Shown one piece after another: positions 1 through 64,000 of a stretch of DNA of 64,000 nucleotides. The DNA lies in the NCBI GenBank assembly GCA_001898185.1, contig MKTI01000001.1, positions 124,001-188,000 on the forward strand. Reading direction: 5' to 3'. This DNA is from Cellulomonas sp. 73-145. GTDB lineage: Bacteria; Actinomycetota; Actinomycetes; Actinomycetales; Cellulomonadaceae. The notes below the pieces were generated by a model that worked only from the letters and a program-made list of their open reading frames with translations, had not been told where the DNA came from and did not search any database. The translations under genes were made by a program, and so were the position numbers. The stretch's first letter is position 1. Every line of letters starts with the position of its first letter.

Positions 1-403
1 TGCACAGGATCGGCACCAGGCCCGCCGCCAGGGACGCCTTCACCTTGGCGTTGACCAGGGCGTCGTCCTCGGCGTGGTACTGCCGCCGCTCCGAGTGGCC
101 GACGGCCACGTAGGTGCAGCCGAGCTTGGTGAGGAACACCGACGAGATCTCACCGGTGTAGGCGCCGGACGTGTGCGCCGACACGTCCTGCGCGCCGTAG
201 ACGATGTCGAGCTTGTCGGCGTCGACCAGGGTCTGCACGGAACGCAGGTCGGTGAACGGCGGCAGGACGGCCACCTCGACGGCGGTGTAGTCGTGCTTGG
301 CGTCCTGGAGCAGCCAGGCGAGCTTCTGGACGGTCTGGATCGCCTGCTGGTGGTCCAGGTTCATCTTCCAGTTGCCCGCCATCAGCGGGGTGCGGTCAGC
401 CAT
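1..403 (-). CDS. tpiA: Triosephosphate isomerase, N-terminal part (cut by window edge)
   Basis: Interconverts dihydroxyacetone phosphate and glyceraldehyde 3-phosphate in glycolysis. Reading leftward from the ATG at 403, the protein begins [15 protein letters not shown], carrying the family's N-terminal GNWKMN substrate-binding segment. The motif GHSERR, with the electrophilic histidine, follows near residue 100. About 134 residues are visible of the usual roughly 255; the C-terminus with the catalytic Glu and the phosphate loop lies outside the window. It starts only 3 bp after the pgk stop codon, so it is the third gene of a gap-pgk-tpiA run. Identification is very secure. Confidence 0.97.
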
Positions 404-406
404 GGG

Positions 407-1606
407 TCAGTCCTCCAGGACGGCGATGCCAGGGAGGGACTTGCCCTCGAGGAACTCGAGGGAGGCGCCGCCACCGGTCGAGATGTGGCCGAAGGCGGCC
501 TCGTCGAAGCCGAGCTGACGCACGGCCGCGGCGGAGTCCCCGCCACCGACGATGGTGAAGGCACCGTTCTTGCCGGCGTCCACCAGCGCCTGCGCCACGG
601 CGCGCGTGCCCGCGGCGAAGGCCTCGAACTCGAAGACGCCGGCGGGGCCGTTCCAGACCACCGTCTTGGCGTCGACGATCTTGGAGGCGAACAGCTCACG
701 GCTCTTCGGGCCGATGTCGAGGCCCATCTGGTCGGCCGGGATGGCGTCCGAGTCGACCACGGTGGCGGGGGCGTCGGCCGCGAACATCGGGGCGACGATC
801 GTGTCGACGGGCAGGACGATCTCGACGCCGGACTTCTCCGCCTGGGCCAGGTAGCCCTTGACCGTCTCGACCTGGTCCGCCTCGAGCAGCGAGGTGCCGA
901 CCTGGTGGCCCTGGGCGACGAGGAACGTGTACGCCATGCCGCCGCCGATCACCAGGCGGTCGGCCTTGGCGAGCAGGTTCTCGATGACACCGAGCTTGTC
1001 CGACACCTTGGCACCGCCCAGCACCACCACGTACGGACGAGCCGGGTCGTCGGTCGCCTTGCGCAGCGACTCGACCTCCTTGAGCACCAGCTTGCCGACC
1101 GCGTGCGGCAGGCGCAGCGCGACGTCGTACACCGACGCCTGCTTGCGGTGCACCACACCGAACCCGTCGGACACGAACGCGTCCGCCAGGGCGGCGAGCT
1201 CGTCGGCCAGCGCACCGCGCTCGGCCTCGTCCTTGCTCGTCTCGCGGGCGTCGAAGCGCACGTTCTCCAGCAGCGCGACCTGACCGTCCTCGAGGGCGGC
1301 GACGGTGGCCTTGGCGGACGGGCCGACCAGGTCCTCGGCCAGGGCGACCGGCTGACCGAGCAGCTCGCCGAGGCGAGCGGCGACCGGCGCCAGGGAGTAC
1401 TTGGGGTCCGGCGCACCCTTCGGGCGGCCGAGGTGCGCCATCACGATGACGCGGGCGCCCTTCGCGAGCAGCGCCTGCAGCGTCGGCAGCGCGGCACGGA
1501 TACGGCCGTCGTCGGTGATCGTCGTGCCGTCGAGCGGCACGTTGAAGTCGGAGCGGACGAGAACGCGCTTGCCGCGCAGGTCGCCCAGGTCGTCGATGGT
1601 CTTCAT
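407..1606 (-). CDS. pgk: Phosphoglycerate kinase
   Basis: Transfers phosphate between 1,3-bisphosphoglycerate and ADP in the ATP-yielding step of lower glycolysis; cytosolic monomer. The 399-residue length is normal. The N-terminal domain shows [14 protein letters not shown] and the substrate-binding HLGRPKG. The C-terminal nucleotide domain shows the [15 protein letters not shown] helix and the terminal GGGDSAAA loop. The ATG at 1606 has a GGAG ribosome site six bases upstream. It lies between gap and tpiA on the same strand. The 145-bp gap to the gap gene holds a strong hairpin, so its transcript level may be uncoupled from gap. Confidence 0.98.
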
Positions 1607-1676
1607 GGTCTCCTACCTACCTCGCTGAGGCGGCCGGGCCGGCCGCCGGGGAGTACTGCAGAGGCTGGACACAGCA

Positions 1677-1722
1677 GCGTCCGCGTGCGCCGAGGCCACT
1701 GGGCCGGGGCGCACGCGGACGC
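1677..1722 (-). terminator. Perfect 15-bp hairpin between gap and pgk
   Basis: Positions 1677-1691 and 1708-1722 are exact reverse complements (15 bp, GC-rich) around a 16-nt loop, starting 30 bp after the gap stop codon. There is no T-run, as is usual for actinobacterial hairpin terminators. A second shorter hairpin (7-bp arms, 1629-1647) follows before pgk. Termination or attenuation of gap transcripts is inferred; RNA processing between gap and pgk is the alternative. Confidence 0.75.
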
Positions 1723-1751
1723 ATGACTGTGCTACCGGGGGTGCGGCGAGG

Positions 1752-3023
<1,272 letters not shown>

Positions 3024-4004
3024 CTAGAGGTCCAGCAGCTCGGGGCTGAGGCCCGCCTCCGTGTCCGGGACGCCGAGCTCGGCAGCCCGCTTGTCCGCCG
3101 TCGCCAGCAGACGGCGGATCCGACCGGCGACCGCGTCCTTGGTCAGCGGCGGGTCGGCCAGCTTGCCCAGCTCCTCCAGCGAGGCCTCCTTGTGGGCGAG
3201 CCGCAGCTCCCCGGCCTCACGCAGGTGCTCGGGCAGCTCCTCGCCGAGGATCTCGAAGGCCCTCTCGACCCGCGCCCCCGCGGCGACGGCCGCGCGCGCC
3301 GACCGACGCAGGTTGGCGTCGTCGAAGTTCGCCAGGCGGTTCGCCGTGCCACGGACCTCGCGGCGGACGCGCCGCTCCTCCCAGACCAGCATCGTCTCGT
3401 GCGCGCCCAGCCGCGTCAGCATGGCGCTGATCGCGTCACCGTCACGGATCACCACACGGTCGATGCCCCGCACCTCCCGGGCCTTGGCGCCGATGCCGAG
3501 CCGGCGTGCGGCGCCGACCAGCGCGAGAGCGGCCTCCGGCCCGGGGCACGTCACCTCCAGCGACGACGACCGCCCCGGCTCGGTCAGCGACCCGTGCGCG
3601 AGGAAGGCGCCACGCCAGGCGGCCTCGGCCTCTCCCACGCCGGACGACACCACCTGCGGCGGAAGGCCGCGCACGGGGCGTCCTCGGTTGTCGAGCAGAC
3701 CGGTCTGCCGTGCGAGGGACTCGCCCTCCTTCACGACGCGCACCACGTACCGGCTCCCGCGGCGAAGACCGCCACCGGACACGACGATGATCTCGCTCTC
3801 GTGGCCGTAGACCTCCGAGATGGCCTGCTTCAGGCGCCGCGCAGCCACCCCGGTGTCCAGCTCGGCCTCGATGACGATGCGACCGGAGATGATGTGCAGC
3901 CCGCCGGCGAAGCGCAGCGTGGCGGCGACCTCGGCCTTCCGGCAGGACGTCCGGTCCACCTTCAGCCGGGCCAGCTCGTCCTTCACCTGTGCCGTCAACG
4001 CCAT
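3024..4004 (-). CDS. whiA: DNA-binding protein WhiA
   Basis: Actinobacterial homologue of the sporulation/division transcription factor WhiA, with a LAGLIDADG-like N-terminal domain and a C-terminal helix-turn-helix. In non-sporulating actinobacteria its role is less clear. I choose the ATG at 4004 ([14 protein letters not shown]), preceded by AGG at good spacing, over the ATG three codons upstream, whose AGG abuts it. The result is 326 residues, the family norm. The C-terminal part [32 protein letters not shown] reads as the HTH region. It follows yvcK by 92 bp in the conserved uvrC-rapZ-yvcK-whiA order. Confidence 0.94.
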
Positions 4005-4096
4005 GCGGGTCATCCTGCCATCACCGCCGCTCCCGCCGCCCGGCAGGCATCGGCCCCCGTGGCCGGGCGCCTCGACGCCACGACGGTCGGCCGAGC

Positions 4097-5116
4097 TCAG
4101 CTGCGGACGCCGACGTCGCCGAAAGAGCCCTCGAGGATGTCGCGATAGGCGGCCGCGAGCCGCAACGGGTCGTGCCGCGCGGTGCCGTCGCCACGACGCA
4201 CCTGTCGCACCAGCAGCCGCGCGCCCATCTCCGCGCAGACCTGCGACAGCCCGGCGACGTCGTCCACGGCCGCCGGGTCCGCGACGACCGCATCGATCCG
4301 CAGGTCGGGCGCGTGCTCGCGGAGCACGGCCACGTGCTCCTGGACCGGCAGGTCCGCCGTCTCGCCGGCCTCCTCGCGCTGCAGGTTCAGGGTGACGATG
4401 GTCCGACCACGATGCGCGACGAGCGCGTCGTGCAGCTCCGGTACCAGCAGGTGCGGGAGCACGGAGGTGTACCAGGAGCCCGGCCCGAGCACCACCCAGT
4501 GGGCGTCACGGACGGCGGCCACCGCCTCGGCGCACGCCGGCGGCGCCTCCGGCTCCAGACGCACCTGCTCGATCCGGCCCACGCTCGTCGCGACGGCGCT
4601 CTGTCCCTCGACGACCCGCCGCACACCGTCCGGACCGACGACGTCGGCGGCGATGCGCAACGGCACGGCGGCCATGGGCAGCACCCGGCCGCTGGCGTTG
4701 AGCAGCCTGCCGACCCAGTCCAGGCCCTGCACCGGGTCACCGAGCAGCTCCCAGAGGGCCACGATCAGCAGGTTGCCGACGGCGTGCTGGTCCAGCGGAC
4801 CGTCCGAGGAGTACCGGTGCTGGAGCACATCACGCCAGGTACGACCCCAGTCGGAGTCGTCGCAGAGGGCGGAGAGCGCCATCCGCAGGTCGCCGGGCGG
4901 CAGCACACCCAGCTCGTCGCGGAGCCGGCCCGAGGAGCCGCCGTCGTCCGCCACCGTCACGACGGCGGTCAGGCGGTCGGTGAGCAGTCGGAGGGCCGAC
5001 AGGCTCGCCGAGAGCCCGTGACCGCCGCCGAGCGCCACCATCGAGGGGCCGCGGTGGTGACGTCGGGCGGTCCCCGCGACCGCACGGCCGCGGCCTGCCG
5101 ACGGGCCGGACGTCAT
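4097..5116 (-). CDS. yvcK: YvcK/GlmR-family gluconeogenesis factor (CofD-like)
   Basis: Member of the CofD/YvcK family that binds UDP-sugars and influences carbon partitioning toward cell-wall precursors in other bacteria. The nucleotide-binding [17 protein letters not shown] is near the start, followed by [18 protein letters not shown] and later [19 protein letters not shown], all family hallmarks. The chosen ATG at 5116 overlaps the rapZ stop codon (ATGA), implying translational coupling, and gives 339 residues. A start closer to the VALGGGHGL segment is possible. Located between rapZ and whiA in the standard operon. Confidence 0.92.
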
Positions 5117-6057
5117 TCCTTGCCGAGGTCGCGAGCCGTCACGCTGACCCGCAGGCCCCGGTCCCGCAGACGTGCCGCGAGAGCGTCGCTGATCGCCACC
5201 GACCTGTGCTTGCCGCCCGTGCACCCCACCGCGATCGTCACGTAGTGCTTGTCCTCGTGCCGGTAGCCCTCGAGCACGGGCTCGAGAGCGGCGACGTACC
5301 GGTCGACGAACTCCAGGGCGCCGGGCAGCCCGAGGACGTAGTCGCGCACCGGCTCGTCACGGCCGGACAGGTGGCGCAGCTCGCTGATCCAGTACGGGTT
5401 GGCGAGGAACCGCACGTCCACGACGTGGTCCGCGTCGAGCGGCAGCCCGTACTTGAACCCGAAGGACACGATCGAGATGCGGAGGTCGGCCTCCTCCTCG
5501 CCGTGCACCGCCTCCCGCACGGTGCGGGCGAGGTCGTGGACGTTCAGCTCCGTCGTGTCGATCACCCAGTCGGCACGCTCGCGCAGGCTGGTCAGCAGGC
5601 GACGTTCGGCGCCGATCGCGTCGAGGATGCGGCCGCCGCCCTGCAGGGGGTGCGGCCGTCGTACCTGCTCGAACCTCCGCACCAGCGCCTCGTCCGACGC
5701 GTCGAGGAAGAGGATCCGGAGGTCGACACCGGTGGCGCGGAGGTTCTCCAGCGCCGTGTCGAGGTGGCCGAAGAACTCACCCCCGCGCACGTCGATCACC
5801 GCGGCGAGCCGCTGCGCGTGCTGCCCCGCGGTGCCGGACGTCAGCATCCCGACGAGGTGCACCAGCATCTGCGCCGGGAGGTTGTCGACGACGTACCAGT
5901 CGAGGTCCTCCAGCACGGCGGCCGCTCGGCTGCGGCCCGCGCCGGACATCCCGGTGATCACCAGCACCTGCGGCTGCTCCAGCATCGGGGCCGCCGTGGT
6001 GGCCTCGATGGCGGGGATCCCGTGCGGCACCGTCAGGGGCGAGGGCTCGTCCGTCAT
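5113..6057 (-). CDS. rapZ: RNase adapter RapZ / nucleotide-binding YvcJ family
   Basis: P-loop protein; in E. coli RapZ delivers small RNAs controlling glmS to RNase E, while in actinobacteria the RNA role is unproven. The Walker A motif GMSGAGRS lies near residue 36, followed by the family segment [10 protein letters not shown]. The C-terminal signature [15 protein letters not shown] is intact. It has 314 residues including an N-terminal extension of about 28 that looks non-conserved. The ATG at 6057 overlaps the uvrC stop by 4 bp and the gene's own stop overlaps yvcK, so uvrC-rapZ-yvcK are translationally coupled. Confidence 0.95.
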
Positions 6058-8120
6058 GGACCCAGGATGCCAGCGGGCTCCGAGGGCGGCGGGGTGAGGT
6101 CTGTCGACGCGCCGGGAGGCGAGGGCGCCTCGACCGCTGCCGACGGCGCCGAGCCACCCGCCAGCGCGTCGACCACCGCCCGCGCCGTCCGGTCACCCAT
6201 GCCCGGCACGCTCGCGATCTCCTCGACGGTCGCCGCTCGAAGCCGGCGCACCGAGCCGAAGTGCTTGAGCAGCGCCGCGCGGCGCGCGGGGCCCAGACCC
6301 GGGACGTCGTCCAGCACGGACACCGTCATGCCCTTGCTGCGCCGGCGCCGGTGCGCCGTGATCGCGAACCGGTGCGCCTCGTCCCGCAGCCGCTGCAGCA
6401 GGTAGAGCCCCTCGGAGGAGCGCTGCAGGATCACGGGGTACTCCTCGCCCGGCAGCCACACCTCCTCGAGCCGCTTGGCCAGCCCGCAGAGCGCCACGTC
6501 GTCGACCCCGAGCTCCGCCATCGCGGCGGCCGCCGCGGCGACCTGTGGCGGCCCCCCGTCGACGACGACGAGGTTCGGCGGGTAGGCGAACCGCGCCGGT
6601 CGGCCGGTGCGCTCGTCGATCGGGCCCGACCGCGTCGGGGCGTCCTCGTCGTCGTCCGACGACCCGTCGCCCAGGTCCACGTCCCCGGACTGGGAGCGCT
6701 CGGCGAGGTACCGCCGGAACCGCCGGGTGATCACCTCGTGCATCGCCGCCGTGTCGTCCCTGGCACCGTCGCCCTCGGGCCCGCGCACCGTGAACAGGCG
6801 GTACTCGCTCTTGCGTGCCAACCCGTCCTCGAACACCACCATCGACGCCGACTGGTACGTGCCCTGGTTGTGGGACACGTCGTAGCACTCGATCCGCAGC
6901 GGCGCCGACGGCAGGTCCAGCGCCTCCTGGATCTCGCGGAGCGCCTGGCTGCGGGTGGTGAGGTCGCCCGCCCGGCGGGTGCGGTGCAGGGCCAGAGCGT
7001 GCTCGGCGTTGCGACGGACCGTCTCGGCGAGCTCCCGCTTCTCGCCACGCTGAGGCACCCGCACGCTGACCCGCGCGCCGCGCAGACCGGTCAGCCACGT
7101 CTGGACCTGGTCGAGGTTGGTCGGCAACGCCGGTACGAGCACCTCACGCGGCACCGCGGCCGTGCCGCCGTCCAGCTCGGCGTCCGCGGTGCCGTACACC
7201 TGTTGCAGGAGACGCTCGACGAGGTCGGCGTCGTCCGCCTCCTCCACCTTCTCGACGACCCAGCCGCGCTGGCCGCGGATGCGGCCGTCGCGGACGTGGA
7301 ACACCTGGACCGCGGCCTCGAGCTCGTCGCCGACCAGGGCGAAGATGTCGCAGTCCGTCCCGTCCGGCAGCACGACGGCGTTCCGCTCGGTCGCCCGCTC
7401 GAGCGTGGCGATGTCGTCGCGCAGCCGTGCGGCGCGCTCGAAGTCGAGCTCCGCGGCGGCGGCCTTCATCGCCGCGGTCAGGCGACGGGTGAAGCGCGCG
7501 GTGTCCCCCGCCATGAAGTCGCAGAAGTCCTGGGCCAGCCTCCGGTGGTCGTCCTCGGAGATGCGGCCGACGCACGGTGCCGAGCACTTGTCGATGTAGC
7601 CCAGCAGGCACGGCCTCCCCTGCTGGTGCGCCCGCTTGAACACGCCGGCGGAGCAGGTGCGCACCGGGAACACGCGCAGCAGCAGGTCGACGGTCTCCCT
7701 GATCGCCCAGGCATGCGCGTACGGCCCGAAGTACCGGGTGCCCTTGCGCTTCGCGCCGCGCATCACCTGGACCCGAGGCACCGCGTCCGCCATGGTCACC
7801 GCCAGGTACGGGTACGACTTGTCGTCCCGGTACTTGATGTTGAACCGCGGGTCGAACTCCTTGATCCAGGAGTACTCCAGGGCCAGTGCCTCGACCTCGG
7901 TGCCGACGACGGTCCACTGCACCGAGGCGGCCGTGGTGACCATCTGGTACGTCCGCGGGTGCAGGTTGTACGGGTCCTGGAAGTAGCTGTTCAGCCGCTG
8001 CCGCAGGCTCTTGGCCTTGCCGACGTAGATGACGCGACCGTGCTCGTCCCGGAAGCGGTACACGCCCGGCTGGTCCGGGATCTCGCCCGGCGCGGGACGG
8101 TAGGAGGCGGGATCGGCCAT
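6054..8120 (-). CDS. uvrC: Excinuclease ABC subunit C
   Basis: Makes both incisions during nucleotide excision repair after UvrAB loading. The GIY-YIG nuclease is at residues about 15-95 ([25 protein letters not shown]). A CxxxC-rich segment CSAPCVGR follows, then the UVR motif ([20 protein letters not shown]), the RNase-H-like second nuclease domain and tandem HhH motifs at the end ([30 protein letters not shown]). I start at the ATG at 8120 ([15 protein letters not shown]), the usual actinobacterial N-terminus, giving 688 residues; a start 10 codons earlier is open but unconserved. First gene of the uvrC-rapZ-yvcK-whiA operon. Confidence 0.97.
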
Positions 8121-8184
8121 GAGTTCGAGGGTAGTTCGCGGCGCCGACATCCCCGTCGACGGCCGGCCCGGCTAGCGTGGGCGG

Positions 8185-8682
8185 ATGCCGCAGCTGCACA
8201 CGTACACCGTGGACCTGACCTGGACCGGTGCCCGCGGGCACGGGACGACCTCGTACACCTCCTACGGCCGGGACCACGAGGTGCGCGCCGGTGAGCGGCC
8301 CGTGCTGCTCGGCACGTCCGACCCCCACTTCCGCGGGAGCCCGGACCGGTGGTCGCCGGAGGACCTGCTGGTCACCTCCCTGTCCCAGTGCCAGATGATG
8401 TGGCTGCTGCACCTCGCGGCGCGCGACGGCGTGGCCGTGCTCGGCTACAGCGACCGCGCGACGGGCACGATGCGGGTGTCGGGCGCATCGCAGGGCCAGT
8501 TCCAGGAGGTCGTGCTGCACCCGCGCGTCGTCGTCGCCGCGGATGCCACGCTGCCTGACGGGACTCCCGTGGACGACGAGGTCCTGGCACGCCTGCACCG
8601 CGAGGCGGCCGAGCACTGCTTCATCATGCGGAGCGTCAACTTCGCCGTGCGCGTGCAGCCGACACCGCTCGTGCGCGCCTGA
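8185..8682 (+). CDS. OsmC-family peroxidase-like protein
   Basis: 165 residues with the OsmC/Ohr fold pattern. It contains LVTSLSQCQMMWLLHLAARDGV, with the first redox cysteine, and EAAEHCFIMRSVNF, with the second; the two cysteines are the peroxidatic pair in characterised OsmC/Ohr thiol peroxidases. The N-terminal part resembles the OsmC-like subgroup rather than the Ohr organic-hydroperoxide group. It is transcribed divergently from uvrC, with 64 bp between, and convergently with uvrA. Detoxification of hydroperoxides is the likely role, but the substrate cannot be read from sequence. Confidence 0.88.
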   Translation: MPQLHTYTVDLTWTGARGHGTTSYTSYGRDHEVRAGERPVLLGTSDPHFRGSPDRWSPEDLLVTSLSQCQMMWLLHLAARDGVAVLGYSDRATGTMRVSGASQGQFQEVVLHPRVVVAADATLPDGTPVDDEVLARLHREAAEHCFIMRSVNFAVRVQPTPLVRA

Positions 8683-8695
8683 CGCGGTCTCCCCA

Positions 8696-8711
8696 GGACC
8701 CCGGAGGGTCC
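8696..8711. terminator. Short hairpin between osmC-like gene and uvrA
   Basis: A 6-bp perfect stem (8696-8701 with 8706-8711) and a 4-nt loop sit in the 73-bp space between the convergent stop codons. It could serve both transcripts. No T-run is present. Confidence 0.45.
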
Positions 8712-8755
8712 GACAGGCGGTGCCCGGAGGGCCGCCGCCCAGGCCCCCTCGGGCG

Positions 8756-11617
8756 TCAGGCGGTCGCGCGCTCCCGTTCGGGCTCCAGCACCTCGGCGAG
8801 GAACCGCCCGGTGTGGCTCGCGGGGACGCCGGCGACGTGCTCGGGCGTGCCCTCGGCGACCACCAGACCGCCGCCGCTGCCGCCCTCGGGCCCGAGGTCG
8901 ATCACCCAGTCCGCGTTCTTGATCACGTCGAGGTTGTGCTCGATCACGATCACCGAGTTGCCCTTGTCCACCAGCGACTGCAGCACGCCGAGCAGCTTGC
9001 GGATGTCCTCGAAGTGCAGCCCCGTGGTCGGCTCGTCCAGCACGTACACCGTGCGGCCGCTCGACCGGCGCTGCAGCTCCGCCGCGAGCTTGACGCGCTG
9101 CGCCTCGCCACCGGAGAGCGTCGGCGCGGGCTGCCCGAGCCTGACGTAGCCGAGACCGACGTCGACGAGCGTGCGCAGGTGCCGCGCGATCGCCGGCACG
9201 GCGGCGAAGAACTCGGCCGCCTCCTCGATCGGCATCGCCAGGACGTCGGCCACCGTCTTGCCCTTGAAGTGCACCTCGAGCGTCTCGCGGTTGTACCGGG
9301 CACCGTGGCACACCTCGCACGGCACGTAGACGTCCGGCAGGAAGTTCATCTCGATCTTCAGGGTGCCGTCACCCGCGCAGGCCTCGCACCGACCGCCCTT
9401 GACGTTGAAGGAGAAGCGACCGGGCGTGTAGCCGCGGACCTTCGCCTCGGAGGTCTCGGCGAACAGGCGGCGGACGTGGTCCCACACGCCGGTGTACGTC
9501 GCCGGGTTCGACCGCGGCGTGCGACCGATCGGGCCCTGGTCGACGTGCACCACCTTGTCGAGGTGCTCGAGGCCCGTCACCTGCTTGTGCCGACCGGGGA
9601 CCTGGCGGGCGCCGTTCAGCTCGTTGGCGAGCACCGTGTACAGGATCGAGTTGACCAGCGTGGACTTCCCGGACCCGGACACGCCGGTCACGGCGGTGAA
9701 CACGCCGAGGGGGAACGCCACGTCGACACCGCGGAGGTTGTGCTCGCGGGCTCCGACCACCCGCAGCATGCGCCCGGGGTCGACGGGCCGGCGCGTGGTC
9801 GGCATCGGGATCGACCGGCGGCCCGAGAGGTAGGCGCCGGTGATCGAGTCCGGCGAGGCGAGCAACCCCGCCAGGTCGCCGGAGTGGACCACGTAGCCGC
9901 CGTGCTCACCCGCACCGGGTCCGATGTCGACGATCCAGTCGGCCGTGCGGATGGTGTCCTCGTCGTGCTCGACGACGATCAGCGTGTTGCCGAGGTCCCG
10001 CAGCCGGGTCAGCGTCTCGATCAGGCGTCGGTTGTCCCGCTGGTGCAGACCGATCGACGGCTCGTCGAGCACGTACAGCACGCCGACCAGCCCCGAACCG
10101 ATCTGGGTGGCCAGCCTGATCCGCTGCGCCTCACCGCCGGAGAGCGTCGCTGCCGGCCGGGAGAGGCTGAGGTAGTCCAGCCCGACGTCGAGCAGGAAGC
10201 CGAGGCGCGCCTGGATCTCCTTGAGCACCTGCGCGGCGATCGCGCGCTCACGAGCGCCGAGCTCGAGGCCGTCGAGGAAGGCACGCGCCTCGCGGATCGG
10301 GAGCTGGCACACGTCGAAGATCGACCGGCCGCCCACCTTGACCGCCAGCACCTCAGGCTTCAGGCGCGCACCCTGGCACACGGGGCACGGCACCTCCCGC
10401 ATGAAGGCCTCGTACTTCTCCTTGCTCCATTCGGAGTCGGTCTCCGAGTGACGCCGCTCGAGGAAGGTCAGCACCCCCTCGAAGCCCGTGGAGTACTGCC
10501 GCTCACGGCCCCAGCGGTTCCGGTAGCGGACCTTCACCTCGTGGTTCTCGCCGTGCAGCACGGCGTCCTTCGCCCGCTGCGGCAGCGCCCGCCACGGCGT
10601 CGTCATCGAGAAGCCGAGGTCGTCCGCCAGCGCTGTCAGCACCCGGGTGAAGTACTCCCCCGAGATCTGCGCCCACGGCGCGACCGCACCGTCCGCGAGG
10701 GACAGGTCCTCGTCCGGGACGACCAGCTCGGGGTCGACCTCGAGCCGCGACCCGATGCCCGTGCACTCCGGGCACGCGCCGTACGGGGCGTTGAACGAGA
10801 ACGTGCGCGGTTCCACCTCGTCGAGGGTGAGCACGTGGTCGTTCGGGCATGCCCGACGCTCCGAGAAGCGCCGCTCACGCTCCGGGTCGTTCGGGTCCGC
10901 ATCGACCAGCTCGACGACGAGGAGACCGCCGGCCAGACCGAGCGCCGTCTCGACGGAGTCGGTGAGCCGGCGCTGCACGCCCTCCCGCGCCACGAGCCGG
11001 TCCACCACGACCTCGATGTCGTGCTTGAGCTTCTTCTCCAGGGTCGGCGGGCTGGTCAGCTGGACCACCTCGCCGTCGACGCGGGCGCGCGCGAACCCCT
11101 TCGACTGCAGCTCCGCGAACAGGTCCGCGTACTCGCCCTTGCGACCACGCACGACGGGCGCGAGCACCTGGTAGCGCGTGCCCTCCGGCAGCTCCAGCAG
11201 CCGGTCGACGATCTGCTGCGGGGTCTGAGCGGTGACGCGCTCACCGCAGACCGGGCAGTGCTGCACGCCGGCCCGCGCGAACAGCAGCCGCAGATAGTCG
11301 TAGACCTCGGTGATGGTGCCCACCGTCGACCGCGGGTTGCGGTTGGTGGACTTCTGGTCGATCGACACCGCCGGCGACAGACCCTCGATGAAGTCGACGT
11401 CCGGCTTGTCCATCTGACCGAGGAACTGGCGGGCGTAGGCCGACAGCGACTCCACGTACCGGCGCTGCCCCTCGGCGAAGATCGTGTCGAACGCCAGCGA
11501 CGACTTGCCGGAGCCTGAGAGGCCCGTGAAGACGATCAGCCGGTCCCGAGGCAGGTCGAGGTCGACGTTGCGGAGGTTGTGCTCGCGGGCTCCCCGGACC
11601 ACCAGGCGGTCGTTCAC
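8756..11617 (-). CDS. uvrA: Excinuclease ABC subunit A
   Basis: Damage-recognition ATPase of nucleotide excision repair. The chosen start is the GTG at 11617 ([25 protein letters not shown]), giving 953 residues, the family norm. Longer in-frame starts add unrelated residues that overlap the upstream promoter. Two ABC modules are visible: the first Walker A is GLSGSGKS near residue 32, and the second is GVSGSGKS past residue 600. Zinc-binding CxxC pairs occur ([14 protein letters not shown]...[12 protein letters not shown]). Signature LSGGEAQR occurs twice. An SOS-like box lies 33-48 bp upstream of the start. Confidence 0.98.
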
Positions 11618-11649
11618 GGTGGTCGAGTGTACGTGCCACCACCGACATC

Positions 11650-11665
11650 TCGCACACATGTTCGA
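11650..11665 (-). promoter_or_regulatory. SOS (LexA) box upstream of uvrA
   Basis: On the minus strand this 16-mer reads TCGAAC-ATGT-GTGCGA. The actinobacterial LexA consensus is TCGAAC-N4-GTTCGA, so only one base of the second half differs. It lies 33 bp upstream of the uvrA start, in the 95-bp divergent space shared with the GH15 gene. LexA control of uvrA is well known in the phylum; the site call here is from sequence alone. Confidence 0.8.
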
Positions 11666-11712
11666 TCGCGGCGAACGTGCGGGCCCTGGCCTGGGGCGCG
11701 ACGATGGGCTCG

Positions 11713-13512
11713 ATGAGCAACCAGCTTCCGATCGACGAGTACGCCGTGCTCGGGGACGGCCGTACGGCCGCCCTCGTCTCCCGCCGGGGGTCCGTGGACT
11801 GGTTGTGCCTGCCACGGTTCGACTCGCGCGCCTGCTTCGCCGCCCTTCTCGGCGACGCGGACAACGGCCGCTGGGTCCTCACGGTCCCCGACGCCGAGAG
11901 CGTGACCCGGTGCTACCTGGACGACTCGTTCGTCCTGGAGACGACGTACGAGTGCCCGACCGGCACCGCCGTGGTGCAGGAGTCGATGCCGCTCGGCGAC
12001 GGCCGTGCGGACCTCGTCCGGCGCATCACGTGCACGCGCGGTCACGTGGACGTCCTGCACGAGTGGGTCGTGCGGTTCGGCTACGGGCAGTACCGGCCGT
12101 GGGTCCAGCGCGTGACCGACTCCGACGGCAGGCCGGCCATCCACGCGATCGCCGGACCGGACTCACTGGTGCTCCACGGCGACCGCCTGCCCAAGGCGGT
12201 GCGCAACCGGCACGAGGACCGCTTCACGATGCACTCCGGCGAGTCGGTCACCCTGACCCTGACGTGGTCGCCGTCGTGGCAGCCGGTCGCCTGCATCGGC
12301 GACGTCGCCGAGGGACTGGCTGCGAGCGCACGGCTCTGGCGATCCTGGGCTGCCCAGGCGGACGTGCCGGGGCCGTACCGGCAGGCCGTGGTGCGCTCGC
12401 TGCTCGTCCTGCGGCTGCTCACCCACGCGGAGACGGGCGGCATCGTCGCTGCCGTCACCACGTCGCTGCCGGAGACCTTCGGCGGCGGGCGCAACTGGGA
12501 CTACCGGTTCACGTGGCTGCGCGACGCGGCCCTGACCCTCGAGGCGCTGCTGGAGCACGGCTACCTGCACGAGACCGAGCACTGGCGCAGCTGGCTGCTG
12601 CGCGCCGTGGCCGGGGACGCCGTGGACATGCAGATCATGTACCGCCTCGACGGGGCGCGGGAGCTGAGCGAGCGGACGCTGGACCACCTGCCCGGCTATG
12701 CGGACTCCAAGCCGGTCCGGATCGGCAACGCCGCCTCGGGGCAGGTGCAGCACGACGTGCTGGGCGAGGTGATGTGCGCCCTCGAGATGGCCCGGGCCGC
12801 CGGGATCGAGGAGACGCCCACCTCGTGGGCCCTCCAGCGCAACCTCATCGACCATCTCGTGGAGACGTGGCGGGAACCCGACGCCGGCATCTGGGAGTCG
12901 CGCGGCCGTCCGCGTGCCTTCACGCACTCGCGGGCCATGACGTGGGCCGCGCTGGACCGCGCGGTCAAGGCGGTCGAGGCCCTCGGGGTCCCCGGCGACG
13001 TGGACCGGTGGCGGGCCGAGCGGGACGCAGCGCACGCCGACGTCCTGGCGCACGGGTGGTCCGACGCGGCCGGCAGCTTCGTGCAGTACCCGGGCGCCAC
13101 CCACACGGACGCGTCGCTGCTGCAGATGTTCCAGGTGGACTTCCTGCCGCCGACCGACCCCCGCATGCTGGCCACGCTCGACGCGATCCGCAAGGAGCTG
13201 GAGGTCTCCCCCGGCCTGCTGCTGCGCTACCGCGCCGACAAGACGGACGACGGCGTGGGCGGACAGGAGAACCCGTTCCTCGCCTGCTCGTTCTGGCTGG
13301 CGGACGCGCTCGCTCGGGCGGACCGGGTGGACGAGGCGCGCGAGGTCCTCGACGTCCTGGTCGGGCTGACCAACGACGTCGGGCTGCTCGCCGAGCAGTA
13401 CGACCCGGAGCACCGGCGGATGGCCGGCAACACCCCGCAGGCGCTGTCGCACCTGGCGCTGGTCCGGGCGGTGCACCAGTACGAGCTCGCCCAGCGCCGG
13501 CGCACGCCATGA
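11713..13512 (+). CDS. Glycoside hydrolase family 15 protein (glucoamylase/trehalase-like)
   Basis: 599-residue (alpha/alpha)6-barrel type enzyme of the GH15 family, which includes bacterial glucoamylases and actinobacterial trehalases. The segment [26 protein letters not shown] is the family hallmark, and [33 protein letters not shown] is the conserved N-terminus. No signal peptide, so it is cytosolic. The start could be the ATG at 11713 ([10 protein letters not shown]) or the in-frame ATG at 11704; neither has a strong ribosome site. It overlaps the next gene by 4 bp (ATGA). Trehalose or maltodextrin turnover is likely, but the substrate is not decidable here. Confidence 0.88.
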
Positions 13513-14216
13513 CCTACAGCGGTGACGTCCGGCCGGGCGGCCCCAGCGACGTGCGAGTGCTGGACGAGGTCGAGATCCGCAAGGCGTCGGTGGGTCCGAT
13601 GGACAACAACGCCTACCTGGTCACGTGCCGCAGGACGGGCGCACAGCTCCTGGTCGACGCGGCCGCCGACCCGGAGCGCCTGCTCGCGCTGGTGCGCGAG
13701 GGCGCGGCGTCGGCTCGGCTGGACGGGATCGTCACGACCCACCGTCACCCGGACCACCTGTCGGCACTGGCGTCGGTGGTGGCGGTCACGGGAGCGCCCC
13801 TGCTGGCCGGAGCGCCGGACGCCGACGCGGTCGCGGCGGCCGCGGACCGGCCGGTACAGCGTCGGCTGCAGGACGGCGACACGATCGCGGTCGGTCACGC
13901 CGTCCTCGAGGTGATCGCGCTGCGCGGCCACACGCCGGGCTCCATCGCCCTCGTCTACCGCGAGCCGGAGCACGCGGACGAGGCGGACGCCGTCGCAGGG
14001 AGGGCGCACCTGTTCACCGGCGACAGCCTGTTCCCCGGCGGGGTCGGCGCGACCGGCAACGACAGGGCGCGGTTCGACCAGCTGTTCCTCGACGTGACGG
14101 AACGGATCTTCGACCGGTTCGACGACACCGCCTGGGTCTATCCCGGGCACGGGCCCGACACGACCCTGGGTGCCGAGCGACCTCAGCTGGACGCCTGGCG
14201 GGCGCGCGGCTGGTGA
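13509..14216 (+). CDS. MBL-fold metallo-hydrolase (glyoxalase II-like)
   Basis: 235 residues with the metallo-beta-lactamase motif THRHPDHLSAL (residues about 78-88), HTPGSIALVY, GDSLFPGG and a terminal YPGHGPDTT. This order fits the glyoxalase II / MBL hydrolase group with a binuclear metal site. The starting ATG overlaps the GH15 stop codon, so the two are translationally coupled. The product may be a thioester hydrolase; the substrate is unknown. It converges with the acyl ligase gene 25 bp away. Confidence 0.9.
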   Translation: MTYSGDVRPGGPSDVRVLDEVEIRKASVGPMDNNAYLVTCRRTGAQLLVDAAADPERLLALVREGAASARLDGIVTTHRHPDHLSALASVVAVTGAPLLAGAPDADAVAAAADRPVQRRLQDGDTIAVGHAVLEVIALRGHTPGSIALVYREPEHADEADAVAGRAHLFTGDSLFPGGVGATGNDRARFDQLFLDVTERIFDRFDDTAWVYPGHGPDTTLGAERPQLDAWRARGW

Positions 14217-14241
14217 GCCGCGGCTCGCGCCGGGAAGGGCC

Positions 14242-15957
14242 TCACTGCTCGGCGGGCAGGACCACCTGGGCCTTGGCGAGGTTGTCCCGGACCACACGCC
14301 GGAGCACCTTGCCGACCTGCGACCTCGGGAGGTCCGGCAGCACCACGAGTCGACGTGGGACCGCGTAGCGGGCCAGCCGAGCCTCGCACCAGTGGCGCAC
14401 CGCGTCGAGGTCGATGCCGTGCGCGCCCTCCTCCAGCACCACCGCGGCGACCACGCTCTCCCCGTGCTCCCCCGCCGGCTCGCCGACCACGGCCACGTCC
14501 GCGATGCCCGGCATCGTCCGCAGATGGTCCTCCACCTGCGACGGGTACACCTTGAACCCGCCGCTGACGATCATCTCCTTGAGCCGGTCGACCAGGACGA
14601 CGAAGCCGTCGGGGTCGACGTGCACGATGTCGCCCGTGCGCAGCCAGCCGCCGGCCAGGAGCTGGTGCGCGGTCTCGTCCGGCCGGTTCCAGTAGCCGGC
14701 GAACACCTGCGGACCGGCCACCAGAAGCTCACCCTGCTCACCGGGCAGCACGTCGCGCTCGGGGTCGTCCTGCGAGACGACGCGGATCCGCGTCGACGGG
14801 AACGGCATGCCCAGCGCGCCCGGGCGCCGTGCCGGGCTCAGGGGGTTGCCGAGCGCGACCGGCGACGTCTCGGTCATGCCATAGCCCTCCACCGCGAGGC
14901 CTCCGGTCAGCCGCTCCCACCGCTCGGCGGTCGACCGGGGCAGCGCCATCGCGCCGCTGAGGGCGCACCGGAAGGACGTCAGGTCGGCGCCCGTCCGTTC
15001 GGCCGCGACCCCGAGCCGTTCGAGCATCGGCGGCACGGCGGGCAGGAAGGTGCCGGGGCGGCGACGCTGCGCGGCGAGCACGGTCGCGGGGTCGAACGAC
15101 GGGAAGACCACCTGGGTGGCTGCGATACCCGTGCCGTAGAGGAGGCACAGGGTCATCCCGAACGCGTGGAAGTAGGGCAGCACGGAGTACACCACCTCGA
15201 CGCCGTCCTGCGCACCGGTCCACGCGCGGCCCTGCGTCACGTTGGCCACCAGGTTGCGGTGCGTGAGCACGGCACCCTTCGGGGTGCCCGTGGTGCCGCC
15301 CGTGTACTGCAGCAGCGCGACGTCCGACGCGTCCGCCGCCGGATGGTCGGCCGGCAGCGGGGCCGCCGCCGCGACGAGGCGGTGCCACGACGGGACGCCG
15401 CTCGGGACCGCCGGTCCGCAGAGGGCGGCACGCATCGTGCGCGCCTTGGGCACGGGGAGGTGCAGAGCGAGGCGCGAGTGCAGCGGCAGGTCCTGCGCCA
15501 GGTCCACCGACACGACGGTGCGCAGCGCCGGCCCGCGGGCCGCCAGCACCGACGGCACCGCCTTGCGCCAGACGAGCGCCACGCAGGCACCGCTGTCCGC
15601 GAGCTGGTGCCGCAGCGACTCGACCGCGTACGTCGGGTTGTGCTCGACGACGACCGCGCCGATCCGGAGCACCGCGTGCACCGCGACGACGTGCGAGGTG
15701 CTGTTCGGCAGGACCAGCGCGACCCGGTCCCCTCGGCGGACGCCGAGCTCTACGAGCACCGCCGCCGCACGGGAGACGCGGTCGGCGAGCCGGCGGTAGG
15801 TCGTGGTCGCACCGAGGAAGTCGACGGCGACACGGTCCGGGAACGACGTGGCGGCACGGTCGAGCGCCGCGCTCAGCGGCTCGTCGGCGACGTCGACCTC
15901 TCGCGGGACCGACGTCGTGGGCGAGCTGTGAGTGGTCGGTCCTGACGTCGTCGGCAC
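14242..15957 (-). CDS. Long-chain fatty acid--CoA ligase (AMP-forming)
   Basis: 571-residue ANL-superfamily enzyme that activates a carboxylic acid to acyl-AMP and then acyl-CoA. The P-loop QYTGGTTGTPKGAVLTH, the motif VEGYGMTETSPVA, WLRTGDIVHVDPDGFV and the C-terminal hinge VDRLKEMIVSGGFKVYPSQVE with catalytic PRSQVGKVLRR are all present. The GTG at 15957 is the only upstream start before the operator; a later start is possible because the first 20 residues are low-complexity. It is transcribed after the acyl-CoA dehydrogenase but with its own promoter space carrying a large inverted repeat. Chain length is not predictable. Confidence 0.93.
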   Translation of the reverse strand: MPTTSGPTTHSSPTTSVPREVDVADEPLSAALDRAATSFPDRVAVDFLGATTTYRRLADRVSRAAAVLVELGVRRGDRVALVLPNSTSHVVAVHAVLRIGAVVVEHNPTYAVESLRHQLADSGACVALVWRKAVPSVLAARGPALRTVVSVDLAQDLPLHSRLALHLPVPKARTMRAALCGPAVPSGVPSWHRLVAAAAPLPADHPAADASDVALLQYTGGTTGTPKGAVLTHRNLVANVTQGRAWTGAQDGVEVVYSVLPYFHAFGMTLCLLYGTGIAATQVVFPSFDPATVLAAQRRRPGTFLPAVPPMLERLGVAAERTGADLTSFRCALSGAMALPRSTAERWERLTGGLAVEGYGMTETSPVALGNPLSPARRPGALGMPFPSTRIRVVSQDDPERDVLPGEQGELLVAGPQVFAGYWNRPDETAHQLLAGGWLRTGDIVHVDPDGFVVLVDRLKEMIVSGGFKVYPSQVEDHLRTMPGIADVAVVGEPAGEHGESVVAAVVLEEGAHGIDLDAVRHWCEARLARYAVPRRLVVLPDLPRSQVGKVLRRVVRDNLAKAQVVLPAEQ

Positions 15958-15969
15958 GCTTCCAGCGTA

Positions 15970-16002
15970 ACCTACGGCCGCGTAAGTTACGCGTCCGTAG
16001 GT
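15970..16002. promoter_or_regulatory. Nested inverted-repeat operator upstream of the acyl-CoA ligase
   Basis: A 33-bp dyad with 16-bp arms, one mismatch and a single central base. The outer arms are ACCTACGG (15970-15977) and CCGTAGGT (15995-16002); the inner arms are CGCGTAA (15979-15985) and TTACGCG (15987-15993). It sits 13 bp before the ligase GTG. The form suggests a dimer-of-dimers site for a TetR-type fatty-acid regulator; no such regulator gene is adjacent. Similar CTACG/CGTAG boxes precede lipid genes in actinobacteria, to my recollection. Confidence 0.7.
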
Positions 16003-16018
16003 CCCGTGGCGCGCACCT

Positions 16019-17185
16019 TCACCGAGCGTTCACCGCGCCCAGGACGGACTGCGCGACGGTCGCGTGGGCGGACTCGTCGTCCGACGGGTGGTAGATCCCC
16101 GCGAGCACGTCGCGATAGAGGCGGTTCAGCTCGTTGCCGGCGTAGTAGGCGGCTCCGCCGCTGACGCGCAGCGCGAGGTCGACGACGACCCGGGCCGACT
16201 CGGTGGCACGCACCTTGAGCCCCACGAGCTGGGCGAACAGCCGTGCTCCGTGGTCCACCCGCTCGTCCACGTCCCGCGCGAGGGCGAACACCTGGAGCTC
16301 GGCACCGTCCTGAGCCAGGGCGGCATCGGCGATCTTCCACCGGATGTCCGGGTCGTCGGCGTAGCTGCGCCCGTCGTACTTCATCGACGTGCGTCGCCGG
16401 GCGTTGGCCGCGCCGAGCTCCAGGGCCCGCCGTCCGATGCCCGTGTACACGGCGGCGAGCAGGATCTCGAAGACGGAGAAGAGCGCGACGATGTAGGGGT
16501 CGGCGCTGGGCCCGAGCGGCAGCCGCCGGACGATGCGGTCCGGCGGCGCGTAGGCGCCCTCCAGGTGCGTCGTCGCCGACTGGGTCGCGCGCATCCCCAG
16601 GGTGTCCCAGTCCTCGCCGACGGTCACGCCGCCCTGCTCGCGGGCCACGACCCCGTGGACCAGACGGGGGTCCGAGGGGTCCGCGTCGTCGAGGCCGAAG
16701 GTCGCGAGGCGCGTCCAGACCGGCGACAGCGACGTGAAGATCTTGGTGCCGACGTACCGGTAGCCGCCGTCGGCCGCGCGCTCGGCACGGGTACGTGAAC
16801 CGAACATCACCAGGTCGTTCCCCGCCTCGGAGTTGCCGAACGCGAACACCTCCCCGGCCGCCGCGTCCTGCAGCACGAACCGCATCGAGTCGTCACCGTC
16901 GGCCGCGAGGAGGGCGGCCATCCCGGTCACCACCAGGTGCATGTTCACCGCCAGAGCGGTGGCCGGCGCGGCGGCCGCGAGACGGACCTGCTCCCGGGCG
17001 ACCTCCTCGAGGGTCAGCCCGGCACCGCCGAGCTCCGCAGGGACGAACGCCGTCAGGTACCCCGCGGCATGCAGGTCGGCGAGGTCGTCGTGCGGGAACG
17101 TGTTGTCGCGGTCGTGCACCGGAGCACGGTCGTGGACCCGGGCGATCAGGTCGTCGGTGAGCAACGTGCGGTGATGACGAGGCAT
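16019..17185 (-). CDS. Acyl-CoA dehydrogenase family protein
   Basis: 388-residue flavoprotein that introduces a double bond in an acyl-CoA. The start ATG at 17185 gives MPRHHRTLLTDDLIARV; upstream in-frame sequence is not family-like. The N-terminal helical domain contains ELGGAGLTLEEVAREQVRLAAA, the middle beta domain GEVFAFGNSEAGNDLVMFGSRT and the C-terminal domain AQLVGLKVRATESARVVVDLALRVSGG. The usual catalytic Glu region is not obvious, so it may be one of the divergent ACAD-like or monooxygenase-like members. It is 61 bp upstream of the ligase gene on the same strand. Confidence 0.88.
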   Translation of the reverse strand: MPRHHRTLLTDDLIARVHDRAPVHDRDNTFPHDDLADLHAAGYLTAFVPAELGGAGLTLEEVAREQVRLAAAAPATALAVNMHLVVTGMAALLAADGDDSMRFVLQDAAAGEVFAFGNSEAGNDLVMFGSRTRAERAADGGYRYVGTKIFTSLSPVWTRLATFGLDDADPSDPRLVHGVVAREQGGVTVGEDWDTLGMRATQSATTHLEGAYAPPDRIVRRLPLGPSADPYIVALFSVFEILLAAVYTGIGRRALELGAANARRRTSMKYDGRSYADDPDIRWKIADAALAQDGAELQVFALARDVDERVDHGARLFAQLVGLKVRATESARVVVDLALRVSGGAAYYAGNELNRLYRDVLAGIYHPSDDESAHATVAQSVLGAVNAR

Positions 17186-17283
17186 GCACGTCACTCTGCC
17201 ATCGTCCCGGCCACCGACCACGGCCCCGGCTCGGGTCACCGTTCCGGCTGGGGCCACCGCACCGGCTCGGGCACGATAGGACG

Positions 17284-17574
17284 ATGACCACCTACGCCGT
17301 TCGCTACACGTACGACGAGCGCGCCGACGTGCGCGACCAGGTCCGCCCGGAGCACCGCGCATGGCTGGCCGGTCAGGCCGACCGCGGCGCCCTGCTCGGC
17401 TCCGGGCCCTTCGCCGACGGCGAGCCCGGCGCCCTGCTGGTGTTCCGTGCCACCGACGCGGAGGCGCTGGCCCAGCTGCTCGCCCAGGACCCGTTCGCCC
17501 GTGAAGGCCTGGTCCGCACGACGGACGTGCGGGCCTGGGACGTCATCCTCGGTCCCTGGTCCACGAGCCTCTGA
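17284..17574 (+). CDS. YciI-like protein
   Basis: 96 residues with the YciI ferredoxin-like fold pattern: VRPEHRAWLAGQADRGALLGSGPFADG, followed by a hydrophobic strand, ARDPF-like AQDPFAREGLV and a terminal WDVILGPW. The conserved His and Asp of this family (EHRAWL, QDPF) are present. Function is unknown in general; a dehydrochlorinase-like activity has been suggested for some members. It stands alone between the acyl-CoA dehydrogenase (divergent) and the TerC pair (convergent). Confidence 0.85.
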   Translation: MTTYAVRYTYDERADVRDQVRPEHRAWLAGQADRGALLGSGPFADGEPGALLVFRATDAEALAQLLAQDPFAREGLVRTTDVRAWDVILGPWSTSL

Positions 17575-17639
17575 GGCCACTCGGCGCTCGGGCGGCCGGA
17601 CGCGGACGCGGCTGCGGTCCGACCGTCTCGCAACAGCGG

Positions 17640-18695
17640 TCAGCGCTCCAGCGCTCCGGTCTCGTCGGCCGCCGGCCCGTCGGCCCGGTCGCCGATCGGC
17701 CGCCCGAGCCGGCCCGGCAGACGGTGCCGGTTCGCGTGCACGACGCTCGCGGCGGTCGCCGCTCCCAAGGAGCCGGCGATCACCACCAGCGACACCCAGG
17801 TCGGCACCTCCGGCGCCCAGCCGACCGCACGGCCGCCATTGACGAACGGCACGGTGTTGCTCCGGAGCGCCTCCGAGACCAGCTTCAGACCGATGAAGCC
17901 GAGGATGGCGGCCAGCCCGTACGGCAGGTACACGATGCGGTCCAGCACGCCGCCGAGCAGGAAGAACAGCTGGCGCAGACCCATCAGCGCGAAGACGTTC
18001 GACGTGAAGACGATGAACGGGTCGTGGGTCAGGCCGAAGATCGCCGGGATGGAGTCGAAGGCGAACAGCACGTCCGTGGTGCCGATGGCCAGGAAGACCA
18101 CCAGCAGCGGGGTGAACATGCGACGCCCGTCGACCACCGTGCGGACCGCACCGCCGTCGTACTCGCGGGAGATCGGCCAGAACCGGCGTGCCGCCCGGAC
18201 GAGGACGTTCTCGTGGTACTCGTCGTCACCGCTCTCGCCGCCCCGCAGCAGGTGCACCGCCGTGTACACCAGGAACGCGCCGAACACGTAGAACACCCAG
18301 CTGTACCGCGTCACCACCGCGGCACCCGCGAGGATGAACCCGCCGCGCAGCACCAGCGCGATGATGATGCCGACCAGGAGCACCTTCTGCTGGTGGTCCC
18401 GCGGCACGGCGAACGCCGACATGATCAGGACGAACACGAACAGGTTGTCCACGGACAGGCTGTACTCGGTCAACCAGCCCGCGATGAACTCCCCCGCCGG
18501 GACCGCACCGCCCACGACGCCGACCAGCGCCGCGAACACCAGGGCGAGCACGACGTACACGGCCACCCACCGGAGGCTCTCGCGGGTGGACGGCACGTGT
18601 GGCCGGCGGCCGATCACCGCCAGGTCTGCCATGAGCAGACCGACGACGGCGATGAGCGACACGACCTGGAAGAGCACCGGCATCTCGTGGGTCAT
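17640..18695 (-). CDS. TerC-family membrane metal exporter (second of tandem pair)
   Basis: 351-residue multi-pass protein of the TerC/Alx family, linked in several bacteria to Mn(II) export and metalation of secreted proteins. Signature segments are SVDNLFVFVLIMSAFAVPRDHQQKVLLVGI and VLFAFDSIPAIFGLTHDPFIVFTSNVFALMGLRQLFFLL, with the membrane-embedded acidic residues. About eight hydrophobic helices are seen. It overlaps the stop of the upstream paralog by 4 bp (ATGA). Control by the Mn-type riboswitch ahead of the first paralog is inferred for both. Confidence 0.93.
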   Translation of the reverse strand: MTHEMPVLFQVVSLIAVVGLLMADLAVIGRRPHVPSTRESLRWVAVYVVLALVFAALVGVVGGAVPAGEFIAGWLTEYSLSVDNLFVFVLIMSAFAVPRDHQQKVLLVGIIIALVLRGGFILAGAAVVTRYSWVFYVFGAFLVYTAVHLLRGGESGDDEYHENVLVRAARRFWPISREYDGGAVRTVVDGRRMFTPLLVVFLAIGTTDVLFAFDSIPAIFGLTHDPFIVFTSNVFALMGLRQLFFLLGGVLDRIVYLPYGLAAILGFIGLKLVSEALRSNTVPFVNGGRAVGWAPEVPTWVSLVVIAGSLGAATAASVVHANRHRLPGRLGRPIGDRADGPAADETGALER

Positions 18696-19711
18696 CGGGT
18701 GGGGTCCCCTTCGGTGTCGGCGGCGCTGACGGTGCTCCGGTCACCCGCGGGGCGGTGCCGGGTGCTCAGCAGGGAGGCGGCGGTGGTCACGGCCAGGACG
18801 GCGACGATCACCACGAGGGAGGCAGCGGTCGGGATCTCCGGGACGGCGACGTGCTCCCCGCCGTTGACGAACGGCAGCTCGTTGGTGTGCAGCGCGTGCA
18901 GCACCAGCTTCGCGCCGATGAACGCGAGGATCACGGCGAGGCCGTAGGACAGGTAGACGAGCTTGTCGAGGAGCCCGTCGACCAGGAAGTACAGCTGCCG
19001 CAGCCCCAGGAGCGAGAACGCGTTGGCCGCGAAGACGAGGTACGTCTCCTGGGTCAGCCCGAAGATCGCCGGGATCGAGTCGACGGCGAACATCACGTCC
19101 GCCGAGCCGATCGCGATCATCACCACCAGCATCGGCGTGATCCAGCTGCGGCCGTCCCGACGGACGACCAGGTGGTCGCCCGCGTAGTCGTCGGTGACCC
19201 GGAACAGCCGACGCGTCAGCCGGAGCACCGCGTTCTCGTGGTACTCGCCCTCGTCCTCCCCCGCACGTAGCTGAGTCCATGCCGCGTAGAGCAGGAAGGC
19301 GCCGAAGACGTAGAACACCCAGGTCGCATGGGCGATCAGCGCGGCGCCGAGGAAGATGAACGCGGTCCGCAGCGCCAGGGCGACGGTGATGCCGGTCAGC
19401 AGCACCTTCTGCTGGTACCTCCGCGGGACGCGGAAGCTGGACATGATCAGGACGAAGACGAAGAGGTTGTCGACGGACAGGCTCTTCTCCGTCACGTACC
19501 CCGCGAAGTACTCCCCGCCCGGGCCCGACCCCCACACGGCCCACACCAGCACGCCGAACGCGACGGCGATCCCGACGTAGACGGCCGACCAGCGCGCCGC
19601 CTCCCGCAAGGACGGCTCGTGCACCGCCCGCACGTGGCCTAGGTAGTCGGCGACGAGCATCGCGAGGACGACGCCGACGGTCAGCGCCCACACCCAGCCT
19701 GGAACATCCAT
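18692..19711 (-). CDS. TerC-family membrane metal exporter (first of tandem pair)
   Basis: 339 residues from the ATG at 19711 (MDVPGWVWALTVGVVLAM). The ribosome site GGAGG lies 7 bases upstream and is part of a riboswitch expression platform. It shares SVDNLFVFVLIMSSFRVPRRYQQKVLL and VMFAVDSIPAIFGLTQETYLVFAANAFSLLGLRQLYFLV with its downstream neighbour, so the two are clear paralogs. The pairing of a yybP-ykoY-type aptamer with TerC strongly suggests manganese homeostasis. A start seven codons upstream would lie inside the loop region of the regulatory hairpin and is rejected. Confidence 0.93.
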   Translation of the reverse strand: MDVPGWVWALTVGVVLAMLVADYLGHVRAVHEPSLREAARWSAVYVGIAVAFGVLVWAVWGSGPGGEYFAGYVTEKSLSVDNLFVFVLIMSSFRVPRRYQQKVLLTGITVALALRTAFIFLGAALIAHATWVFYVFGAFLLYAAWTQLRAGEDEGEYHENAVLRLTRRLFRVTDDYAGDHLVVRRDGRSWITPMLVVMIAIGSADVMFAVDSIPAIFGLTQETYLVFAANAFSLLGLRQLYFLVDGLLDKLVYLSYGLAVILAFIGAKLVLHALHTNELPFVNGGEHVAVPEIPTAASLVVIVAVLAVTTAASLLSTRHRPAGDRSTVSAADTEGDPTR

Positions 19712-19717
19712 GGAACT

Positions 19718-19750
19718 ACCTCCGGTGCACATGACGAGATCACCGGAGGT
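19718..19750 (-). promoter_or_regulatory. Anti-Shine-Dalgarno hairpin of the riboswitch
   Basis: Ten bases around the terC ribosome site (19718-19727) pair perfectly with ten bases at the aptamer's 3' end (19741-19750), with a 13-nt loop. The same 3' strand is needed for aptamer helix P1, so the two folds exclude each other. This predicts translational ON control by Mn2+. Confidence 0.75.
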
Positions 19751-19860
19751 CTTCTCTGCCGCGGGCGGTCCATCTCAGCGTGCCCGGACCGACGTCACCG
19801 GGCCGGCTTCGTTGGCGACCGTGATGACGATGACGTCGTAAGGGAGTACTCCCCTCCGCC
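19741..19860 (-). ncRNA. yybP-ykoY (Mn2+) riboswitch upstream of terC pair
   Basis: On the minus strand the leader begins with CGGAGGGGAGTACTCCC, contains CGTCATCGTCATCACGG and the purine-rich GCTGAGAT, and ends with AGACCTCCGG. These are the conserved blocks of the yybP-ykoY class, which typically precedes TerC or Mn-efflux genes. The 5' CGGAGG and 3' CCTCCG form helix P1. The 3' strand (ACCTCCGGTG, plus 19741-19750) is also perfectly complementary to the terC ribosome-site region (plus 19718-19727). Ligand binding would therefore favour P1 and free the ribosome site. Confidence 0.85.
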
Positions 19861-19960
19861 GCCCAGTGTAGGCGACCCTTTCCGGGACGCGCTCCGCGGA
19901 CCGCCGGCCGCCGGCGCCGCGCCGGTCGACCCGGCGCTGCACTCCGGCGCCGGCCGGGGG

Positions 19961-22066
19961 TCAGGCGGTGGCGGCCTGCATCTGCCGCAGCTCCTTCTTC
20001 AGTCCGGAGATCTCGTCGCGCAGCCGGGCCGCGAGCTCGAACTGCAGCTCGGCGGCGGCCGCGTGCATCTGGTCGGTGAGGTCCTGGATGAGCTCCGCCA
20101 GCTCCCCGGCTGCCGCACCGACGAGCTTCGTGCGCTCGTCCTGAGGTCCGCGTCGGGACCCGAAGCCCGGCACCGGCGCCTTGCCGCGACTGGCCTGCCG
20201 TCCGGCCCCGCCCAGCAGCTCCGCGGTGTCGGCGTCCTCGCGCGCGAGCAGGTCGGTGATGTCGTTGATGCGCTTGCGGAGCGGGGTCGGGTCGATCCCG
20301 TGCTCCCGGTTGTAGGCCACCTGCTTCTCGCGCCGGCGGTTCGTCTCGTCGATCGCGGTGGCCATCCCGGCTGTGATGCGGTCGGCGTACATGTGCACCT
20401 CGCCGGACACGTTGCGCGCGGCACGGCCGATCGTCTGGATCAACGAGGTGGCCGAGCGCAGGAAGCCCTCCTTGTCCGCGTCGAGGATCGCGACCAGCGA
20501 CACCTCCGGCAGGTCGAGGCCCTCGCGCAGCAGGTTGATCCCGACCAGCACGTCGAACTCCCCCAGCCGCAGCTCGCGCAGCAGCTCCACGCGGCGCAGG
20601 GTGTCGACCTCCGAGTGCAGGTAGCGCACCCGTACGCCCTTCTCCAGGAGGTAGTCGGTCAGGTCCTCCGCCATCTTCTTGGTCAGCGTGGTGACCAGGA
20701 CGCGCTCGTCGCGGTCGACCCGGTCACGGATCTCCGCGAGCAGGTCGTCGATCTGCCCCTTGGTGGGCTTGACCACCACCTGCGGATCCACCAGGCCGGT
20801 GGGCCGGATGATCTGCTCCACCACGCCGTCGGACATCGACAGCTCGTAGCTGCCCGGCGTCGCGGAGAGGTAGACCGTCTGCCCGATGCGCTCGACGAAC
20901 TCCTCCCAGCGCAGCGGCCGGTTGTCCACCGCGGACGGCAGGCGGAACCCGAAGTCCACCAGTGCGCGCTTGCGCGACATGTCGCCCTCGAACATCGCGC
21001 CGATCTGCGGCACCGTCACGTGCGACTCGTCGATCACCAGGAGGAAGTCCTCCGGGAAGTAGTCGAGGAGCGTGTTAGGCGCAGAGCCGGGTGCCCGGCC
21101 GTCGATGTGCCGGGAGTAGTTCTCGATCCCGGAGCAGGAGCCGATCTGGCGCATCATCTCCAGGTCGTAGGTGGTGCGCATCCGAAGCCGCTGCGCCTCG
21201 AGGAGCTTGCTCTGCCGCTCCAGCTCGGCAAGACGGTGCTCGAGCTCGGACTCGATGCCGGTGATGGCGCGCTCCATGCGCTCCGGACCGGCGACGTAGT
21301 GCGTCGCGGGGAACACGTGCACCTGCTGCTCGGAACGGACCACGTCGCCGGTCAGAGGGTGCAGCGTGGCGATCGCCTCGATCTCGTCCCCGAAGAACTC
21401 GATGCGGACCGCGAGCTCCTCGTACACCGGGATGATCTCCACGGTGTCGCCCCGCACCCGGAACGTCCCTCGGGTGAACGCCATGTCGTTGCGCGTGTAC
21501 TGCATGGTGACGAACCGGCGCAGCAGCTGGTCCCGGTCCACCTGGTCGCCGACGTTGAGCGTCACCATGCGGTCGACGTACTCCTGCGGCGTACCGAGCC
21601 CGTAGATGCAGCTGACGGTCGCCACCACGACGACGTCACGGCGCGTGAGCAGGGAGCTGGTCGCCGAGTGCCGCAGCCGTTCCACCTCGTCGTTGATCGA
21701 CGAGTCCTTCTCGATGTAGGTGTCCGTCTGCGCGATGTACGCCTCGGGCTGGTAGTAGTCGTAGTACGAGACGAAGTACTCGACGGCGTTGTTGGGCAGC
21801 AGCTCGCGAAACTCCGTGGCCAGCTGTGCCGCGAGGGTCTTGTTGGGCGCCATCACCAGCGTCGGCCGCTGCACCTGCTCGATCAGCCACGCCGTCGTGG
21901 CGGACTTGCCGGTGCCGGTGGCGCCGAGCAGCACCACGTCCTTCTCCCCCGCCTTGAGGCGGCGGGTCAGCTCGGCGATCGCGGTCGGCTGGTCGCCGCT
22001 AGGGGTGTACTCGGAGATCACCTCGAACGGCGCGACCGTCCGCTGCAGGTCGGTGACGGGACGCAT
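19961..22066 (-). CDS. uvrB: Excinuclease ABC subunit B
   Basis: Damage-verifying helicase-like subunit of excision repair, 701 residues. Walker A GATGTGKS is near residue 51. The beta-hairpin region is [14 protein letters not shown], Walker B is VIDESH, and helicase motif VI is QTIGRAARN. The C-terminal UVR motif [22 protein letters not shown] contacts UvrC. The ATG at 22066 ([20 protein letters not shown]) is the standard actinobacterial start. No clear LexA box is visible in the 78 bp upstream, unlike uvrA. Confidence 0.98.
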
Positions 22067-22144
22067 GCGCCCACCGTACGTCGCGCCACCGACACGGTCG
22101 CCGACGGCCCCGACCGGGACCGCCGGCCCGAGCGGCCCGCGGTG

Positions 22145-22597
22145 TCAGCGGCCGCTGGTGAACGAGACCACCGAGTAGATGTCGTCCGCCTGCACCATCG
22201 CCGCGAAGCGCTCCATGAACGCCTGGTACGCGGAGAACCCGATCAGCCGTCGGTTGGCCACGGGCACCAGCCCCCCGACGCCGGAGTCCTTCACCGTGAA
22301 GGACTCGATCGCCGACCGAGCCGTCACCCGGCCCGCCGCACGCTCGGCCTCGACCCGGAACCGCATGATCTCGCCGGCCTCCGGCCGGGCCAGGTCGCGC
22401 ATCAGGAAGTCGACGCGGACCGGGGTCCGCGGCCCGACCGTCACCCAGCCCCGGTCGTCCTCGATGCCACGCGCACCGGCGGTCGCCAGCTCCAGCATGC
22501 GCGGGACGTCGATCGACGCGGAGGCGACGGACACCGATGCCTTGGACTGCCACGGCCGAGCCGCCCAGCCTCTGGTCCCCACCGACGACAAGGCCAC
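22145..22597 (-). CDS. Hypothetical protein
   Basis: 150 residues from a GTG at 22597, preceded by GGAAGG. I do not recognise it. It lacks a signal peptide or membrane segment and has a basic N-terminus and mixed alpha/beta character (SIDVPRMLELATAGARG, RTPVRVDFLMRDLARPEAGEIM, YQAFMERFAAMVQADDIYSVV). Codon usage is like its neighbours, which supports real coding. It lies upstream of uvrB on the same strand, 78 bp away, and downstream of a polysaccharide deacetylase. No function is assigned. Confidence 0.6.
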   Translation of the reverse strand: MALSSVGTRGWAARPWQSKASVSVASASIDVPRMLELATAGARGIEDDRGWVTVGPRTPVRVDFLMRDLARPEAGEIMRFRVEAERAAGRVTARSAIESFTVKDSGVGGLVPVANRRLIGFSAYQAFMERFAAMVQADDIYSVVSFTSGR

Positions 22598-22635
22598 ACC
22601 GCCTTCCGTTCACGTGCGGCCCGTTGCGGGCCGGA

Positions 22636-22651
22636 GAGGCGTCCTCGCCTC
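22636..22651. terminator. Possible hairpin downstream of deacetylase
   Basis: A 6-bp stem (22636-22641 with 22646-22651), 4-nt loop, sits about 90 bp after the deacetylase stop in the 142-bp space before the hypothetical gene. Two further small hairpins occur nearby. It is weak and has no T-run. Confidence 0.3.
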
Positions 22652-22739
22652 CTCGACTTCTTATCGGACGTTCGGTCCGAAGACTTGCGCCCGATCGCGC
22701 ATCAGATTGGCAGATCGACCCGTCCGCGCCAAGGCCCGT

Positions 22740-23699
22740 TCATCGGTGGTCGTACACGGCTCCGGCGGCGGGGGCGCCGAGCAGCTGCGGGACGGTGACC
22801 AGGGTGAACCCGCGCGCGCGAAGCGCATCCACGAGGCCGGGCACCGCGTCGACCGTCGACGGGCGGATGTCGTGCATCAGGATGATCGCCCCCGGGTGCG
22901 CACCGGCAAGAGCCCGCTCGGTGGTGACACCGGCGTCACGGTTCTTCCAGTCCTCCGTGTCGACGTCCCAGAGCACTCCCGCCATCCCGCGGCTCCCGAA
23001 GACCTGCGTGACCGACGGCGACAGGGAGCCGTAGGGAGGCCGCGCCAGGGTCGGAGCGGCTGCACCCTCCGCGACGATGGCCTGGGACGTGCTGTCGAGC
23101 TCCGCGGCGACAGCCTCGTCACTCAGACCGGGGAGCATCGCGTGGTCCCAGGTGTGGTTGCCGACCACGTGTCCCGCGGCGACCTCGCGCGCCACGGCGC
23201 CAGGCTGCTTCGCGATCTGCCGGCCGACGACGAAGAAGGTGGCGTGCACGCCGCGGGCCGCCAGCTCGTCCAGCAGCCTCCCCGTGTCCGGCCCCGGCCC
23301 GTCGTCGAACGTGAGGGCGACGCATGCCAGCGCTGCGCAGTCCGGCGCTGCCGCGTCGGCCGCCGGCGGTGGCGGTGGTGCCGGTGCCGCCGTGGGTGCC
23401 GGCGCGGGCTGCGCCTCGGGAGGTGACGACGTGTCGCTCGGCGACCCGCCGGCCCCGCGCCCGTCGTCCACGATCGCTTGCGGCTCGTCCACGACCGCCG
23501 TCGGAACGGTGGTCGCGGGGCGTGGCAGGGCGGTCAGCCGCTCGGCCCCGAGCGCACCCGACGGGACGTCGTGCGCCTCGACCGCGGCACGTTCGACGCG
23601 CGCCTGAGGCTCCTCGCGCAGCGCCACGGCGGACGTGCCGAGGGCCAGCGAGAGGAGCACGGACAGCGAAGCCGTCGCGAGCGCTGCGCCCCGCCGCAT
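22740..23699 (-). CDS. Secreted polysaccharide deacetylase (NodB domain)
   Basis: 319 residues from ATG 23699 (MRRGAALATASLSVLLSLALGTSA), a clear signal peptide. A low-complexity Pro/Ala linker to about residue 120 is followed by the NodB domain (CE4). The domain shows the catalytic CVALTFDDGPGPDTG, metal ligands in GNHTWDH, RPPYGS, and the late LMHDIRPSTVDAV. It probably removes acetyl groups from peptidoglycan or another envelope glycan outside the membrane. It stands alone between the hypothetical gene and coaE. Confidence 0.92.
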   Translation of the reverse strand: MRRGAALATASLSVLLSLALGTSAVALREEPQARVERAAVEAHDVPSGALGAERLTALPRPATTVPTAVVDEPQAIVDDGRGAGGSPSDTSSPPEAQPAPAPTAAPAPPPPPAADAAAPDCAALACVALTFDDGPGPDTGRLLDELAARGVHATFFVVGRQIAKQPGAVAREVAAGHVVGNHTWDHAMLPGLSDEAVAAELDSTSQAIVAEGAAAPTLARPPYGSLSPSVTQVFGSRGMAGVLWDVDTEDWKNRDAGVTTERALAGAHPGAIILMHDIRPSTVDAVPGLVDALRARGFTLVTVPQLLGAPAAGAVYDHR

Positions 23700-23817
23700 C
23701 CTGCACCACCCCACGTCCCGCCGATGTCCGGGGTGACGCTAGCGGTGCGCGTGGTCGCGCCGGTGGACCCGTCGTGCGCGTGTCGGGCGCCGCCGCCGAG
23801 GCAGCCGTGGGCGGCGT

Positions 23818-24471
23818 CTAGCGCCGGCGGTGCTCCTCGGCGGACGCCAGGTCCGCGTCCCGTTCGGCGGAGCGCTCCTGTGCGAGACGGGACCACAGGA
23901 CGTCCACCTGGTGTCGCAGCTCGTCGTCGGTACCCGTCCCGTCCAGAACGACGTCGGCGGCAGCGAGGCGCGCGTCGTCCTCGGCCTGCGCAGCAACCCG
24001 TGCCCGCGCCTCCGCCTCCGGCATGCCTCGGCCGTCGACGAGTCGGCTGACCCGCTGCTCCTGCGGCGCATGCACCACGACGACCATGCCGAAGGTCTCC
24101 GCCTGGCCTGTCTCCACCAGGAGCGGGATGTCGTGGACGACGACCGCGTCCGGGTCGATCGCCGCCGCAGCCGCCTCACGCTCGGCCGCGAGCCGCCGTA
24201 CCTGAGGGTGCAGCAGCGCCTCGAGCCGTCGCCGAGCCTCCGCGTCACCGAAGACTCGCGCCGCCAGAGCGGCCCGGTCCAGGCTGCCGTCCGCCGCGAG
24301 CACCTCCGGGCCGAACGTCTCGACGACCTGCTCCAGACCGAGCGTCCCTGGCGCGACCACCTCGCGCGCCAGGGCATCGGCGTCGATCAGCACCGCGCCG
24401 AGCTCGATGAAGCGCCGCGCCGCGACGGACTTGCCTGCCGCGATCCCACCGGTCAGCCCGATCCTCTGCAT
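23818..24471 (-). CDS. coaE: Dephospho-CoA kinase
   Basis: Last step of coenzyme A synthesis: phosphorylates dephospho-CoA on the ribose 3'-OH. The start ATG at 24471 gives MQRIGLTGGIAAGKS, so the P-loop is at residues 8-15, and 217 residues. Family motifs LIDADALAREVV, VHDIPLLVETG and the lid RLVDGRGMPEAEARARVAAQ are seen. Some actinobacteria carry a C-terminal UPF0157 domain fused to CoaE; here it is absent. It lies downstream of rpsA on the same strand, beyond a terminator-like hairpin. Confidence 0.96.
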   Translation of the reverse strand: MQRIGLTGGIAAGKSVAARRFIELGAVLIDADALAREVVAPGTLGLEQVVETFGPEVLAADGSLDRAALAARVFGDAEARRRLEALLHPQVRRLAAEREAAAAAIDPDAVVVHDIPLLVETGQAETFGMVVVVHAPQEQRVSRLVDGRGMPEAEARARVAAQAEDDARLAAADVVLDGTGTDDELRHQVDVLWSRLAQERSAERDADLASAEEHRRR

Positions 24472-24565
24472 CAGCCCATCGTGCCCTGCCACAGCGCTCC
24501 ATGCGCCCGCTCGGCGTGCTCTCCACTGAGCGGAGCCTGCCGGCGAAGCCGAACTGCGGAGACGC

Positions 24566-24601
24566 CGACGGCCGGCCACCCCGAGAGGTGACCGGCCGTC
24601 G
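24566..24601 (-). terminator. Terminator hairpin after rpsA
   Basis: A perfect 10-bp stem (24566-24575 with 24592-24601), extended inside by a further CACC/GGTG pairing, starts 17 bp after the rpsA stop. It is GC-rich with no T-run. It probably ends the rpsA transcript before coaE. Confidence 0.75.
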
Positions 24602-24618
24602 ATCGACCGCGGACCGGG

Positions 24619-26091
24619 TCAGTTGCCGGTCAGCTTCTCCCGCAGAGCGGCGAGCGCCTCGTCCGAGGCCAGCGTGCCGGTCGCCTCGTCGGAGGCCGAC
24701 GAGTAGGACGTCGGCGCCGAGCCGGACGACGACTCGCCACCGGTGGCCGCCTCGGCGTCGGCCGCAGCAGCGGCCGCGACCTGCTTGCGGTGGGCCTCCC
24801 AGCGGTCGTGAGCGGCCGCGTACTGGGCCTCCCACGCCTCGCGCTGAGCCTCGTAGCCCTCGAGCCACTCGGAGGTGGTGGGGTCGAAGCCCTCGGGGTA
24901 CTTGTAGTTGCCCTGCTCGTCGTACTCCGCCGCCATGCCGTACAGCGCAGGGTCGAAGTCCTCCGAGGTCGGGTCGAAGCCCTCGTTCGCCTGCTTGAGC
25001 GACAGGGAGATCCGGCGGCGCTCCAGGTCGATGTCGATGACCTTGACGAACACGTCGTCGCCGACCTGCACGACCTGCTCCGGGATCTCCACGTGGCGCA
25101 CGGCCAGCTCGGAGATGTGCACCAGACCCTCGATGCCGTCCTCGACGCGCACGAACGCACCGAACGGGACGAGCTTGGTGACCTTGCCGGGCACGACCTG
25201 GCCGATGGCGTGCGTGCGGGCGAAGGCCTGCCACGGGTCCTCCTGCGTCGCCTTCAGCGACAGAGAGACACGCTCGCGGTCGAAGTCGACGTCGAGAACC
25301 TCGACCGTGACCTCCTGGCCCACCTCGACGACCTCGGACGGGTGGTCGATGTGCTTCCACGACAGCTCGGAGACGTGCACGAGACCGTCCACGCCGCCCA
25401 GGTCGACGAACGCACCGAAGTTGACGATCGAGGACACGACACCCGGCCGGACCTGGCCCTTCTGCAGCGTCTGCAGGAAGGTGGAGCGGACCTCGGACTG
25501 CGTCTGCTCGAGCCACGCGCGGCGCGACAGGACCACGTTGTTGCGGTTCTTGTCGAGCTCGATGATCTTGGCCTCGATCTCCTTGCCGACGTACGGCTGG
25601 AGGTCGCGGACCCGGCGCATCTCGACGAGCGACGCGGGCAGGAAGCCGCGCAGGCCGATGTCGAGGATCAGGCCACCCTTGACCACCTCGATGACGGTGC
25701 CGGTGACGACGCCGTCCTCCTCCTTGATCTTCTCGATCGTGCCCCAGGCGCGCTCGTACTGGGCGCGCTTCTTGGACAGGATCAGACGACCCTCCTTGTC
25801 CTCCTTCTGGAGGACCAGGGCCTCGACCTCGTCGCCGACCTTGACGACCTCACCGGGGTCCACGTCGTGCTTGATGGACAGCTCGCGGGAGGGGATGACG
25901 CCCTCGGTCTTGTAGCCGATGTCGAGAAGAACCTCGTCACGGTCGACCTTGACGATCACGCCTTCGACGATGTCGCCGTCGTTGAAGTACTTGATGGTGG
26001 CGTCGATCGCCGCCATGAAGTCCTCGGCCGTGCCGATGTCGTTGACCGCGACCTGCTGCGAGGTGGGCTTCGCGGGGGTGGAGATGCTCAT
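24619..26091 (-). CDS. rpsA: 30S ribosomal protein S1
   Basis: RNA-binding ribosomal protein, 490 residues. I start at the ATG at 26091 (MSISTPAKPTSQQVAVNDIG), the conserved actinobacterial beginning. Four S1/OB domains follow in order from about residue 36 to 365, each ending in the family pattern (VLLDIGYKTEGVIPSREL, GFLPASLVEMR, FVDLGGVDGLVHVSELSW, VRVEDGIEGLVHISELA). The C-terminal 100 residues are acidic and low-complexity, as in mycobacterial S1. A 206-bp leader separates it from pfkA. I saw no recognised riboswitch in it. Confidence 0.97.
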   Translation of the reverse strand: MSISTPAKPTSQQVAVNDIGTAEDFMAAIDATIKYFNDGDIVEGVIVKVDRDEVLLDIGYKTEGVIPSRELSIKHDVDPGEVVKVGDEVEALVLQKEDKEGRLILSKKRAQYERAWGTIEKIKEEDGVVTGTVIEVVKGGLILDIGLRGFLPASLVEMRRVRDLQPYVGKEIEAKIIELDKNRNNVVLSRRAWLEQTQSEVRSTFLQTLQKGQVRPGVVSSIVNFGAFVDLGGVDGLVHVSELSWKHIDHPSEVVEVGQEVTVEVLDVDFDRERVSLSLKATQEDPWQAFARTHAIGQVVPGKVTKLVPFGAFVRVEDGIEGLVHISELAVRHVEIPEQVVQVGDDVFVKVIDIDLERRRISLSLKQANEGFDPTSEDFDPALYGMAAEYDEQGNYKYPEGFDPTTSEWLEGYEAQREAWEAQYAAAHDRWEAHRKQVAAAAAADAEAATGGESSSGSAPTSYSSASDEATGTLASDEALAALREKLTGN

Positions 26092-26219
26092 GTAGGGGTG
26101 GGCTCCGATGCGGACAGGGAGTAGTTCGGACAGATGGATGGTGATGTGGTGGTAACCGCCGACCGCCACCGAACCTTCCCCCGCACCGGTTGAACCGATC
26201 GGAGGGCACGTGGGCGCGC

Positions 26220-26256
26220 GGCACCGCCGTCCACCTTATCGGTGCACGGCGGTGCC
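26220..26256 (-). terminator. Terminator hairpin after pfkA
   Basis: An 11-bp perfect stem (26220-26230 with 26246-26256) has inner CACC/GGTG pairs around TTATC, about 40 bp after the pfkA stop. It separates pfkA from rpsA, whose promoter must lie between here and 26091. Confidence 0.75.
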
Positions 26257-26297
26257 GGCCAAGTCGCGGTCGGTGCCGCGTGACGCGGCTCGGCCGT

Positions 26298-27323
26298 TCA
26301 GGCGAGCGCCCGCGCCACCGCCAGCATCTGGTCGGGCACGTACTTGACCTTGCCTGCGATGTCGGCGATCGGCACGAGGTCCACCCGCTCGCCGTGGATG
26401 GCCGTCATCACGTCGGACCGTCCCTCGGTGGCGGCGTCGATCGCTGCCACACCGAAGCGGGACGCGAGGATCCGGTCGAACGCCGTCGGGATGCCCCCGC
26501 GCTGCACGTGCCCGAGCACCGTCACACGCGTGTCGAAGCCCGTGCGCGTCTCGATCTCGGACTTCAGTCGCTCACCGATGGCGCCGGCGACGATCTCGCC
26601 GAACTTGCCGACCTCGGTCTCGTAGTGCATGGCCGTCCCCGGCGCGGGGACCGCACCCTCGGCTGCGACGACGATGGAGAAGCTGGCGTGCGCCCGGTGC
26701 CGGTGCTTGAGGAAGCGGGTGACCTTCTCGATGTCGAAGGGTTCCTCCGGGGCCAGCACCAGCTCGGCGCCACCCGCGATGCCCGAGGTCACGGCGATCC
26801 ACCCGGCGTGCCGACCCATCACCTCGACGATCATCACGCGGTTGTGGCTCTCCGCGGTGGTGTGGATGCGGTCGACCGCCTCGGTCGCGATCGTCACGGC
26901 GGTGTCGAAGCCGATCGAGTAGTCGGTTCCCCAGACGTCGTTGTCGATCGTCTTGGGGATGCCGATCACGTTGATGCCGGCCTCGGAGATCTTGCTCGCG
27001 GCGTCCAGCGTGCCGTCGCCACCGATGCAGATCAGCGCGTCGATGCGCTCCGCCTCGAGGGTGGTGAGCACCGCCTCGACGCCGCCCTCGTTGCGGTGCG
27101 GGTGGAAGCGTGCGGTGCCGAGCAGCGTGCCGCCCGTCGCCAGCACGTTCCTGATGTCCTGGCGGCCGAGCGGTTGCACGTCGCCGTCCGCCACGCCCTT
27201 CCAGCCGTTGCGGAAGCCCACGATCGTGTGGCCGTGCTCCCCCTCGCCACGCTTGACGACCGCGCGGATCGCGGCGTTGAGGCCCGGGACGTCGCCGCCC
27301 CCGGTCAGCAGTCCGACTCGCAC
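26298..27323 (-). CDS. pfkA: 6-phosphofructokinase
   Basis: Phosphorylates fructose 6-phosphate. It has 341 residues with GLLTGGGDVPGLNAAIRA at the start, ICIGGDGTLDAA (phosphoryl-donor site), the catalytic IPKTIDNDVWGTD and VEVMGRHAGWIA. The donor motif GGDGT has Gly where PPi-dependent enzymes have Asp (GGDDT), so ATP is the likely donor. The Lys in PKTIDND is the feature actinobacterial ATP enzymes share with the PPi type, which often makes them insensitive to classic allosteric effectors. Single gene with its own terminator. Confidence 0.95.
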   Translation of the reverse strand: MRVGLLTGGGDVPGLNAAIRAVVKRGEGEHGHTIVGFRNGWKGVADGDVQPLGRQDIRNVLATGGTLLGTARFHPHRNEGGVEAVLTTLEAERIDALICIGGDGTLDAASKISEAGINVIGIPKTIDNDVWGTDYSIGFDTAVTIATEAVDRIHTTAESHNRVMIVEVMGRHAGWIAVTSGIAGGAELVLAPEEPFDIEKVTRFLKHRHRAHASFSIVVAAEGAVPAPGTAMHYETEVGKFGEIVAGAIGERLKSEIETRTGFDTRVTVLGHVQRGGIPTAFDRILASRFGVAAIDAATEGRSDVMTAIHGERVDLVPIADIAGKVKYVPDQMLAVARALA

Positions 27324-27463
27324 CTGACGTACTCCTTCGTTGTCGGGTCCACCCCAGCTGATCTGCGGGGCACGCCGTCGGGCTCGCCGCGCGTCCAGCG
27401 TAGTCAGAGGTGGGACGGCACCGGCCGGACCGTCGTCCCAGGCGCGCCCGGCAAGATGGGGCC

Positions 27464-28288
27464 ATGGCGGCGACGGAGGACGACGAGCTCGCGGAGGCCG
27501 GGTACCGAGACGTCCCCGACGAGGAGGGCGGCCGGGCGTCGCGCCGCTGGTGGGACGCGAACGCCGAGGAGTACCTCCAGGAGCACGGCGACTTCCTGGG
27601 CGCCGCGGACTTCGTCTGGTGCCCGGAGGGCCTGCGCGAGGCCGACCGCCACCTGCTGGGGGAGCTCGAGCCGGCGTCGTCGCGCGTGCTCGAGGTCGGT
27701 GCCGGAGCCGCGCAGTGCTCCCGGTGGCTCGCGAGCCGAGGGGTCGAGGTGCTGGCGACCGACGTGTCGGCCGGGATGCTGCAGGCCGCGGCGGCGCTGG
27801 ACCGCGCCTGCGGCATTCGGGTCCCGACCGCCCAGGCGGACGCCCGGGCCGTGCCCTTCCCCGACGCGAGCTTCGACGTCGCCTTCACGTCGTTCGGGGC
27901 GCTGCCCTTCGTCCCCGACCCCGGCAGGGTGCACGCCGAGGTGGCGCGCGTGCTGCGACCGGGCGGGCGGTGGGTGTTCAGCACCACGCACCCGCTGCGG
28001 TGGCCCTTCCCCGACGACCCCGGAGTCGGCGGGCTCACGGCCACGCGGTCGTACTTCGACCGCCGGCCGTACGTCGAGACGGCTTCCAGCGGCCGCGTGC
28101 TCTACGCCGAGTACCACCGGACTTTGGCCGAGCTGGTCGCCGACGTCCTGGCTGCCGGGCTCGTGCTGGACGGGCTGCTCGAACCGGAGTGGCCGGCCGG
28201 GCACACCCGCACGTGGGGCGGTTGGGGACCGGTACGGGGCGCCCAGCTTCCCGGGACCCTGATCGTCAGCGCCCACCGACCGGACTGA
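27464..28288 (+). CDS. Class I SAM-dependent methyltransferase
   Basis: 274 residues from the ATG at 27464. The SAM-binding motif I is VLEVGAGAAQCSRWLASRG, followed by VLATDVSAGMLQAA and ADARAVPFPDASFDVAFTSFGALPFVPDP (motifs II-III, methyltransferase type 11). The N-terminal RRWWDANAEEYLQEHGDFLG is common to an actinobacterial group of unknown substrate. It is transcribed divergently from pfkA and convergently with polA. The target molecule is not predictable. Confidence 0.9.
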   Translation: MAATEDDELAEAGYRDVPDEEGGRASRRWWDANAEEYLQEHGDFLGAADFVWCPEGLREADRHLLGELEPASSRVLEVGAGAAQCSRWLASRGVEVLATDVSAGMLQAAAALDRACGIRVPTAQADARAVPFPDASFDVAFTSFGALPFVPDPGRVHAEVARVLRPGGRWVFSTTHPLRWPFPDDPGVGGLTATRSYFDRRPYVETASSGRVLYAEYHRTLAELVADVLAAGLVLDGLLEPEWPAGHTRTWGGWGPVRGAQLPGTLIVSAHRPD

Positions 28289-28303
28289 CTCCGCTCGACG
28301 GGT

Positions 28304-28328
28304 GGTGCGGCCGAGTGGCCGTGGCACC
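28304..28328. terminator. Interrupted hairpin between methyltransferase and polA
   Basis: Outer 5-bp arms GGTGC/GCACC and inner GGCC/GGCC arms with a small bulge lie in the 63-bp convergent space. It could end either transcript. Confidence 0.45.
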
Positions 28329-28351
28329 GCGTGCCCCGGCCTGCCGACGCG

Positions 28352-31090
28352 TCAGTGACCGGCCTCGTGCCAGCTGGAACCCGTACCGACCGAGACGTCG
28401 AGCGGCACCTCGAGAGGCCCGCCCGGCACCCGGTCCCCTGCCGCGCCCATCTGCTCGCGGACGAGGGACTCCAGGTCCTGCTCCTCGCCCGGTGCGACCT
28501 CCAGCACCAGCTCATCGTGGACCTGGAGCAGCAGACGGGACCGCAGCCCGCGGCGGGTGAGCTCCCGGTCCACACCGAGCATGGCGATCTTGATCAGGTC
28601 GGCCGCGCTGCCCTGGATCGGTGCGTTCAGGGCCATCCGTTCCGCGGCGTCCCGCCTGGCTCGGTTGTCGCTCGACAGGTCGGGCAGGTACCGACGCCGC
28701 CCGAGGATCGTGGCCGTGTACCCGGTGGCGCGAGCCTCGTCGACCACGCCGGTCAGGTAGTCACGGACCCCACCGAACCGGGAGAAGTAGTCGGCCATCA
28801 GCGCCGACGCCTCCGACACGTCGATCGACAGCTGCTGCGACAGGCCGTACGAGGAGAGCCCGTACGCCAGGCCGTAGCTCATCGCCTTGATCTTGGACCG
28901 CATCGCCGGCGTCACCTGGTCGGTGGGAACCGAGAACACGTGCGAGGCGACGTAGCTGTGCAGGTCCTCACCGCTGCGGAACGCCTCGATCAGCCCCTCG
29001 TCACCCGAGAGGTGCGCCATGATCCGCATCTCGATCTGCGAGTAGTCCGCCGTCAGGAGCGTGGCGAACGGGTCCGTCACCACGAAGGCCCGGCGGATCT
29101 GCCGTCCCGCCTCGGTGCGGATGGGGATGTTCTGCAGGTTCGGGTCCGCGGAGGACAGCCGGCCGGTCGCGGCGATGGTCTGCTGGAACGTCGTGTGGAT
29201 GCGTGAGTCGGGTGCGACCGACCGCAGCAGCCCCTCGACCGTCTGACGCAGCCGGATGGCATCGCGGTGCGCCAGCAGGTGCTCGAGGAACGGGTGCTGG
29301 GTCCGCGCGAACAGGTCGGTCAGCGCCGCCGCGTCGGTGGTGTACCCGGTCTTGATCTTCTTGGTCCGCGGCATGCCGAGCTGGTCGAACAGCACCTCCT
29401 GCAGCTGCTTCGGCGAGCCGAGGTTCACCTCGCGGCCGATCACCGCGTACGCGTCCGCGGCCGCGGCCTGCACCTGGTGGTCGAACTCGCGCTCGAGGCC
29501 GGACAGGTACTCGCCGTCCACGCCGATGCCGGTCCGCTCCATCCGGCTGAGCACCGCCTGCAGCGGCAGCTCCACGTCGTCGAGCAGTCGACGCGCACCG
29601 CGGTCCACCAGCTCGGCTCCGAGCACGTCGGTCAGGTCGCGCACGGCGGCGGCCCGCACGGCTGCCCGGCGGCCCTCGCCGGCACCGTCGAGGGCCAGGT
29701 CCAGCGCCCCCTGGGCGCCGGACGCCCCGTCGTCGGCACCGAGCTCGCGCCGCAGGTAGCCGATCGCGAGGTCCGGGAGGTCGTAGGCGCGCCGGTCCGG
29801 CTGGCACAGGTACGCCGCCAGCTCGGTGTCGAACACCACCCCGGCCAGAGGCAGACCCCGACCCATCAGCGCGTGCCACGATTCCTTGGCGCCGTGCAGG
29901 GACTTGGGCGCCTCCGGGTCCGCCAGCCAGGTCGCCAGCGCGGCTTCGTCCGCGGGGTCGATCTCTGCGAGGTCGAACGCGACCGCCTCCCCCGCCGCGT
30001 CGGCCAGTGCGACGCCCCAGGCGTCACCCCCCGACGGCGCACCGGAGCCGCGGACGTCGACCCCGAGCACCTGGCCGGCGCGGTCCGTCAGCCAGGTCCC
30101 CAGACCGCCCGCCCCGACCGACACGAGGTCCAGCGCTCCACCGGCGACCGGCGCCTGCTCCGGGCGCTCGTCCGGGAGCATCGCGAACAGGCGGTCGCGC
30201 AGAGTCCGGAACTCGAGCTCGTCGAGGATCGTGTGGAGCGCCTGACGGTCCCAGGGGCGTACGGCGAGGTCCTCGGGGCCGAGCGGCAGGTCGAGGTCGT
30301 CCACCAGCCGGTTCAGGCGCCGGTTCAGCTGCACCTGCTCGAGGTTGGCGCGCAGCGACTCACCGGCCTTGCCCGGGATGGTGTCCGCGGCGGCGACGAC
30401 CCCGTCCAGACCGCCGTAGCCGAGCACCCACTTGGCCGCCGTCTTGGGGCCCACCCCCGGCACGCCGGGCAGGTTGTCGCTCGTCTCCCCCACCAGCGCC
30501 GCGAGGTCCGGGTAGAGGTGCGGCGGCAGGCCGTACCGCTCCTCCACGGCCTCGGGCGTCATGCGGCTCAGCTCGGAGACTCCGCGCACCGGGTACAGCA
30601 CCGTGACGTGCGGGCCGACCAGCTGGAACGAGTCCCGGTCGCCGGAGCAGATCAGCACGTCCATGTCCTGGTCACGACCCTGGGAGGCCAGGGTGGCCAG
30701 CACGTCGTCCGCCTCGAAACCGGCCTTCTCCAGGACCTGGATGTGCAGCGTGTCGAGGAGCCTGCGGATGATGTCCACCTGACCGCGGAACGGCTCGGGG
30801 CTCGCGTCGCGGTTCGCCTTGTACTGCTCGTACGTCTCGGAGCGGAACGTGGTCCGACCGACGTCGAACGCGACGGCGACGTGCGTGGGGACCTCGTCGC
30901 GCAGCAGGTTGGCCAGCATCGACGTGAACCCGAACACCGCGTTGGTCGGCTGACCGGTCGACGTGGCGAACTTGTCCACGGGGAGCGCGAAGAAGGCCCG
31001 GTAGGCCATCGAGTGACCGTCGATCAGCAGGAGCCGGGGACGCTGCCCGGGGCCTGGAGCGGTCACGGTCGCTGGCTGCGTCTGGCTCAC
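28352..31090 (-). CDS. polA: DNA polymerase I
   Basis: 912 residues from the GTG at 31090. The 5'-3' exonuclease domain starts with LLLIDGHSMAYRAFFALP and includes ICSGDRDSFQLV and GVPGVGPKTAAKW. The middle domain lacks the DxE of a working 3'-5' exonuclease, as in other actinobacteria. The polymerase domain has motif A (TADYSQIEMRIMAHLS), motif B (RRDAAERMALNAPIQGSAADL) and motif C (QVHDELVLEV). The GTG is preceded by TAGGTT seven bases upstream, suggesting a leaderless transcript. An ATG at 31111 is in frame but overlaps the divergent thioesterase start. Confidence 0.97.
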   Translation of the reverse strand: MSQTQPATVTAPGPGQRPRLLLIDGHSMAYRAFFALPVDKFATSTGQPTNAVFGFTSMLANLLRDEVPTHVAVAFDVGRTTFRSETYEQYKANRDASPEPFRGQVDIIRRLLDTLHIQVLEKAGFEADDVLATLASQGRDQDMDVLICSGDRDSFQLVGPHVTVLYPVRGVSELSRMTPEAVEERYGLPPHLYPDLAALVGETSDNLPGVPGVGPKTAAKWVLGYGGLDGVVAAADTIPGKAGESLRANLEQVQLNRRLNRLVDDLDLPLGPEDLAVRPWDRQALHTILDELEFRTLRDRLFAMLPDERPEQAPVAGGALDLVSVGAGGLGTWLTDRAGQVLGVDVRGSGAPSGGDAWGVALADAAGEAVAFDLAEIDPADEAALATWLADPEAPKSLHGAKESWHALMGRGLPLAGVVFDTELAAYLCQPDRRAYDLPDLAIGYLRRELGADDGASGAQGALDLALDGAGEGRRAAVRAAAVRDLTDVLGAELVDRGARRLLDDVELPLQAVLSRMERTGIGVDGEYLSGLEREFDHQVQAAAADAYAVIGREVNLGSPKQLQEVLFDQLGMPRTKKIKTGYTTDAAALTDLFARTQHPFLEHLLAHRDAIRLRQTVEGLLRSVAPDSRIHTTFQQTIAATGRLSSADPNLQNIPIRTEAGRQIRRAFVVTDPFATLLTADYSQIEMRIMAHLSGDEGLIEAFRSGEDLHSYVASHVFSVPTDQVTPAMRSKIKAMSYGLAYGLSSYGLSQQLSIDVSEASALMADYFSRFGGVRDYLTGVVDEARATGYTATILGRRRYLPDLSSDNRARRDAAERMALNAPIQGSAADLIKIAMLGVDRELTRRGLRSRLLLQVHDELVLEVAPGEEQDLESLVREQMGAAGDRVPGGPLEVPLDVSVGTGSSWHEAGH

Positions 31091-31109
31091 GGGTGCCAAC
31101 CTATCTGCC

Positions 31110-31502
31110 ATGTCCGACACCGCCTCGACCGCCGGAACCCTCCTCGAACGCATGGGCATCGAGGTGACCCTGGTGACCGCGGAGCGCGCCGAGGGACGCA
31201 TGCCCGTCGCCGGCAACACCCAGCCGTTCGGGCTGCTGCACGGTGGCGCCTCCGCGGTGCTCGCCGAGACGCTCGCGTCGTTCGCCGCGCAGCGGCACGC
31301 CGGGGAAGGCCGCGCGACCGTGGGGATCGAGCTGAACGCCACCCACCACCGCTTGGCCCGTGAGGGCTGGGTGCACGCGGTGGCGACCGCCGTGCACCTG
31401 GGTCGTTCGCTGGCGACCTACGAGGTGACGGTGGACGACGACGGCGGACGACGGCTCTGCACCGCCCGGGTGACCTGCATGCTGATCGACATCCGCGCCT
31501 GA
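31110..31502 (+). CDS. PaaI-type hotdog thioesterase
   Basis: 130 residues with the hotdog pattern NTQPFGLLHGGASAVLAETLAS, which contains the HGG and catalytic Glu positions of the PaaI/YbgC-like group. VGIELNATHHR and a terminal strand ARVTCMLI follow. Likely hydrolyses acyl- or aryl-CoA thioesters. It is divergent from polA, with the two starts about 20 bp apart. Its 3' end overlaps the convergent GNAT gene by 85 bp. Confidence 0.9.
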   Translation: MSDTASTAGTLLERMGIEVTLVTAERAEGRMPVAGNTQPFGLLHGGASAVLAETLASFAAQRHAGEGRATVGIELNATHHRLAREGWVHAVATAVHLGRSLATYEVTVDDDGGRRLCTARVTCMLIDIRA

Positions 31503-32131
31503 CGGGCGCCGTGGGTCCCGGTCGCCGCCACGGGGGCGAGCGGGTCCTCCTCCCGCGCACGGGCCTGGCGGCGACGGGCGATCAGGTCCTCGAGACCGTG
31601 CCGCGAGGATCGCCGGCCGGCGCCGGCCGACGTGACCGGGTCCTGGGTCAGGCGCCGCGCGAGCGCGGCCGTCGTGACGACGCGATGGGCGGCGGCCGGC
31701 GCGAACCCCGCCTGCGCCAGGAACCTGTGCATGCCCCGGGCTCCCGGCAGCGGGGACGCGAACACCTCGAGCGCGCCGGCCTGGTCGGCGATGTCGACAG
31801 CAGCCAGCAGCAGGGCGTGGCCCAGTCCGCGACGACGAGCGCTCTGGCGCACGTACAGGGACTCCAGGGTGAGGACGACGGCGTCGGTGAACGGTCCGGG
31901 GCCGACGATGCGCGCCAGCAGGAGGCCGTCGACCCTCTCGTCGAGCGTCGCGACGACGATCACGCCGCCGGGGGCGTTGAGCAGCATCAACAGCTGCTCG
32001 CGCAGCCGAACCGGGTCATCCGTGCAGAGCTGCGCGCCGACCATGAGCTCCGCCCGCGCCTCCAGGCACAGGCTGACGAGCTCGGTGACGTCCTCGACGC
32101 GGGCTGTTCTGGTCAGGACACCTGGACGCAC
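31418..32131 (-). CDS. GNAT-family N-acetyltransferase
   Basis: 237 residues from a GTG at 32131 with GAGGAGG upstream. The GNAT core spans residues 5-155, with the acetyl-CoA loop LYVRQSARRRGLGHALLLAAVDIA and HRFLAQAGFAPAAAHRVV. The remaining C-terminal 75 residues are basic, low-complexity and partly antisense to the thioesterase gene. The functional protein probably needs only the core. The substrate is unknown. It is downstream of the ANTAR regulator on the same strand. Confidence 0.82.
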   Translation of the reverse strand: MRPGVLTRTARVEDVTELVSLCLEARAELMVGAQLCTDDPVRLREQLLMLLNAPGGVIVVATLDERVDGLLLARIVGPGPFTDAVVLTLESLYVRQSARRRGLGHALLLAAVDIADQAGALEVFASPLPGARGMHRFLAQAGFAPAAAHRVVTTAALARRLTQDPVTSAGAGRRSSRHGLEDLIARRRQARAREEDPLAPVAATGTHGARQARMSISMQVTRAVQSRRPPSSSTVTS

Positions 32132-32273
32132 GGCTGCTCGTACCTCCTCGCAGGGACCGGCTCTGGCCGCGGCTCACTGTGCCCCCGCGGTGCGCCTCGA
32201 CGATCATGGACCACTGTCCACCTCGAGGGCCAGTCCCACTTCGGGGGGACGCGCGGCACAAGGCCGCACGAGC

Positions 32274-32957
32274 TCAGGAGGCGCTGCCCCCGCCGACCTG
32301 CTCGATGACGGCGTCGGCGACCTCGCGCATCGTCAGCCGCCGGTCCATCGACGTCTTCTGGATCCAGCGGAACGACTCCGGCTCCGTCAGGCCCATCTTG
32401 GTCATCAGCAGACCCTTGGCACGGTCCACGCGCTTGCGGGTCTCGAACCGCTCCGCAAGGTCGGCGACCTCCGACTCGAGCGCCGTGATCTGCGCGTAGC
32501 GGGAGATCGCGATCTCGACCGCCGGCAGCAGGTCCGCCGGGCTGAACGGCTTGACGACGTACGCCATCGCGCCGGCGTCACGAGCCCGCTCGACCAGGTC
32601 GGTCTGGGAGAACGCCGTCAGCAGCACGACCGGCGCGAGGTGCGCCTTGCCGATCTTCTCGGCCGCGGAGATGCCGTCGAGGACGGGCATCTTCACGTCC
32701 ATCACGACGACGTCCGGCTTGAGCTCTGTGGCGAGCGCGAAGGCCTCCTCGCCGTTCCCCGCCTCGCCGACGACCTCGAAACCGGCGTCCCGCAGCGTCT
32801 CGACGACGTCCATGCGGATCAGCGCCTCGTCCTCGGCGACCACCGCGCGTCGCGCGGGCCGGGCCGCCGGCGCCGGGCGCTCGGCCTCGGTGCGGGTCGG
32901 GGTGGTCAGGTCGAGGTCGGCTGCCGCGCCGGGCGTGTCCTTCGGGCTCACGGGCAC
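32274..32957 (-). CDS. pdtaR: ANTAR-domain response regulator (PdtaR-like)
   Basis: 227 residues: a disordered N-terminus (1-37), a receiver domain (VVAEDEALIRMDVVETL, phospho-acceptor Asp in VVVMDVKMP, PVVLLTAFS, YVVKPFSPADL) and a C-terminal ANTAR RNA-binding domain (RFETRKRVDRAKGLLMTKMGLTEPESFRWIQKTSMD). ANTAR proteins bind paired hairpins in nascent RNA and prevent termination. The mycobacterial counterpart PdtaR is phosphorylated by PdtaS and also sits near polA. No kinase gene is adjacent here. Confidence 0.93.
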   Translation of the reverse strand: MPVSPKDTPGAAADLDLTTPTRTEAERPAPAARPARRAVVAEDEALIRMDVVETLRDAGFEVVGEAGNGEEAFALATELKPDVVVMDVKMPVLDGISAAEKIGKAHLAPVVLLTAFSQTDLVERARDAGAMAYVVKPFSPADLLPAVEIAISRYAQITALESEVADLAERFETRKRVDRAKGLLMTKMGLTEPESFRWIQKTSMDRRLTMREVADAVIEQVGGGSAS

Positions 32958-33044
32958 AGCCTAGTCGGCGTCGTGGCCAGGGCCTCCGTGCCGCTCACGA
33001 CCGCCGCTGTGGGCCTCGCCACTGGCACTATCCTTCGCAGCACG

Positions 33045-33118
33045 GCCCCGATAGCCCAACCGGCAGAGGCGTTCGGCTCAAACCCGATCCAGTGTGGGTT
33101 CGAATCCCACTCGGGGCA
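33045..33118 (+). tRNA. tRNA with CAA anticodon (Leu), short variable loop
   Basis: Acceptor arms GCCCCGA and TCGGGGC pair perfectly, with discriminator A at 33118. The D-arm has a 3-bp GCC/GGC stem and an 11-nt loop containing GG. The anticodon loop CTCAAAC gives CAA, and the T-arm is GTGGG-TTCGAAT-CCCAC. The anticodon stem has a T-T mismatch at its base. The variable loop is 5 nt (CCAGT), whereas bacterial tRNA-Leu normally has a long variable arm. CCA is not fully encoded (CCC follows). It marks the border between core genome and metal island. Confidence 0.88.
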
Positions 33119-33376
33119 CCCCCTGACCTGCGACGATGCACCTTCGTGGAAGATACGTGGAAGATCATTTCTCGAGGCCACGCTGCTGCTGGCGGTCTTG
33201 GACACAGCAGCGACCGACCACCATGGGCTGCTGACGAGAGGCGCCGGGTCCTGCACGCCTCTACTCGCGCGGCATCGAACGACCGTCTTCGTCGCGGCCG
33301 TCTGCTGACAGCGGACGGCCGATGGGCTGGGCCGGGTCCGAGCCCAGCCCGTCGATCCCCGACCCCCCGACGGCGT
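33119..33376. other. Gene-free stretch after the tRNA
   Basis: I see no gene. TGGAAGAT occurs twice, 11 bp apart (about 33147-33166), and the hairpin listed separately lies at 33324-33350. It may be debris of an integration event, but no integrase fragment or attachment repeat is recognisable. Confidence 0.5.
33324..33350. terminator. 9-bp hairpin
   Basis: Perfect arms at 33324-33332 and 33342-33350 with a 9-nt loop, 27 bp beyond the stop of the oxidoreductase remnant. It was probably that gene's terminator. Confidence 0.6.
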
Positions 33377-33529
33377 TCAGACGCGCGGGCGGTCGTACTC
33401 GGTTACCCATGCCTGGGCTGCGACCTGCACCGCGTCCCACGGAGACCCGAGCGGCGGTGTGTAGGACATGTCGAGCTCGCTGATCGCGTCGACCGGCATG
33501 TCATGGAACAAGGCTGCGGCGTAGACATC
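33377..33529 (-). pseudogene. C-terminal remnant of FAD/NAD-dependent disulfide oxidoreductase
   Basis: About 50 residues read DVYAAALFHDMPVDAISELDMSYTPPLGSPWDAVQVAAQAW, split here by family blocks: DVYAAALFHDMPVDAISEL, then DMSYTPPLGSPWDAVQ. This matches the terminal dimerisation segment of CoA-disulfide-reductase-like flavoproteins often found in actinobacterial ars clusters. The FAD and NAD domains (over 400 residues) are absent. It is joined head to head with the arsC remnant at about 33524-33529, where both lose their N-terminal parts. The in-frame extension upstream is only antisense of arsC. Confidence 0.75.
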
Positions 33530-33745
33530 TCCCACGAGTTCCCCAAGCCCCGGACCGATGAGGTCGTGCGCGCCGCGGACGTCGTCATCACCATGGGGTG
33601 CGGGGACGCCTGCCCGATCTTCCAAGGCAAGCGCTACGAGGACTGGGTACTCGACGACCCCGCCGACCTGGACCTGGACGGCGTACGGCGCGTGCGCGAC
33701 GAGATCGAGCGGCGCGTCCACCAAATCCTCGACCAGCTCGGCGTC
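33524..33745 (+). pseudogene. arsC: C-terminal half of arsenate reductase (ArsC, LMW-phosphatase type)
   Basis: About 74 residues: DISHEFPKPRTDEVVRAADV, VITMGCGDACPIFQGKRYED, then WVLDDPADLDLDGVRRV and RDEIERRVHQILDQLGV. These are the conserved second half of thioredoxin-dependent actinobacterial arsenate reductases. The N-terminal P-loop (CX5R) and first half are missing, so it cannot work. Reading continues open to 33880 with unrelated residues. The position next to an oxidoreductase remnant indicates a former divergent ars gene pair that lost its middle by deletion. Confidence 0.8.
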
Positions 33746-33966
33746 GGCGCGCACAGCTCGCTGTGTCCACCCGCGTCGCCCTCGCGCGGGTGGACGGTGC
33801 GTGCCAGACCCGGTGACGGAGCGCGTCGGGCGCACCCGTCGCCCGTTCCTGTCAGCTCTCGACCGTTCCCACAAGCGTGAGGATGTCGGGCAGTCAGCGA
33901 CACCGGTTGCTCGGACCTGCTCACCTTGGGCCTCGCTCCCCGCCGACCGGCGTCCCGCCTAGTCAG
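33746..33966. other. Gene-free stretch downstream of arsC remnant
   Basis: No credible coding sequence or RNA seen. The region ends at the stop of the small CDF gene. Confidence 0.5.
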
Positions 33967-34644
33967 TCACGAGCCGTTCTCGTCATCGTCCTCGTGTTCG
34001 TCGTCGAGGCTCTCCAGGACCTCGAAGGGTGACTCCAGCTCACCGCCCCAGGCTTCCCTCCCCTCGCGGAACGCGAGGAACGCGACGACCAGCGCCGCGA
34101 GCGAGTCCGCCCAGGTCCAGCCGAAGAGCGTGTTGGCCAGCAGGCCGATCAGCACCGTGCCGGACAGGTACACGCACAGCAGCAGCTGCTTGGCATCGGC
34201 CTGCACGGACAGCGAACCGAGCTCGCGGCCCGTGCGGGTCTCGACCCACGCCAGCACCGGCATGACGACCAGGCTCGCGGTCGAGATGGCGATCCCCAGC
34301 GGGCTGTGCTCGACCGCTCCGTGACCCGCCAGCGACAGCGCGGCATCGACCGTGATGTAGGCGGCAAGGGCGAAGAACGCGACCGCGATGGCCTTGACGG
34401 TCACCCGCTCCCACCGCTCGGGGTCCTTGCGGGTGAACTGCCAGGCGACCGCGACCGCCGAGGCGACCTCGATCACCGAGTCCAGGCCGAACCCGATCAG
34501 CGCAGCCGACGAGGCCATCGACCCGGCCGTGATGGCCACGGCCGCCTCGATGACGTTGTAGGTGATCGTGAACCCCACGATCCATCGCACGCGCCGGTGC
34601 AGCACCTGTCGGCGGGCGGGCGCCAGGGTGTTCGGCGTCGTCAT
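33967..34644 (-). CDS. Cation diffusion facilitator-like transporter
   Basis: 225 residues with about six membrane helices. Helix 2 contains GFGLDSVIEVASA and helix 5 contains FGWTWADSLAALVVA, the acidic metal positions of the CDF fold. It lacks the cytoplasmic C-terminal domain of classical CDFs and ends in an acidic tail (DDEHEDDDENGS) that may bind metal. It lies 12 bp downstream of a full-length CDF gene, so both are probably co-expressed under the ArsR-type sensor upstream. Cobalt, zinc or cadmium export is plausible. Confidence 0.85.
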   Translation of the reverse strand: MTTPNTLAPARRQVLHRRVRWIVGFTITYNVIEAAVAITAGSMASSAALIGFGLDSVIEVASAVAVAWQFTRKDPERWERVTVKAIAVAFFALAAYITVDAALSLAGHGAVEHSPLGIAISTASLVVMPVLAWVETRTGRELGSLSVQADAKQLLLCVYLSGTVLIGLLANTLFGWTWADSLAALVVAFLAFREGREAWGGELESPFEVLESLDDEHEDDDENGS

Positions 34645-34656
34645 CAGGAGTCCGTT

Positions 34657-35589
34657 CTAGGAGTGTGTCGGGGCTTCGTGGGTCGCGTGGCCGCCGGGTT
34701 CCAGCTGGAAGGTGGAGTGTTCGACGCTGACGTCGAACCGGCCGGCCACGCACTGTTGGAGGTCGTCGAGAATCCGGGGGGCGTGCCCGTAGTCGAAGCA
34801 GTCGTCGCTGACCACGACGTGCGCGGACAGGGTTGGCAGTCCGGTAGCGACCAGGGAGGCGTGAAGGTCGTGCACGGACACGACGTGGTCCACCTGCAAG
34901 ATCCGAGCCCGGACGGCGTCGAGGTCCAGCCCGGGCGGGGTCGCTTCGAGGAGCACGTTGCCGGTTTCGATCAGCAGCTTCAGCGCCCGCGGCACGATCA
35001 GCGCACCGATCAGCAGACCGGCCACCGCATCCGCCCGCTGCCACCCCGTGGTGGCGATCACGACCGCGGCAGCGATCACCCCGACCGACCCCAGCGCGTC
35101 GTTGAGCACCTCGAGGAACGCCGCGCGCATGTTGAAGCTGGCGGACCGCCCAGCAGACAGCACCAGCATCGACGCCAGGTTCCCCACCAGTCCGATCACC
35201 CCGAAGACCACGAGCTCGACGGATGCCACCTCCGGCGGACGGACCAGCCGCTGGACGCCCTCGACGAGCACGAACACCCCGACGGCCAGCAGCACCGCGG
35301 CCTGGCCGCCTGCGGCCAGCACCTCGACCCGGCGCAACCCCCACGTCCGGCGTGAGGTCGCCGGCCGCAGGCTCAACGACGCAGCAGTCAGCGCGATCGC
35401 GAGCCCCGCGACGTCGGTCAGCATGTGCGCGGTGTCGACGAGCAGGGCCAGTGACCCGGTGAAGAATGCGCCGAATCCCTGCGCCAGGAGGATCGCCGCA
35501 GTGATCGCGAGCGCCAGGCCCAGCCGACGACGGTGATCGTCCGCACCCGACGAGGCGTGGATGGCGTCGGAGTGATCGTGAGCCGTCAC
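34657..35589 (-). CDS. CDF-family heavy metal exporter (CzcD-like)
   Basis: 310 residues from a GTG at 35589 that overlaps the regulator's stop (GTGA). It starts VTAHDHSDAIHASSGADDHRRRLGLALAITAAILLAQ. Metal-site helix 2 carries LLVDTAHMLTDVAGLAIAL (HxxxD) and helix 5 LEVLNDALGSVGVIAAAVV (DxxxD-like). The cytoplasmic C-terminal domain runs from about residue 215 to 300 with HVVSVHDLHASLVATGLPTLSAHVV. The pattern suits Zn/Cd/Co export by proton antiport. Coupling to a Cys-rich ArsR sensor favours Cd, Pb or Zn. Confidence 0.92.
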   Translation of the reverse strand: MTAHDHSDAIHASSGADDHRRRLGLALAITAAILLAQGFGAFFTGSLALLVDTAHMLTDVAGLAIALTAASLSLRPATSRRTWGLRRVEVLAAGGQAAVLLAVGVFVLVEGVQRLVRPPEVASVELVVFGVIGLVGNLASMLVLSAGRSASFNMRAAFLEVLNDALGSVGVIAAAVVIATTGWQRADAVAGLLIGALIVPRALKLLIETGNVLLEATPPGLDLDAVRARILQVDHVVSVHDLHASLVATGLPTLSAHVVVSDDCFDYGHAPRILDDLQQCVAGRFDVSVEHSTFQLEPGGHATHEAPTHS

Positions 35590-35990
35590 GAGGCAGGCCC
35601 GCTCGCATGCCCGAGGGACGCAGTCCCGTCCATTCCGTAGACCGGGCACAACGCCACTGCATCGCCGGTCAGGCTCAGGAGACGCTCCGCAGCCGCGAGC
35701 AGCTCCAGCGTCGCCTCGGGATGGGTCAGCGAGAAGATCGACGCCCGCCCACGTGGCCGGGACTCGACCAGCCCGCAGTCCCGCAGACAGGCCAGGTGCT
35801 TGGAGACCGTCGACTGCGCGAGACCCAGGTGCTCGGTCAGCTCGACGACGCGGTGCTCACCGAGGGACAGGTGCCGCACGATCGACAACCGTGCCGGCTC
35901 CGAAAAGCCATGGAACAAGCACGCCGCAGCAGCAAGCCCGACCTCCGCCCCCGGGCCGGAACCGAGCGCATCCGATCCCTCATCTCGCAT
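35586..35990 (-). CDS. ArsR-family metal sensor (CmtR-like)
   Basis: 134 residues from the ATG at 35990 (MRDEGSDALG), with AGGTG upstream; a GTG two codons earlier is the alternative. It has a winged HTH with recognition helix LAQSTVSKHLACLRDCGLVESRPRGR. The two cysteines in HLACLRDCGL (C68, C72) match Cys57 and Cys61 of mycobacterial CmtR, and ALCPVYG (C115) could supply the third Cd/Pb ligand. It heads an operon with two CDF exporters, which would be derepressed by metal. Confidence 0.9.
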   Translation of the reverse strand: MRDEGSDALGSGPGAEVGLAAAACLFHGFSEPARLSIVRHLSLGEHRVVELTEHLGLAQSTVSKHLACLRDCGLVESRPRGRASIFSLTHPEATLELLAAAERLLSLTGDAVALCPVYGMDGTASLGHASGPAS

Positions 35991-35997
35991 CGTCACC

Positions 35998-36014
35998 TAG
36001 CGATGATAGCGCTA
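35998..36014. promoter_or_regulatory. Putative operator/promoter of the CmtR-like operon
   Basis: TAGCG repeated directly, with the 8-bp palindrome TAGCGCTA at the right end, lies just upstream of the sensor gene. A -10-like TATCAT is on the minus strand (plus 36003-36008). The position suggests auto-repression. Confidence 0.4.
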
Positions 36015-36115
36015 CGGACGGCAAGCGCGATCCAGGTCTCGCGACCCCGGATGTGCGGAGATGATCGGGCCAGCGCCATTACACCCCCCGCATCGACAAC
36101 CGCTTCAGCGTGGGC

Positions 36116-36742
36116 TTACAGGTGAGAGGTGACTTCCTTGAGCAGCGCGTCGGGCGCGAGGTACATGGACGGGTACTCGGCGGACCAGACCTGCTTGCCG
36201 GCCGTGTTGATCAGGACGAAGCCGTGGCCGGGCAAGCCGGCGTGCATTCCCTTGCCGAGCACGTTGTAGGCCTTGGAGACCTTGCCGTCATCGAGGTAGA
36301 AGGCGGACTTGACGCCGATGCGCTCGCGATCAGGATTGATCTGGTCGGCGGTGTTCATCACGATCGGCAAGATGGTGATGCCCGCGGTCGCGAATGCCGG
36401 GTCCTGCTCGATCTTCTGCATCTGCACGAGGCACGCGTCGCAGCCGGCGCCTTCGCTGAAGTAGAGGAGCACGGGCTTGCCGCGCAGCGCGGACAGCGTG
36501 GCGGACGTCCCGTCCGTGGCGGTCAAAGTGAAGTCGGGTGCCATGCGCGTGGCGACGTCCTGGGTGGGCCGACCCGACAGCAGACCGGCGGTGACCAGGC
36601 CGGCCACGACGAGCACCCCGACCACCCCGGCTGCGATGCGGGTGATGCGGTGGCGCCGCTCGGCGGCGACACGCGCCTTGAGTGCCGCAGCGACGACCTC
36701 CTGGCGGTGCTGGTCTCGCTTGACGGCAGATCCTGAGGTCAT
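36116..36742 (-). CDS. Membrane-anchored AhpC/TSA-like redoxin
   Basis: 208 residues from the ATG at 36742, which overlaps the upstream CcdA-like gene's stop. A cytoplasmic basic N-terminus is followed by one membrane helix (TRIAAGVVGVLVVAGLVTAGLL, given here as TRIAAGVVGVLVVAG and onward). The extracytoplasmic thioredoxin-fold domain has APDFTLTATDGTSATLSALRG and the redox motif GAGCDACLVQMQ (CxxC: C-D-A-C). It probably accepts electrons from the CcdA-like membrane partner to reduce or protect envelope thiols. Third gene of a glutaredoxin/CcdA/redoxin operon preceded by a CopR-type box. Confidence 0.85.
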   Translation of the reverse strand: MTSGSAVKRDQHRQEVVAAALKARVAAERRHRITRIAAGVVGVLVVAGLVTAGLLSGRPTQDVATRMAPDFTLTATDGTSATLSALRGKPVLLYFSEGAGCDACLVQMQKIEQDPAFATAGITILPIVMNTADQINPDRERIGVKSAFYLDDGKVSKAYNVLGKGMHAGLPGHGFVLINTAGKQVWSAEYPSMYLAPDALLKEVTSHL

Positions 36743-37740
36743 CGGGACGTCCTGTTCTGCTCGGTGTGGTTCTCGTGACCGTCGTGACCGGAGACGGCGG
36801 ACTCGTCGTGGCAAGAGGGGGCGCCGTCATCAGGAGCGGTTGCCACATCACCGTCGAGCGGCGCCGGAGCCCCCGGTCGCTTGCGCCGATCCGCGAGCGT
36901 GAACCACACGAAGCCTGCGGCCACCGCGAGCAGCGCCAGCCCGAGGACGGCCTCGGGGACCGGGCCGAGCCAGCCTTCGATGGTGAGGAAGATCCTGGTC
37001 AGGCCGCGGGCGGCGGCGTCCTGTGCGGCGGTGCCGCCGGTCATGCTCTGGCTGCTGGCCAGGGCGATGACGAAACCGCCCATGACGGCGAAGGCGACGG
37101 CCACGCCGATGTTGAGCGTGGTGGTGACGTACCGGCGGCCGGCCACGGTGAACCGCACGGTACGGGTGCGCAGCCAGCGGCGTTCACCGAGCCGGGCACG
37201 GTCCCAGAGCAGGGCCATGACGAACAGCGGGAACACCATCCCGAACACGTACGCCAGGCCGAGCGCGAGGCCGCCGGCGACCGACCCGGACAGCACCGAG
37301 AGGGTCATCACCCCGGCGAGGACGGGGGCGCAGCAGGAGGACGCGATGCCGGAGAACACCCCGAGGGCGAAGAAGCTGGCGCTGTCGCCCCGGGTGGTGT
37401 CGGGTGCGCGCAGGGCCGACGGCAGCGACCACATCCGGCCGGACAGCGCCAGCACGGCGAGGGCGAGCATGAGGGTGCCGCCGGCGTAGTACAGCGGCTG
37501 GTGGTAGCGGGCGATCGCCCCGGACAGCAGGCTCGCACCCAGGGTGAGCGGCACCATGACGAGAGCGAGGCCGGCGGCGAAGATGAACGTCAGCGGCAGC
37601 AGTCGCCACCGCGCGCTCTTCACCGCCCCTGCCAGGTAGCTGGGTGCGAGAAAGACGATGCAGCACGGGGCGAACAGCGCCACGCCGCCGGCGAAGAACG
37701 CCGCGACGACGCTGCCGGTGGTGAGCAGCTCACCGCCCAC
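36739..37740 (-). CDS. CcdA/DsbD-family transmembrane thiol carrier
   Basis: 333 residues with six to eight helices. The electron-relay cysteines appear as doublets, LFAPCCIVFLAPSYL in helix 1 and GIASSCCAPVLAG in helix 4, where ordinary CcdA has a single C followed by P. The C-terminal tail is His-rich (SCHDESAVSGHDGHENH). It shuttles reducing equivalents across the membrane in the family. It overlaps both neighbours (11 bp with the glutaredoxin, 4 bp with the redoxin), so the three act as one unit. Confidence 0.85.
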   Translation of the reverse strand: MGGELLTTGSVVAAFFAGGVALFAPCCIVFLAPSYLAGAVKSARWRLLPLTFIFAAGLALVMVPLTLGASLLSGAIARYHQPLYYAGGTLMLALAVLALSGRMWSLPSALRAPDTTRGDSASFFALGVFSGIASSCCAPVLAGVMTLSVLSGSVAGGLALGLAYVFGMVFPLFVMALLWDRARLGERRWLRTRTVRFTVAGRRYVTTTLNIGVAVAFAVMGGFVIALASSQSMTGGTAAQDAAARGLTRIFLTIEGWLGPVPEAVLGLALLAVAAGFVWFTLADRRKRPGAPAPLDGDVATAPDDGAPSCHDESAVSGHDGHENHTEQNRTSR

Positions 37741-38056
37741 GAGTGACCACCGCCTCGGCTCCGCCGGCGCCGGCCTGCGCCTCCCGCTGGCGCAGCAGGG
37801 CGTCGAGCTTGCGCCGCGGTAGCCGGCCGGCGCTGAAGAACTGCCCGTCGACCAGCACCAGCGGGTTGAGGGCCGGACGGTGCTCGGCGACGAGCCGGGC
37901 GCCCTCCGGGGAGGTGATCTCCACCTCGCGGAGGTCCAGCGGGTGGCGGGCGGCCACCTCGGCCAGGTGCTCGGTGGCCTCCTCGCAGAAGTGGCACGCG
38001 GGCGCGGTGACCACGACCACGGGCAGTGCGGGCAGGGCGGTCAACGCAACCTCCAC
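37730..38056 (-). CDS. Glutaredoxin-like protein
   Basis: 108 residues with the redox motif APACHFCEEATEHLAEVA (C-H-F-C) near residue 21 and the cis-Pro region NPLVLVDGQFFSAG. No signal peptide, so it is cytosolic. It starts at a GTG at 38056. It is the first gene of an operon with a membrane thiol carrier and an external redoxin, an arrangement that could feed electrons outward during metal stress. A CopR-type box lies about 100 bp upstream in the correct polarity. Confidence 0.85.
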   Translation of the reverse strand: MEVALTALPALPVVVVTAPACHFCEEATEHLAEVAARHPLDLREVEITSPEGARLVAEHRPALNPLVLVDGQFFSAGRLPRRKLDALLRQREAQAGAGGAEAVVTRGR

Positions 38057-38157
38057 GTGCAGCGCCGGACCGTTGCCGCGGCGCGCGGCGCTCCCGGCCG
38101 GTCGACCGGGCGGGTCCAGGTTGGCCGGGCTGTCCTGCAGCGACCGTCAGGGTCCGA

Positions 38158-38177
38158 TCAAGATTCGATGAAGACCC
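38158..38177 (-). promoter_or_regulatory. CopR-type direct repeat A
   Basis: On the minus (glutaredoxin coding) strand: CTTCATC then CTTGATC, 11 bp start to start. It lies 101 bp from the glutaredoxin start and 57 bp from the response regulator on the other side. Polarity matches the glutaredoxin operon. Confidence 0.65.
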
Positions 38178-38234
38178 AGCCCAGGGCGTCGGCGGTGATC
38201 GCAACCGTCTAGGGGTACTGGCCAGAATGGCTGT

Positions 38235-38966
38235 GTGAACCCCTCGTCGCCCGCTCGTCGTGCGCTCATCGTCGACGACGAGCGTCCTTTGGCCGAGCTG
38301 GTCGCCGGCTACCTTCGACGCGACGGGTACGAGGTGCACCTCGCCTTCGACGGTCCGACCGGTGTGGCGTCCGCACGGGAGGTCGACCCGGACGTGATCG
38401 TGCTCGATCTGGGTCTGCCCGGCCTGGACGGTGTCGAGGTGTGCCGGCGGGTGCGCACGTTCTCCGACTGCTACGTCGTGATGCTGACGGCCCGCACGGA
38501 CGAGATCGACACGCTCATCGGCCTGTCGGTGGGCGCCGACGACTACGTGACCAAGCCCTTCCGCCCCCGCGAGCTCATGGCGCGGATCACCGCGATGCAG
38601 CGCCGACCCCGTCGCGCCGCCACGGCCACCGTCGCGGGCTCTGTCGCCGACGAGACGGTCCCGCCGATCCTGGTCGGGCCGCTGCGGATCGACCTGGTCG
38701 GCCGCGAGGTCGAGCTCGACGGCGACCCGGTCGGACTGACCCGGACCGAGTTCGACGTCCTGGCTGCGCTGGCTCGCCGGCCGTTGGCGGTGCTCACCCG
38801 TCGCCAGCTGATCGAGGCGGTGTGGGGCGAGCGGTGGGTCGGTGACGAGCACCTCGTCGACGTGCACGTGCTGCACGTGCGGCAGAAGCTCGGCGACACC
38901 GCCGACGCCCAGCGGTTCGTGCGCACCGTCCGCGGCGTCGGCTACCGCATGGGCACCGGCGAGTGA
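38235..38966 (+). CDS. OmpR-family response regulator (first two-component system)
   Basis: 243 residues from a GTG. The receiver domain has [13 protein letters not shown], phospho-Asp in [21 protein letters not shown] and DDYVTKPF. The C-terminal winged helix has [33 protein letters not shown] and [14 protein letters not shown]. It overlaps the kinase gene by 4 bp (GTGA). It is one of two candidate regulators for the direct-repeat boxes in this island. Its location beside redoxin and mercury genes leaves the signal open. Confidence 0.94.
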
Positions 38967-40075
38967 ACGACCACCCCGCGAGAAGCACCGCGAACCGGTC
39001 CGGGCTGGCCGCGCGTCTCCTGCTCGCGTTCGTCCTGGTGGTCGCCGTCGCGGGAGTCACCGCGTGGCTGGTGGCCGGTGTCGCGGGACCGGCGCTGTTC
39101 CACCGACACCTGGTGGGCACCGGCGTGGCCGACCCCGCCGCGGTGACACACGCGGAAGAGGCGTTCCGCTCAGCCAGTGCCATCGCCTTGAGCATCGCCC
39201 TGGCAGCGGGCCTCGCGACGTCGCTGGGCGTGGCGGCGCTCCTGGCTCGCCGAGTCGGAGGGTCGCTCCATGCGGTCTCTTCGGCGGCCGCGCTGCTGGC
39301 ATCGGGCCGGTTCGACGCCCGCGTGCCCCAGCCTCGCCTCGGAGTCGAGTTCGACGCTCTGGCCGACTCCTTCAATGCGATGGCCGGGCGCCTCGCTGAG
39401 AGCGAGGAGCTGCGCCGGCGCCTGCTGGGCGACGTCGCCCACGAGCTGCGCACCCCGGTGGCCACGCTCGGCGCCTACCTGGACGGTCTCGAGGACGGCG
39501 TGGTCGACCTTGAGCCCCAGACCATCGCCGTGCTCCGCGCCCAGGGCGCGCGGCTCACCCGTCTCGCCGACGACCTCGCCGCCGTCACCCGAGCCGAGGC
39601 GCCCACCACCTCGCTGGCCCTGGCACCCACGGCGCCGTGCGATCTGCTCACGGCTGCCGCAGCGGCCGCGAACGACAGGGCGACGGCAGCGGGTGTCGAG
39701 CTTCACGTCGAGTGCGGTGCCGATCTGCCGACGGTGGCGGTCGACCGCGAGCGGATGGGGCAGGTGCTGGGCAACCTGCTGGACAACGCCCTTCGACACA
39801 CCCCGGCGGGCGGTTCGGTGACCCTCAGAGGCGAGCCGCATGCCGGTGGCGTCACGCTGTCGGTCACCGACACCGGTTCCGGGATCCCGGCCGAGCACCT
39901 GCCGAGGGTCTTCGAGCGGTTCTACCGCGTCGACACCGCACGGTCCCGCACCGACGGCGGCTCAGGGATCGGGCTCGCCATCGTCAAGGCGCTCGTCGAC
40001 GCCCACGGCGGACGGGTCACCGCGCTCAGCGACGGACCCGGGCACGGCACGCGGATCGAGGTCCACCTCCCTTAG
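38963..40075 (+). CDS. Sensor histidine kinase (first two-component system)
   Basis: 370 residues. Two membrane helices (about residues 16-42 and 71-95) flank a short external loop, containing [23 protein letters not shown], with a few His. A HAMP domain follows, then the phospho-His H-box [13 protein letters not shown], the N-box [15 protein letters not shown], and the G boxes DTGSGIP and [12 protein letters not shown]. The small loop implies sensing in or near the membrane, for example metal or envelope state. Its partner is the preceding regulator. Confidence 0.94.
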
Positions 40076-40084
40076 CATCTGCGC

Positions 40085-40438
40085 ATGCACGCAGGCACCG
40101 AGGGACATCCGGCTCGTGACGACGAGCAGGAGGTGACGATCGCCGCGGAGGTGTTCGGCCTGCTGGCTGAACCGACCCGGATCCGGATCATCCTTGCGTT
40201 GCAGGGCGGCGAGCTGTCCGTCGGCGCGTTGGCGCAGGCCGTCGCCAAGTCCCCGACAGTGGTGTCCCAGCACCTGGCAAAGCTGCGCTGGGGACAAGTC
40301 GTGCGGGCGCGGCACGACGGGAACCGGGTGTTCTACGCCCTGGTCGACGAGCACGCCGCCCAGCTCGTGACGCAGGCGGTCTACCAGGCGCAGCACATCG
40401 TCGATGAGCACCCCAGCCACCACGGGTCCCGCCCGTGA
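40085..40438 (+). CDS. ArsR/SmtB-family metal sensor
   Basis: 117 residues with a winged HTH (VGALAQAVAKSPTVVSQHLAKLRWGQVVRARHDGNRVFYAL). Helix alpha-5 reads LVDEHAAQLVTQAVYQAQH. Compared with the Zn/Ni alpha-5 site (D-x-H...H-x2-H/E), it keeps D, H and the last H but has Gln at the third ligand position. A His-rich tail (HPSHHGSRP) could compensate, as extra His do in NmtR. It overlaps the MFS gene by 4 bp, which is its likely target. Confidence 0.9.
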   Translation: MHAGTEGHPARDDEQEVTIAAEVFGLLAEPTRIRIILALQGGELSVGALAQAVAKSPTVVSQHLAKLRWGQVVRARHDGNRVFYALVDEHAAQLVTQAVYQAQHIVDEHPSHHGSRP

Positions 40439-41670
40439 TCGGCCCCGTCCTGCGCAACGGCGCCTACCGGCGGCTGCTGGGCGCGCAGGTCGTGTCCCTC
40501 GTCGGGACCGGCCTCGCGACCGTCGCACTGGGTCTGCTCGCCTACGACCTGGCCGGCCGACGTGCCGGAGCGGTGCTGGGCACCGTGTTCGCGATCAAGA
40601 TGATCGCCTACGTCGTGCTCGCACCGGTGGCTACTGCCCTGGTCGCGCGGTTGCCGCGGCGAGCGGTGATGGTCGGCGCCGACGTGCTGCGGGCCGTCGT
40701 CGCGCTGGCACTGCCGTTCGCCGGGCAGGTGTGGCAGATCTACGCGCTGGTGTTCGTCCTGCAGGCCGCGTCGGCCGTGCACACGCCGACGTTCCATTCC
40801 ACGCTCCCCGACGTGGTGACCGACGAGGACGAGTACACCCAGGCGCTGTCCTTCTCCCGGCTGGCCGACGACCTGGAGATGGTGCTGTCCCCCGTGCTGG
40901 CCGCCGCCCTGCTTCTGGTGGTGTCCACGCACACGCTGTTCGTCGGTACCGCGCTCGGCTTCGCGGCGTCCGCAGTGCTGATCGTCACCGTCGTCATCCC
41001 CCGGGCCGCAGCTACCGGAGACGGCACGCCCTTCGAGGAGCTGCCGCTCGGAGCGCGGGTCCGGCACGGCGCCGTCGCCATGGCCCGCACCCCGGCCCTG
41101 CGTCCGGCGCTGGCTCTCAACCTCGCGGTCGCGGACGGCGGCGCCTTCGTCCTGGTCCAGACCGTGGTCATCGCCCGTGACACGTTCGGCCAGAACAACG
41201 ACGTGGTCGCACTGATGCTCGCGGTCAACGGCCTCGGGTCCATGGGCACCGCCCTGGCCCTGCCGACCATCCTTCGGCGACACCCGGAGCGAACGGTCAT
41301 GCTCGGCGGCGCGGCACTGCTCACCGTCGCGACGTTCGCCGTGCCGCTCGCGCTCGGCATCCACGCCCCTACGGCCGGGCTGATCGCCATCGGGGCCCTC
41401 TGGCTGGCCGTCGGTGCCGGCTGGGCCGCGGCGGAGGTGCCGATCGCCCGGCTGATCGTGCGCCATGTCCCCGACGGCGAACGCCACGCGGTCTTCGCTG
41501 CCCAGTTCTCCCTGTCCCACGCCTGCTGGCTGCTCACCTACCCACTCGCCGGCTGGCTCGGCGCGGCCGGGCTCGACGGGGCCGCACTCCTGCTCGCGGC
41601 GGTCGCGGCGGTGGCTACCGGCGCGGCGGCGACGCTCTGGCCGAGGAAGGTGCGGGCGCTCGCCGGGTGA
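40435..41670 (+). CDS. MFS transporter
   Basis: 411 residues, about 12 membrane helices, starting at a GTG overlapping the ArsR stop. It belongs by pattern to the drug/metal efflux MFS group (MefA/EntS-like): RLLGAQVVSLVGTGLATVALGLLAYDLAG at the start and TFHSTLPDVVTDEDEYTQALSF between helices 4 and 5, where such proteins have an acidic cluster. Coupling with a metal sensor suggests metal or metal-chelate export. The substrate is unproven. Confidence 0.88.
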   Translation: MIGPVLRNGAYRRLLGAQVVSLVGTGLATVALGLLAYDLAGRRAGAVLGTVFAIKMIAYVVLAPVATALVARLPRRAVMVGADVLRAVVALALPFAGQVWQIYALVFVLQAASAVHTPTFHSTLPDVVTDEDEYTQALSFSRLADDLEMVLSPVLAAALLLVVSTHTLFVGTALGFAASAVLIVTVVIPRAAATGDGTPFEELPLGARVRHGAVAMARTPALRPALALNLAVADGGAFVLVQTVVIARDTFGQNNDVVALMLAVNGLGSMGTALALPTILRRHPERTVMLGGAALLTVATFAVPLALGIHAPTAGLIAIGALWLAVGAGWAAAEVPIARLIVRHVPDGERHAVFAAQFSLSHACWLLTYPLAGWLGAAGLDGAALLLAAVAAVATGAAATLWPRKVRALAG

Positions 41671-41695
41671 CGGCCAACTGCCGACGAGCAGGGCC

Positions 41696-42085
41696 TCACA
41701 GGTATCGGCAGACGCTCTCCGCAGAGCACTCGGCCGGATCAGCGTGGTGCGCGGCGTCGCGCAGCCCAGCCACGGTCCGGCGCAGCTGCTCGAGGTCGGC
41801 GAGCTGGCGGTCCAGGTCGACGAGCCGACGGTCCAGCAGGTCGCGGACGTGGCGGCACGGCGCTGAGCCCCCGTCGCGGACCTCCATCACCTCGCGGATC
41901 TGCGCCAGCGTCAGGCTGGCCGCCTGGCCCCGACGGACGAAGTCGAGGCGCTCGGCCGCCTCCGGGCCGTACTCGCGGTAGCCGCCGTCGCTGCGTCCCG
42001 AGGGCGCCAGTACCCCGGCGTCCTCGTAGAACCGCAGCGTCCGGGGCGACGCGCCCGTCAACCGCGCCAGCTCACCGATGCGCAC
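41696..42085 (-). CDS. merR: MerR-family mercury-type regulator
   Basis: 129 residues from the GTG at 42085 (VRIGELARLTGASPRTLRFYEDAGVL), with GAGAGG upstream; a GTG at 42106 would add seven residues. HTH plus coiled-coil effector region (DRRLVDLDRQLADLEQLRRTV). Cysteines occur in APCRHVRDLL and PAECSAESVCRYL, three in all, which fits the three-Cys Hg(II) site of MerR. It is divergent from merA across a perfect 24-bp palindrome. An unusual merA module: no merT, merP or merB nearby. Confidence 0.88.
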   Translation of the reverse strand: MRIGELARLTGASPRTLRFYEDAGVLAPSGRSDGGYREYGPEAAERLDFVRRGQAASLTLAQIREVMEVRDGGSAPCRHVRDLLDRRLVDLDRQLADLEQLRRTVAGLRDAAHHADPAECSAESVCRYL

Positions 42086-42108
42086 ACGGACCACCCTCTC
42101 GACCACTT

Positions 42109-42132
42109 GACCTTCCAGTGCACTGGAAGGTC
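42109..42132. promoter_or_regulatory. MerR operator, perfect 24-bp palindrome
   Basis: Arms GACCTTCCAGTG (42109-42120) and CACTGGAAGGTC (42121-42132) are exact reverse complements. A -35 like TTGACC overlaps the left end (42107-42112). The 19-bp spacing to the right edge of the palindrome fits MerR promoters, though the -10 is poor. It lies 43 bp upstream of the merA ATG. Confidence 0.85.
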
Positions 42133-42175
42133 GACGCTGGGCTCAGTCAACACCACGACAGCGGACGGGAGCGCG

Positions 42176-43564
42176 ATGAACGAGGAGGAGGTCGTCGACC
42201 TGGCCGTGGTCGGGTCGGGCGGGGCCGCGATGGCCGCCGGGATCCAGGCAGCCGGGTCCGGGGCCCGGGTGGTCCTGGTGGAGCACGGCGTGCTCGGCGG
42301 GACCTGCGTGAACGTGGGCTGCGTGCCGTCGAAGCGGCTGCTGGCGGCGGCCGGCGCGCGGCGTCAGGCGTTGACGAACCCGTTCGCCGGCGTGCCGACC
42401 TCCGCCGGGCCCGTGGACCTGGCGGCGCTGATCCACCAGAAGGCGGAGCTGACGGACGGCTTGCGCCAGCACAAGTACGCCGACGTCGCGGACGCGTGGG
42501 GCTTCCGGGTGGTAGCCGGCCACGCCCGGTTCGCCGACGCCGACACGCTGCTGGTCGACGAGCGCCCGCTGCGCGCCCATGCCTACGTGCTCGCCACGGG
42601 TGCGTTGCCGTACGTGGGCGACATCGAGGGCATCGACTCCGTGGAGTGCCTGACCTCGACCACGGCGATGGAGCTGACCGAGCTGCCGGAGTCGCTCGTG
42701 GTGATCGGCGGCGGGTACGTGGGGATGGAACAGGCGCAGCTGTTCGCCCACCTCGGCGTCCCGGTCACCCTCGTCGGCCGCCTGGCCCCGCACGCCGAGC
42801 CCGAACTGCGTCGGGTCATGGCTGACGTCTTCGCCGACGACGGCATCGCGGTCCTGGCCCAGCGTGCCGCGGGTGTCCGGCACGCCGACGGGCTCGTCGA
42901 GATCACCACCAGCGCGGGGCAGACCGTGCGCGGGCACCAGCTCCTGGTCGCTACCGGTCGGCGACCCGACACCTCTGGGCTGAACCTGGCGGCAGCGGGC
43001 GTCACGACGGATGCGCATGGGTTCGTCGTCGTCGATGAGCACCAGGCCACCAGCAACCCGAGGGTGTTCGCCGCCGGCGACGTCACGGCGGCCCCGCAGT
43101 TCGTCTACGTCGCGGCCGCAGCCGGGCGGGCGGCCGCGACCAACGCCCTGACCGAACCCGGCGACCACCTCGCCACGGTCGACCGCACCGGGCTGCCGTC
43201 CGTCGTCTTCACCCGACCCCAGCTCGCCTCCGCCGGACTGACCGACGCGCAGGCCCGCCGGCAGGGCTACGACTGCGCGTGCCGCACCCTGGCGCTGGCC
43301 GACGTGCCGCGCGCCCTGGTGAACAACGACACGCGCGGCGCGATCAAGATCGTCGCCGACGCCGCCACCGGCCGGGTCCTGGGTGTGCACGCCGTGGCCG
43401 ACGGCGCCGGAGAGATGATGCTGGCCGCGACCTACGCCATCAAGGCCGGCCTGACCGTCGACGACCTGATCGACACGTGGGCGCCCTACCTGACGATGGC
43501 CGAGGGGCTGCGCCTGGCGGCCGGCCTGTTCCGTGGCCGATTGCCGACGTCCTGCTGCGCTTGA
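42176..43564 (+). CDS. merA: Mercuric reductase (without N-terminal HMA domain)
   Basis: 462-residue flavoenzyme reducing Hg(II) to Hg(0) with NADPH. The start ATG at 42176 follows GGGAG. FAD site VVGSGGAAMAAGIQAA, redox pair GGTCVNVGCVPSK (C44, C49), NADPH site VVIGGGYVGMEQAQLFA and the AGDVTAAPQFVYVAAAAG segment with the conserved Tyr are present. The C-terminal vicinal cysteines (PTSCCA, C460-C461) that hand over Hg are present, which separates it from lipoamide dehydrogenase. It lacks the NmerA domain, as many actinobacterial forms do. Confidence 0.96.
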   Translation: MNEEEVVDLAVVGSGGAAMAAGIQAAGSGARVVLVEHGVLGGTCVNVGCVPSKRLLAAAGARRQALTNPFAGVPTSAGPVDLAALIHQKAELTDGLRQHKYADVADAWGFRVVAGHARFADADTLLVDERPLRAHAYVLATGALPYVGDIEGIDSVECLTSTTAMELTELPESLVVIGGGYVGMEQAQLFAHLGVPVTLVGRLAPHAEPELRRVMADVFADDGIAVLAQRAAGVRHADGLVEITTSAGQTVRGHQLLVATGRRPDTSGLNLAAAGVTTDAHGFVVVDEHQATSNPRVFAAGDVTAAPQFVYVAAAAGRAAATNALTEPGDHLATVDRTGLPSVVFTRPQLASAGLTDAQARRQGYDCACRTLALADVPRALVNNDTRGAIKIVADAATGRVLGVHAVADGAGEMMLAATYAIKAGLTVDDLIDTWAPYLTMAEGLRLAAGLFRGRLPTSCCA

Positions 43565-43572
43565 TCACAGAC

Positions 43573-43609
43573 GGAACGCCCGGACGGCAGGGGACCTCCC
43601 GGGCGTTCC
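43573..43609. terminator. Bidirectional terminator after merA
   Basis: An 11-bp perfect stem (43573-43583 with 43599-43609) lies between the convergent merA and small membrane protein genes. Confidence 0.8.
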
Positions 43610-43628
43610 AGCTGTGCGCGCGACGGGG

Positions 43629-43925
43629 TCAGTGCGACCCGTGGTCGTGCGGGGCTGCGGTCGGCGGGCCGTCGATCCGCTCACGATCCGGGCCGACCTG
43701 ATCGCGGCCAGAGGCGTCGGTCGTCCCACCAGCAGCGTCACCGTGGCCGGCATGGCCGCCGTGGCCGCCGTGCCCGTGACCGCCGGCCATCATGAACATC
43801 ATCATCACGGGGCACGCCAGCAGCACCGCCCACTGCGCAGCCTGGCGCCAGCTGACCCCGAAGGCCATCAAGGCGACGAGGATGACCGCGCCCCCGATGA
43901 CCATGTGCTTCGCGTGCGACTTCAC
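43629..43925 (-). CDS. Small membrane protein with His-rich tail
   Basis: 98 residues from a GTG overlapping the SHOCT gene's stop. Two hydrophobic helices (MVIGGAVILVALMAFGV and AAQWAVLLACPVMMMFMM) form a DUF2933-like core. A tail rich in GGHGHGGHGGHAGHGD and ending APHDHGSH probably binds copper or other soft metals at the membrane surface. It forms a two-gene unit with the SHOCT protein under a CopR-type box. Confidence 0.82.
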   Translation of the reverse strand: MKSHAKHMVIGGAVILVALMAFGVSWRQAAQWAVLLACPVMMMFMMAGGHGHGGHGGHAGHGDAAGGTTDASGRDQVGPDRERIDGPPTAAPHDHGSH

Positions 43926-44158
43926 GGTGTGCCCTTCGCTGCTGACCGGTCGTCGAGGGTGTCCCGCAGCTCCCGGTACTGCTCGGCGTCGAGCTCCCCG
44001 GCCGCCAGACGCTGCTCCAGCAGGGTGCGCGCGTCCAGGCGCGCCTGACCGGGGAACAACCGGCAGACCGCCCACACCGCGAGCCCGACCACCAAGACCC
44101 AGCCGGCGACCATCGCGACCCAGCTCAACCCCGACAAGGTGGTGCACCACGGAGCCAT
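43922..44158 (-). CDS. SHOCT-domain membrane protein
   Basis: 78 residues: one membrane helix (WVAMVAGWVLVVGLAVWAV) and a C-terminal SHOCT motif (ARTLLEQRLAAGELDAEQYRELRDTLDD). SHOCT is a short oligomerisation motif. It is similar in layout to the SHOCT protein at 58946-59251, so the island has two. It starts at ATG 44158, 98 bp downstream of CopR-type box B. Confidence 0.85.
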   Translation of the reverse strand: MAPWCTTLSGLSWVAMVAGWVLVVGLAVWAVCRLFPGQARLDARTLLEQRLAAGELDAEQYRELRDTLDDRSAAKGTP

Positions 44159-44255
44159 GCCCGACCTCCTGGCGTGCGAGCCGCTCGACGAGACGCCGGA
44201 TGACGTCCCTGGTCTCAGAGTTGCGGTCGCGCATCAACGCTGGCCTCAGGCCCGA

Positions 44256-44275
44256 TCAAGAGTTGGTGAAGGCCC
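44256..44275 (-). promoter_or_regulatory. CopR-type direct repeat B
   Basis: On the coding (minus) strand: CTTCACC then CTTGATC, 11 bp apart, 97 bp upstream of the SHOCT gene. Confidence 0.65.
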
Positions 44276-44295
44276 ACCGGTCGAGGCGAGTGAGG

Positions 44296-44979
44296 TCAAG
44301 GACGGGCGAGCCGGTCGATCATGGAGCGCATCTCGTCCATCTCGGCGGTCTGGGAGGTGGCGATGTTGCCCGACAGCTTGACAGCGTCGGCGTTCAGGCC
44401 TCGCGCCTGTTCGATCTTGGCCATGTCCAGCGCGCTCTGGTGGTGGGCGATCATCAACGTAAGGAACTGCCGATCGAAGTCCTTGCCGCTACGTAGGTTG
44501 AGGTTGGCGGTCGCGGCGGACTGATCCATCCCGTCGACCTGCATGCTCGAGTGCGTCATCCCGGTATCGCGGGCTCCGTCCAGCCCCGAGGGGGCGCTCT
44601 CACCCCAGGTCGTCAACCACCCCGACATGAGCTCGATCTCGGGCGCCTGATCCGCGACGATCCGCTTGCCGAGGGCCCGGATCTCGTAGGTCACGGCCCG
44701 GTCGGCCGCCTGCTGCGCCATCTGCACGGCGCCCTGGTGGTGCACGATCATCATCTGGCTGAACTGGGTGTCCGTGGAGTTGTGGATGGACGTGCTCATG
44801 GGCGTCGGCTCGGCGACAGAGTTGCCGGTCATCTGAACGATGGGCGGCACGGAGGTGCTGCTGCTCGTGCTCCCGCATGCGGTGAGCGCGAGCGCGACGC
44901 CGACCGCAACGCCGAGGGTGGTCACGGGGCGCGCCCAGCGGCTGGATCGGCCGGGGGTACGCGGAGAGGGTGCGGCCAC
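44296..44979 (-). CDS. DUF305 lipoprotein
   Basis: 227 residues from a GTG. Signal peptide with lipobox ALTACGS (acylated Cys near residue 35). Two DUF305 (ferritin-like) repeats are seen: FSQMMIVHHQGAVQMAQQAADRA and FLTLMIAHHQSALDMAKIEQARG, each with HHQ and Met-rich helices. Members are frequent in copper and silver resistance regions and are thought to bind metal outside the cell. A second copy is at 52927-53547. Box C lies 77 bp upstream. Confidence 0.92.
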   Translation of the reverse strand: MAAPSPRTPGRSSRWARPVTTLGVAVGVALALTACGSTSSSTSVPPIVQMTGNSVAEPTPMSTSIHNSTDTQFSQMMIVHHQGAVQMAQQAADRAVTYEIRALGKRIVADQAPEIELMSGWLTTWGESAPSGLDGARDTGMTHSSMQVDGMDQSAATANLNLRSGKDFDRQFLTLMIAHHQSALDMAKIEQARGLNADAVKLSGNIATSQTAEMDEMRSMIDRLARP

Positions 44980-45055
44980 GGGACAGCTCCTTGTCGTGGG
45001 ACTTAGGTCCCGTTCAGCTTCGCGGATGGCACCGGGGCCGGGCCGGCTCGGATGA

Positions 45056-45075
45056 TGAAGATCCGCTCAAGGTTT
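45056..45075 (-). promoter_or_regulatory. CopR-type direct repeat C
   Basis: On the minus coding strand: CTTGAGC then CTTCATC, 11 bp apart, 77 bp upstream of the DUF305 start. Confidence 0.65.
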
Positions 45076-45086
45076 GCCCGAGCCCG

Positions 45087-45941
45087 TCACTTGGCCAGCG
45101 CCTTCACGCCCGCGACGTACTCCCAGTGCCACGGCTCGAAGGCACCCGAACCACCGGGTCGCGCCCACGACGGGTTGTCCCACCCGAACTTCGGGCCGTT
45201 GACCCGCAGCCACACCCCGGCCGCCCCGCCGTACGTGTTCGGGCAGAAGTCGATCGCCAGGCCCCACCCGTGGTTGCTGGTCCCGGCTGCTGCCGCGATG
45301 CCAGGCTCCGCCGCCCGCAAGGCCGCCTGTTCCTCGTACGTGCGGTAGCCGGACGTCAGGCACATCGGCCGGCCGAACTTGGCGGTGAACGCGTCGTTCA
45401 TCGCGAACGCGGTCACCACGGCGTCGGCCCGGTCCTTGTACGGCTTCTGCCACAGGTCGCACAGGTTCGCCGCCGTCAGACGCCCGTTGGACATCGCCCC
45501 GGATACGACACCGGAGCACTCGGCGGCCGCCACCGCCTCGGACGTGGACGTTGCCGCAGAGGTGGGGGCCCCTTGGCTGTCGCGCAGGGCGCTGCGGGAC
45601 ACGTGCTCGATCGCGCTCCCGGCTGGCGCACTCAGCGCGACCGGCGGCGTCAGGTCTACCGGGCCGGCGAGAGCTTCGATCGTGGTGGGCAGGTCAGCGT
45701 TGTGCCGTAGTCCGGCGGTCGCAGAGGTTGCCACCCAGGTCGGAGCGGCCACCATGGCGACGATCAGGAGCGCACGAGCTAGGAGGCGCACCAGACTGGT
45801 CGGCCGCGACCGTGCCTGGGCAGTTGCCCTGAGCTCGCGGCGTCGGACACTGAGGCCGGGAGCAGCCCCGGGGCTCGCCTGCTTGGGGCGCTGTCGACGA
45901 CTGGTTGTGGTGAGCGAACCCGGAAGGGAGGCGGCGCTCAC
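45087..45941 (-). CDS. M15-family D-alanyl-D-alanine carboxypeptidase (VanY-like)
   Basis: 284 residues. A basic N-terminus of about 50 precedes a membrane anchor (LVRLLARALLIVAMVAAPTW); the catalytic domain runs from about 155 to the end. Zinc ligands fit SNHGWGLAIDF (HxxxxxxD) and EPWHWEY, with SGYRTYEEQ as the substrate loop. It trims D-Ala from peptidoglycan peptides. Placement among copper genes with a CopR-type box upstream suggests cell-wall remodelling during copper stress. Confidence 0.9.
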   Translation of the reverse strand: MSAASLPGSLTTTSRRQRPKQASPGAAPGLSVRRRELRATAQARSRPTSLVRLLARALLIVAMVAAPTWVATSATAGLRHNADLPTTIEALAGPVDLTPPVALSAPAGSAIEHVSRSALRDSQGAPTSAATSTSEAVAAAECSGVVSGAMSNGRLTAANLCDLWQKPYKDRADAVVTAFAMNDAFTAKFGRPMCLTSGYRTYEEQAALRAAEPGIAAAAGTSNHGWGLAIDFCPNTYGGAAGVWLRVNGPKFGWDNPSWARPGGSGAFEPWHWEYVAGVKALAK

Positions 45942-46091
45942 GACTCGGCTGCCGGCCGCCGTTCGGTGCGGCCCCGACCCGGGCCTGGAGCGCGTCGTCG
46001 GGGGCGCGGGCGCTCGGAGGGGCAGGCGGGGGTCGGGGCGCGCATCACGCCATGCTGGTCGGGCTCGTCCGAAGATCTTCTGGACGTTTGA

Positions 46092-46111
46092 TCAAGACGT
46101 GATGAAGTTGA
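46092..46111 (-). promoter_or_regulatory. CopR-type direct repeat D
   Basis: On the minus strand: CTTCATC then CTTGATC, 11 bp apart, 151 bp upstream of the M15 peptidase. It overlaps the last codons and stop of the ABC permease gene. Confidence 0.65.
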
Positions 46112-47606
46112 CCCGCGCCCGTGACCTGAGCTGGTGCCGCATGGCGACCGCGGAGACGGCACCCAGGGCGAGGACCCACGCGACGGTGAGCAACAGCTCG
46201 GCCGTGGCGTCGAACGACCCGGTCAGACCCGCGTCGACGACCATACGGACGGGGCCGTATCCCGGCAGCACGCGCGCCCACTGAGCAGGCTCCGCGCGCA
46301 GCATCGGGCTCTGTGCCAGGCCCACGTCGAGGAACGGCCCGAGGAACGCGACGAAGACGCCGGTGACCCGTCCCAGCAGCGGTGCGGCAAGAGCTCCCAG
46401 CGCCGCGTAGATCAAGGCGAGGAGCGTGTTCGCCAGCACGTACGCGGGCCACTGCTGCGCATCGAACACCGTTGCCGTCACCCCGGCAGTCACCGCCGTG
46501 ACCCCCAGCGCGGCTGCCGCGACCACAAGGCCACGCGCCCCGGCCAGCGCACCCGGGCGCAGACCTGCCAGCACGAGGCGGCGATCAGCCGGGCCGGAGT
46601 CCACGGAGAGGAAGACGCCGACAAGGGCCGCCAGCGAGGCGACGGCGATCGGCGCCATCGTGCCGGCATGGATCTTGGCGGGGTCGAACACCTGCGTGAG
46701 TCGGACCCCGTGCTCCACGACGGCGACCGGGGTCGCACCGGAGGGCGTGATGGCGGCCGAGAGCAGCACGAAGACGGCCGGGACCAGGGCGAGCAGCACC
46801 CACAGCACCGGGTTGCGGCGCAGCTCGCGCCACCCGACCCCGAGGGCTGCGCCGAGCTGGTCGCGTGCGGATCCGGGTCGTGATGTGCCGGTGCGGCGGC
46901 GGTGGGGGCGCGCGCCGAGCGCGATCACCATCGCCGTCACCAGCAAGGAGCCGGCCGCCCATCCGAGAGCGAGGCCGAGATCGCCGGCGCGACCGGCGTG
47001 CCCGGAGGCGACCCTGGTCGTCCACAGGGACACGTAGTGCAGCGGCATCAGCCGCAGCGCCGGTGTCGCCGTTCCGCTGAGGTTCGGTCCGAAGAACACG
47101 TCGACGATCCAGATGAAGAGGATGAGGACCGCGCCGTTCACCGGTACCCGGACCAGAGTGCCGACCACCGCACCCACCACGAGGTAGGCCACCGCCGCGA
47201 GGAACGCGCCCAGGGCGACTCGCAGTGGCTGGTCCACCCGCACACGAAGGACGAGCGCTCCGAGCGCCGCCGCCGCCGATACTGCGGCCAGCACCAACCC
47301 GACCAGTACCCGGGCCGCGGCGAGCTTCACCGCTTTGGCCCCGGCCAGCACCAGCCTCCGGTCCGCCTCGCGCGAGTCGGTGACCTGCAGGTACATCGCC
47401 ATCCCCGTGACGAAGGCGGCAGCCCAGCCCGCCGTCGCGACCTCGACGGCGGGTCCACCGCCCCGGCCCCCCAGCAGCCGTGCGGCGTCGGCCAGCGTCG
47501 GTGCGGCCACCAGGACGAAGGCCACCGGTACGAGCACGAGGACCACGGCCGTGGTGCGGTTGCGGGCGTGGTCCAGCAGGAACCGGCGCACCAGAATGGG
47601 TGTCAT
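46092..47606 (-). CDS. ABC transporter permease
   Basis: 504 residues with about 12 hydrophobic helices in two similar halves; the segments MAMYLQVTDSREADRRLVLAGAKAVKLAAARVLVG and VGVFLSVDSGPADRRLVLAGLRPGALAGARGLVV repeat each other (quoted as SREADRRLVLAGAKAV and SGPADRRLVLAGLRPG). It therefore looks like an internally duplicated ABC-2 permease. The ATG overlaps the ATPase stop by 4 bp. The transported substrate is unknown; position next to csoR-copA hints at a copper or envelope role. Confidence 0.85.
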   Translation of the reverse strand: MTPILVRRFLLDHARNRTTAVVLVLVPVAFVLVAAPTLADAARLLGGRGGGPAVEVATAGWAAAFVTGMAMYLQVTDSREADRRLVLAGAKAVKLAAARVLVGLVLAAVSAAAALGALVLRVRVDQPLRVALGAFLAAVAYLVVGAVVGTLVRVPVNGAVLILFIWIVDVFFGPNLSGTATPALRLMPLHYVSLWTTRVASGHAGRAGDLGLALGWAAGSLLVTAMVIALGARPHRRRTGTSRPGSARDQLGAALGVGWRELRRNPVLWVLLALVPAVFVLLSAAITPSGATPVAVVEHGVRLTQVFDPAKIHAGTMAPIAVASLAALVGVFLSVDSGPADRRLVLAGLRPGALAGARGLVVAAAALGVTAVTAGVTATVFDAQQWPAYVLANTLLALIYAALGALAAPLLGRVTGVFVAFLGPFLDVGLAQSPMLRAEPAQWARVLPGYGPVRMVVDAGLTGSFDATAELLLTVAWVLALGAVSAVAMRHQLRSRARVNFITS

Positions 47607-48262
47607 CTCGGCACCGTGACCCCGTCGCGCAGCTCAAGGATGCGGTCGAACCGCTCCTCGTCCGCCACGAAGTGGCTGATCAGCAAGGTGGTGCGACCGG
47701 CGGCGCGGCGCTGCCCCACGATCTGCCAGAACTTCAGGTACGTGTCCCAGTCGAAGCCGGCGTACGGCTCGTCCAGCAACAGCACGGGCGGGTCGGCGAG
47801 CAGGGCCAACGCCAGGTTGAGCTTGGCCGCGGTGCCGCCGGACAGGCTCGCCGCCTGCATCGACGCATAACGCTGGAAGCCCAAGGACTCGTACAGGGCC
47901 GATCGCGCGGAAAGCACCTGCGCTGACGGCATCCCGTACGCCCGGCCGAAGACCTCGAAGTGCTCGTCGCAGGTCAGCCTCTCGTACAGCTGCGGCTGCT
48001 GCGGGCAGTAGCCCAGCCGGCCCGTCCACGTCACCGACCCGGCGTCCGGCGCCAGTGCGCCGACGAGCACCCGCATCAGCGTGGACTTGCCGGAGCCGTT
48101 CTCCCCGACCAGGCCCACGACCTCCCCACCGGACAGCGCCAGGTCAGCCCCCTGCAGCACCCGGACCGACCGGCGGACCGGCCAGACCCCCGTCCGGTAC
48201 GACTTCTCCACGCCTGTCGCCGCGAGCACAGGACCTGCCCGCGGCCCGCTGTGGGTTCCCAT
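47603..48262 (-). CDS. ABC transporter ATP-binding protein
   Basis: 219 residues from ATG 48262 (MGTHSGPRAGP) with GGAG upstream; a TTG 14 codons earlier is possible. Walker A GENGSGKS, Q-loop YCPQQPQLYERLT, signature LSGGTAAKLNLALALL and Walker B VLLLDEPYAGFD are complete. The signature is LSGGT instead of LSGGQ. It pairs with the following permease. It is 57 bp downstream of csoR on the same strand and may be read through from the cop operon. Confidence 0.92.
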   Translation of the reverse strand: MGTHSGPRAGPVLAATGVEKSYRTGVWPVRRSVRVLQGADLALSGGEVVGLVGENGSGKSTLMRVLVGALAPDAGSVTWTGRLGYCPQQPQLYERLTCDEHFEVFGRAYGMPSAQVLSARSALYESLGFQRYASMQAASLSGGTAAKLNLALALLADPPVLLLDEPYAGFDWDTYLKFWQIVGQRRAAGRTTLLISHFVADEERFDRILELRDGVTVPR

Positions 48263-48319
48263 CTCGATCGCCGCTCCTTCCTTCCTCTCGAGCCTTTCCT
48301 TCAAGCGGGGTCGCCCGGC

Positions 48320-48595
48320 TCAGCTACGGACGAGCCGAGCGATCGCCGCCGACGCCTCCCGCAACCGCGTGTCCTGCAGCTCGCCACCGTGCCGGGCGGC
48401 CTCGACCAGGCAATGGCTCATGTGGTCGTCCAGCAGCCCGAGCGCGACCGCCTGCAGCGCCCGGGAGGCGGCGGCCACCTGGGTGAGGATGTCGATGCAG
48501 TAGGCGTCGGCCTCCACCATCCCGGCGATCCCGCGCACCTGACCCTCGATCCGCCGCAGGCGGCGCAGCTGCTCCTGGGCGACCTCGGCGTTCAC
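48320..48595 (-). CDS. csoR: Copper-sensing repressor CsoR
   Basis: 91-residue all-helical Cu(I)-responsive repressor. From the GTG at 48595 the conserved metal triad is C33 (DAYCIDILTQ), H58 and C62 (LLDDHMSHC), matching C36-H61-C65 of M. tuberculosis CsoR, and RLRRIEGQVRGIAGMVE is the N-terminal helix. It lies 1 bp after the copA stop. The likely target is the ATACC/GGTAT palindrome upstream of copZ. Cu(I) binding would release repression of copZ-copA-csoR. Confidence 0.95.
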   Translation of the reverse strand: MNAEVAQEQLRRLRRIEGQVRGIAGMVEADAYCIDILTQVAAASRALQAVALGLLDDHMSHCLVEAARHGGELQDTRLREASAAIARLVRS

Positions 48596-48596
48596 C

Positions 48597-50876
48597 TCAC
48601 ACCGCCTTGGCCACGTGCACGGCGACCTGGGTGGACACCGCGCGGAACCGTCGCAGCCGCAGGCTGTTGCTGACGACGAACACCGAGGAGAAGGCCATCG
48701 CGGCCCCCGCGATGAGCGGGTTGAGGACGGCCGCGACCGCCAGGGGGATCGCCGCGACGTTGTAGGCGAAGGCCCAGAACATGTTGCCCTTGATCGTCGC
48801 GAGGGTCCGCCGGGCCAACCGCACCGCGTCGACGGCGGCGCGCAGGTCGCCACGGACCGCGGTCAGGTCGCTGGCCTCGATCGCCACGTCCGTCCCGGTG
48901 CCCATCGCGATGCCGAGATCCGACTGGGCCAGTGCCGCGGCGTCGTTGACGCCGTCTCCGACCATCGCGACCACACGGCCCTGTGCCTGCAGGTCACGGA
49001 TGACTGCCACCTTGTCCTGCGGGAGCACCTGGGCGATGACATCGGTGATGCCGACCTCGGCCGCGATCGCCCGGGCCGCGCGCTCGTTGTCGCCGGTGAG
49101 CAGCACCGGGTGCAGGCCTAGACCCTTGAGCTCGGCGACGGCCTCCGCGCTGGTCGGCTTGACCGTGTCGGTCACCACCAGCAGACCGCGCACCTGACCG
49201 TCCCAGGCGACGGCCACAACCGTCCGCCCGGCGTCCTCGGCCAGGTCCAGCTGGGTGCGCAGCGCCTCGTCCATGGTCAGGGCCCACTCCGACGCCAACC
49301 AGGCCGGCCTTCCGGCCGCGACGAAGTGACCCGAGACCGTCCCGGAGACCCCGAGACCTTGGGTGCTGACGAACGCTGTCACTGCTGGCAAGGCCGCGCC
49401 GCGAGCTCGCGCTCCGGTCGCGATCGCCGCGCCGATCGGGTGCTCGGACGCGTCCTCGAGCGCACCGGCCAGCGACACCAGCTCGTCCTCGTCGACCCCG
49501 GCTGCCGGCACTGCCGCGACCAGGACCATCCGGCCGGTGGTGATCGTCCCGGTCTTGTCCAGCACCACTGTGTCCACCCGCCGGGTGGACTCCAGCACCT
49601 GCGGGCCCTTGATCAAGATGCCGAGCTGAGCCCCGCGGCCGGTACCGACCATGAGGGCGGTCGGCGTGGCCAGGCCGAGCGCGCACGGGCAGGCGATGAT
49701 CAGCACCGCGACCGCGGCGGTGAACGCCAGCTCCACGCCGCCACCTGCGCCGATCCAGAAGCCCAGCGTGGCGACCGCGAGGGTGATCACCACGGGGACG
49801 AACACCCCGGAGATGCGGTCCGCCAGCCGTTGCACCGGTGCCTTGCCGCTCTGCGCCTCCTCGACCAGCCGTGCCATCTGCGCCAGCTGGGTGTCCGCCC
49901 CGATCCGGGTGGCGCGGACCACGAGCCGCCCGCCGGCGTTGATCGTGGCGCCGACCACCTCGTCGCCGGGTCCCACCTCGACCGGCACGGGTTCGCCCGT
50001 CAGCATGGACGCGTCCACCGCCGAGGCGCCTTCGGTCACGATCCCGTCGGTCGCGACCTTCTCCCCGGGCCGGACCACGAACAGGTCGCCGACCGCCAGT
50101 TGCTCGACGGGGATCCGCTCCTCGACGCCGTCGCGGAGCACCGCGACGTCCCGGGCGCCCATGGCCAGCAGGGCGCGCAACGCCGCGCCGGACTGCCGCT
50201 TGGCGCGAGCTTCGAAGTAGCGGCCGAGCAGGATGAACACCGTCACGACCGAGGCGACCTCGAGGTAGATCTCGTTCGAGGCGCCCCCGCGCCGCGGGAT
50301 CAGGCTGAAGCCCATCCGCATGCCCGGGTCGCCGGCCGTACCGAAGAACAGCGCGTACAAAGACCACAGCAGCGCGGCCAGCACTCCCGTGCTGATCAGC
50401 GTGTCCATGGTCGCGGCACCATGACGCAGGTTCTTCCACGCCCCCCGGTGGAACGGCCAGCCGCCCCAGACCACCACCGGTGCGGCCAGTGTGAGGGACA
50501 GCCACTGCCAGTGGTTGAACTGCAACGGCTCGACCGTGGCGAGCACCAGCACCGGCGCGGCCAGCGCCGCGCTGATCACCAGTCGCCGGAACAACGGGTC
50601 CGCTTCGCGGGGCGCGTCCGCCTCCGTCGCGTCCGTAGTGACCACCGGACCAGGGACCGGCGCCGGGTCGTGGATGCGCGCCGCGTAGCCGGTCTCCTCC
50701 ACCGCGGCGATGGCCTGCTCCACGCTCGTACCGTCCGGCAGCTCAACGGTGGCTCGCTCCGTCGCGAAGTTCACGCTCGCCTGCACCCCGTCGAGGCGGT
50801 TGAGCCTCTTCTCGATGCGGGCCGCGCACGACGTGCACGTCATGCCCTCGATCTCCAGCTGGACCGCCGTGCTCAC
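48597..50876 (-). CDS. copA: Copper-exporting P1B-1 ATPase CopA
   Basis: 759 residues. An N-terminal HMA domain has [10 protein letters not shown] (C14, C17). The metal-transport motif CPC (396-398, [11 protein letters not shown]), phosphorylation Asp in [10 protein letters not shown] (D440), and the HP and GDGVND motifs of the P1B class are present. Exports Cu(I) from the cytoplasm. GTG start overlaps the stop of a 58-residue membrane protein, which itself overlaps copZ. The operon is therefore copZ - small protein - copA - csoR. Confidence 0.97.
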
Positions 50877-51049
50877 CGCGCCACCTCCGTTGTGTCCACC
50901 TGCACGACGACCGGACCGATCGTCGTGCCGACCGGGTACGTCCCGGAGTCGGCGCGAAGCGGGCCGACCGCCGCACCGATCCCGAGGCCGGCGAGCAGGG
51001 CGAGCGCCAGCACCAGGGCGAAGGCCGCCAGTCGGCCCGCGTCGCTCAT
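50873..51049 (-). CDS. Small membrane protein between copZ and copA
   Basis: 58 residues: [21 protein letters not shown] with one membrane helix (residues about 7-28), then about 30 extracytoplasmic residues with no His, Met or Cys cluster. The ATG overlaps the copZ stop and the TGA overlaps the copA GTG, so it is locked into the operon by two 4-bp couplings. I do not recognise a family. A subunit or assembly partner of CopA, or an electroneutral anchor for CopZ delivery, are guesses. Confidence 0.8.
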
Positions 51050-51270
51050 GACAGCGCGCCGGTCAGCTCGTACCCGACCTCGGCTACCGCAAGGGCGACC
51101 TGGGTCGTTTCCAACGGTGCTGCTGAGGTGACCGTGACGGTCGAGACGCCGTCCGGCACAAGCTCGATCTCCACCCGGGTGACGCCCTCGAGCCGGCCCA
51201 CCTCGCGGGACACCGACCCGACGCAGTGCCCGCACGTCATGCCCTGCACCTGGTACGTCGTCGTGCTCAT
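51046..51270 (-). CDS. copZ: Copper chaperone CopZ (HMA domain)
   Basis: 74-residue ferredoxin-like Cu(I) chaperone. The metal site is [14 protein letters not shown] (C13, C16), with the family's final helix and strand. Delivers Cu(I) to CopA and to CsoR. First gene of the cop operon; the upstream region carries a CsoR-like operator 63 bp away and the divergent lgt-like gene. Confidence 0.96.
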
Positions 51271-51332
51271 CTCTCCACCCTTCGACCTGCATCGTGACTC
51301 CGACCGACGGCCGGACCTGCACGTCTTCCGGT

Positions 51333-51349
51333 ATACCCCTCCCCGGTAT
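51333..51349. promoter_or_regulatory. CsoR-like operator upstream of copZ
   Basis: Arms ATACC and GGTAT flank a C-rich 7-bp centre (CCTCCCC), resembling the actinobacterial CsoR pseudo-palindrome (TACCCC...GGGGTA). It lies 63 bp upstream of copZ and would allow autoregulation by csoR at the operon's end. Confidence 0.6.
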
Positions 51350-51369
51350 CGGTATCCAGCGAGTGCACC

Positions 51370-51389
51370 GGATCTTCATCGAACGTTGA
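51370..51389 (+). promoter_or_regulatory. CopR-type direct repeat E
   Basis: On the plus strand: CTTCATC then GTTGATC, 11 bp apart, 108 bp upstream of the lgt-like gene, in the same polarity as the other boxes have to their genes. It is 100 bp from copZ on the other side. Confidence 0.65.
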
Positions 51390-51497
51390 TCGGACGCCAG
51401 CCGGACCCGAGGGGATCGGGCCTCACCGTGGTCGTCGGGCGCCTCGTCGCGCCATCAGCCGACGCCACCGACGTCGGACCCAGGAGGGGAGATTCAC

Positions 51498-52289
51498 GTG
51501 CTACCGGTGCTGTTCTCGATCGGCAGCTTCCACGTGCAGAGCTATGGCGTCAGCAAGGCGGCCGCCGCACTCGTGGCGATGTGGCTGCTCGGACATGCGT
51601 TCACCCGCCGTGGCCTGCCGAAGGACTCGGCGACCTCGCTCGTGCTCTGGGCGACGATCTGGGGGTTCGTCGGCGCGAAGATCTACTACGTCCTGGAGCA
51701 CCTGTCCGACTTCAGCCTGCACCACCTGGGTGGCATGGGCTTCACCTGGTACGGCGGCCTGATCGGCGGCATCATCGCCGGGCTGGTGATCATCCGACGG
51801 CACGGTCTGCCCATGGCCGAGGTCGTCGGCGCCGCCGCGGCACCCCTCGCCCTCGCCTACGGAATCGGCCGCATCGGCTGCTTCCTGTCCGGTGACGGCA
51901 CCTACGGCACACCCACCACGCTGCCGTGGGGCGTGACGTTCACCAACGGCATCGTGCCGACCACCGTGCCGGTGCATCCCACACCGTTGTACGAGACCCT
52001 CGCCGCCGTGTTCATCACGCTCGTCCTCTGGCGGCTCGAGCGGCACCTCGCCCCCGTCGGGGTGTTCGGGGCCTACCTCGTGCTGTCCGGCATCTCCCGG
52101 TTCCTCGTGGAGTTCCTGCGGATCAACACCCCCGTGCTCGGCGGCCTGACCCAGCCGCAGCTGTGGGCGTTGCTCGGAATCGGCATCGGCGGCGCGCTGA
52201 TCGCACGGGCAGGCCTGCGCCGCGACGGAGGCCCGCGGCCGGCCACGGCGCCCGCGGCTCTCACGGTGGATGCGAGCTCGGTGGACTGA
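51498..52289 (+). CDS. Prolipoprotein diacylglyceryl transferase paralog (Lgt-like)
   Basis: 263 residues with about seven helices, from a GTG with a strong AGGAGG site. The Lgt fold is clear: SFHVQSYGVSKAAAALVA, GFTWYGGLIGG, GIGRIGCFLSGDGTYG, HPTPLYE, RFLVEFLR. However, the canonical HGGL histidine is Tyr (Y85), and the GRIGN-FING-E signature reads GRIGC-FLSG-D, so key catalytic Asn and His differ. It is probably a specialised second Lgt rather than the housekeeping enzyme. It sits in the copper island upstream of a lipoprotein gene. Confidence 0.9.
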   Translation: MLPVLFSIGSFHVQSYGVSKAAAALVAMWLLGHAFTRRGLPKDSATSLVLWATIWGFVGAKIYYVLEHLSDFSLHHLGGMGFTWYGGLIGGIIAGLVIIRRHGLPMAEVVGAAAAPLALAYGIGRIGCFLSGDGTYGTPTTLPWGVTFTNGIVPTTVPVHPTPLYETLAAVFITLVLWRLERHLAPVGVFGAYLVLSGISRFLVEFLRINTPVLGGLTQPQLWALLGIGIGGALIARAGLRRDGGPRPATAPAALTVDASSVD

Positions 52290-52699
52290 TGACGACCACC
52301 GGAACACCCCCGCAGGCCACCTCGAGCCGTCCCCGAACCCTGCGGGGACGACTGGTCACAGCGGCAACAGCAACCGTCGGGGCGATCGTCGGACTCGCAC
52401 CCCACGTCCTGCACCACATCGGACCACTCCTCGGTGTCGCGCTCATCGCAGGCACCGGGGGCACGATCCTCTTCGGGCTCCTCGGGCTGGCAGCCTCGGT
52501 CCCGATGCTCGTGCGCCTGCATCGACGGTTCCGCACCTGGCGCGCACCCGCGCTGGCACTGGCCCTGTTCGGGGTGGCCTTCGCTGTCTCGACGCTCGTG
52601 ATCGGCCCGATGATCAGCGGATCGCGGTCCCCCGGGGTCGCACCGGACCCAGCACCTGCCGTCTCTGAACCGGCCCGGCACGCTTCGCACCACGGCTGA
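52289..52699 (+). CDS. Small membrane protein following lgt paralog
   Basis: 136 residues from an ATG that overlaps the Lgt stop (TGATG). Three hydrophobic segments: IVGLAPHVLHHIGPLLGVALIAG, TILFGLLGLAASVPMLV and ALALALFGVAFAVSTLVIG (first given as VGLAPHVLHHIGPLLG). His residues in HVLHHIG lie at the membrane edge, and the tail ends HASHHG. I do not recognise a named family. Translational coupling suggests it works with the Lgt paralog, maybe in handling copper at the membrane. Confidence 0.8.
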   Translation: MTTTGTPPQATSSRPRTLRGRLVTAATATVGAIVGLAPHVLHHIGPLLGVALIAGTGGTILFGLLGLAASVPMLVRLHRRFRTWRAPALALALFGVAFAVSTLVIGPMISGSRSPGVAPDPAPAVSEPARHASHHG

Positions 52700-52830
52700 C
52701 GCCGGGCGTCATGGACTCTCCCACGCGTCCGTGAACGGCGATCGACGGGCGGCGCGGCATCCCTTCGTGTTGGTCGTCCGGGCCGCCGCCCTCAAGCGGG
52801 TCATCCGACCCGGCCGCCGCTACCCAACGG

Positions 52831-52850
52831 CGATCTTGATCGGAACTTCA
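52831..52850 (+). promoter_or_regulatory. CopR-type direct repeat F
   Basis: On the plus strand: CTTGATC then CTTCATC, 11 bp apart, 77 bp upstream of the second DUF305 gene. The remaining 227-bp gap to the lgt unit shows nothing else. Confidence 0.65.
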
Positions 52851-52926
52851 TCGATCCACCGAGAAGCGCGCGCTGGACGTCCGAGAGACTCGATGGGACC
52901 AAAGTCCCAATCGAAAGGGTCGTCAC

Positions 52927-53547
52927 GTGCGTCCAACATCCCGATTCCGTCGCTGCGGCGCAGCAGTCCTCGGCACGGTCGCACTCGCCGCGTCCATCGC
53001 CGCCTGTGGTCGGGACGCGAGCACCCTGCGGGCCGGTGCGACGACCAGCGCTTCAGCCACCGCCGCCTCGCGGCACAGCGACGCCGACACCCAGTTCGCG
53101 CAGATGATGATCGTGCACCATCAGGGTGCCATCGAGATGGGCGAGCTTGCGGCCTCGAAGGGCTCGACACCTGACGTGCGAGCTCTCGGACAGCGGATCG
53201 TGGCAGCACAGGGCCCGGAGATCGAGCTGATGTCGGGCTGGCTGGCCCAGTGGGGCGTGCCGTCGCCCACGGCATCGGATCACAGTGCGATGCCCGGGAT
53301 GGAGGTCGGCGGGATGTCGCAGTCGAACGCGACCGACCAGCTCTCAGGGAGCACCGGGACAGCCTTCGACCGGGAGTTCCTGACCTTGATGATCAGCCAC
53401 CACGAGGGTGCGTTGCAGATGGCCGCCAGCGAGCAGGCACATGGTCAGAGCGCGGACGCCCGCAACCTTGCGGCAGCCATCACCACATCACAGACAGCCG
53501 AGATCGAGCAGATGCGCGGCATGCTCGCCGCACTCGGCCCGGCCTGA
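52927..53547 (+). CDS. DUF305 lipoprotein (second copy)
   Basis: 206 residues from a GTG. Signal peptide with lipobox SIAACGR (Cys near residue 27). Two DUF305 repeats, FAQMMIVHHQGAIEMGELA and FLTLMISHHEGALQMAASEQAHG, parallel the copy at 44296-44979, so they are paralogs in one island. Met/His-rich helices suggest external copper binding. Both would be substrates of a diacylglyceryl transferase, consistent with the nearby Lgt paralog. Confidence 0.93.
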   Translation: MRPTSRFRRCGAAVLGTVALAASIAACGRDASTLRAGATTSASATAASRHSDADTQFAQMMIVHHQGAIEMGELAASKGSTPDVRALGQRIVAAQGPEIELMSGWLAQWGVPSPTASDHSAMPGMEVGGMSQSNATDQLSGSTGTAFDREFLTLMISHHEGALQMAASEQAHGQSADARNLAAAITTSQTAEIEQMRGMLAALGPA

Positions 53548-53559
53548 GGGGTGCCCCAT

Positions 53560-53604
53560 CCGCGCACGGGGCGCCGCACCAGTCGGTGCAGCGCCCGTGC
53601 GCGG
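53560..53604. terminator. Long bidirectional terminator hairpin
   Basis: A 14-bp GC-rich stem with one bulged base, extended by an inner GCACC/GGTGC stem, lies between the convergent DUF305 and HMA genes. Confidence 0.8.
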
Positions 53605-53681
53605 CTCGGCGCGGGCCCCGCGGTGCCCTACACGGTGCGACGACAGCAGGTCTACGGCTCGGGACTCGTCCACTGACTGGT

Positions 53682-53972
53682 TCAGGCGTCGCGGCCCGAG
53701 GCGATCGTGGCGGCCAGCAGGTGCGCCGTACCGACGTGCGGTGCGCTCAGAGTGGTGCCGACGGTCAGGGCGAAGCCGGCGCTCTCGACCGCGGAACGAA
53801 CGGCGACGGCATCGACTCCGTTCTCGCTGACGAGAACCAGGCGCGTCGCCCCTCCGACCGTGAGGTCGGCTGCCGCCTGTTCGACGGTGTCGAGGGACCG
53901 GACCCGTTCGAGCAGCTCGGCCAGGCACGTCGCGCATGTCAGGCCCGTTACTTCGAAGTGCGTGACCACCAT
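53682..53972 (-). CDS. HMA-domain protein
   Basis: 96 residues from ATG 53972. The metal-binding loop is VTGLTCATCLAELLERV (C13, C16), followed by a normal HMA domain to about residue 66 and a 30-residue tail. It resembles CopZ but is longer and lacks the GMTC methionine (it reads GLTC). A second copper chaperone, or a metal buffer, is likely. Single gene under CopR-type box G. Confidence 0.88.
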   Translation of the reverse strand: MVVTHFEVTGLTCATCLAELLERVRSLDTVEQAAADLTVGGATRLVLVSENGVDAVAVRSAVESAGFALTVGTTLSAPHVGTAHLLAATIASGRDA

Positions 53973-54052
53973 CAGGACCTTTCTGTCCCGCACGGTGTGC
54001 CGGACACGCTTCCACGCTAGGGCGGTAGGGCGCTGCCTTCGTTGCGGACCGA

Positions 54053-54072
54053 TCAAGGTTTGATGCAGGTCA
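54053..54072 (-). promoter_or_regulatory. CopR-type direct repeat G
   Basis: On the minus strand: CTGCATC then CTTGATC, 11 bp apart, 81 bp upstream of the HMA gene. It overlaps the stop codon of the M23 gene. Confidence 0.6.
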
Positions 54073-55455
54073 CAGCCCGAGGTACGGCGCCGGATCGGTG
54101 GTCGCACCGTTGATGAACACCTGGAAGTCCAGGTGGCATCCGGTCGAGACACCGCCGGTCATGCCGGCATAGCCCAGCACTTGGCCCGCTTTCACCGCCT
54201 GCCCGGCGGACACCGCGAAGGTGTTGAGGTGGTTGTACGCCGTCATGAACGACGCGCCGTTGACCCAGCCGTGGTCCACCACGACACGGTTGCCGTCCCC
54301 GTAGATGGTCTGCAGCTTCAGGACCGTGCCATCCCGACCCGCATACACCGGCTGGTTGCAGCGGTCTTCGAGGTCGATGCCCGCGTGCAATCGCCAGATC
54401 TTCAGGATCGGCTGCAGGCGCATCCCGTAGGGCGAGGTGACGACGATCGGGCTGTTCGCGGTCGGGTTGACGAACCACGCGCCCGCGCTCGCAGGAGCAG
54501 GTGGCCGAGGGCTCGTCGGACGGCTCGACGCCGCCTGCGCCGCCTGCTGCGCGACGATGCTGGCCAGCTCCTTGCCCAGCTGGGCCTGGGCAGCGTCGAC
54601 CTGCGCCTGCTCCGCCTTCGCCTGCTCGATCCGACCCTCGACGGCCGACTGCTGAGCGGCCTGCACCGCGACGAGCCGGTCCAGCTGGGCCTTCGCCGAC
54701 CCGGCCTCAGTGGCGGCCTGGTCCGCCACGAGCACGGTCTGGTCGGCGTCTGCCTTGAGCCCGTCGATCCGGGTGCGCACGGCTGCCAGCCGCACCTGCG
54801 CGTTGCGGTCCTCAGCGGACGCAGACTGCAGCTGGTCGAGCACCTGTTGCTGCGTTCGCTGAGCCGCAGAGGCGAGAACGAAGCGGTTCACGAAGTCCTG
54901 GGAGTCACTTGCGTCCAGGACCGCAGAGAGCGCGGACGCGTCGGCGGCCGCACCTGTCTGGTAGGCCCGCCGAGCCATCGTGCCGATGGCCGCCCGAACC
55001 TCCGACGCGCGCGCGGTCGTGGAGGCGGCGGCGACGGCGAGCGTTCGTTCCTCGGCGCGGGCATCGGCCAGCTCCGCACCGACCCTTTCGGACTCGCGCT
55101 GCGCGGCCGCCAGGGCCGCATTCGCGTCGTCCACCTTCTGCTGGGCCGCAGGGAGCTGCGCCTGTGTCGTCTGCACGGCCGCCACGGCGTCGGCCAGGTC
55201 TGCGGACAGGTCTTCCAACGACGCGTCCAGCTGAGCCCGTGTCGCCGTGTTCGCCTCGATCTGGGCCTGCGTCTGCTTCCGCCGGTTCGCCAGATCGTCC
55301 GCGGTGGCCGGAGCAGTCTGTCCCGCCACGAGGACGAAGGCGATGGACAGCGTTGCCGCCAGGCCCGAGCGCATCCACCCGCCGGCACGACGCCTGCGCG
55401 TACGACTGACGTCGCCGAGGGGACCAACTGCGACGGGGCTGACTGCCACGGTCAC
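54070..55455 (-). CDS. M23-family peptidase with coiled-coil domain (NlpD/EnvC-like)
   Basis: 461 residues: signal/anchor segment at 28-52, a long coiled coil (about 55-310, rich in Ala/Gln), a Pro-rich linker and a C-terminal LytM domain. LytM residues: LHAGIDLE (HxxxD) and YNHL are intact, but the final HxH motif reads GCHLDFQV, with Asp in place of the zinc-ligand His. Activity may therefore be altered or lost, as in EnvC-type activators. It follows the YHS gene by 9 bp. Confidence 0.9.
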   Translation of the reverse strand: MTVAVSPVAVGPLGDVSRTRRRRAGGWMRSGLAATLSIAFVLVAGQTAPATADDLANRRKQTQAQIEANTATRAQLDASLEDLSADLADAVAAVQTTQAQLPAAQQKVDDANAALAAAQRESERVGAELADARAEERTLAVAAASTTARASEVRAAIGTMARRAYQTGAAADASALSAVLDASDSQDFVNRFVLASAAQRTQQQVLDQLQSASAEDRNAQVRLAAVRTRIDGLKADADQTVLVADQAATEAGSAKAQLDRLVAVQAAQQSAVEGRIEQAKAEQAQVDAAQAQLGKELASIVAQQAAQAASSRPTSPRPPAPASAGAWFVNPTANSPIVVTSPYGMRLQPILKIWRLHAGIDLEDRCNQPVYAGRDGTVLKLQTIYGDGNRVVVDHGWVNGASFMTAYNHLNTFAVSAGQAVKAGQVLGYAGMTGGVSTGCHLDFQVFINGATTDPAPYLGL

Positions 55456-55464
55456 CGCACCCGG

Positions 55465-55716
55465 CTACACAGTCGCGGCGTAGGCCGCAGGATCGGCGTC
55501 GAACAGGTCGACGCAGTGCGCGCAGCAGAAGTAGTACCGCCGTCCGTCGACATCGCGGACGCGACCGTCGCGCTCCGCTTCCGAGCGGACCGTCATGTTT
55601 CCCCGGACCGCGCAGACGACGAGCTCCTCGCCGGGGCCGGCGACCGCATCGTGACGGTGGCCGTGCCCGTGACCCTGACCGCGCCCACCCTGGCCCGCCG
55701 CGTGATGGTCACACAT
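55465..55716 (-). CDS. YHS-domain protein with His-rich N-terminus
   Basis: 83 residues from ATG 55716 (AAGGAG upstream). The His-rich start MCDHHAAGQGGRGQGHGHGHRHD precedes the metal-binding core VCAVRGNMTVRSEAERDG and YYFCCAHCVDLFDADP; quoted pieces are MCDHHAAGQGG, GHGHGHRHD and YYFCCAHCVDLF. YHS domains bind copper or similar metals through Cys. It is co-transcribed with the M23 gene. A second YHS protein is at 63748-63909. Confidence 0.87.
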   Translation of the reverse strand: MCDHHAAGQGGRGQGHGHGHRHDAVAGPGEELVVCAVRGNMTVRSEAERDGRVRDVDGRRYYFCCAHCVDLFDADPAAYAATV

Positions 55717-55890
55717 ACTCTCTCCTTCGCTCCGGTGTGCTGGTGTGGCTGGAACGTTCGCGCCGACCGCTGTTTGACACCGAATGGTTGTCGCATGCAA
55801 CCGGACGCGATACCGCCGCTCGCATGGCCAAAATAGGGCGATCAGATCGCCGGGAACGCTCACCGAGCACGACACAAGTGAATATGAACC

Positions 55891-55910
55891 GAACATTCAT
55901 GTGATCTTGA
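55891..55910 (+). promoter_or_regulatory. CopR-type direct repeat H
   Basis: On the plus strand: ATTCATG then CTTGACC, 11 bp apart, the most degenerate of the good matches. It is 219 bp upstream of the second response regulator and 174 bp upstream of the YHS gene on the other side. The 412-bp region also holds a 15-bp palindrome (55837-55851) and no gene. Confidence 0.5.
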
Positions 55911-56128
55911 CCGAGGGACGAGGCACGGCAGGGCCCACTGGGAGGGCGACGTCCGGACGCTCTACGGCAGCGGGGCGCTCGTTGCTTGCCGCTGCCCGGC
56001 AGCCTGGGCGGGACGAACGGAGGAAATCGCCGTCCAGTCAGCAGGAATACAGTGACCAATACCCCGGTCCTGTGACGTGCGTGCAATTCGTGCGCGAGCA
56101 CTGGAACTGGCGGTGCAAGGAGGGTGAC

Positions 56129-56818
56129 GTGGCCAGGCGCGTGCTGGTGGTGGACGACGAGGCGGGCATCCGCCGCGTGCTGCGCGCCTACCTCGAGGCG
56201 GACGGGTTCACCGTGGCCGAGGCCGGGACGGGCACCGACGCGCTGGCCGAGCTGCGCCGGGATCGGCCGGACGTGGTGCTGCTGGACGTGATGCTGCCCG
56301 ACGTGGACGGCCTCGAGGTGCTGCGGCGCATCCGTGCGACCTCCGGCCTCGGGGTGGTGCTGGTGACGGCACGTGCCGAGGAGGCCGACACACTGGTCGG
56401 CCTCGCCGTCGGCGCCGACGACTACGTCACCAAGCCGTTCAGCCCCCGCGAGGTGGTGGCCCGCGTCAAGGCCGTCCTGCGACGGGTGCGGGACGACGAG
56501 GCGGACCCGGAGCGCATCCGCTTCGACGGGCTGACCGTGGACCTCGCGGCCCGCGAGGTGACCGTGGACGAGCGTCCGGTCACACCGTCGGCCCTCGAGT
56601 TCGACGTGCTCGGCGCGCTGGCCCGCTCCCCCGGCCGGTTGTTCTCGCGTCGCCAGTTGCTGGAGCGGGTGTGGGGTGACGACTTCTACGGGGACGAGAG
56701 GGTGGTCGACGTGCATGTGCGCAGCCTGCGGCGGTTGCTGGCCGACAACGTCAGCTCACCGCGGTTCATCGCGACGGTGCGGGGTGTGGGGTACAAGTTC
56801 GTCGGGAGGCCGTCATGA
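56129..56818 (+). CDS. OmpR-family response regulator (second two-component system, CopR candidate)
   Basis: 229 residues from a GTG with AGGAGG six bases upstream. Receiver domain: VLVVDDEAGIRRVLRAYLE, phospho-Asp in VVLLDVMLPDVDG, VTARAEEADT and [12 protein letters not shown]. Winged helix: VTPSALEFDVLGALARSPGRLFSRRQLLERVWG and VDVHVRSLRRLL. It overlaps its kinase gene by 4 bp. Because the kinase has a Met-rich sensor loop, this is my preferred candidate for the regulator of the island's direct-repeat boxes. Confidence 0.94.
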   Translation: MARRVLVVDDEAGIRRVLRAYLEADGFTVAEAGTGTDALAELRRDRPDVVLLDVMLPDVDGLEVLRRIRATSGLGVVLVTARAEEADTLVGLAVGADDYVTKPFSPREVVARVKAVLRRVRDDEADPERIRFDGLTVDLAAREVTVDERPVTPSALEFDVLGALARSPGRLFSRRQLLERVWGDDFYGDERVVDVHVRSLRRLLADNVSSPRFIATVRGVGYKFVGRPS

Positions 56819-57909
56819 GCCGTCTGTCCACCCGTGCCCTCGTCAGCCACACGCTCGTGGCGATCACGGGTGCGGCGACCGCCTACGTGGTCACCCGCAC
56901 TCTGACGCCGCACTTCTACGACTCACGCATGGCGATGATGGCCGGCCAGATGATGCCCTTCGGGGAACAGCTGACCCGCACCTATGCCGTCAGCGCCGCC
57001 AACCGCGGCCTGGCGATCGGCGTGCTCGTCGCCCTCGCCGTGGCGATCGCCGCCGGAGCCTGGTCGTCGTGGCGGCTCTTGCGACCGCTCGGGGACCTGT
57101 CCGCGGCGGCGCACCGCATCGCGGCCGGCCGGTACAACCAGCCGGTCCCCCCGCCCCGCGAGGCGGAGCTGGCCCGGGTCGCGAACGACGTCAACGCCCT
57201 GGCCGCCCGGCTCGCCGAAACGGAGGCCCGTCGCATGCGGCTGCTCGGTGAGGTGGCCCACGAGATGCGCACCCCGCTCACCGTGCTGGACGGGTACGTC
57301 GAAGGTCTGCAGGACGGGGTGTTCACCCCCGAGCCGGAGCTTTACGCCGAGCTGTCCGGCGAGCTGCGCCGGCTGCGCCGCCTCTCGGAGGACCTCGGCG
57401 CCCTCTCCCGTGCGGAGGAAGGACGGCTCGGACTTCAGCTCGACCGCGTGGACGCGGCGGCGATCGCGATCACGGCGGCCGAGCGGCTGCGCCCGCAGCT
57501 GCACGACGCCGGCCTGGAGCTGAAGATCGAGGACGTCCACGGCCCGCTGCTGATCGAGGGAGACCCCGACCGGATCGCCCAGGTGGTGACCAACCTGGTC
57601 GGCAACGCCCTCGCGGCGACGGAGCCCGGACGACACGTCAGCTTGATGTGCCGGCGGACCTCCACCAACGCCGTCATCGAAGTCACGGACACCGGCATCG
57701 GCCTCAGCCCGGCGGACGCCGAGAGGGTCTTCGAGCGGTTCTACCGCGTCCCTCGTGTCGCGAGCGGCCCGACGGCCGCCGGTAGCGGCATCGGGCTCAC
57801 CATCGCGCGGGGCATCGCCCATGCCCATGGCGGGACGCTCGACGCGACATCTCCCGGTCCGGGCACCGGCTCCACCTTCCGCTTGCAGCTCCCGCTCGCC
57901 AAGCCCTGA
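56815..57909 (+). CDS. Sensor histidine kinase with Met-rich external loop (CopS candidate)
   Basis: 364 residues. Membrane helices at about 8-30 and 66-88 flank an external loop of about 35 residues containing PHFYDSRMAMMAGQMMPFG, with H33, M39, M41, M42, M46 and M47, a plausible Cu(I)/Ag(I) site. HAMP follows, then H-box EVAHEMRTPLTVL, N-box QVVTNLVGNALAA, and G boxes DTGIGLS and GSGIGLTIARGI. It overlaps the regulator gene (ATGA). Confidence 0.94.
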   Translation: MSRLSTRALVSHTLVAITGAATAYVVTRTLTPHFYDSRMAMMAGQMMPFGEQLTRTYAVSAANRGLAIGVLVALAVAIAAGAWSSWRLLRPLGDLSAAAHRIAAGRYNQPVPPPREAELARVANDVNALAARLAETEARRMRLLGEVAHEMRTPLTVLDGYVEGLQDGVFTPEPELYAELSGELRRLRRLSEDLGALSRAEEGRLGLQLDRVDAAAIAITAAERLRPQLHDAGLELKIEDVHGPLLIEGDPDRIAQVVTNLVGNALAATEPGRHVSLMCRRTSTNAVIEVTDTGIGLSPADAERVFERFYRVPRVASGPTAAGSGIGLTIARGIAHAHGGTLDATSPGPGTGSTFRLQLPLAKP

Positions 57910-58126
57910 CCGCCGACATCAAGGATCCCGCAAGCGACGGCGCGGAGCGCGAGGGGTCCGACGACGAGACCGCCGCGGGCGGCCGAGTGGCCGACGAAGG
58001 TACCCAGTTGTGTCTGCCATCCTGGGACGGTTGTCGACCCACGTGGGTCCGACTCGGTGCGAGCACCACATTCCGGCACGGTCGTCTCGACGTGCCAAGG
58101 CCCCGTCGCGAGAGGCGTCCTCACCC

Positions 58127-58777
58127 GTGAACAGCAAGCGCAAGTCCGAGCTGACCGAACGTCAGGCCCGCCTGGCAGAGATCAAGGCGACCCAGAAGCG
58201 GGCCGAACGCCGGCGAACCACCTTGATCGCCACGATCATCGGAGTCATCGTCCTTGCGCTGGTCGGGACGACCACGACCGTGCTTGTCCGCCAGGCCCGG
58301 CACCAGGCCAGCGTCCAGGCCGCTGCAAAGGCGCCGATCTCCGGCGTGCAGACGTTCACTAACTTGTCGCGGAACCACGTAACCGGGACGGTCGCGTACG
58401 CCCAGAACCCGCCTGTGGGCGGCGACCACTCCGAGATCGATCAGAACTGCGGCTACTACTCCGCGCCGGTGGCCGACGAGAACGCCGTGCACTCCATGGA
58501 GCACGGCGCCGTGTGGATCACCCACCAGGCAGACCTGCCGACGGCCCAGCTGGCGACGCTGCGCGGCTTCGCAGGCAAGAGCGCCTATGTCCTGGTCACG
58601 CCTCGTACCGGCCTACCGGCCCCCGTGGTCGCGTCCGCCTGGGGCGTCCAGCTGCAGCTGGCCTCCGCTGACGACCCGCGACTGGCAGCGTTCGTCACCA
58701 AGTACGCCAACGGCGCCCAGACGCCCGAACCGGGCGCGTCGTGCTCCGGTGGGACCGGTACGCCCGAGGCGCAGTAG
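58127..58777 (+). CDS. DUF3105 membrane-anchored protein
   Basis: 216 residues from a GTG at 58127. An N-terminal basic coil (NSKRKSELTERQARLAEIK) is followed by a membrane helix (LIATIIGVIVLALVGTTTTVLV) and an external DUF3105 domain with GGDHSEIDQNCGYYS, VHSMEHGAVWITHQ and a final Cys (ASCSGG). The His and Met pattern (HSMEHG) suits metal binding, but function is unknown. It follows the two-component genes after 217 bp. Confidence 0.87.
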   Translation: MNSKRKSELTERQARLAEIKATQKRAERRRTTLIATIIGVIVLALVGTTTTVLVRQARHQASVQAAAKAPISGVQTFTNLSRNHVTGTVAYAQNPPVGGDHSEIDQNCGYYSAPVADENAVHSMEHGAVWITHQADLPTAQLATLRGFAGKSAYVLVTPRTGLPAPVVASAWGVQLQLASADDPRLAAFVTKYANGAQTPEPGASCSGGTGTPEAQ

Positions 58778-58833
58778 CCCGAACCGAGCGGCCCGGGAGA
58801 CCCAGCGCGCGACCCGACGAGTTCCGACCCACT

Positions 58834-58853
58834 CCCTCTTCATCGGATCTCAA
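58834..58853 (+). promoter_or_regulatory. CopR-type direct repeat I
   Basis: On the plus strand: CTTCATC then CTCAATC, 11 bp apart, 92 bp upstream of the SHOCT-cupredoxin pair. The second unit has two mismatches. Confidence 0.55.
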
Positions 58854-58945
58854 TCATCTCGGTGCGTGTCCCTTCGCACGGCGGGCGCACGCTGGATCTC
58901 AGCGGCCCGCCCCGAAGCGCGGCCGATGGGATACCGGAGGTCACG

Positions 58946-59251
58946 ATGATGGGTTGGTACGGCGGCGGCATGGGTGTCGGCGCCTGGATCATGATGGGCC
59001 TCTTCTGGGTGCTGCTGATCGGTGCGATCGTGTGGCTGGTGGCACAGCTGACGACCTCGGGCCGTGGAGCCGGACGGACCCCCGGGGGCTACGGCCCGTG
59101 GGACGACGGCGTGGGCCGCGCGGCTGCCGCACCGAGGACGCCGTCCGCGCTCGAGCTGCTCGACCACCGGCTCGCAGCCGGTGAGATCGACGTCGCGACC
59201 TACCAGCAGACCCGCGCCGCTCTGCTGGACACCCGTGGTGGGCTGCCGTGA
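58946..59251 (+). CDS. SHOCT-domain membrane protein (second copy)
   Basis: 101 residues from ATG 58946, with GGAGG five bases upstream. MMGWYGGGMGVGAWIMMG is a Met/Gly-rich start running into one membrane helix (GLFWVLLIGAIVWLVAQL). The C-terminal SHOCT motif is ALELLDHRLAAGEIDVATYQQTRAALLD. The Met-rich N-terminus may bind copper. It overlaps the cupredoxin gene by 4 bp. Confidence 0.88.
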   Translation: MMGWYGGGMGVGAWIMMGLFWVLLIGAIVWLVAQLTTSGRGAGRTPGGYGPWDDGVGRAAAAPRTPSALELLDHRLAAGEIDVATYQQTRAALLDTRGGLP

Positions 59252-59898
59252 CCACTGACGTGCGGGGCCCGGGCGCAGGTCCCAGCGCCCCGGCCAGCCC
59301 GCCGGCCGGTGGGCGGCGACCAGGCGGGCGTGCCTGGCTCGTCGCGGCCCTGGTGACAGCCGTGGCGCTGCTCGCCGGGTCGATCGCGGGCACCATCGCC
59401 TGGAGCCGCAATGGCGGCGTCAGCACCTCGACCGGCTCGTCGTGGTCGCGCTCGGGCGGCGGCATGATGGGCGGTCGCGTGTCGACTCGCGTGCCCACCC
59501 TGCCCGGGACGACGGTGCAGGTCACCGCCCTCGACATGGGCGCGATGATGGGCGGCCGCGCCGGCATGCGCCTGGCGGTCGACCGCACCACCGTCCCGGC
59601 TGGAACCGTGTCGCTCGTCCTGGGCAACTCGGGATTCCGGACGCACGAGCTGGTGGTGCTTCCGTTGGCGGCCGGCCAGCAGGCCGGCACCCGTTCCGTC
59701 GGCTCGGACCGAAAGGTCGACGAGACGGGCAGCCTCGGCGAGGCATCGCAGACCGGCGGCTCGGGAACGGGCGAGGGAGTTCAGCCCGGAACTGCAGGCT
59801 GGACCACGTTCGACCTCCCCGCGGGACGATACGAGCTGGTCTGCAACCTGCCTGGTCACTACGCCGCGGGCATGTACGCCGAGCTCACCGTCAACTGA
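59248..59898 (+). CDS. Membrane-anchored cupredoxin
   Basis: 216 residues from a GTG overlapping the SHOCT stop. One N-terminal helix (residues about 29-51) precedes a Met/Gly-rich linker (GGGMMGGRVS, GAMMGGRAGM). The external cupredoxin domain runs from 84 to 216. The type 1 copper ligands are H133 (RTHEL), C199 (LVCN), H204 (PGHY) and M209 (AGMY), with the normal C-x4-H-x4-M spacing. Electron carrier or copper store outside the membrane. No oxidase is adjacent. Confidence 0.9.
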   Translation: MTTDVRGPGAGPSAPASPPAGGRRPGGRAWLVAALVTAVALLAGSIAGTIAWSRNGGVSTSTGSSWSRSGGGMMGGRVSTRVPTLPGTTVQVTALDMGAMMGGRAGMRLAVDRTTVPAGTVSLVLGNSGFRTHELVVLPLAAGQQAGTRSVGSDRKVDETGSLGEASQTGGSGTGEGVQPGTAGWTTFDLPAGRYELVCNLPGHYAAGMYAELTVN

Positions 59899-59916
59899 CC
59901 GAAGCCGCCGGTGAAG

Positions 59917-59963
59917 GAGGTCGCACCGGCTCGGGTCTGTAGGGGCCGAGCCGGTGCGACCTC
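59917..59963. terminator. Perfect 18-bp bidirectional terminator
   Basis: Arms 59917-59934 and 59946-59963 are exact reverse complements with an 11-nt loop, between the convergent cupredoxin and EamA genes. Confidence 0.85.
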
Positions 59964-60020
59964 GGTCCGGATGAGCGCGCTTCGTTCCGCGGGAAGGCTG
60001 CGGCTATTCGTCGCTCCGCA

Positions 60021-60953
60021 TCACCGCGCACGGTCGTCGGTCTGGTCTGCGACTGTCGCGTCCCGTCGGGTGGGTCGGGTGGCAAGGCGGAGTGAAACCA
60101 GCACCACGAGCAGCCCAGCCAGGGTCCAGCTGCGCGGCCGCTCACCGAGCAGGACAAGCGACAGAAGGATGCCGAACACCGGTGTCAGGAATGTCCAGGC
60201 GGTCAAGTCGTCCATGCGTGAACGGCGCGCTTCGGTGAACCAGGCGACGGTCGTGGCGGCGGTGCCGACCACGGCGAGGAAGCTCAGCGAGCCGATGAAG
60301 CGTGGCGTCCAGGCGATCGCGGGGGCCCCCTCGATCGCGCCCGCGGCCCCGGCGAGCACGATCCCGCCGATCAGCAGGTGCCAGCCCGTGGCGACGACGA
60401 CATCGATGGGGCCGAGCCTTCGGGCCAGCAGCGTGCCGGCGGTCACTGCCGCCGCGGCGAGAAGCGAAAGCGCAGCGCCTTTGCCACCCCCGCCGGGCAG
60501 CGCCACGAGCAGGAGCCCGGCGAAGCCGACGAGCAGCGCCGTCGTGGTCCGCGCGCAAAGCGATTCACCGTAGAGCCACCACGCAGGCAGCAAGATCAGC
60601 AAGGGTTGTGCATTCGCCAGGACCGCCGCCGTCCCGGTCGCCCCTGCGGCCGCTCCGGCGAACATGGCGGCAAACGCCAAGGTCACGTTGACCAGACCGA
60701 GGATCGCGATCCGCCCCCAGGCGCGCGCACCTGCCGGGAGTGGCCGGCGTTGCACCGCGCCGAGAGCCAGCAGCACAACCCCTGCGACGATCGCCCGCAG
60801 GGCGGCGAACCAAAGCACCGGGGCGTCGCGCAACCCCCACTGGATGGCGACGAAGCACCCACCCAGTACTGCAGTGATCCAGAGCATGCGCCCCGGCTTT
60901 GGTGGCCGCAGCACCGCACCCGCCTCCGGCGAGGTACCGCGCGCGGCGTCCAT
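60021..60953 (-). CDS. EamA/DMT-family transporter
   Basis: 310 residues with ten membrane helices in two EamA halves (ILGLVNVTLAFAAMFAGAAAGATGTAAVLANAQPLLI, and DDLTAWTFLTPVFGILLSLVLLGERP in the second). DMT proteins export metabolites or import amines; this one could be unrelated to metals. It starts 11 bp after the stop of the P-type ATPase, so it may be co-transcribed. It is the least metal-like gene of the right end. Confidence 0.88.
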   Translation of the reverse strand: MDAARGTSPEAGAVLRPPKPGRMLWITAVLGGCFVAIQWGLRDAPVLWFAALRAIVAGVVLLALGAVQRRPLPAGARAWGRIAILGLVNVTLAFAAMFAGAAAGATGTAAVLANAQPLLILLPAWWLYGESLCARTTTALLVGFAGLLLVALPGGGGKGAALSLLAAAAVTAGTLLARRLGPIDVVVATGWHLLIGGIVLAGAAGAIEGAPAIAWTPRFIGSLSFLAVVGTAATTVAWFTEARRSRMDDLTAWTFLTPVFGILLSLVLLGERPRSWTLAGLLVVLVSLRLATRPTRRDATVADQTDDRAR

Positions 60954-60964
60954 GTGTCGACTGA

Positions 60965-63568
60965 TCAGTGGCCGCCGGCGGGAGCTGGCGTCAGCGGGCG
61001 ATGCTCGGCCACGGCATGCGGCGTCGCGGCCGGCGGCTGCTGCGCGGGTAGGCGCAGTCGCTTGAGCATCAACGCGTTCGCGGCGACGATCACCGAGGAC
61101 CCGGACATGGACAGCGCCGCGATCTCGGGGCTGAGCGACAGCCCGAGCGAGGAAGCGAACACCCCGGCCGCGATCGGCAGGGCGACGGTGTTGTAGCCGA
61201 CGGCCCAGCCGAGGTTCTGGCGCATCTTGCGCAGCGTCCCCCGCCCGACGCGCAACGCCACCGGCACGTCCAACGGGTCGGACCGCATCAACACGATGTC
61301 CGCGGTCTCGATCGCCACGTCCGTGCCGGCGCCGATCGCGATGCCGATGTCGGCCGTCGCCAACGCGGGGGCGTCGTTCACACCGTCGCCTACCATCGCG
61401 ACCCGCTTGCCGGCGCGCTGCAGCTCGGTGACCTTGGCAGCCTTGTCACCGGGCAGCACCTCGGCGATCACGGTGTCGATGCCCAGCTGGGCGGCGATGC
61501 GGCGTGCGGTGGCCTCGTTGTCGCCGGTGAGCATGACGACCTCGATGCCGAGCTGGTGCAGCGAGGCCACGGCCAGCGGGGCGGTCTCGCGGGCCGCATC
61601 GGCGAGGCCGACGACCGCGACTGCCCGTCCGTCGACCGCGCCGAGGACCGCGGTGCGACCGGTGTCGGCCAGCTCGTCGCGCACGGCGGCGAGGTCGCCG
61701 AGCTCGACGCCTTGGGCGTCCATCAGCCTGCGGTTGCCGACCACGACCCGGTGCCCCTCTACCGTCGCGGTCGCGCCGTGCCCGGCGACGTTCCGGAACC
61801 CCGAAGCGGTCAGCACCGGCAGTCCCTTGTCGGCGGCGTGGAGCACCACGGCCCGGGCGAGCGGGTGCTCCGACTCGCGCTCCACCGCAGCGACCAGGGC
61901 CAGCGCCTCGTCCTCGGCCATGCCGCGGGCGACGACGTTCGTGACCTCCGGCTGCCCCTTGGTCAGGGTGCCGGTCTTGTCCATCACGACCGTGTCGATG
62001 CGGGCGGAGGTCTCCAGGGCGGTCGCGTTCTTGAACAGCACGCCGCGCTTGGCACCGAGGCCGGTCCCGACCATGATCGCCGTCGGTGTGGCGAGCCCCA
62101 GAGCGTCGGGGCAGGTGATGACCACCACGGTGATCGCGTACAGCACCGCGGTCGCAACCGGCGCCCCGACCAGCCACCACGCCAGGAAGGTCGCACTGCC
62201 CCCCAGCAGGGCGACGAACACGAGCCAGAACGCGGCCCGGTCCGCGAGCCGCTGCCCGGGCGCCTTGGAGTTCTGCGCCTCCTGGACCATCTTGACGATC
62301 TGCGCGAGCGCGGTGTCCTCGCCGACCTTCGTCGCGCGGGCCCGCAGCGTGCCCGAGACGTTGATCGAGGCGCCGATGATCGCGGCACCTGGAGCCTTGC
62401 TGACGGGCAGCGACTCCCCGGTCACCATCGACTCGTCGACCTCCGACTCGCCGTCCTCCACGACGGCGTCGACCGGGATCTTCGCGCCGGGGCGGACCAG
62501 CAGCAGGTCCCCGACCCTGACCTCGGCGGTCGGGATCTCGCTCTCGACGCCGTCTCGGAGCACGACGGCCTTCGGCGGCGCCAGCTCGAGGAGTGTGCGC
62601 ACCGCGTCGTTCGCCCCGCCGCGGGCGCGCATCTCGAACCAGTGGCCCAGGAGCACGAAGGTCGCCAGCACCGTGGCTGCCTCGTAGAAGACGTCGCCAC
62701 CGCCGGTCAGAGTGACGCCCAGGCTGTAGAGCCACCCGGTGCCCACCGCGACGGCGACCAGCACCATCATGTCCAGCGTCCTAGCCCGCAACGCCCGGTA
62801 GGCACCGTCGAAGAAGATCCAGGCGGCGTAGAACACCACCGGCAGCGACAGCAGCAGCATGAACACGTCGTCGCGCAGCCCGAAGGGCGCCCGCGCGGTG
62901 AACCCGAGGAAGTCCCGCCCGATCGGCGACCACAGGGTGATCGGCACCGAGAACACCAGCGCGACCAGGAACCGGTTGCGCATGTCGCGCACCATGTCCG
63001 CCATCGACCCGCCGCCATGGTGGCCGCCGTGCCCCATCAGGTCGTGCGGCGAGGGCGACGACGACTCCTCGTGCGCCGCTGGTATGTCGTGCCCGGCGTG
63101 AGCCTGGTGCTCCGCAGGCATGTGGTGCCCGGCGTGAGCCTGGTGCCCCGCAGGCATGTCGTGCCCGGCGTGAGCTTGGTGCTCCGCAGGCATGTCGTGC
63201 GCGGCGTGAGCCTGGTGCCCCGCAGGCATGTGGTGCCCGGCGTGAGCCTCGCGCCCCACGGGCATGTCACGCCCGGCGCGAGCCTCGTGCCCCGCGTGCA
63301 TGTCATCGGCCGGTTCGGCCATCGGCAAGCAGACGTGCCCGGGCACCGACCGTCCCTCGCAGTGGTACCCGCACGCGTTCACCCATCCGACGAGCTGGGC
63401 CAGCGACGTGACATCGGGGTCGAACGTGACCGTAGCCGTCTGCGACAAGGCATGAGCCTGCACTGCGAGCACGCCAGGCTGCCGAAGCAAAGTCTTCTGC
63501 ACGATCGGCTCGGACGTGGCCCAGTGCAGGCCTTCCAGGGCGAGGACAGTTGTCCGCTGCTTCGTCAT
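60965..63568 (-). CDS. Copper-type P1B ATPase with His/Met repeats and a CPD motif
   Basis: 867 residues. N-terminus: an HMA-like domain that has lost its CxxC (ALEGLHWATSE), then a His/Met repeat block (residues 91-167) and a second His cluster (MGHGGHHGGG). Eight helices follow. The core has the phosphorylation motif MDKTGTLTKG (D530), the [12 protein letters not shown] hinge, and in helix 6 TCPDALGLATP: CPD (486-488) where CopA has CPC and CopB has CPH. This implies a distinct metal site. Likely Cu or Ag export from the cytosol. Confidence 0.93.
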   Translation of the reverse strand: MTKQRTTVLALEGLHWATSEPIVQKTLLRQPGVLAVQAHALSQTATVTFDPDVTSLAQLVGWVNACGYHCEGRSVPGHVCLPMAEPADDMHAGHEARAGRDMPVGREAHAGHHMPAGHQAHAAHDMPAEHQAHAGHDMPAGHQAHAGHHMPAEHQAHAGHDIPAAHEESSSPSPHDLMGHGGHHGGGSMADMVRDMRNRFLVALVFSVPITLWSPIGRDFLGFTARAPFGLRDDVFMLLLSLPVVFYAAWIFFDGAYRALRARTLDMMVLVAVAVGTGWLYSLGVTLTGGGDVFYEAATVLATFVLLGHWFEMRARGGANDAVRTLLELAPPKAVVLRDGVESEIPTAEVRVGDLLLVRPGAKIPVDAVVEDGESEVDESMVTGESLPVSKAPGAAIIGASINVSGTLRARATKVGEDTALAQIVKMVQEAQNSKAPGQRLADRAAFWLVFVALLGGSATFLAWWLVGAPVATAVLYAITVVVITCPDALGLATPTAIMVGTGLGAKRGVLFKNATALETSARIDTVVMDKTGTLTKGQPEVTNVVARGMAEDEALALVAAVERESEHPLARAVVLHAADKGLPVLTASGFRNVAGHGATATVEGHRVVVGNRRLMDAQGVELGDLAAVRDELADTGRTAVLGAVDGRAVAVVGLADAARETAPLAVASLHQLGIEVVMLTGDNEATARRIAAQLGIDTVIAEVLPGDKAAKVTELQRAGKRVAMVGDGVNDAPALATADIGIAIGAGTDVAIETADIVLMRSDPLDVPVALRVGRGTLRKMRQNLGWAVGYNTVALPIAAGVFASSLGLSLSPEIAALSMSGSSVIVAANALMLKRLRLPAQQPPAATPHAVAEHRPLTPAPAGGH
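63068..63298 (-). repeat. 36-bp in-frame tandem repeat encoding His/Met motifs
   Basis: Six to seven 36-bp units inside the ATPase gene encode 12-residue repeats of the type PAGHQAHAGHDM with H/D, G/E and G/A variation. Repeat number probably varies among strains by slippage. Each unit supplies three to four His and one Met. Confidence 0.9.
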
Positions 63569-63747
63569 GACCGATGAACCTTCCGTGAGGTAGGAACGTC
63601 TCTTCGTTGGTTCGACGCCGGCTCGCCGAGAGCGCAGATCGCGTGTTCGGCAGGCTCGCGGGTGGGTTTGTCCGCAGCGCCCTCGTCATCAGGCGCCCCG
63701 AGCTGGGCAGGCCACGCGGTGCGAGGCGCGCGGCCTGCCCAGGCGAC
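63569..63747. other. Space between YHS gene and CPD ATPase
   Basis: No gene seen. No convincing CopR-type box either; a loose TGAAC/TGAGG pair overlaps the ATPase ribosome site and is not counted. Confidence 0.4.
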
Positions 63748-63909
63748 CTACTTCGTGACGAACTTGGCCGGGTCTGCCTCGAAGCTCCTCGCACAGTGCG
63801 AGGAGCAGAAGTAGTACGGCACGCCCTCGTGCTCAACACTGGTGGCCGTGGCCGGGTCGACACTCATGCCGCACACGGGGTCGACGGCCTTCTGAGACTT
63901 GCCGAACAT
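63748..63909 (-). CDS. Small YHS-domain protein
   Basis: 53 residues from ATG 63909 with a strong AAGGAGG site. The whole protein is one YHS/TRASH-like domain: DPVCGMSVDPATATS and YYFCSSHCARSFEADP, four Cys in the C...CxxxC pattern seen in copper-binding YHS domains fused to Cu ATPases. Here it is a separate gene about 180 bp upstream of the CPD ATPase and on the same strand, so it may act as its metallochaperone. Confidence 0.88.
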   Translation of the reverse strand: MFGKSQKAVDPVCGMSVDPATATSVEHEGVPYYFCSSHCARSFEADPAKFVTK

Positions 63910-64000
63910 CGCTTCCTCCTTCTCGTCAGGTCTACTCGTTCTCTTCGTTGCGTCCGACTCGACGACCCGGACTGCGGCCACCCAGGGACGACACACCAGG

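Follow-up and report, generated by a model that had tools for sequence, protein, structure and literature searches.

A CopR-type direct repeat precedes redox, metal-binding and lipoprotein genes in a Cellulomonas island and is the predicted operator of the neighbouring RR1-HK1 system

The closest described system is CopRS of Corynebacterium glutamicum (cg3285-cg3284; box TGAAGATTTnnTGAAGATTT), an OmpR-type regulator with a HAMP/HisKA kinase; the system is induced by copper, and its regulator binds better once phosphorylated. The report on this system (PMC3140484) gives the CopR box as TGAAGATTTgaTGAAGATTT, places it at -266 to -285 from the start of cg3286, and mentions one CopR site in the genome. 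This single site, at -59 to -78 of the regulator gene, serves two divergent operons, one of them with a TlpA-type redox gene. The Gram-negative regulators CopR, CusR and CzcR are OmpR-type metal-resistance regulators as well; the CusR box is a palindrome. At E. coli phoA, a 10-bp gap separates the last pho-box repeat from the -10. Pho boxes are built of 7+4 direct repeats of 11 bp for tandem PhoB dimers, and the PhoB operator overlaps -35, with contact to sigma (PMC4415409, PMC3348028). Finally, a Listeria study describes lit2, encoding a lipoprotein-modifying enzyme, as copper-inducible and located on a mobile element (PMC7387801).

We analysed a 64,000-nucleotide stretch of Cellulomonas sp. 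73-145 DNA (the window), in which an original prediction had placed a nine-site regulon of CTTSATC-type paired repeats. The island encodes two two-component systems:

38235..38966, plus strand: RR1, OmpR-type response regulator, predicted CopR (Response_reg and Trans_reg_C domains)
38963..40075, plus strand: HK1, sensor kinase, predicted CopS (HAMP, HisKA, HATPase_c; outer loop matching published CopS)
56129..56818, plus strand: RR2, another OmpR-type regulator, which is not predicted to bind the boxes (domain search and comparison)
56815..57909, plus strand: HK2, second sensor kinase, outer loop not matching CopS

All nine sites are present with unit starts 11 bp apart, 2-4 bases from the positions first quoted, and at 9/9 the CTTSATC strand is the coding strand of the downstream gene, as had been proposed. 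The genes do lie downstream, with start codons 74-216 bp away rather than 76-220 bp. Most sites are intergenic; less cleanly so are 46090, which overlaps the preceding gene's stop codon, and 54051, which abuts the 3' end of an M23 gene. In the following rows, offsets run from the box along the CTTSATC strand, and scores come from an independent matrix whose training set was the RR1 promoters of genomes other than this one.

38156..38173, minus strand: box 1, CopR-type, with the glutaredoxin operon on one side and divergent RR1, 62 bp away, on the other; 0 mismatches, score 41.6
38118..38123, minus strand: CAACCT, predicted as the glutaredoxin operon's -10, +50 from box 1
44254..44271, minus strand: box 2, before a SHOCT-type gene; 1 mismatch, score 24.5; TTGATG at +34; -10 at 44217-44222, +49
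45054..45071, minus strand: box 3, before DUF305 lipoprotein A; 1 mismatch, score 20.8; -10 at 45016-45021, +50
46090..46107, minus strand: box 4, before the M15 peptidase; 0 mismatches, score 24.7; -10 at 46052-46057, +50
51374..51391, plus strand: box 5, before the Lgt-family gene; 1 mismatch, score 40.4, the window's second best; -10 at 51424-51429, +50
52835..52852, plus strand: box 6, before DUF305 lipoprotein B; 0 mismatches, score 32.7; -10 at 52885-52890, +50
54051..54068, minus strand: box 7, before the gene of a small HMA-like protein; 1 mismatch, score 29.6; -10 (TAGCGT) at 54014-54019, +49
55895..55912, plus strand: box-like site 8, doubtful, upstream of RR2; 3 mismatches, score 18.0; no -10 at +48..51
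58838..58855, plus strand: box 9, before a SHOCT/cupredoxin pair; 2 mismatches, score 12.8; -10 (CACGCT) at 58888-58893, +50

We put at roughly 85% the probability that these boxes are operators of RR1, a predicted CopR whose partner HK1 senses copper, and that eight of them, each preceding a predicted -10 at +49/50, activate redox, metal-binding and lipoprotein genes.

The nine sites are genuine, and chance is a poor explanation for them. With up to three mismatches, the pattern matches the window 17 times; shuffled sequence averages 6.05 and never exceeds 14 (0/100 shuffles reach 17). With up to one, it matches the whole 3.87-Mb genome 12 times, and its reversed form 0 times. Eight of the 12 belong to the window's island, seven of them within the window and one 99 bp beyond it; the other four are in a paralogous second island (C6:462-480 kb). 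The sequence of box 4 recurs identically at C6:469803. At up to two mismatches, the genome gives 40 matches versus 3 reversed. Genome scans for equally good matches at random positions, which would have counted against the original prediction, did not refute it.

The initial set of boxes came from a search with a matrix built on these same sites. By the independent matrix, the nine score 12.8-41.6, against a maximum of 10.5 on reversed sequence of both island stretches; forward DNA elsewhere also gives 15.6 (16017, a predicted gene end) and 12.7 (63573), so this matrix by itself does not set 58838 (12.8) apart. Box 9 lies outside the 149-box set and has paralogous promoters at C6:456151 and C13:311560. 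Two profiles were scanned across the genome. R1, made from 16 island sites, gave 19 matches, 18 of them inside the two islands; R2, made from 43 sites of other genomes, gave 12, with 11 inside the islands, and recovered only 5/9 window sites (38156, 45054, 51374, 52835, 54051). The sole non-island match of either was C13:311560, which has a -10 and lies 91 bp ahead of a SHOCT-type paralogue in the chromosome. The genome carries about 20 candidate sites, nearly all in the two islands, and the regulon is larger than nine: additional candidates lie just past the window, in the second island and upstream of the chromosomal SHOCT gene.

Downstream of the boxes lie the following genes:

37730..38056, minus strand: glutaredoxin-like protein (Glrx-like), first gene of its operon; 26/31 homologues in loci have a box
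36739..37740, minus strand: CcdA-like membrane protein, by similarity only; no Pfam match; position as for annotated CcdA in L115
36116..36814, minus strand: thioredoxin-fold (AhpC/TSA, redoxin) protein, start uncertain; PF00578 55.6 bits, PF08534 42 bits
43922..44158, minus strand: small SHOCT-type membrane protein, SHOCT by resemblance; no Pfam match; 22/24 homologues have a box
44296..44979, minus strand: DUF305 lipoprotein A; PF03713 4.3e-41, lipobox LTAC
45087..45941, minus strand: M15/VanY-type peptidase; PF02557
51498..52289, plus strand: Lgt-family protein; PF01790, GRIGCFLSGDGTYG instead of the GRxGN signature
52289..52699, plus strand: 136-aa membrane protein (reading frame), overlapping the Lgt end; its homologue L015:2315-2728 has its own box
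52927..53547, plus strand: DUF305 lipoprotein B; PF03713 2e-46, lipobox IAAC
53682..53972, minus strand: small HMA-like protein, HMA only by a TCATC motif; no Pfam match
58946..59251, plus strand: SHOCT-type protein starting MMGWYGGG; SHOCT 19.5 bits, under cut-off
59248..59898, plus strand: cupredoxin-like protein; SoxE 25.7 bits, Copper-bind 21.1, just under cut-off

On the CTTSATC strand, a -10-like element starts at +49 or +50 in 8/9 window sites. Among 128 non-redundant boxes, 101 have a -10 within +48..+51 (control mean 7.8%, maximum 21%); it was not found in the other 27, nor at sites 64099 and 66122 beyond the window. Within the 149-box set, the element accompanies 27/28 boxes before glutaredoxin, 23/24 before SHOCT, 21/22 before DUF305 and 11/13 before Lgt genes. 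This spacing from box to predicted -10 is newly found here; it explains the consistent polarity of the boxes, and the geometry resembles PhoB-type activation. The second two-component system, earlier counted among the targets, becomes a doubtful one: with three mismatches and no -10 at +48..51, 55895 is not supported as a promoter. RR1 itself is divergent from box 1 and has a CACAAT-like element near its start codon at no fixed distance to the box; autoregulation would therefore be weaker or different.

Extra half-sites appear downstream of the box at +22 (z 4.9) and +33 (z 9.6), the latter frequent only at SHOCT promoters (19/24), with no such signal at -11 or -22. Unit-like signal rises at +53 (z 7.2) too, at the position of the -10, so z alone is no proof of a half-site.

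A single OmpR-type, CopR-like regulator, as originally proposed, is the best reading, and comparison names RR1. A box lies within 300 bp upstream in 43/50 RR1 orthologues of at least 62% identity (the remaining 7/50 have none above 20 bits there), in 2/5 relatives at 53-62%, in 1/14 other OmpR regulators and in no reversed DNA. In a 200-genome survey, at least three box matches were found in 53/67 RR1-positive versus 15/133 RR1-negative genomes (P 8.6e-22, not corrected for genome relatedness). Corynebacterium CopR, 53-54% identical to RR1 versus 47-49% to RR2, falls inside the RR1 clade of 60 members with moderate support (0.863), and RR2 falls outside. The CopS outer loop with three His (LFHDHM...HAE) scores 68 in HK1, against a shuffled maximum of 35 and 19 in HK2.

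The published C. glutamicum box, reverse-complemented, reaches 32.4 of a possible 36.2 over the covered columns of the RR1-promoter matrix (site 38156: 34.6). An exact copy stands 58 bp upstream of copR in Corynebacterium marinum, on a plasmid, and has the window's polarity; a close variant is present in C. halotolerans, and no box was found in C. faecale. Both systems pair an OmpR-type regulator with a HAMP/HisKA kinase of CopS-like outer loop, and have in common the 11-bp direct repeat, its polarity (judged on the C. marinum copy), a box upstream of the regulator gene (here 62 bp from box to start) and a divergent operon with a TlpA-type redox gene. The consensus here has drifted to CTTSATC-N4-CTTSATC, most boxes have a -10 at +49/50, and Lgt, DUF305 and SHOCT genes have their own promoters. 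The promoter geometry differs from the founding example, since there the box lies 266-285 bp from the cg3286 start, and in C. marinum and C. halotolerans no -10 follows the box at +49/50. We file the Cellulomonas CopRS as a variant of the C. glutamicum type because it has about 20 candidate sites instead of one. From PhoB it differs in sequence, signal and regulator, with RR1 reaching 186.2 bits, under the 296.2-bit cut-off, in the PhoB equivalog model TIGR02154; in the heavy-metal regulator model TIGR01387 (cztR/silR/copR), it scores 142.4 against a cut-off of 279.2.

An RR1-type regulator could also answer to another metal, or to general envelope or thiol stress, rather than copper. The cell-wall peptidase, thiol-redox proteins and lipoprotein enzyme among the targets would suit such a signal, as would the MerR regulator and mercuric-reductase-like gene in the same island, but we consider it unlikely: HK1 has the sensor loop of CopS; heavy-metal P-type ATPases, a cupredoxin and CsoR are found among the targets and neighbours, with multicopper oxidases on plasmids; and CsoR-like operators lie near 12/149 boxes.

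It appears very unlikely that the second system, RR2-HK2 (56129-57909), binds the boxes, alone or in cross-talk with RR1. RR2 is an OmpR-type protein of the same island, 51% identical to RR1, the HK2 outer loop is Met-rich, and a chromosomal RR2 paralogue on C13 adjoins a SHOCT-type gene carrying a box. Against this, 0/8 RR2 orthologues have an upstream box, 6/8 of those loci are without any box above 20 bits, and the C6 island, with its boxes and an RR1 copy, shows no RR2 among the genes called there. The comparison does not point to RR2 as the binder. That the repeats lack a regulatory function and merely reflect island duplication or codon bias is scarcely credible: several sites are indeed paired as paralogues across the islands, but the box and its distance to the -10 are seen again in many genomes ahead of non-homologous genes, where the context is under 65% identical, and reversed controls are at or near zero.

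With RR1-HK1 as the preferred system, the neighbouring sensor likely turns on redox, metal-binding and lipoprotein-making genes together upon copper. Copper would be sensed by HK1 on the outer side of the membrane, and RR1 would be phosphorylated in turn. One RR1 dimer, arranged head to tail, would occupy the two strong half-sites (offsets 0, +11), and a second would occupy the weaker ones at +22 and, mostly at SHOCT promoters, +33, ending about 10 bp before the -10. As with PhoB, RR1 would stand in for a -35 contact and bring in RNA polymerase. The predicted output comprises thiol-redox proteins, metal-binding SHOCT, HMA-like and cupredoxin proteins, DUF305 lipoproteins, an M15 cell-wall peptidase and an extra Lgt-family enzyme. 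Box followed by a -10 at +49/50 would offer one rule to read copper regulons from sequence in many actinobacteria and their plasmids, and would also name the regulator.

In E. coli, according to one report, copper blocks lipoprotein maturation in a way resembling Lgt depletion (PMC6538781). We tentatively raise the possibility that actinobacterial CopRS went from a one-site switch to a mobile copper regulon with an 11-bp-phased promoter module, switching on DUF305 lipoproteins and a Cys-for-Asn Lgt variant beside island Lnt genes in answer to copper poisoning of lipidation. If so, lipoproteins would keep being made, or be made differently, under copper. A lipidation enzyme and its likely substrates share one predicted copper operator, and a copper-induced variant Lgt is a candidate for how cells keep the envelope working under copper. 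Listeria lit2 likewise places a lipoprotein enzyme under copper control, which here is a prediction, but it belongs to the Lit2 rather than the Lgt family and to another host group.

The window's second-best box (51374) fronts the variant Lgt lipoprotein-lipidation gene, and both DUF305 targets have lipoboxes. The protein belongs to the Lgt family (Pfam LGT 173.5 bits, cut-off 24.9; PDB 5azb, E 5.4e-11). The GRxGN signature of Lgt has a catalytic role. In its place, 14/14 island-type loci read carry GR[IL]GC...GDGTYG, and both C9 copies have GRxGN.

We searched the source genome (3.87 Mb, 14 contigs), and the window by itself, for the direct repeat CTTSATC-N4-CTTSATC (the box), a predicted operator with nine window sites (38156, 44254, 45054, 46090, 51374, 52835, 54051, 55895 and 58838). 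Allowing one mismatch, 12 matches were found genome-wide: eight at C1:162156-188116, on the contig whose positions 124001-188000 form the window, and four at C6:462069-480203. Seven of the eight C1 matches lie inside the window and one lies 99 bp beyond its end. The reversed pattern gave no match in the whole genome at this tolerance, and three versus 40 for the forward pattern with up to two mismatches. A profile built from 16 island sites (R1; E up to 10, best 150 of 998 first-look candidates scored) placed 18 of the 19 matches listed within the islands on these two contigs; of the nine window sites it missed only 55895, the other eight having themselves been used to train it. A second profile, built from 43 sites of other genomes (R2; best 150 of 644 first-look candidates scored), placed 11 of the 12 matches listed within the islands and recovered five of the nine window sites. 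The sole non-island match, C13:311560, was common to both profiles; it stands 91 bp upstream of a chromosomal paralogue of the SHOCT-type gene that site 58838 precedes, and shows identical spacing to the predicted -10 element. These scans did not show equally good matches at random positions in the genome, the outcome that would have counted against a regulon of the window boxes. Past the window end on C1, box-like candidate sites are found at window coordinates 64099, 66122 and 69412.

The C6 island (G000:C6:456000-482000, loci L014-L015) is paralogous to the copper island of the window. Its paralogues comprise SHOCT-type genes, Lgt, two P-type ATPases, ABC, M15, DUF305, M23, glutaredoxin and CcdA-like genes and a copy of the RR1-HK1 pair, and it additionally carries CsoR, a second Lgt-like gene, Lnt and YHS; RR2 is absent from its called genes. 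The two-component systems and the Lgt-family gene of the window are as follows.

38235-38966, strand opposite to the CTTSATC strand of its upstream box: response regulator RR1, predicted CopR
38963-40075: histidine kinase HK1, predicted CopS
51498-52289: island Lgt
56129-56818: response regulator RR2 of the second system
56815-57909: histidine kinase HK2 of the second system

Scanning 52 loci yielded 149 boxes for alignment, with 51 loci contributing at least one, and 128 were left once contexts sharing over 65% identity had been dropped. The 149 include seven of the nine window sites; 55895 and 58838 were checked separately. Counting from the first C of the box on the CTTSATC strand, the start of a predicted -10 element (nAnnnT) falls on +49 in 33% and on +50 in 43% of the 128 boxes, and anywhere from +48 to +51 in 101 of them; control rates averaged 7.8% and reached at most 21%. 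Among the 149, the element accompanies 27/28 boxes at glutaredoxin genes, 23/24 at SHOCT, 21/22 at DUF305 and 11/13 at Lgt genes, and 23/41 boxes without a labelled target. It is present at eight of the nine window sites (chance 1.1e-8 at the mean control rate, 2.9e-5 at the maximum), at eight of the nine candidate sites listed for C6 and at one of the three beyond the window. The promoter therefore probably explains why the boxes share one polarity. Site 55895 is kept out of the predicted regulon for now.

Further half-site-like signal follows the box at +22 (z 4.9) and at +33 (z 9.6), with none at -11 or -22; the signal is likewise elevated at +53 (z 7.2), a position within the -10 element. 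The +33 unit is frequent at SHOCT promoters only (19/24), and as the last unit it would finish at +39, ten bases ahead of the -10 element. At E. coli phoA, a 10-bp gap separates the last repeat from the -10 element. The module has the arrangement of pho boxes, which are described as 7+4 repeats of 11 bp (PMC4415409) that overlap the -35 element, with sigma being touched (PMC3348028). Visual inspection of SHOCT and DUF305 leaders suggested a conserved 5′ hairpin downstream of the start site, but it gave no general signal and was discarded.

RR1 and RR2 were compared as candidate binders in 40 stretches at RR1 orthologues and 20 at more distant regulator matches, all from members of the family, together with nine stretches of named plasmids, of which two carry RR2 orthologues. 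Of the 50 RR1 orthologues with at least 62% identity, 43 have a box in the 300 bp upstream; at a looser score the count is 44 of 50, and in every one CTTSATC is on the opposite strand to RR1. The same distance holds a box in 2/5 RR1 orthologues at 53-62% identity, in 1/14 other OmpR regulators and in 0/8 RR2 orthologues, so that RR2 is not supported as the box binder. The named box-bearing cases are Cellulomonas sp. C5510, Rhodococcus pyridinivorans, Mycolicibacterium poriferae, Gordonia sp. JH63, Nocardioides sp. T2.26MG-1, a Nanopelagicales MAG and two Mycobacterium MAGs, as well as R. opacus B4 at the looser score only; no box was found upstream of the regulator in Cryobacterium arcticum, Kocuria rosea, C. 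fimi SB or a Propionibacteriaceae MAG.

Across 200 genomes of the family, including the window's own, three or more pattern matches are present in 53/67 RR1-positive (best E below 1e-75) versus 15/133 RR1-negative genomes, and at least one in 67/67 versus 73/133, counts that are uncorrected for kinship and place one genome with a best E of 2.0e-69 (G175; 59%) among the negatives. Of the 15 RR1-negative genomes with three or more matches, the ten with at least four were inspected; their matches are mostly at scattered positions, unlike RR1 islands, and none of the ten contains an exact box match. The matrix used to locate boxes outside the window was derived from the window and the second island; because that set of boxes depends on it, the independent parts of the evidence are the contrast between RR1 and RR2, the reversed controls and the -10 element. 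Among the matches listed in a contig search were 80 loci, of which L035-L040 alone are close. When all 80 were scanned with the island matrix, some matches lay at a distance from any RR1; they scored up to 29.6 (L114) and came mostly from AT-richer genomes, to which the matrix background is unsuited.

HK1 aligns to the published CopS outer loop (PMC3353115) with a score of 68, compared with a shuffled maximum of 35 and 19 for HK2, and the strict loop motif is present in 35 of the 55 loci examined. Used as a query, the loop retrieved eight plasmids, five of them from Corynebacterium. C. marinum pCmarinum1 carries the box TGAAGATTTGATGAAGATTT 58 bp upstream of copR and on the same strand as this gene; the cluster also includes CueP, multicopper oxidase, TlpA, CcdA, ATPase, DUF305 and Lnt. 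A one-base variant of the box precedes copR on C. halotolerans pCha1, and no box was found in C. faecale. Corynebacterium CopR proteins are 53-54% identical to RR1 and 47-49% to RR2, and fall within the RR1 clade (support 0.86), with RR2 forming a separate clade (0.99). No NCBIfam equivalog was found for RR1 or HK1.

On the RR1 side, no -10 element was found at a fixed distance from the box. In many of the 45 cases, a CACAATGG-type element stands a few bases ahead of the RR1 start codon (e.g., window 38190-38235), at a variable distance from the box, and RR1 is therefore probably transcribed as a leaderless mRNA. In C. glutamicum lacking CopRS, expression of the divergent genes is reported to fall 50-100-fold and that of the genes following copS by only some two-fold, and both promoters were activated in reporter assays (PMC3353115).

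Among the loci, a box in coding polarity precedes glutaredoxin (26/31), SHOCT (22/24), DUF305 (21/40), Lgt (11/15) and M15 (3/6) genes, and seldom Cu-ATPase (4/44), M23 (4/13) or HMA genes (1/19); the second Lgt-like gene has none (0/3). Lnt is not supported as a direct target, with no coding-polarity box at five Lnt genes and no -10 element at site 66122 before the C1 Lnt.

Four of the six Lgt-family genes and two of the three Lnt genes in the genome lie within the two islands. The box of the island Lgt (51374) is the second-best in the window (40.4), and both DUF305 targets have lipoboxes. The island Lgt (window 51498-52289; L014:11189-12058) reads GR[IL]GC...GDGTYG, Cys replacing the signature Asn; GRxGN is found in both C9 Lgt copies and in the solved Lgt 5azb. 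This change occurs in 14/14 island-type loci read; a Rhodococcus plasmid Lgt has the canonical signature and also has an upstream box. In both islands, Lnt adjoins a second, Cys-rich Lgt-like gene (GRLGCLFAGCC; L013:10443-13376, L015:4817-7840). The L013 pair lies just past the window on C1, where the window island continues. Copper is described as impairing lipoprotein acylation in E. coli, similarly to Lgt depletion (PMC6538781), and Lit2 of Listeria as a copper-inducible lipoprotein enzyme (PMC7387801). We infer that the island Lgt serves copper resistance. Among titles and abstracts, with subscription papers outside the scope, we recognised no regulon paper that places Lgt or Lnt under copper control in actinobacteria, nor one on the CopR and DUF305 topics; one genome note names Lgt beside copper genes (PMC6256500).

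Other candidate operators accompany the boxes. Putative CsoR-like operators lie within ~110 bp of 12/149 boxes, which accounts for 13 of the 40 such operators in 918,731 bp scanned; one, TACCCCGTATGGGTA (L013:8067-8081), is 66 bp beyond the window end, between box 64099 and a Cu ATPase. Some regions may therefore be shared by two copper regulators. The palindrome GGGACN4GTCCC, which resembles a DosR-type box, occurs in the leaders of three DUF305 genes (window 44998-45011 and 52895-52908; L015:895-908), the first two being the only copies in the window.

The islands also contain other regulatory genes. The C6 island encodes a NarL-type two-component system (L014:9070-11164). Inside the window island, a MerR-family regulator is divergent from a pyridine-nucleotide-disulphide oxidoreductase that is mercuric-reductase-like by Pfam (41696-43564), and no box was seen near this pair. 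Approximately 7.7 kb beyond the window, a TrwC-type relaxase with a helicase domain (L013:15733-19332) suggests that a mobile element adjoins the island.
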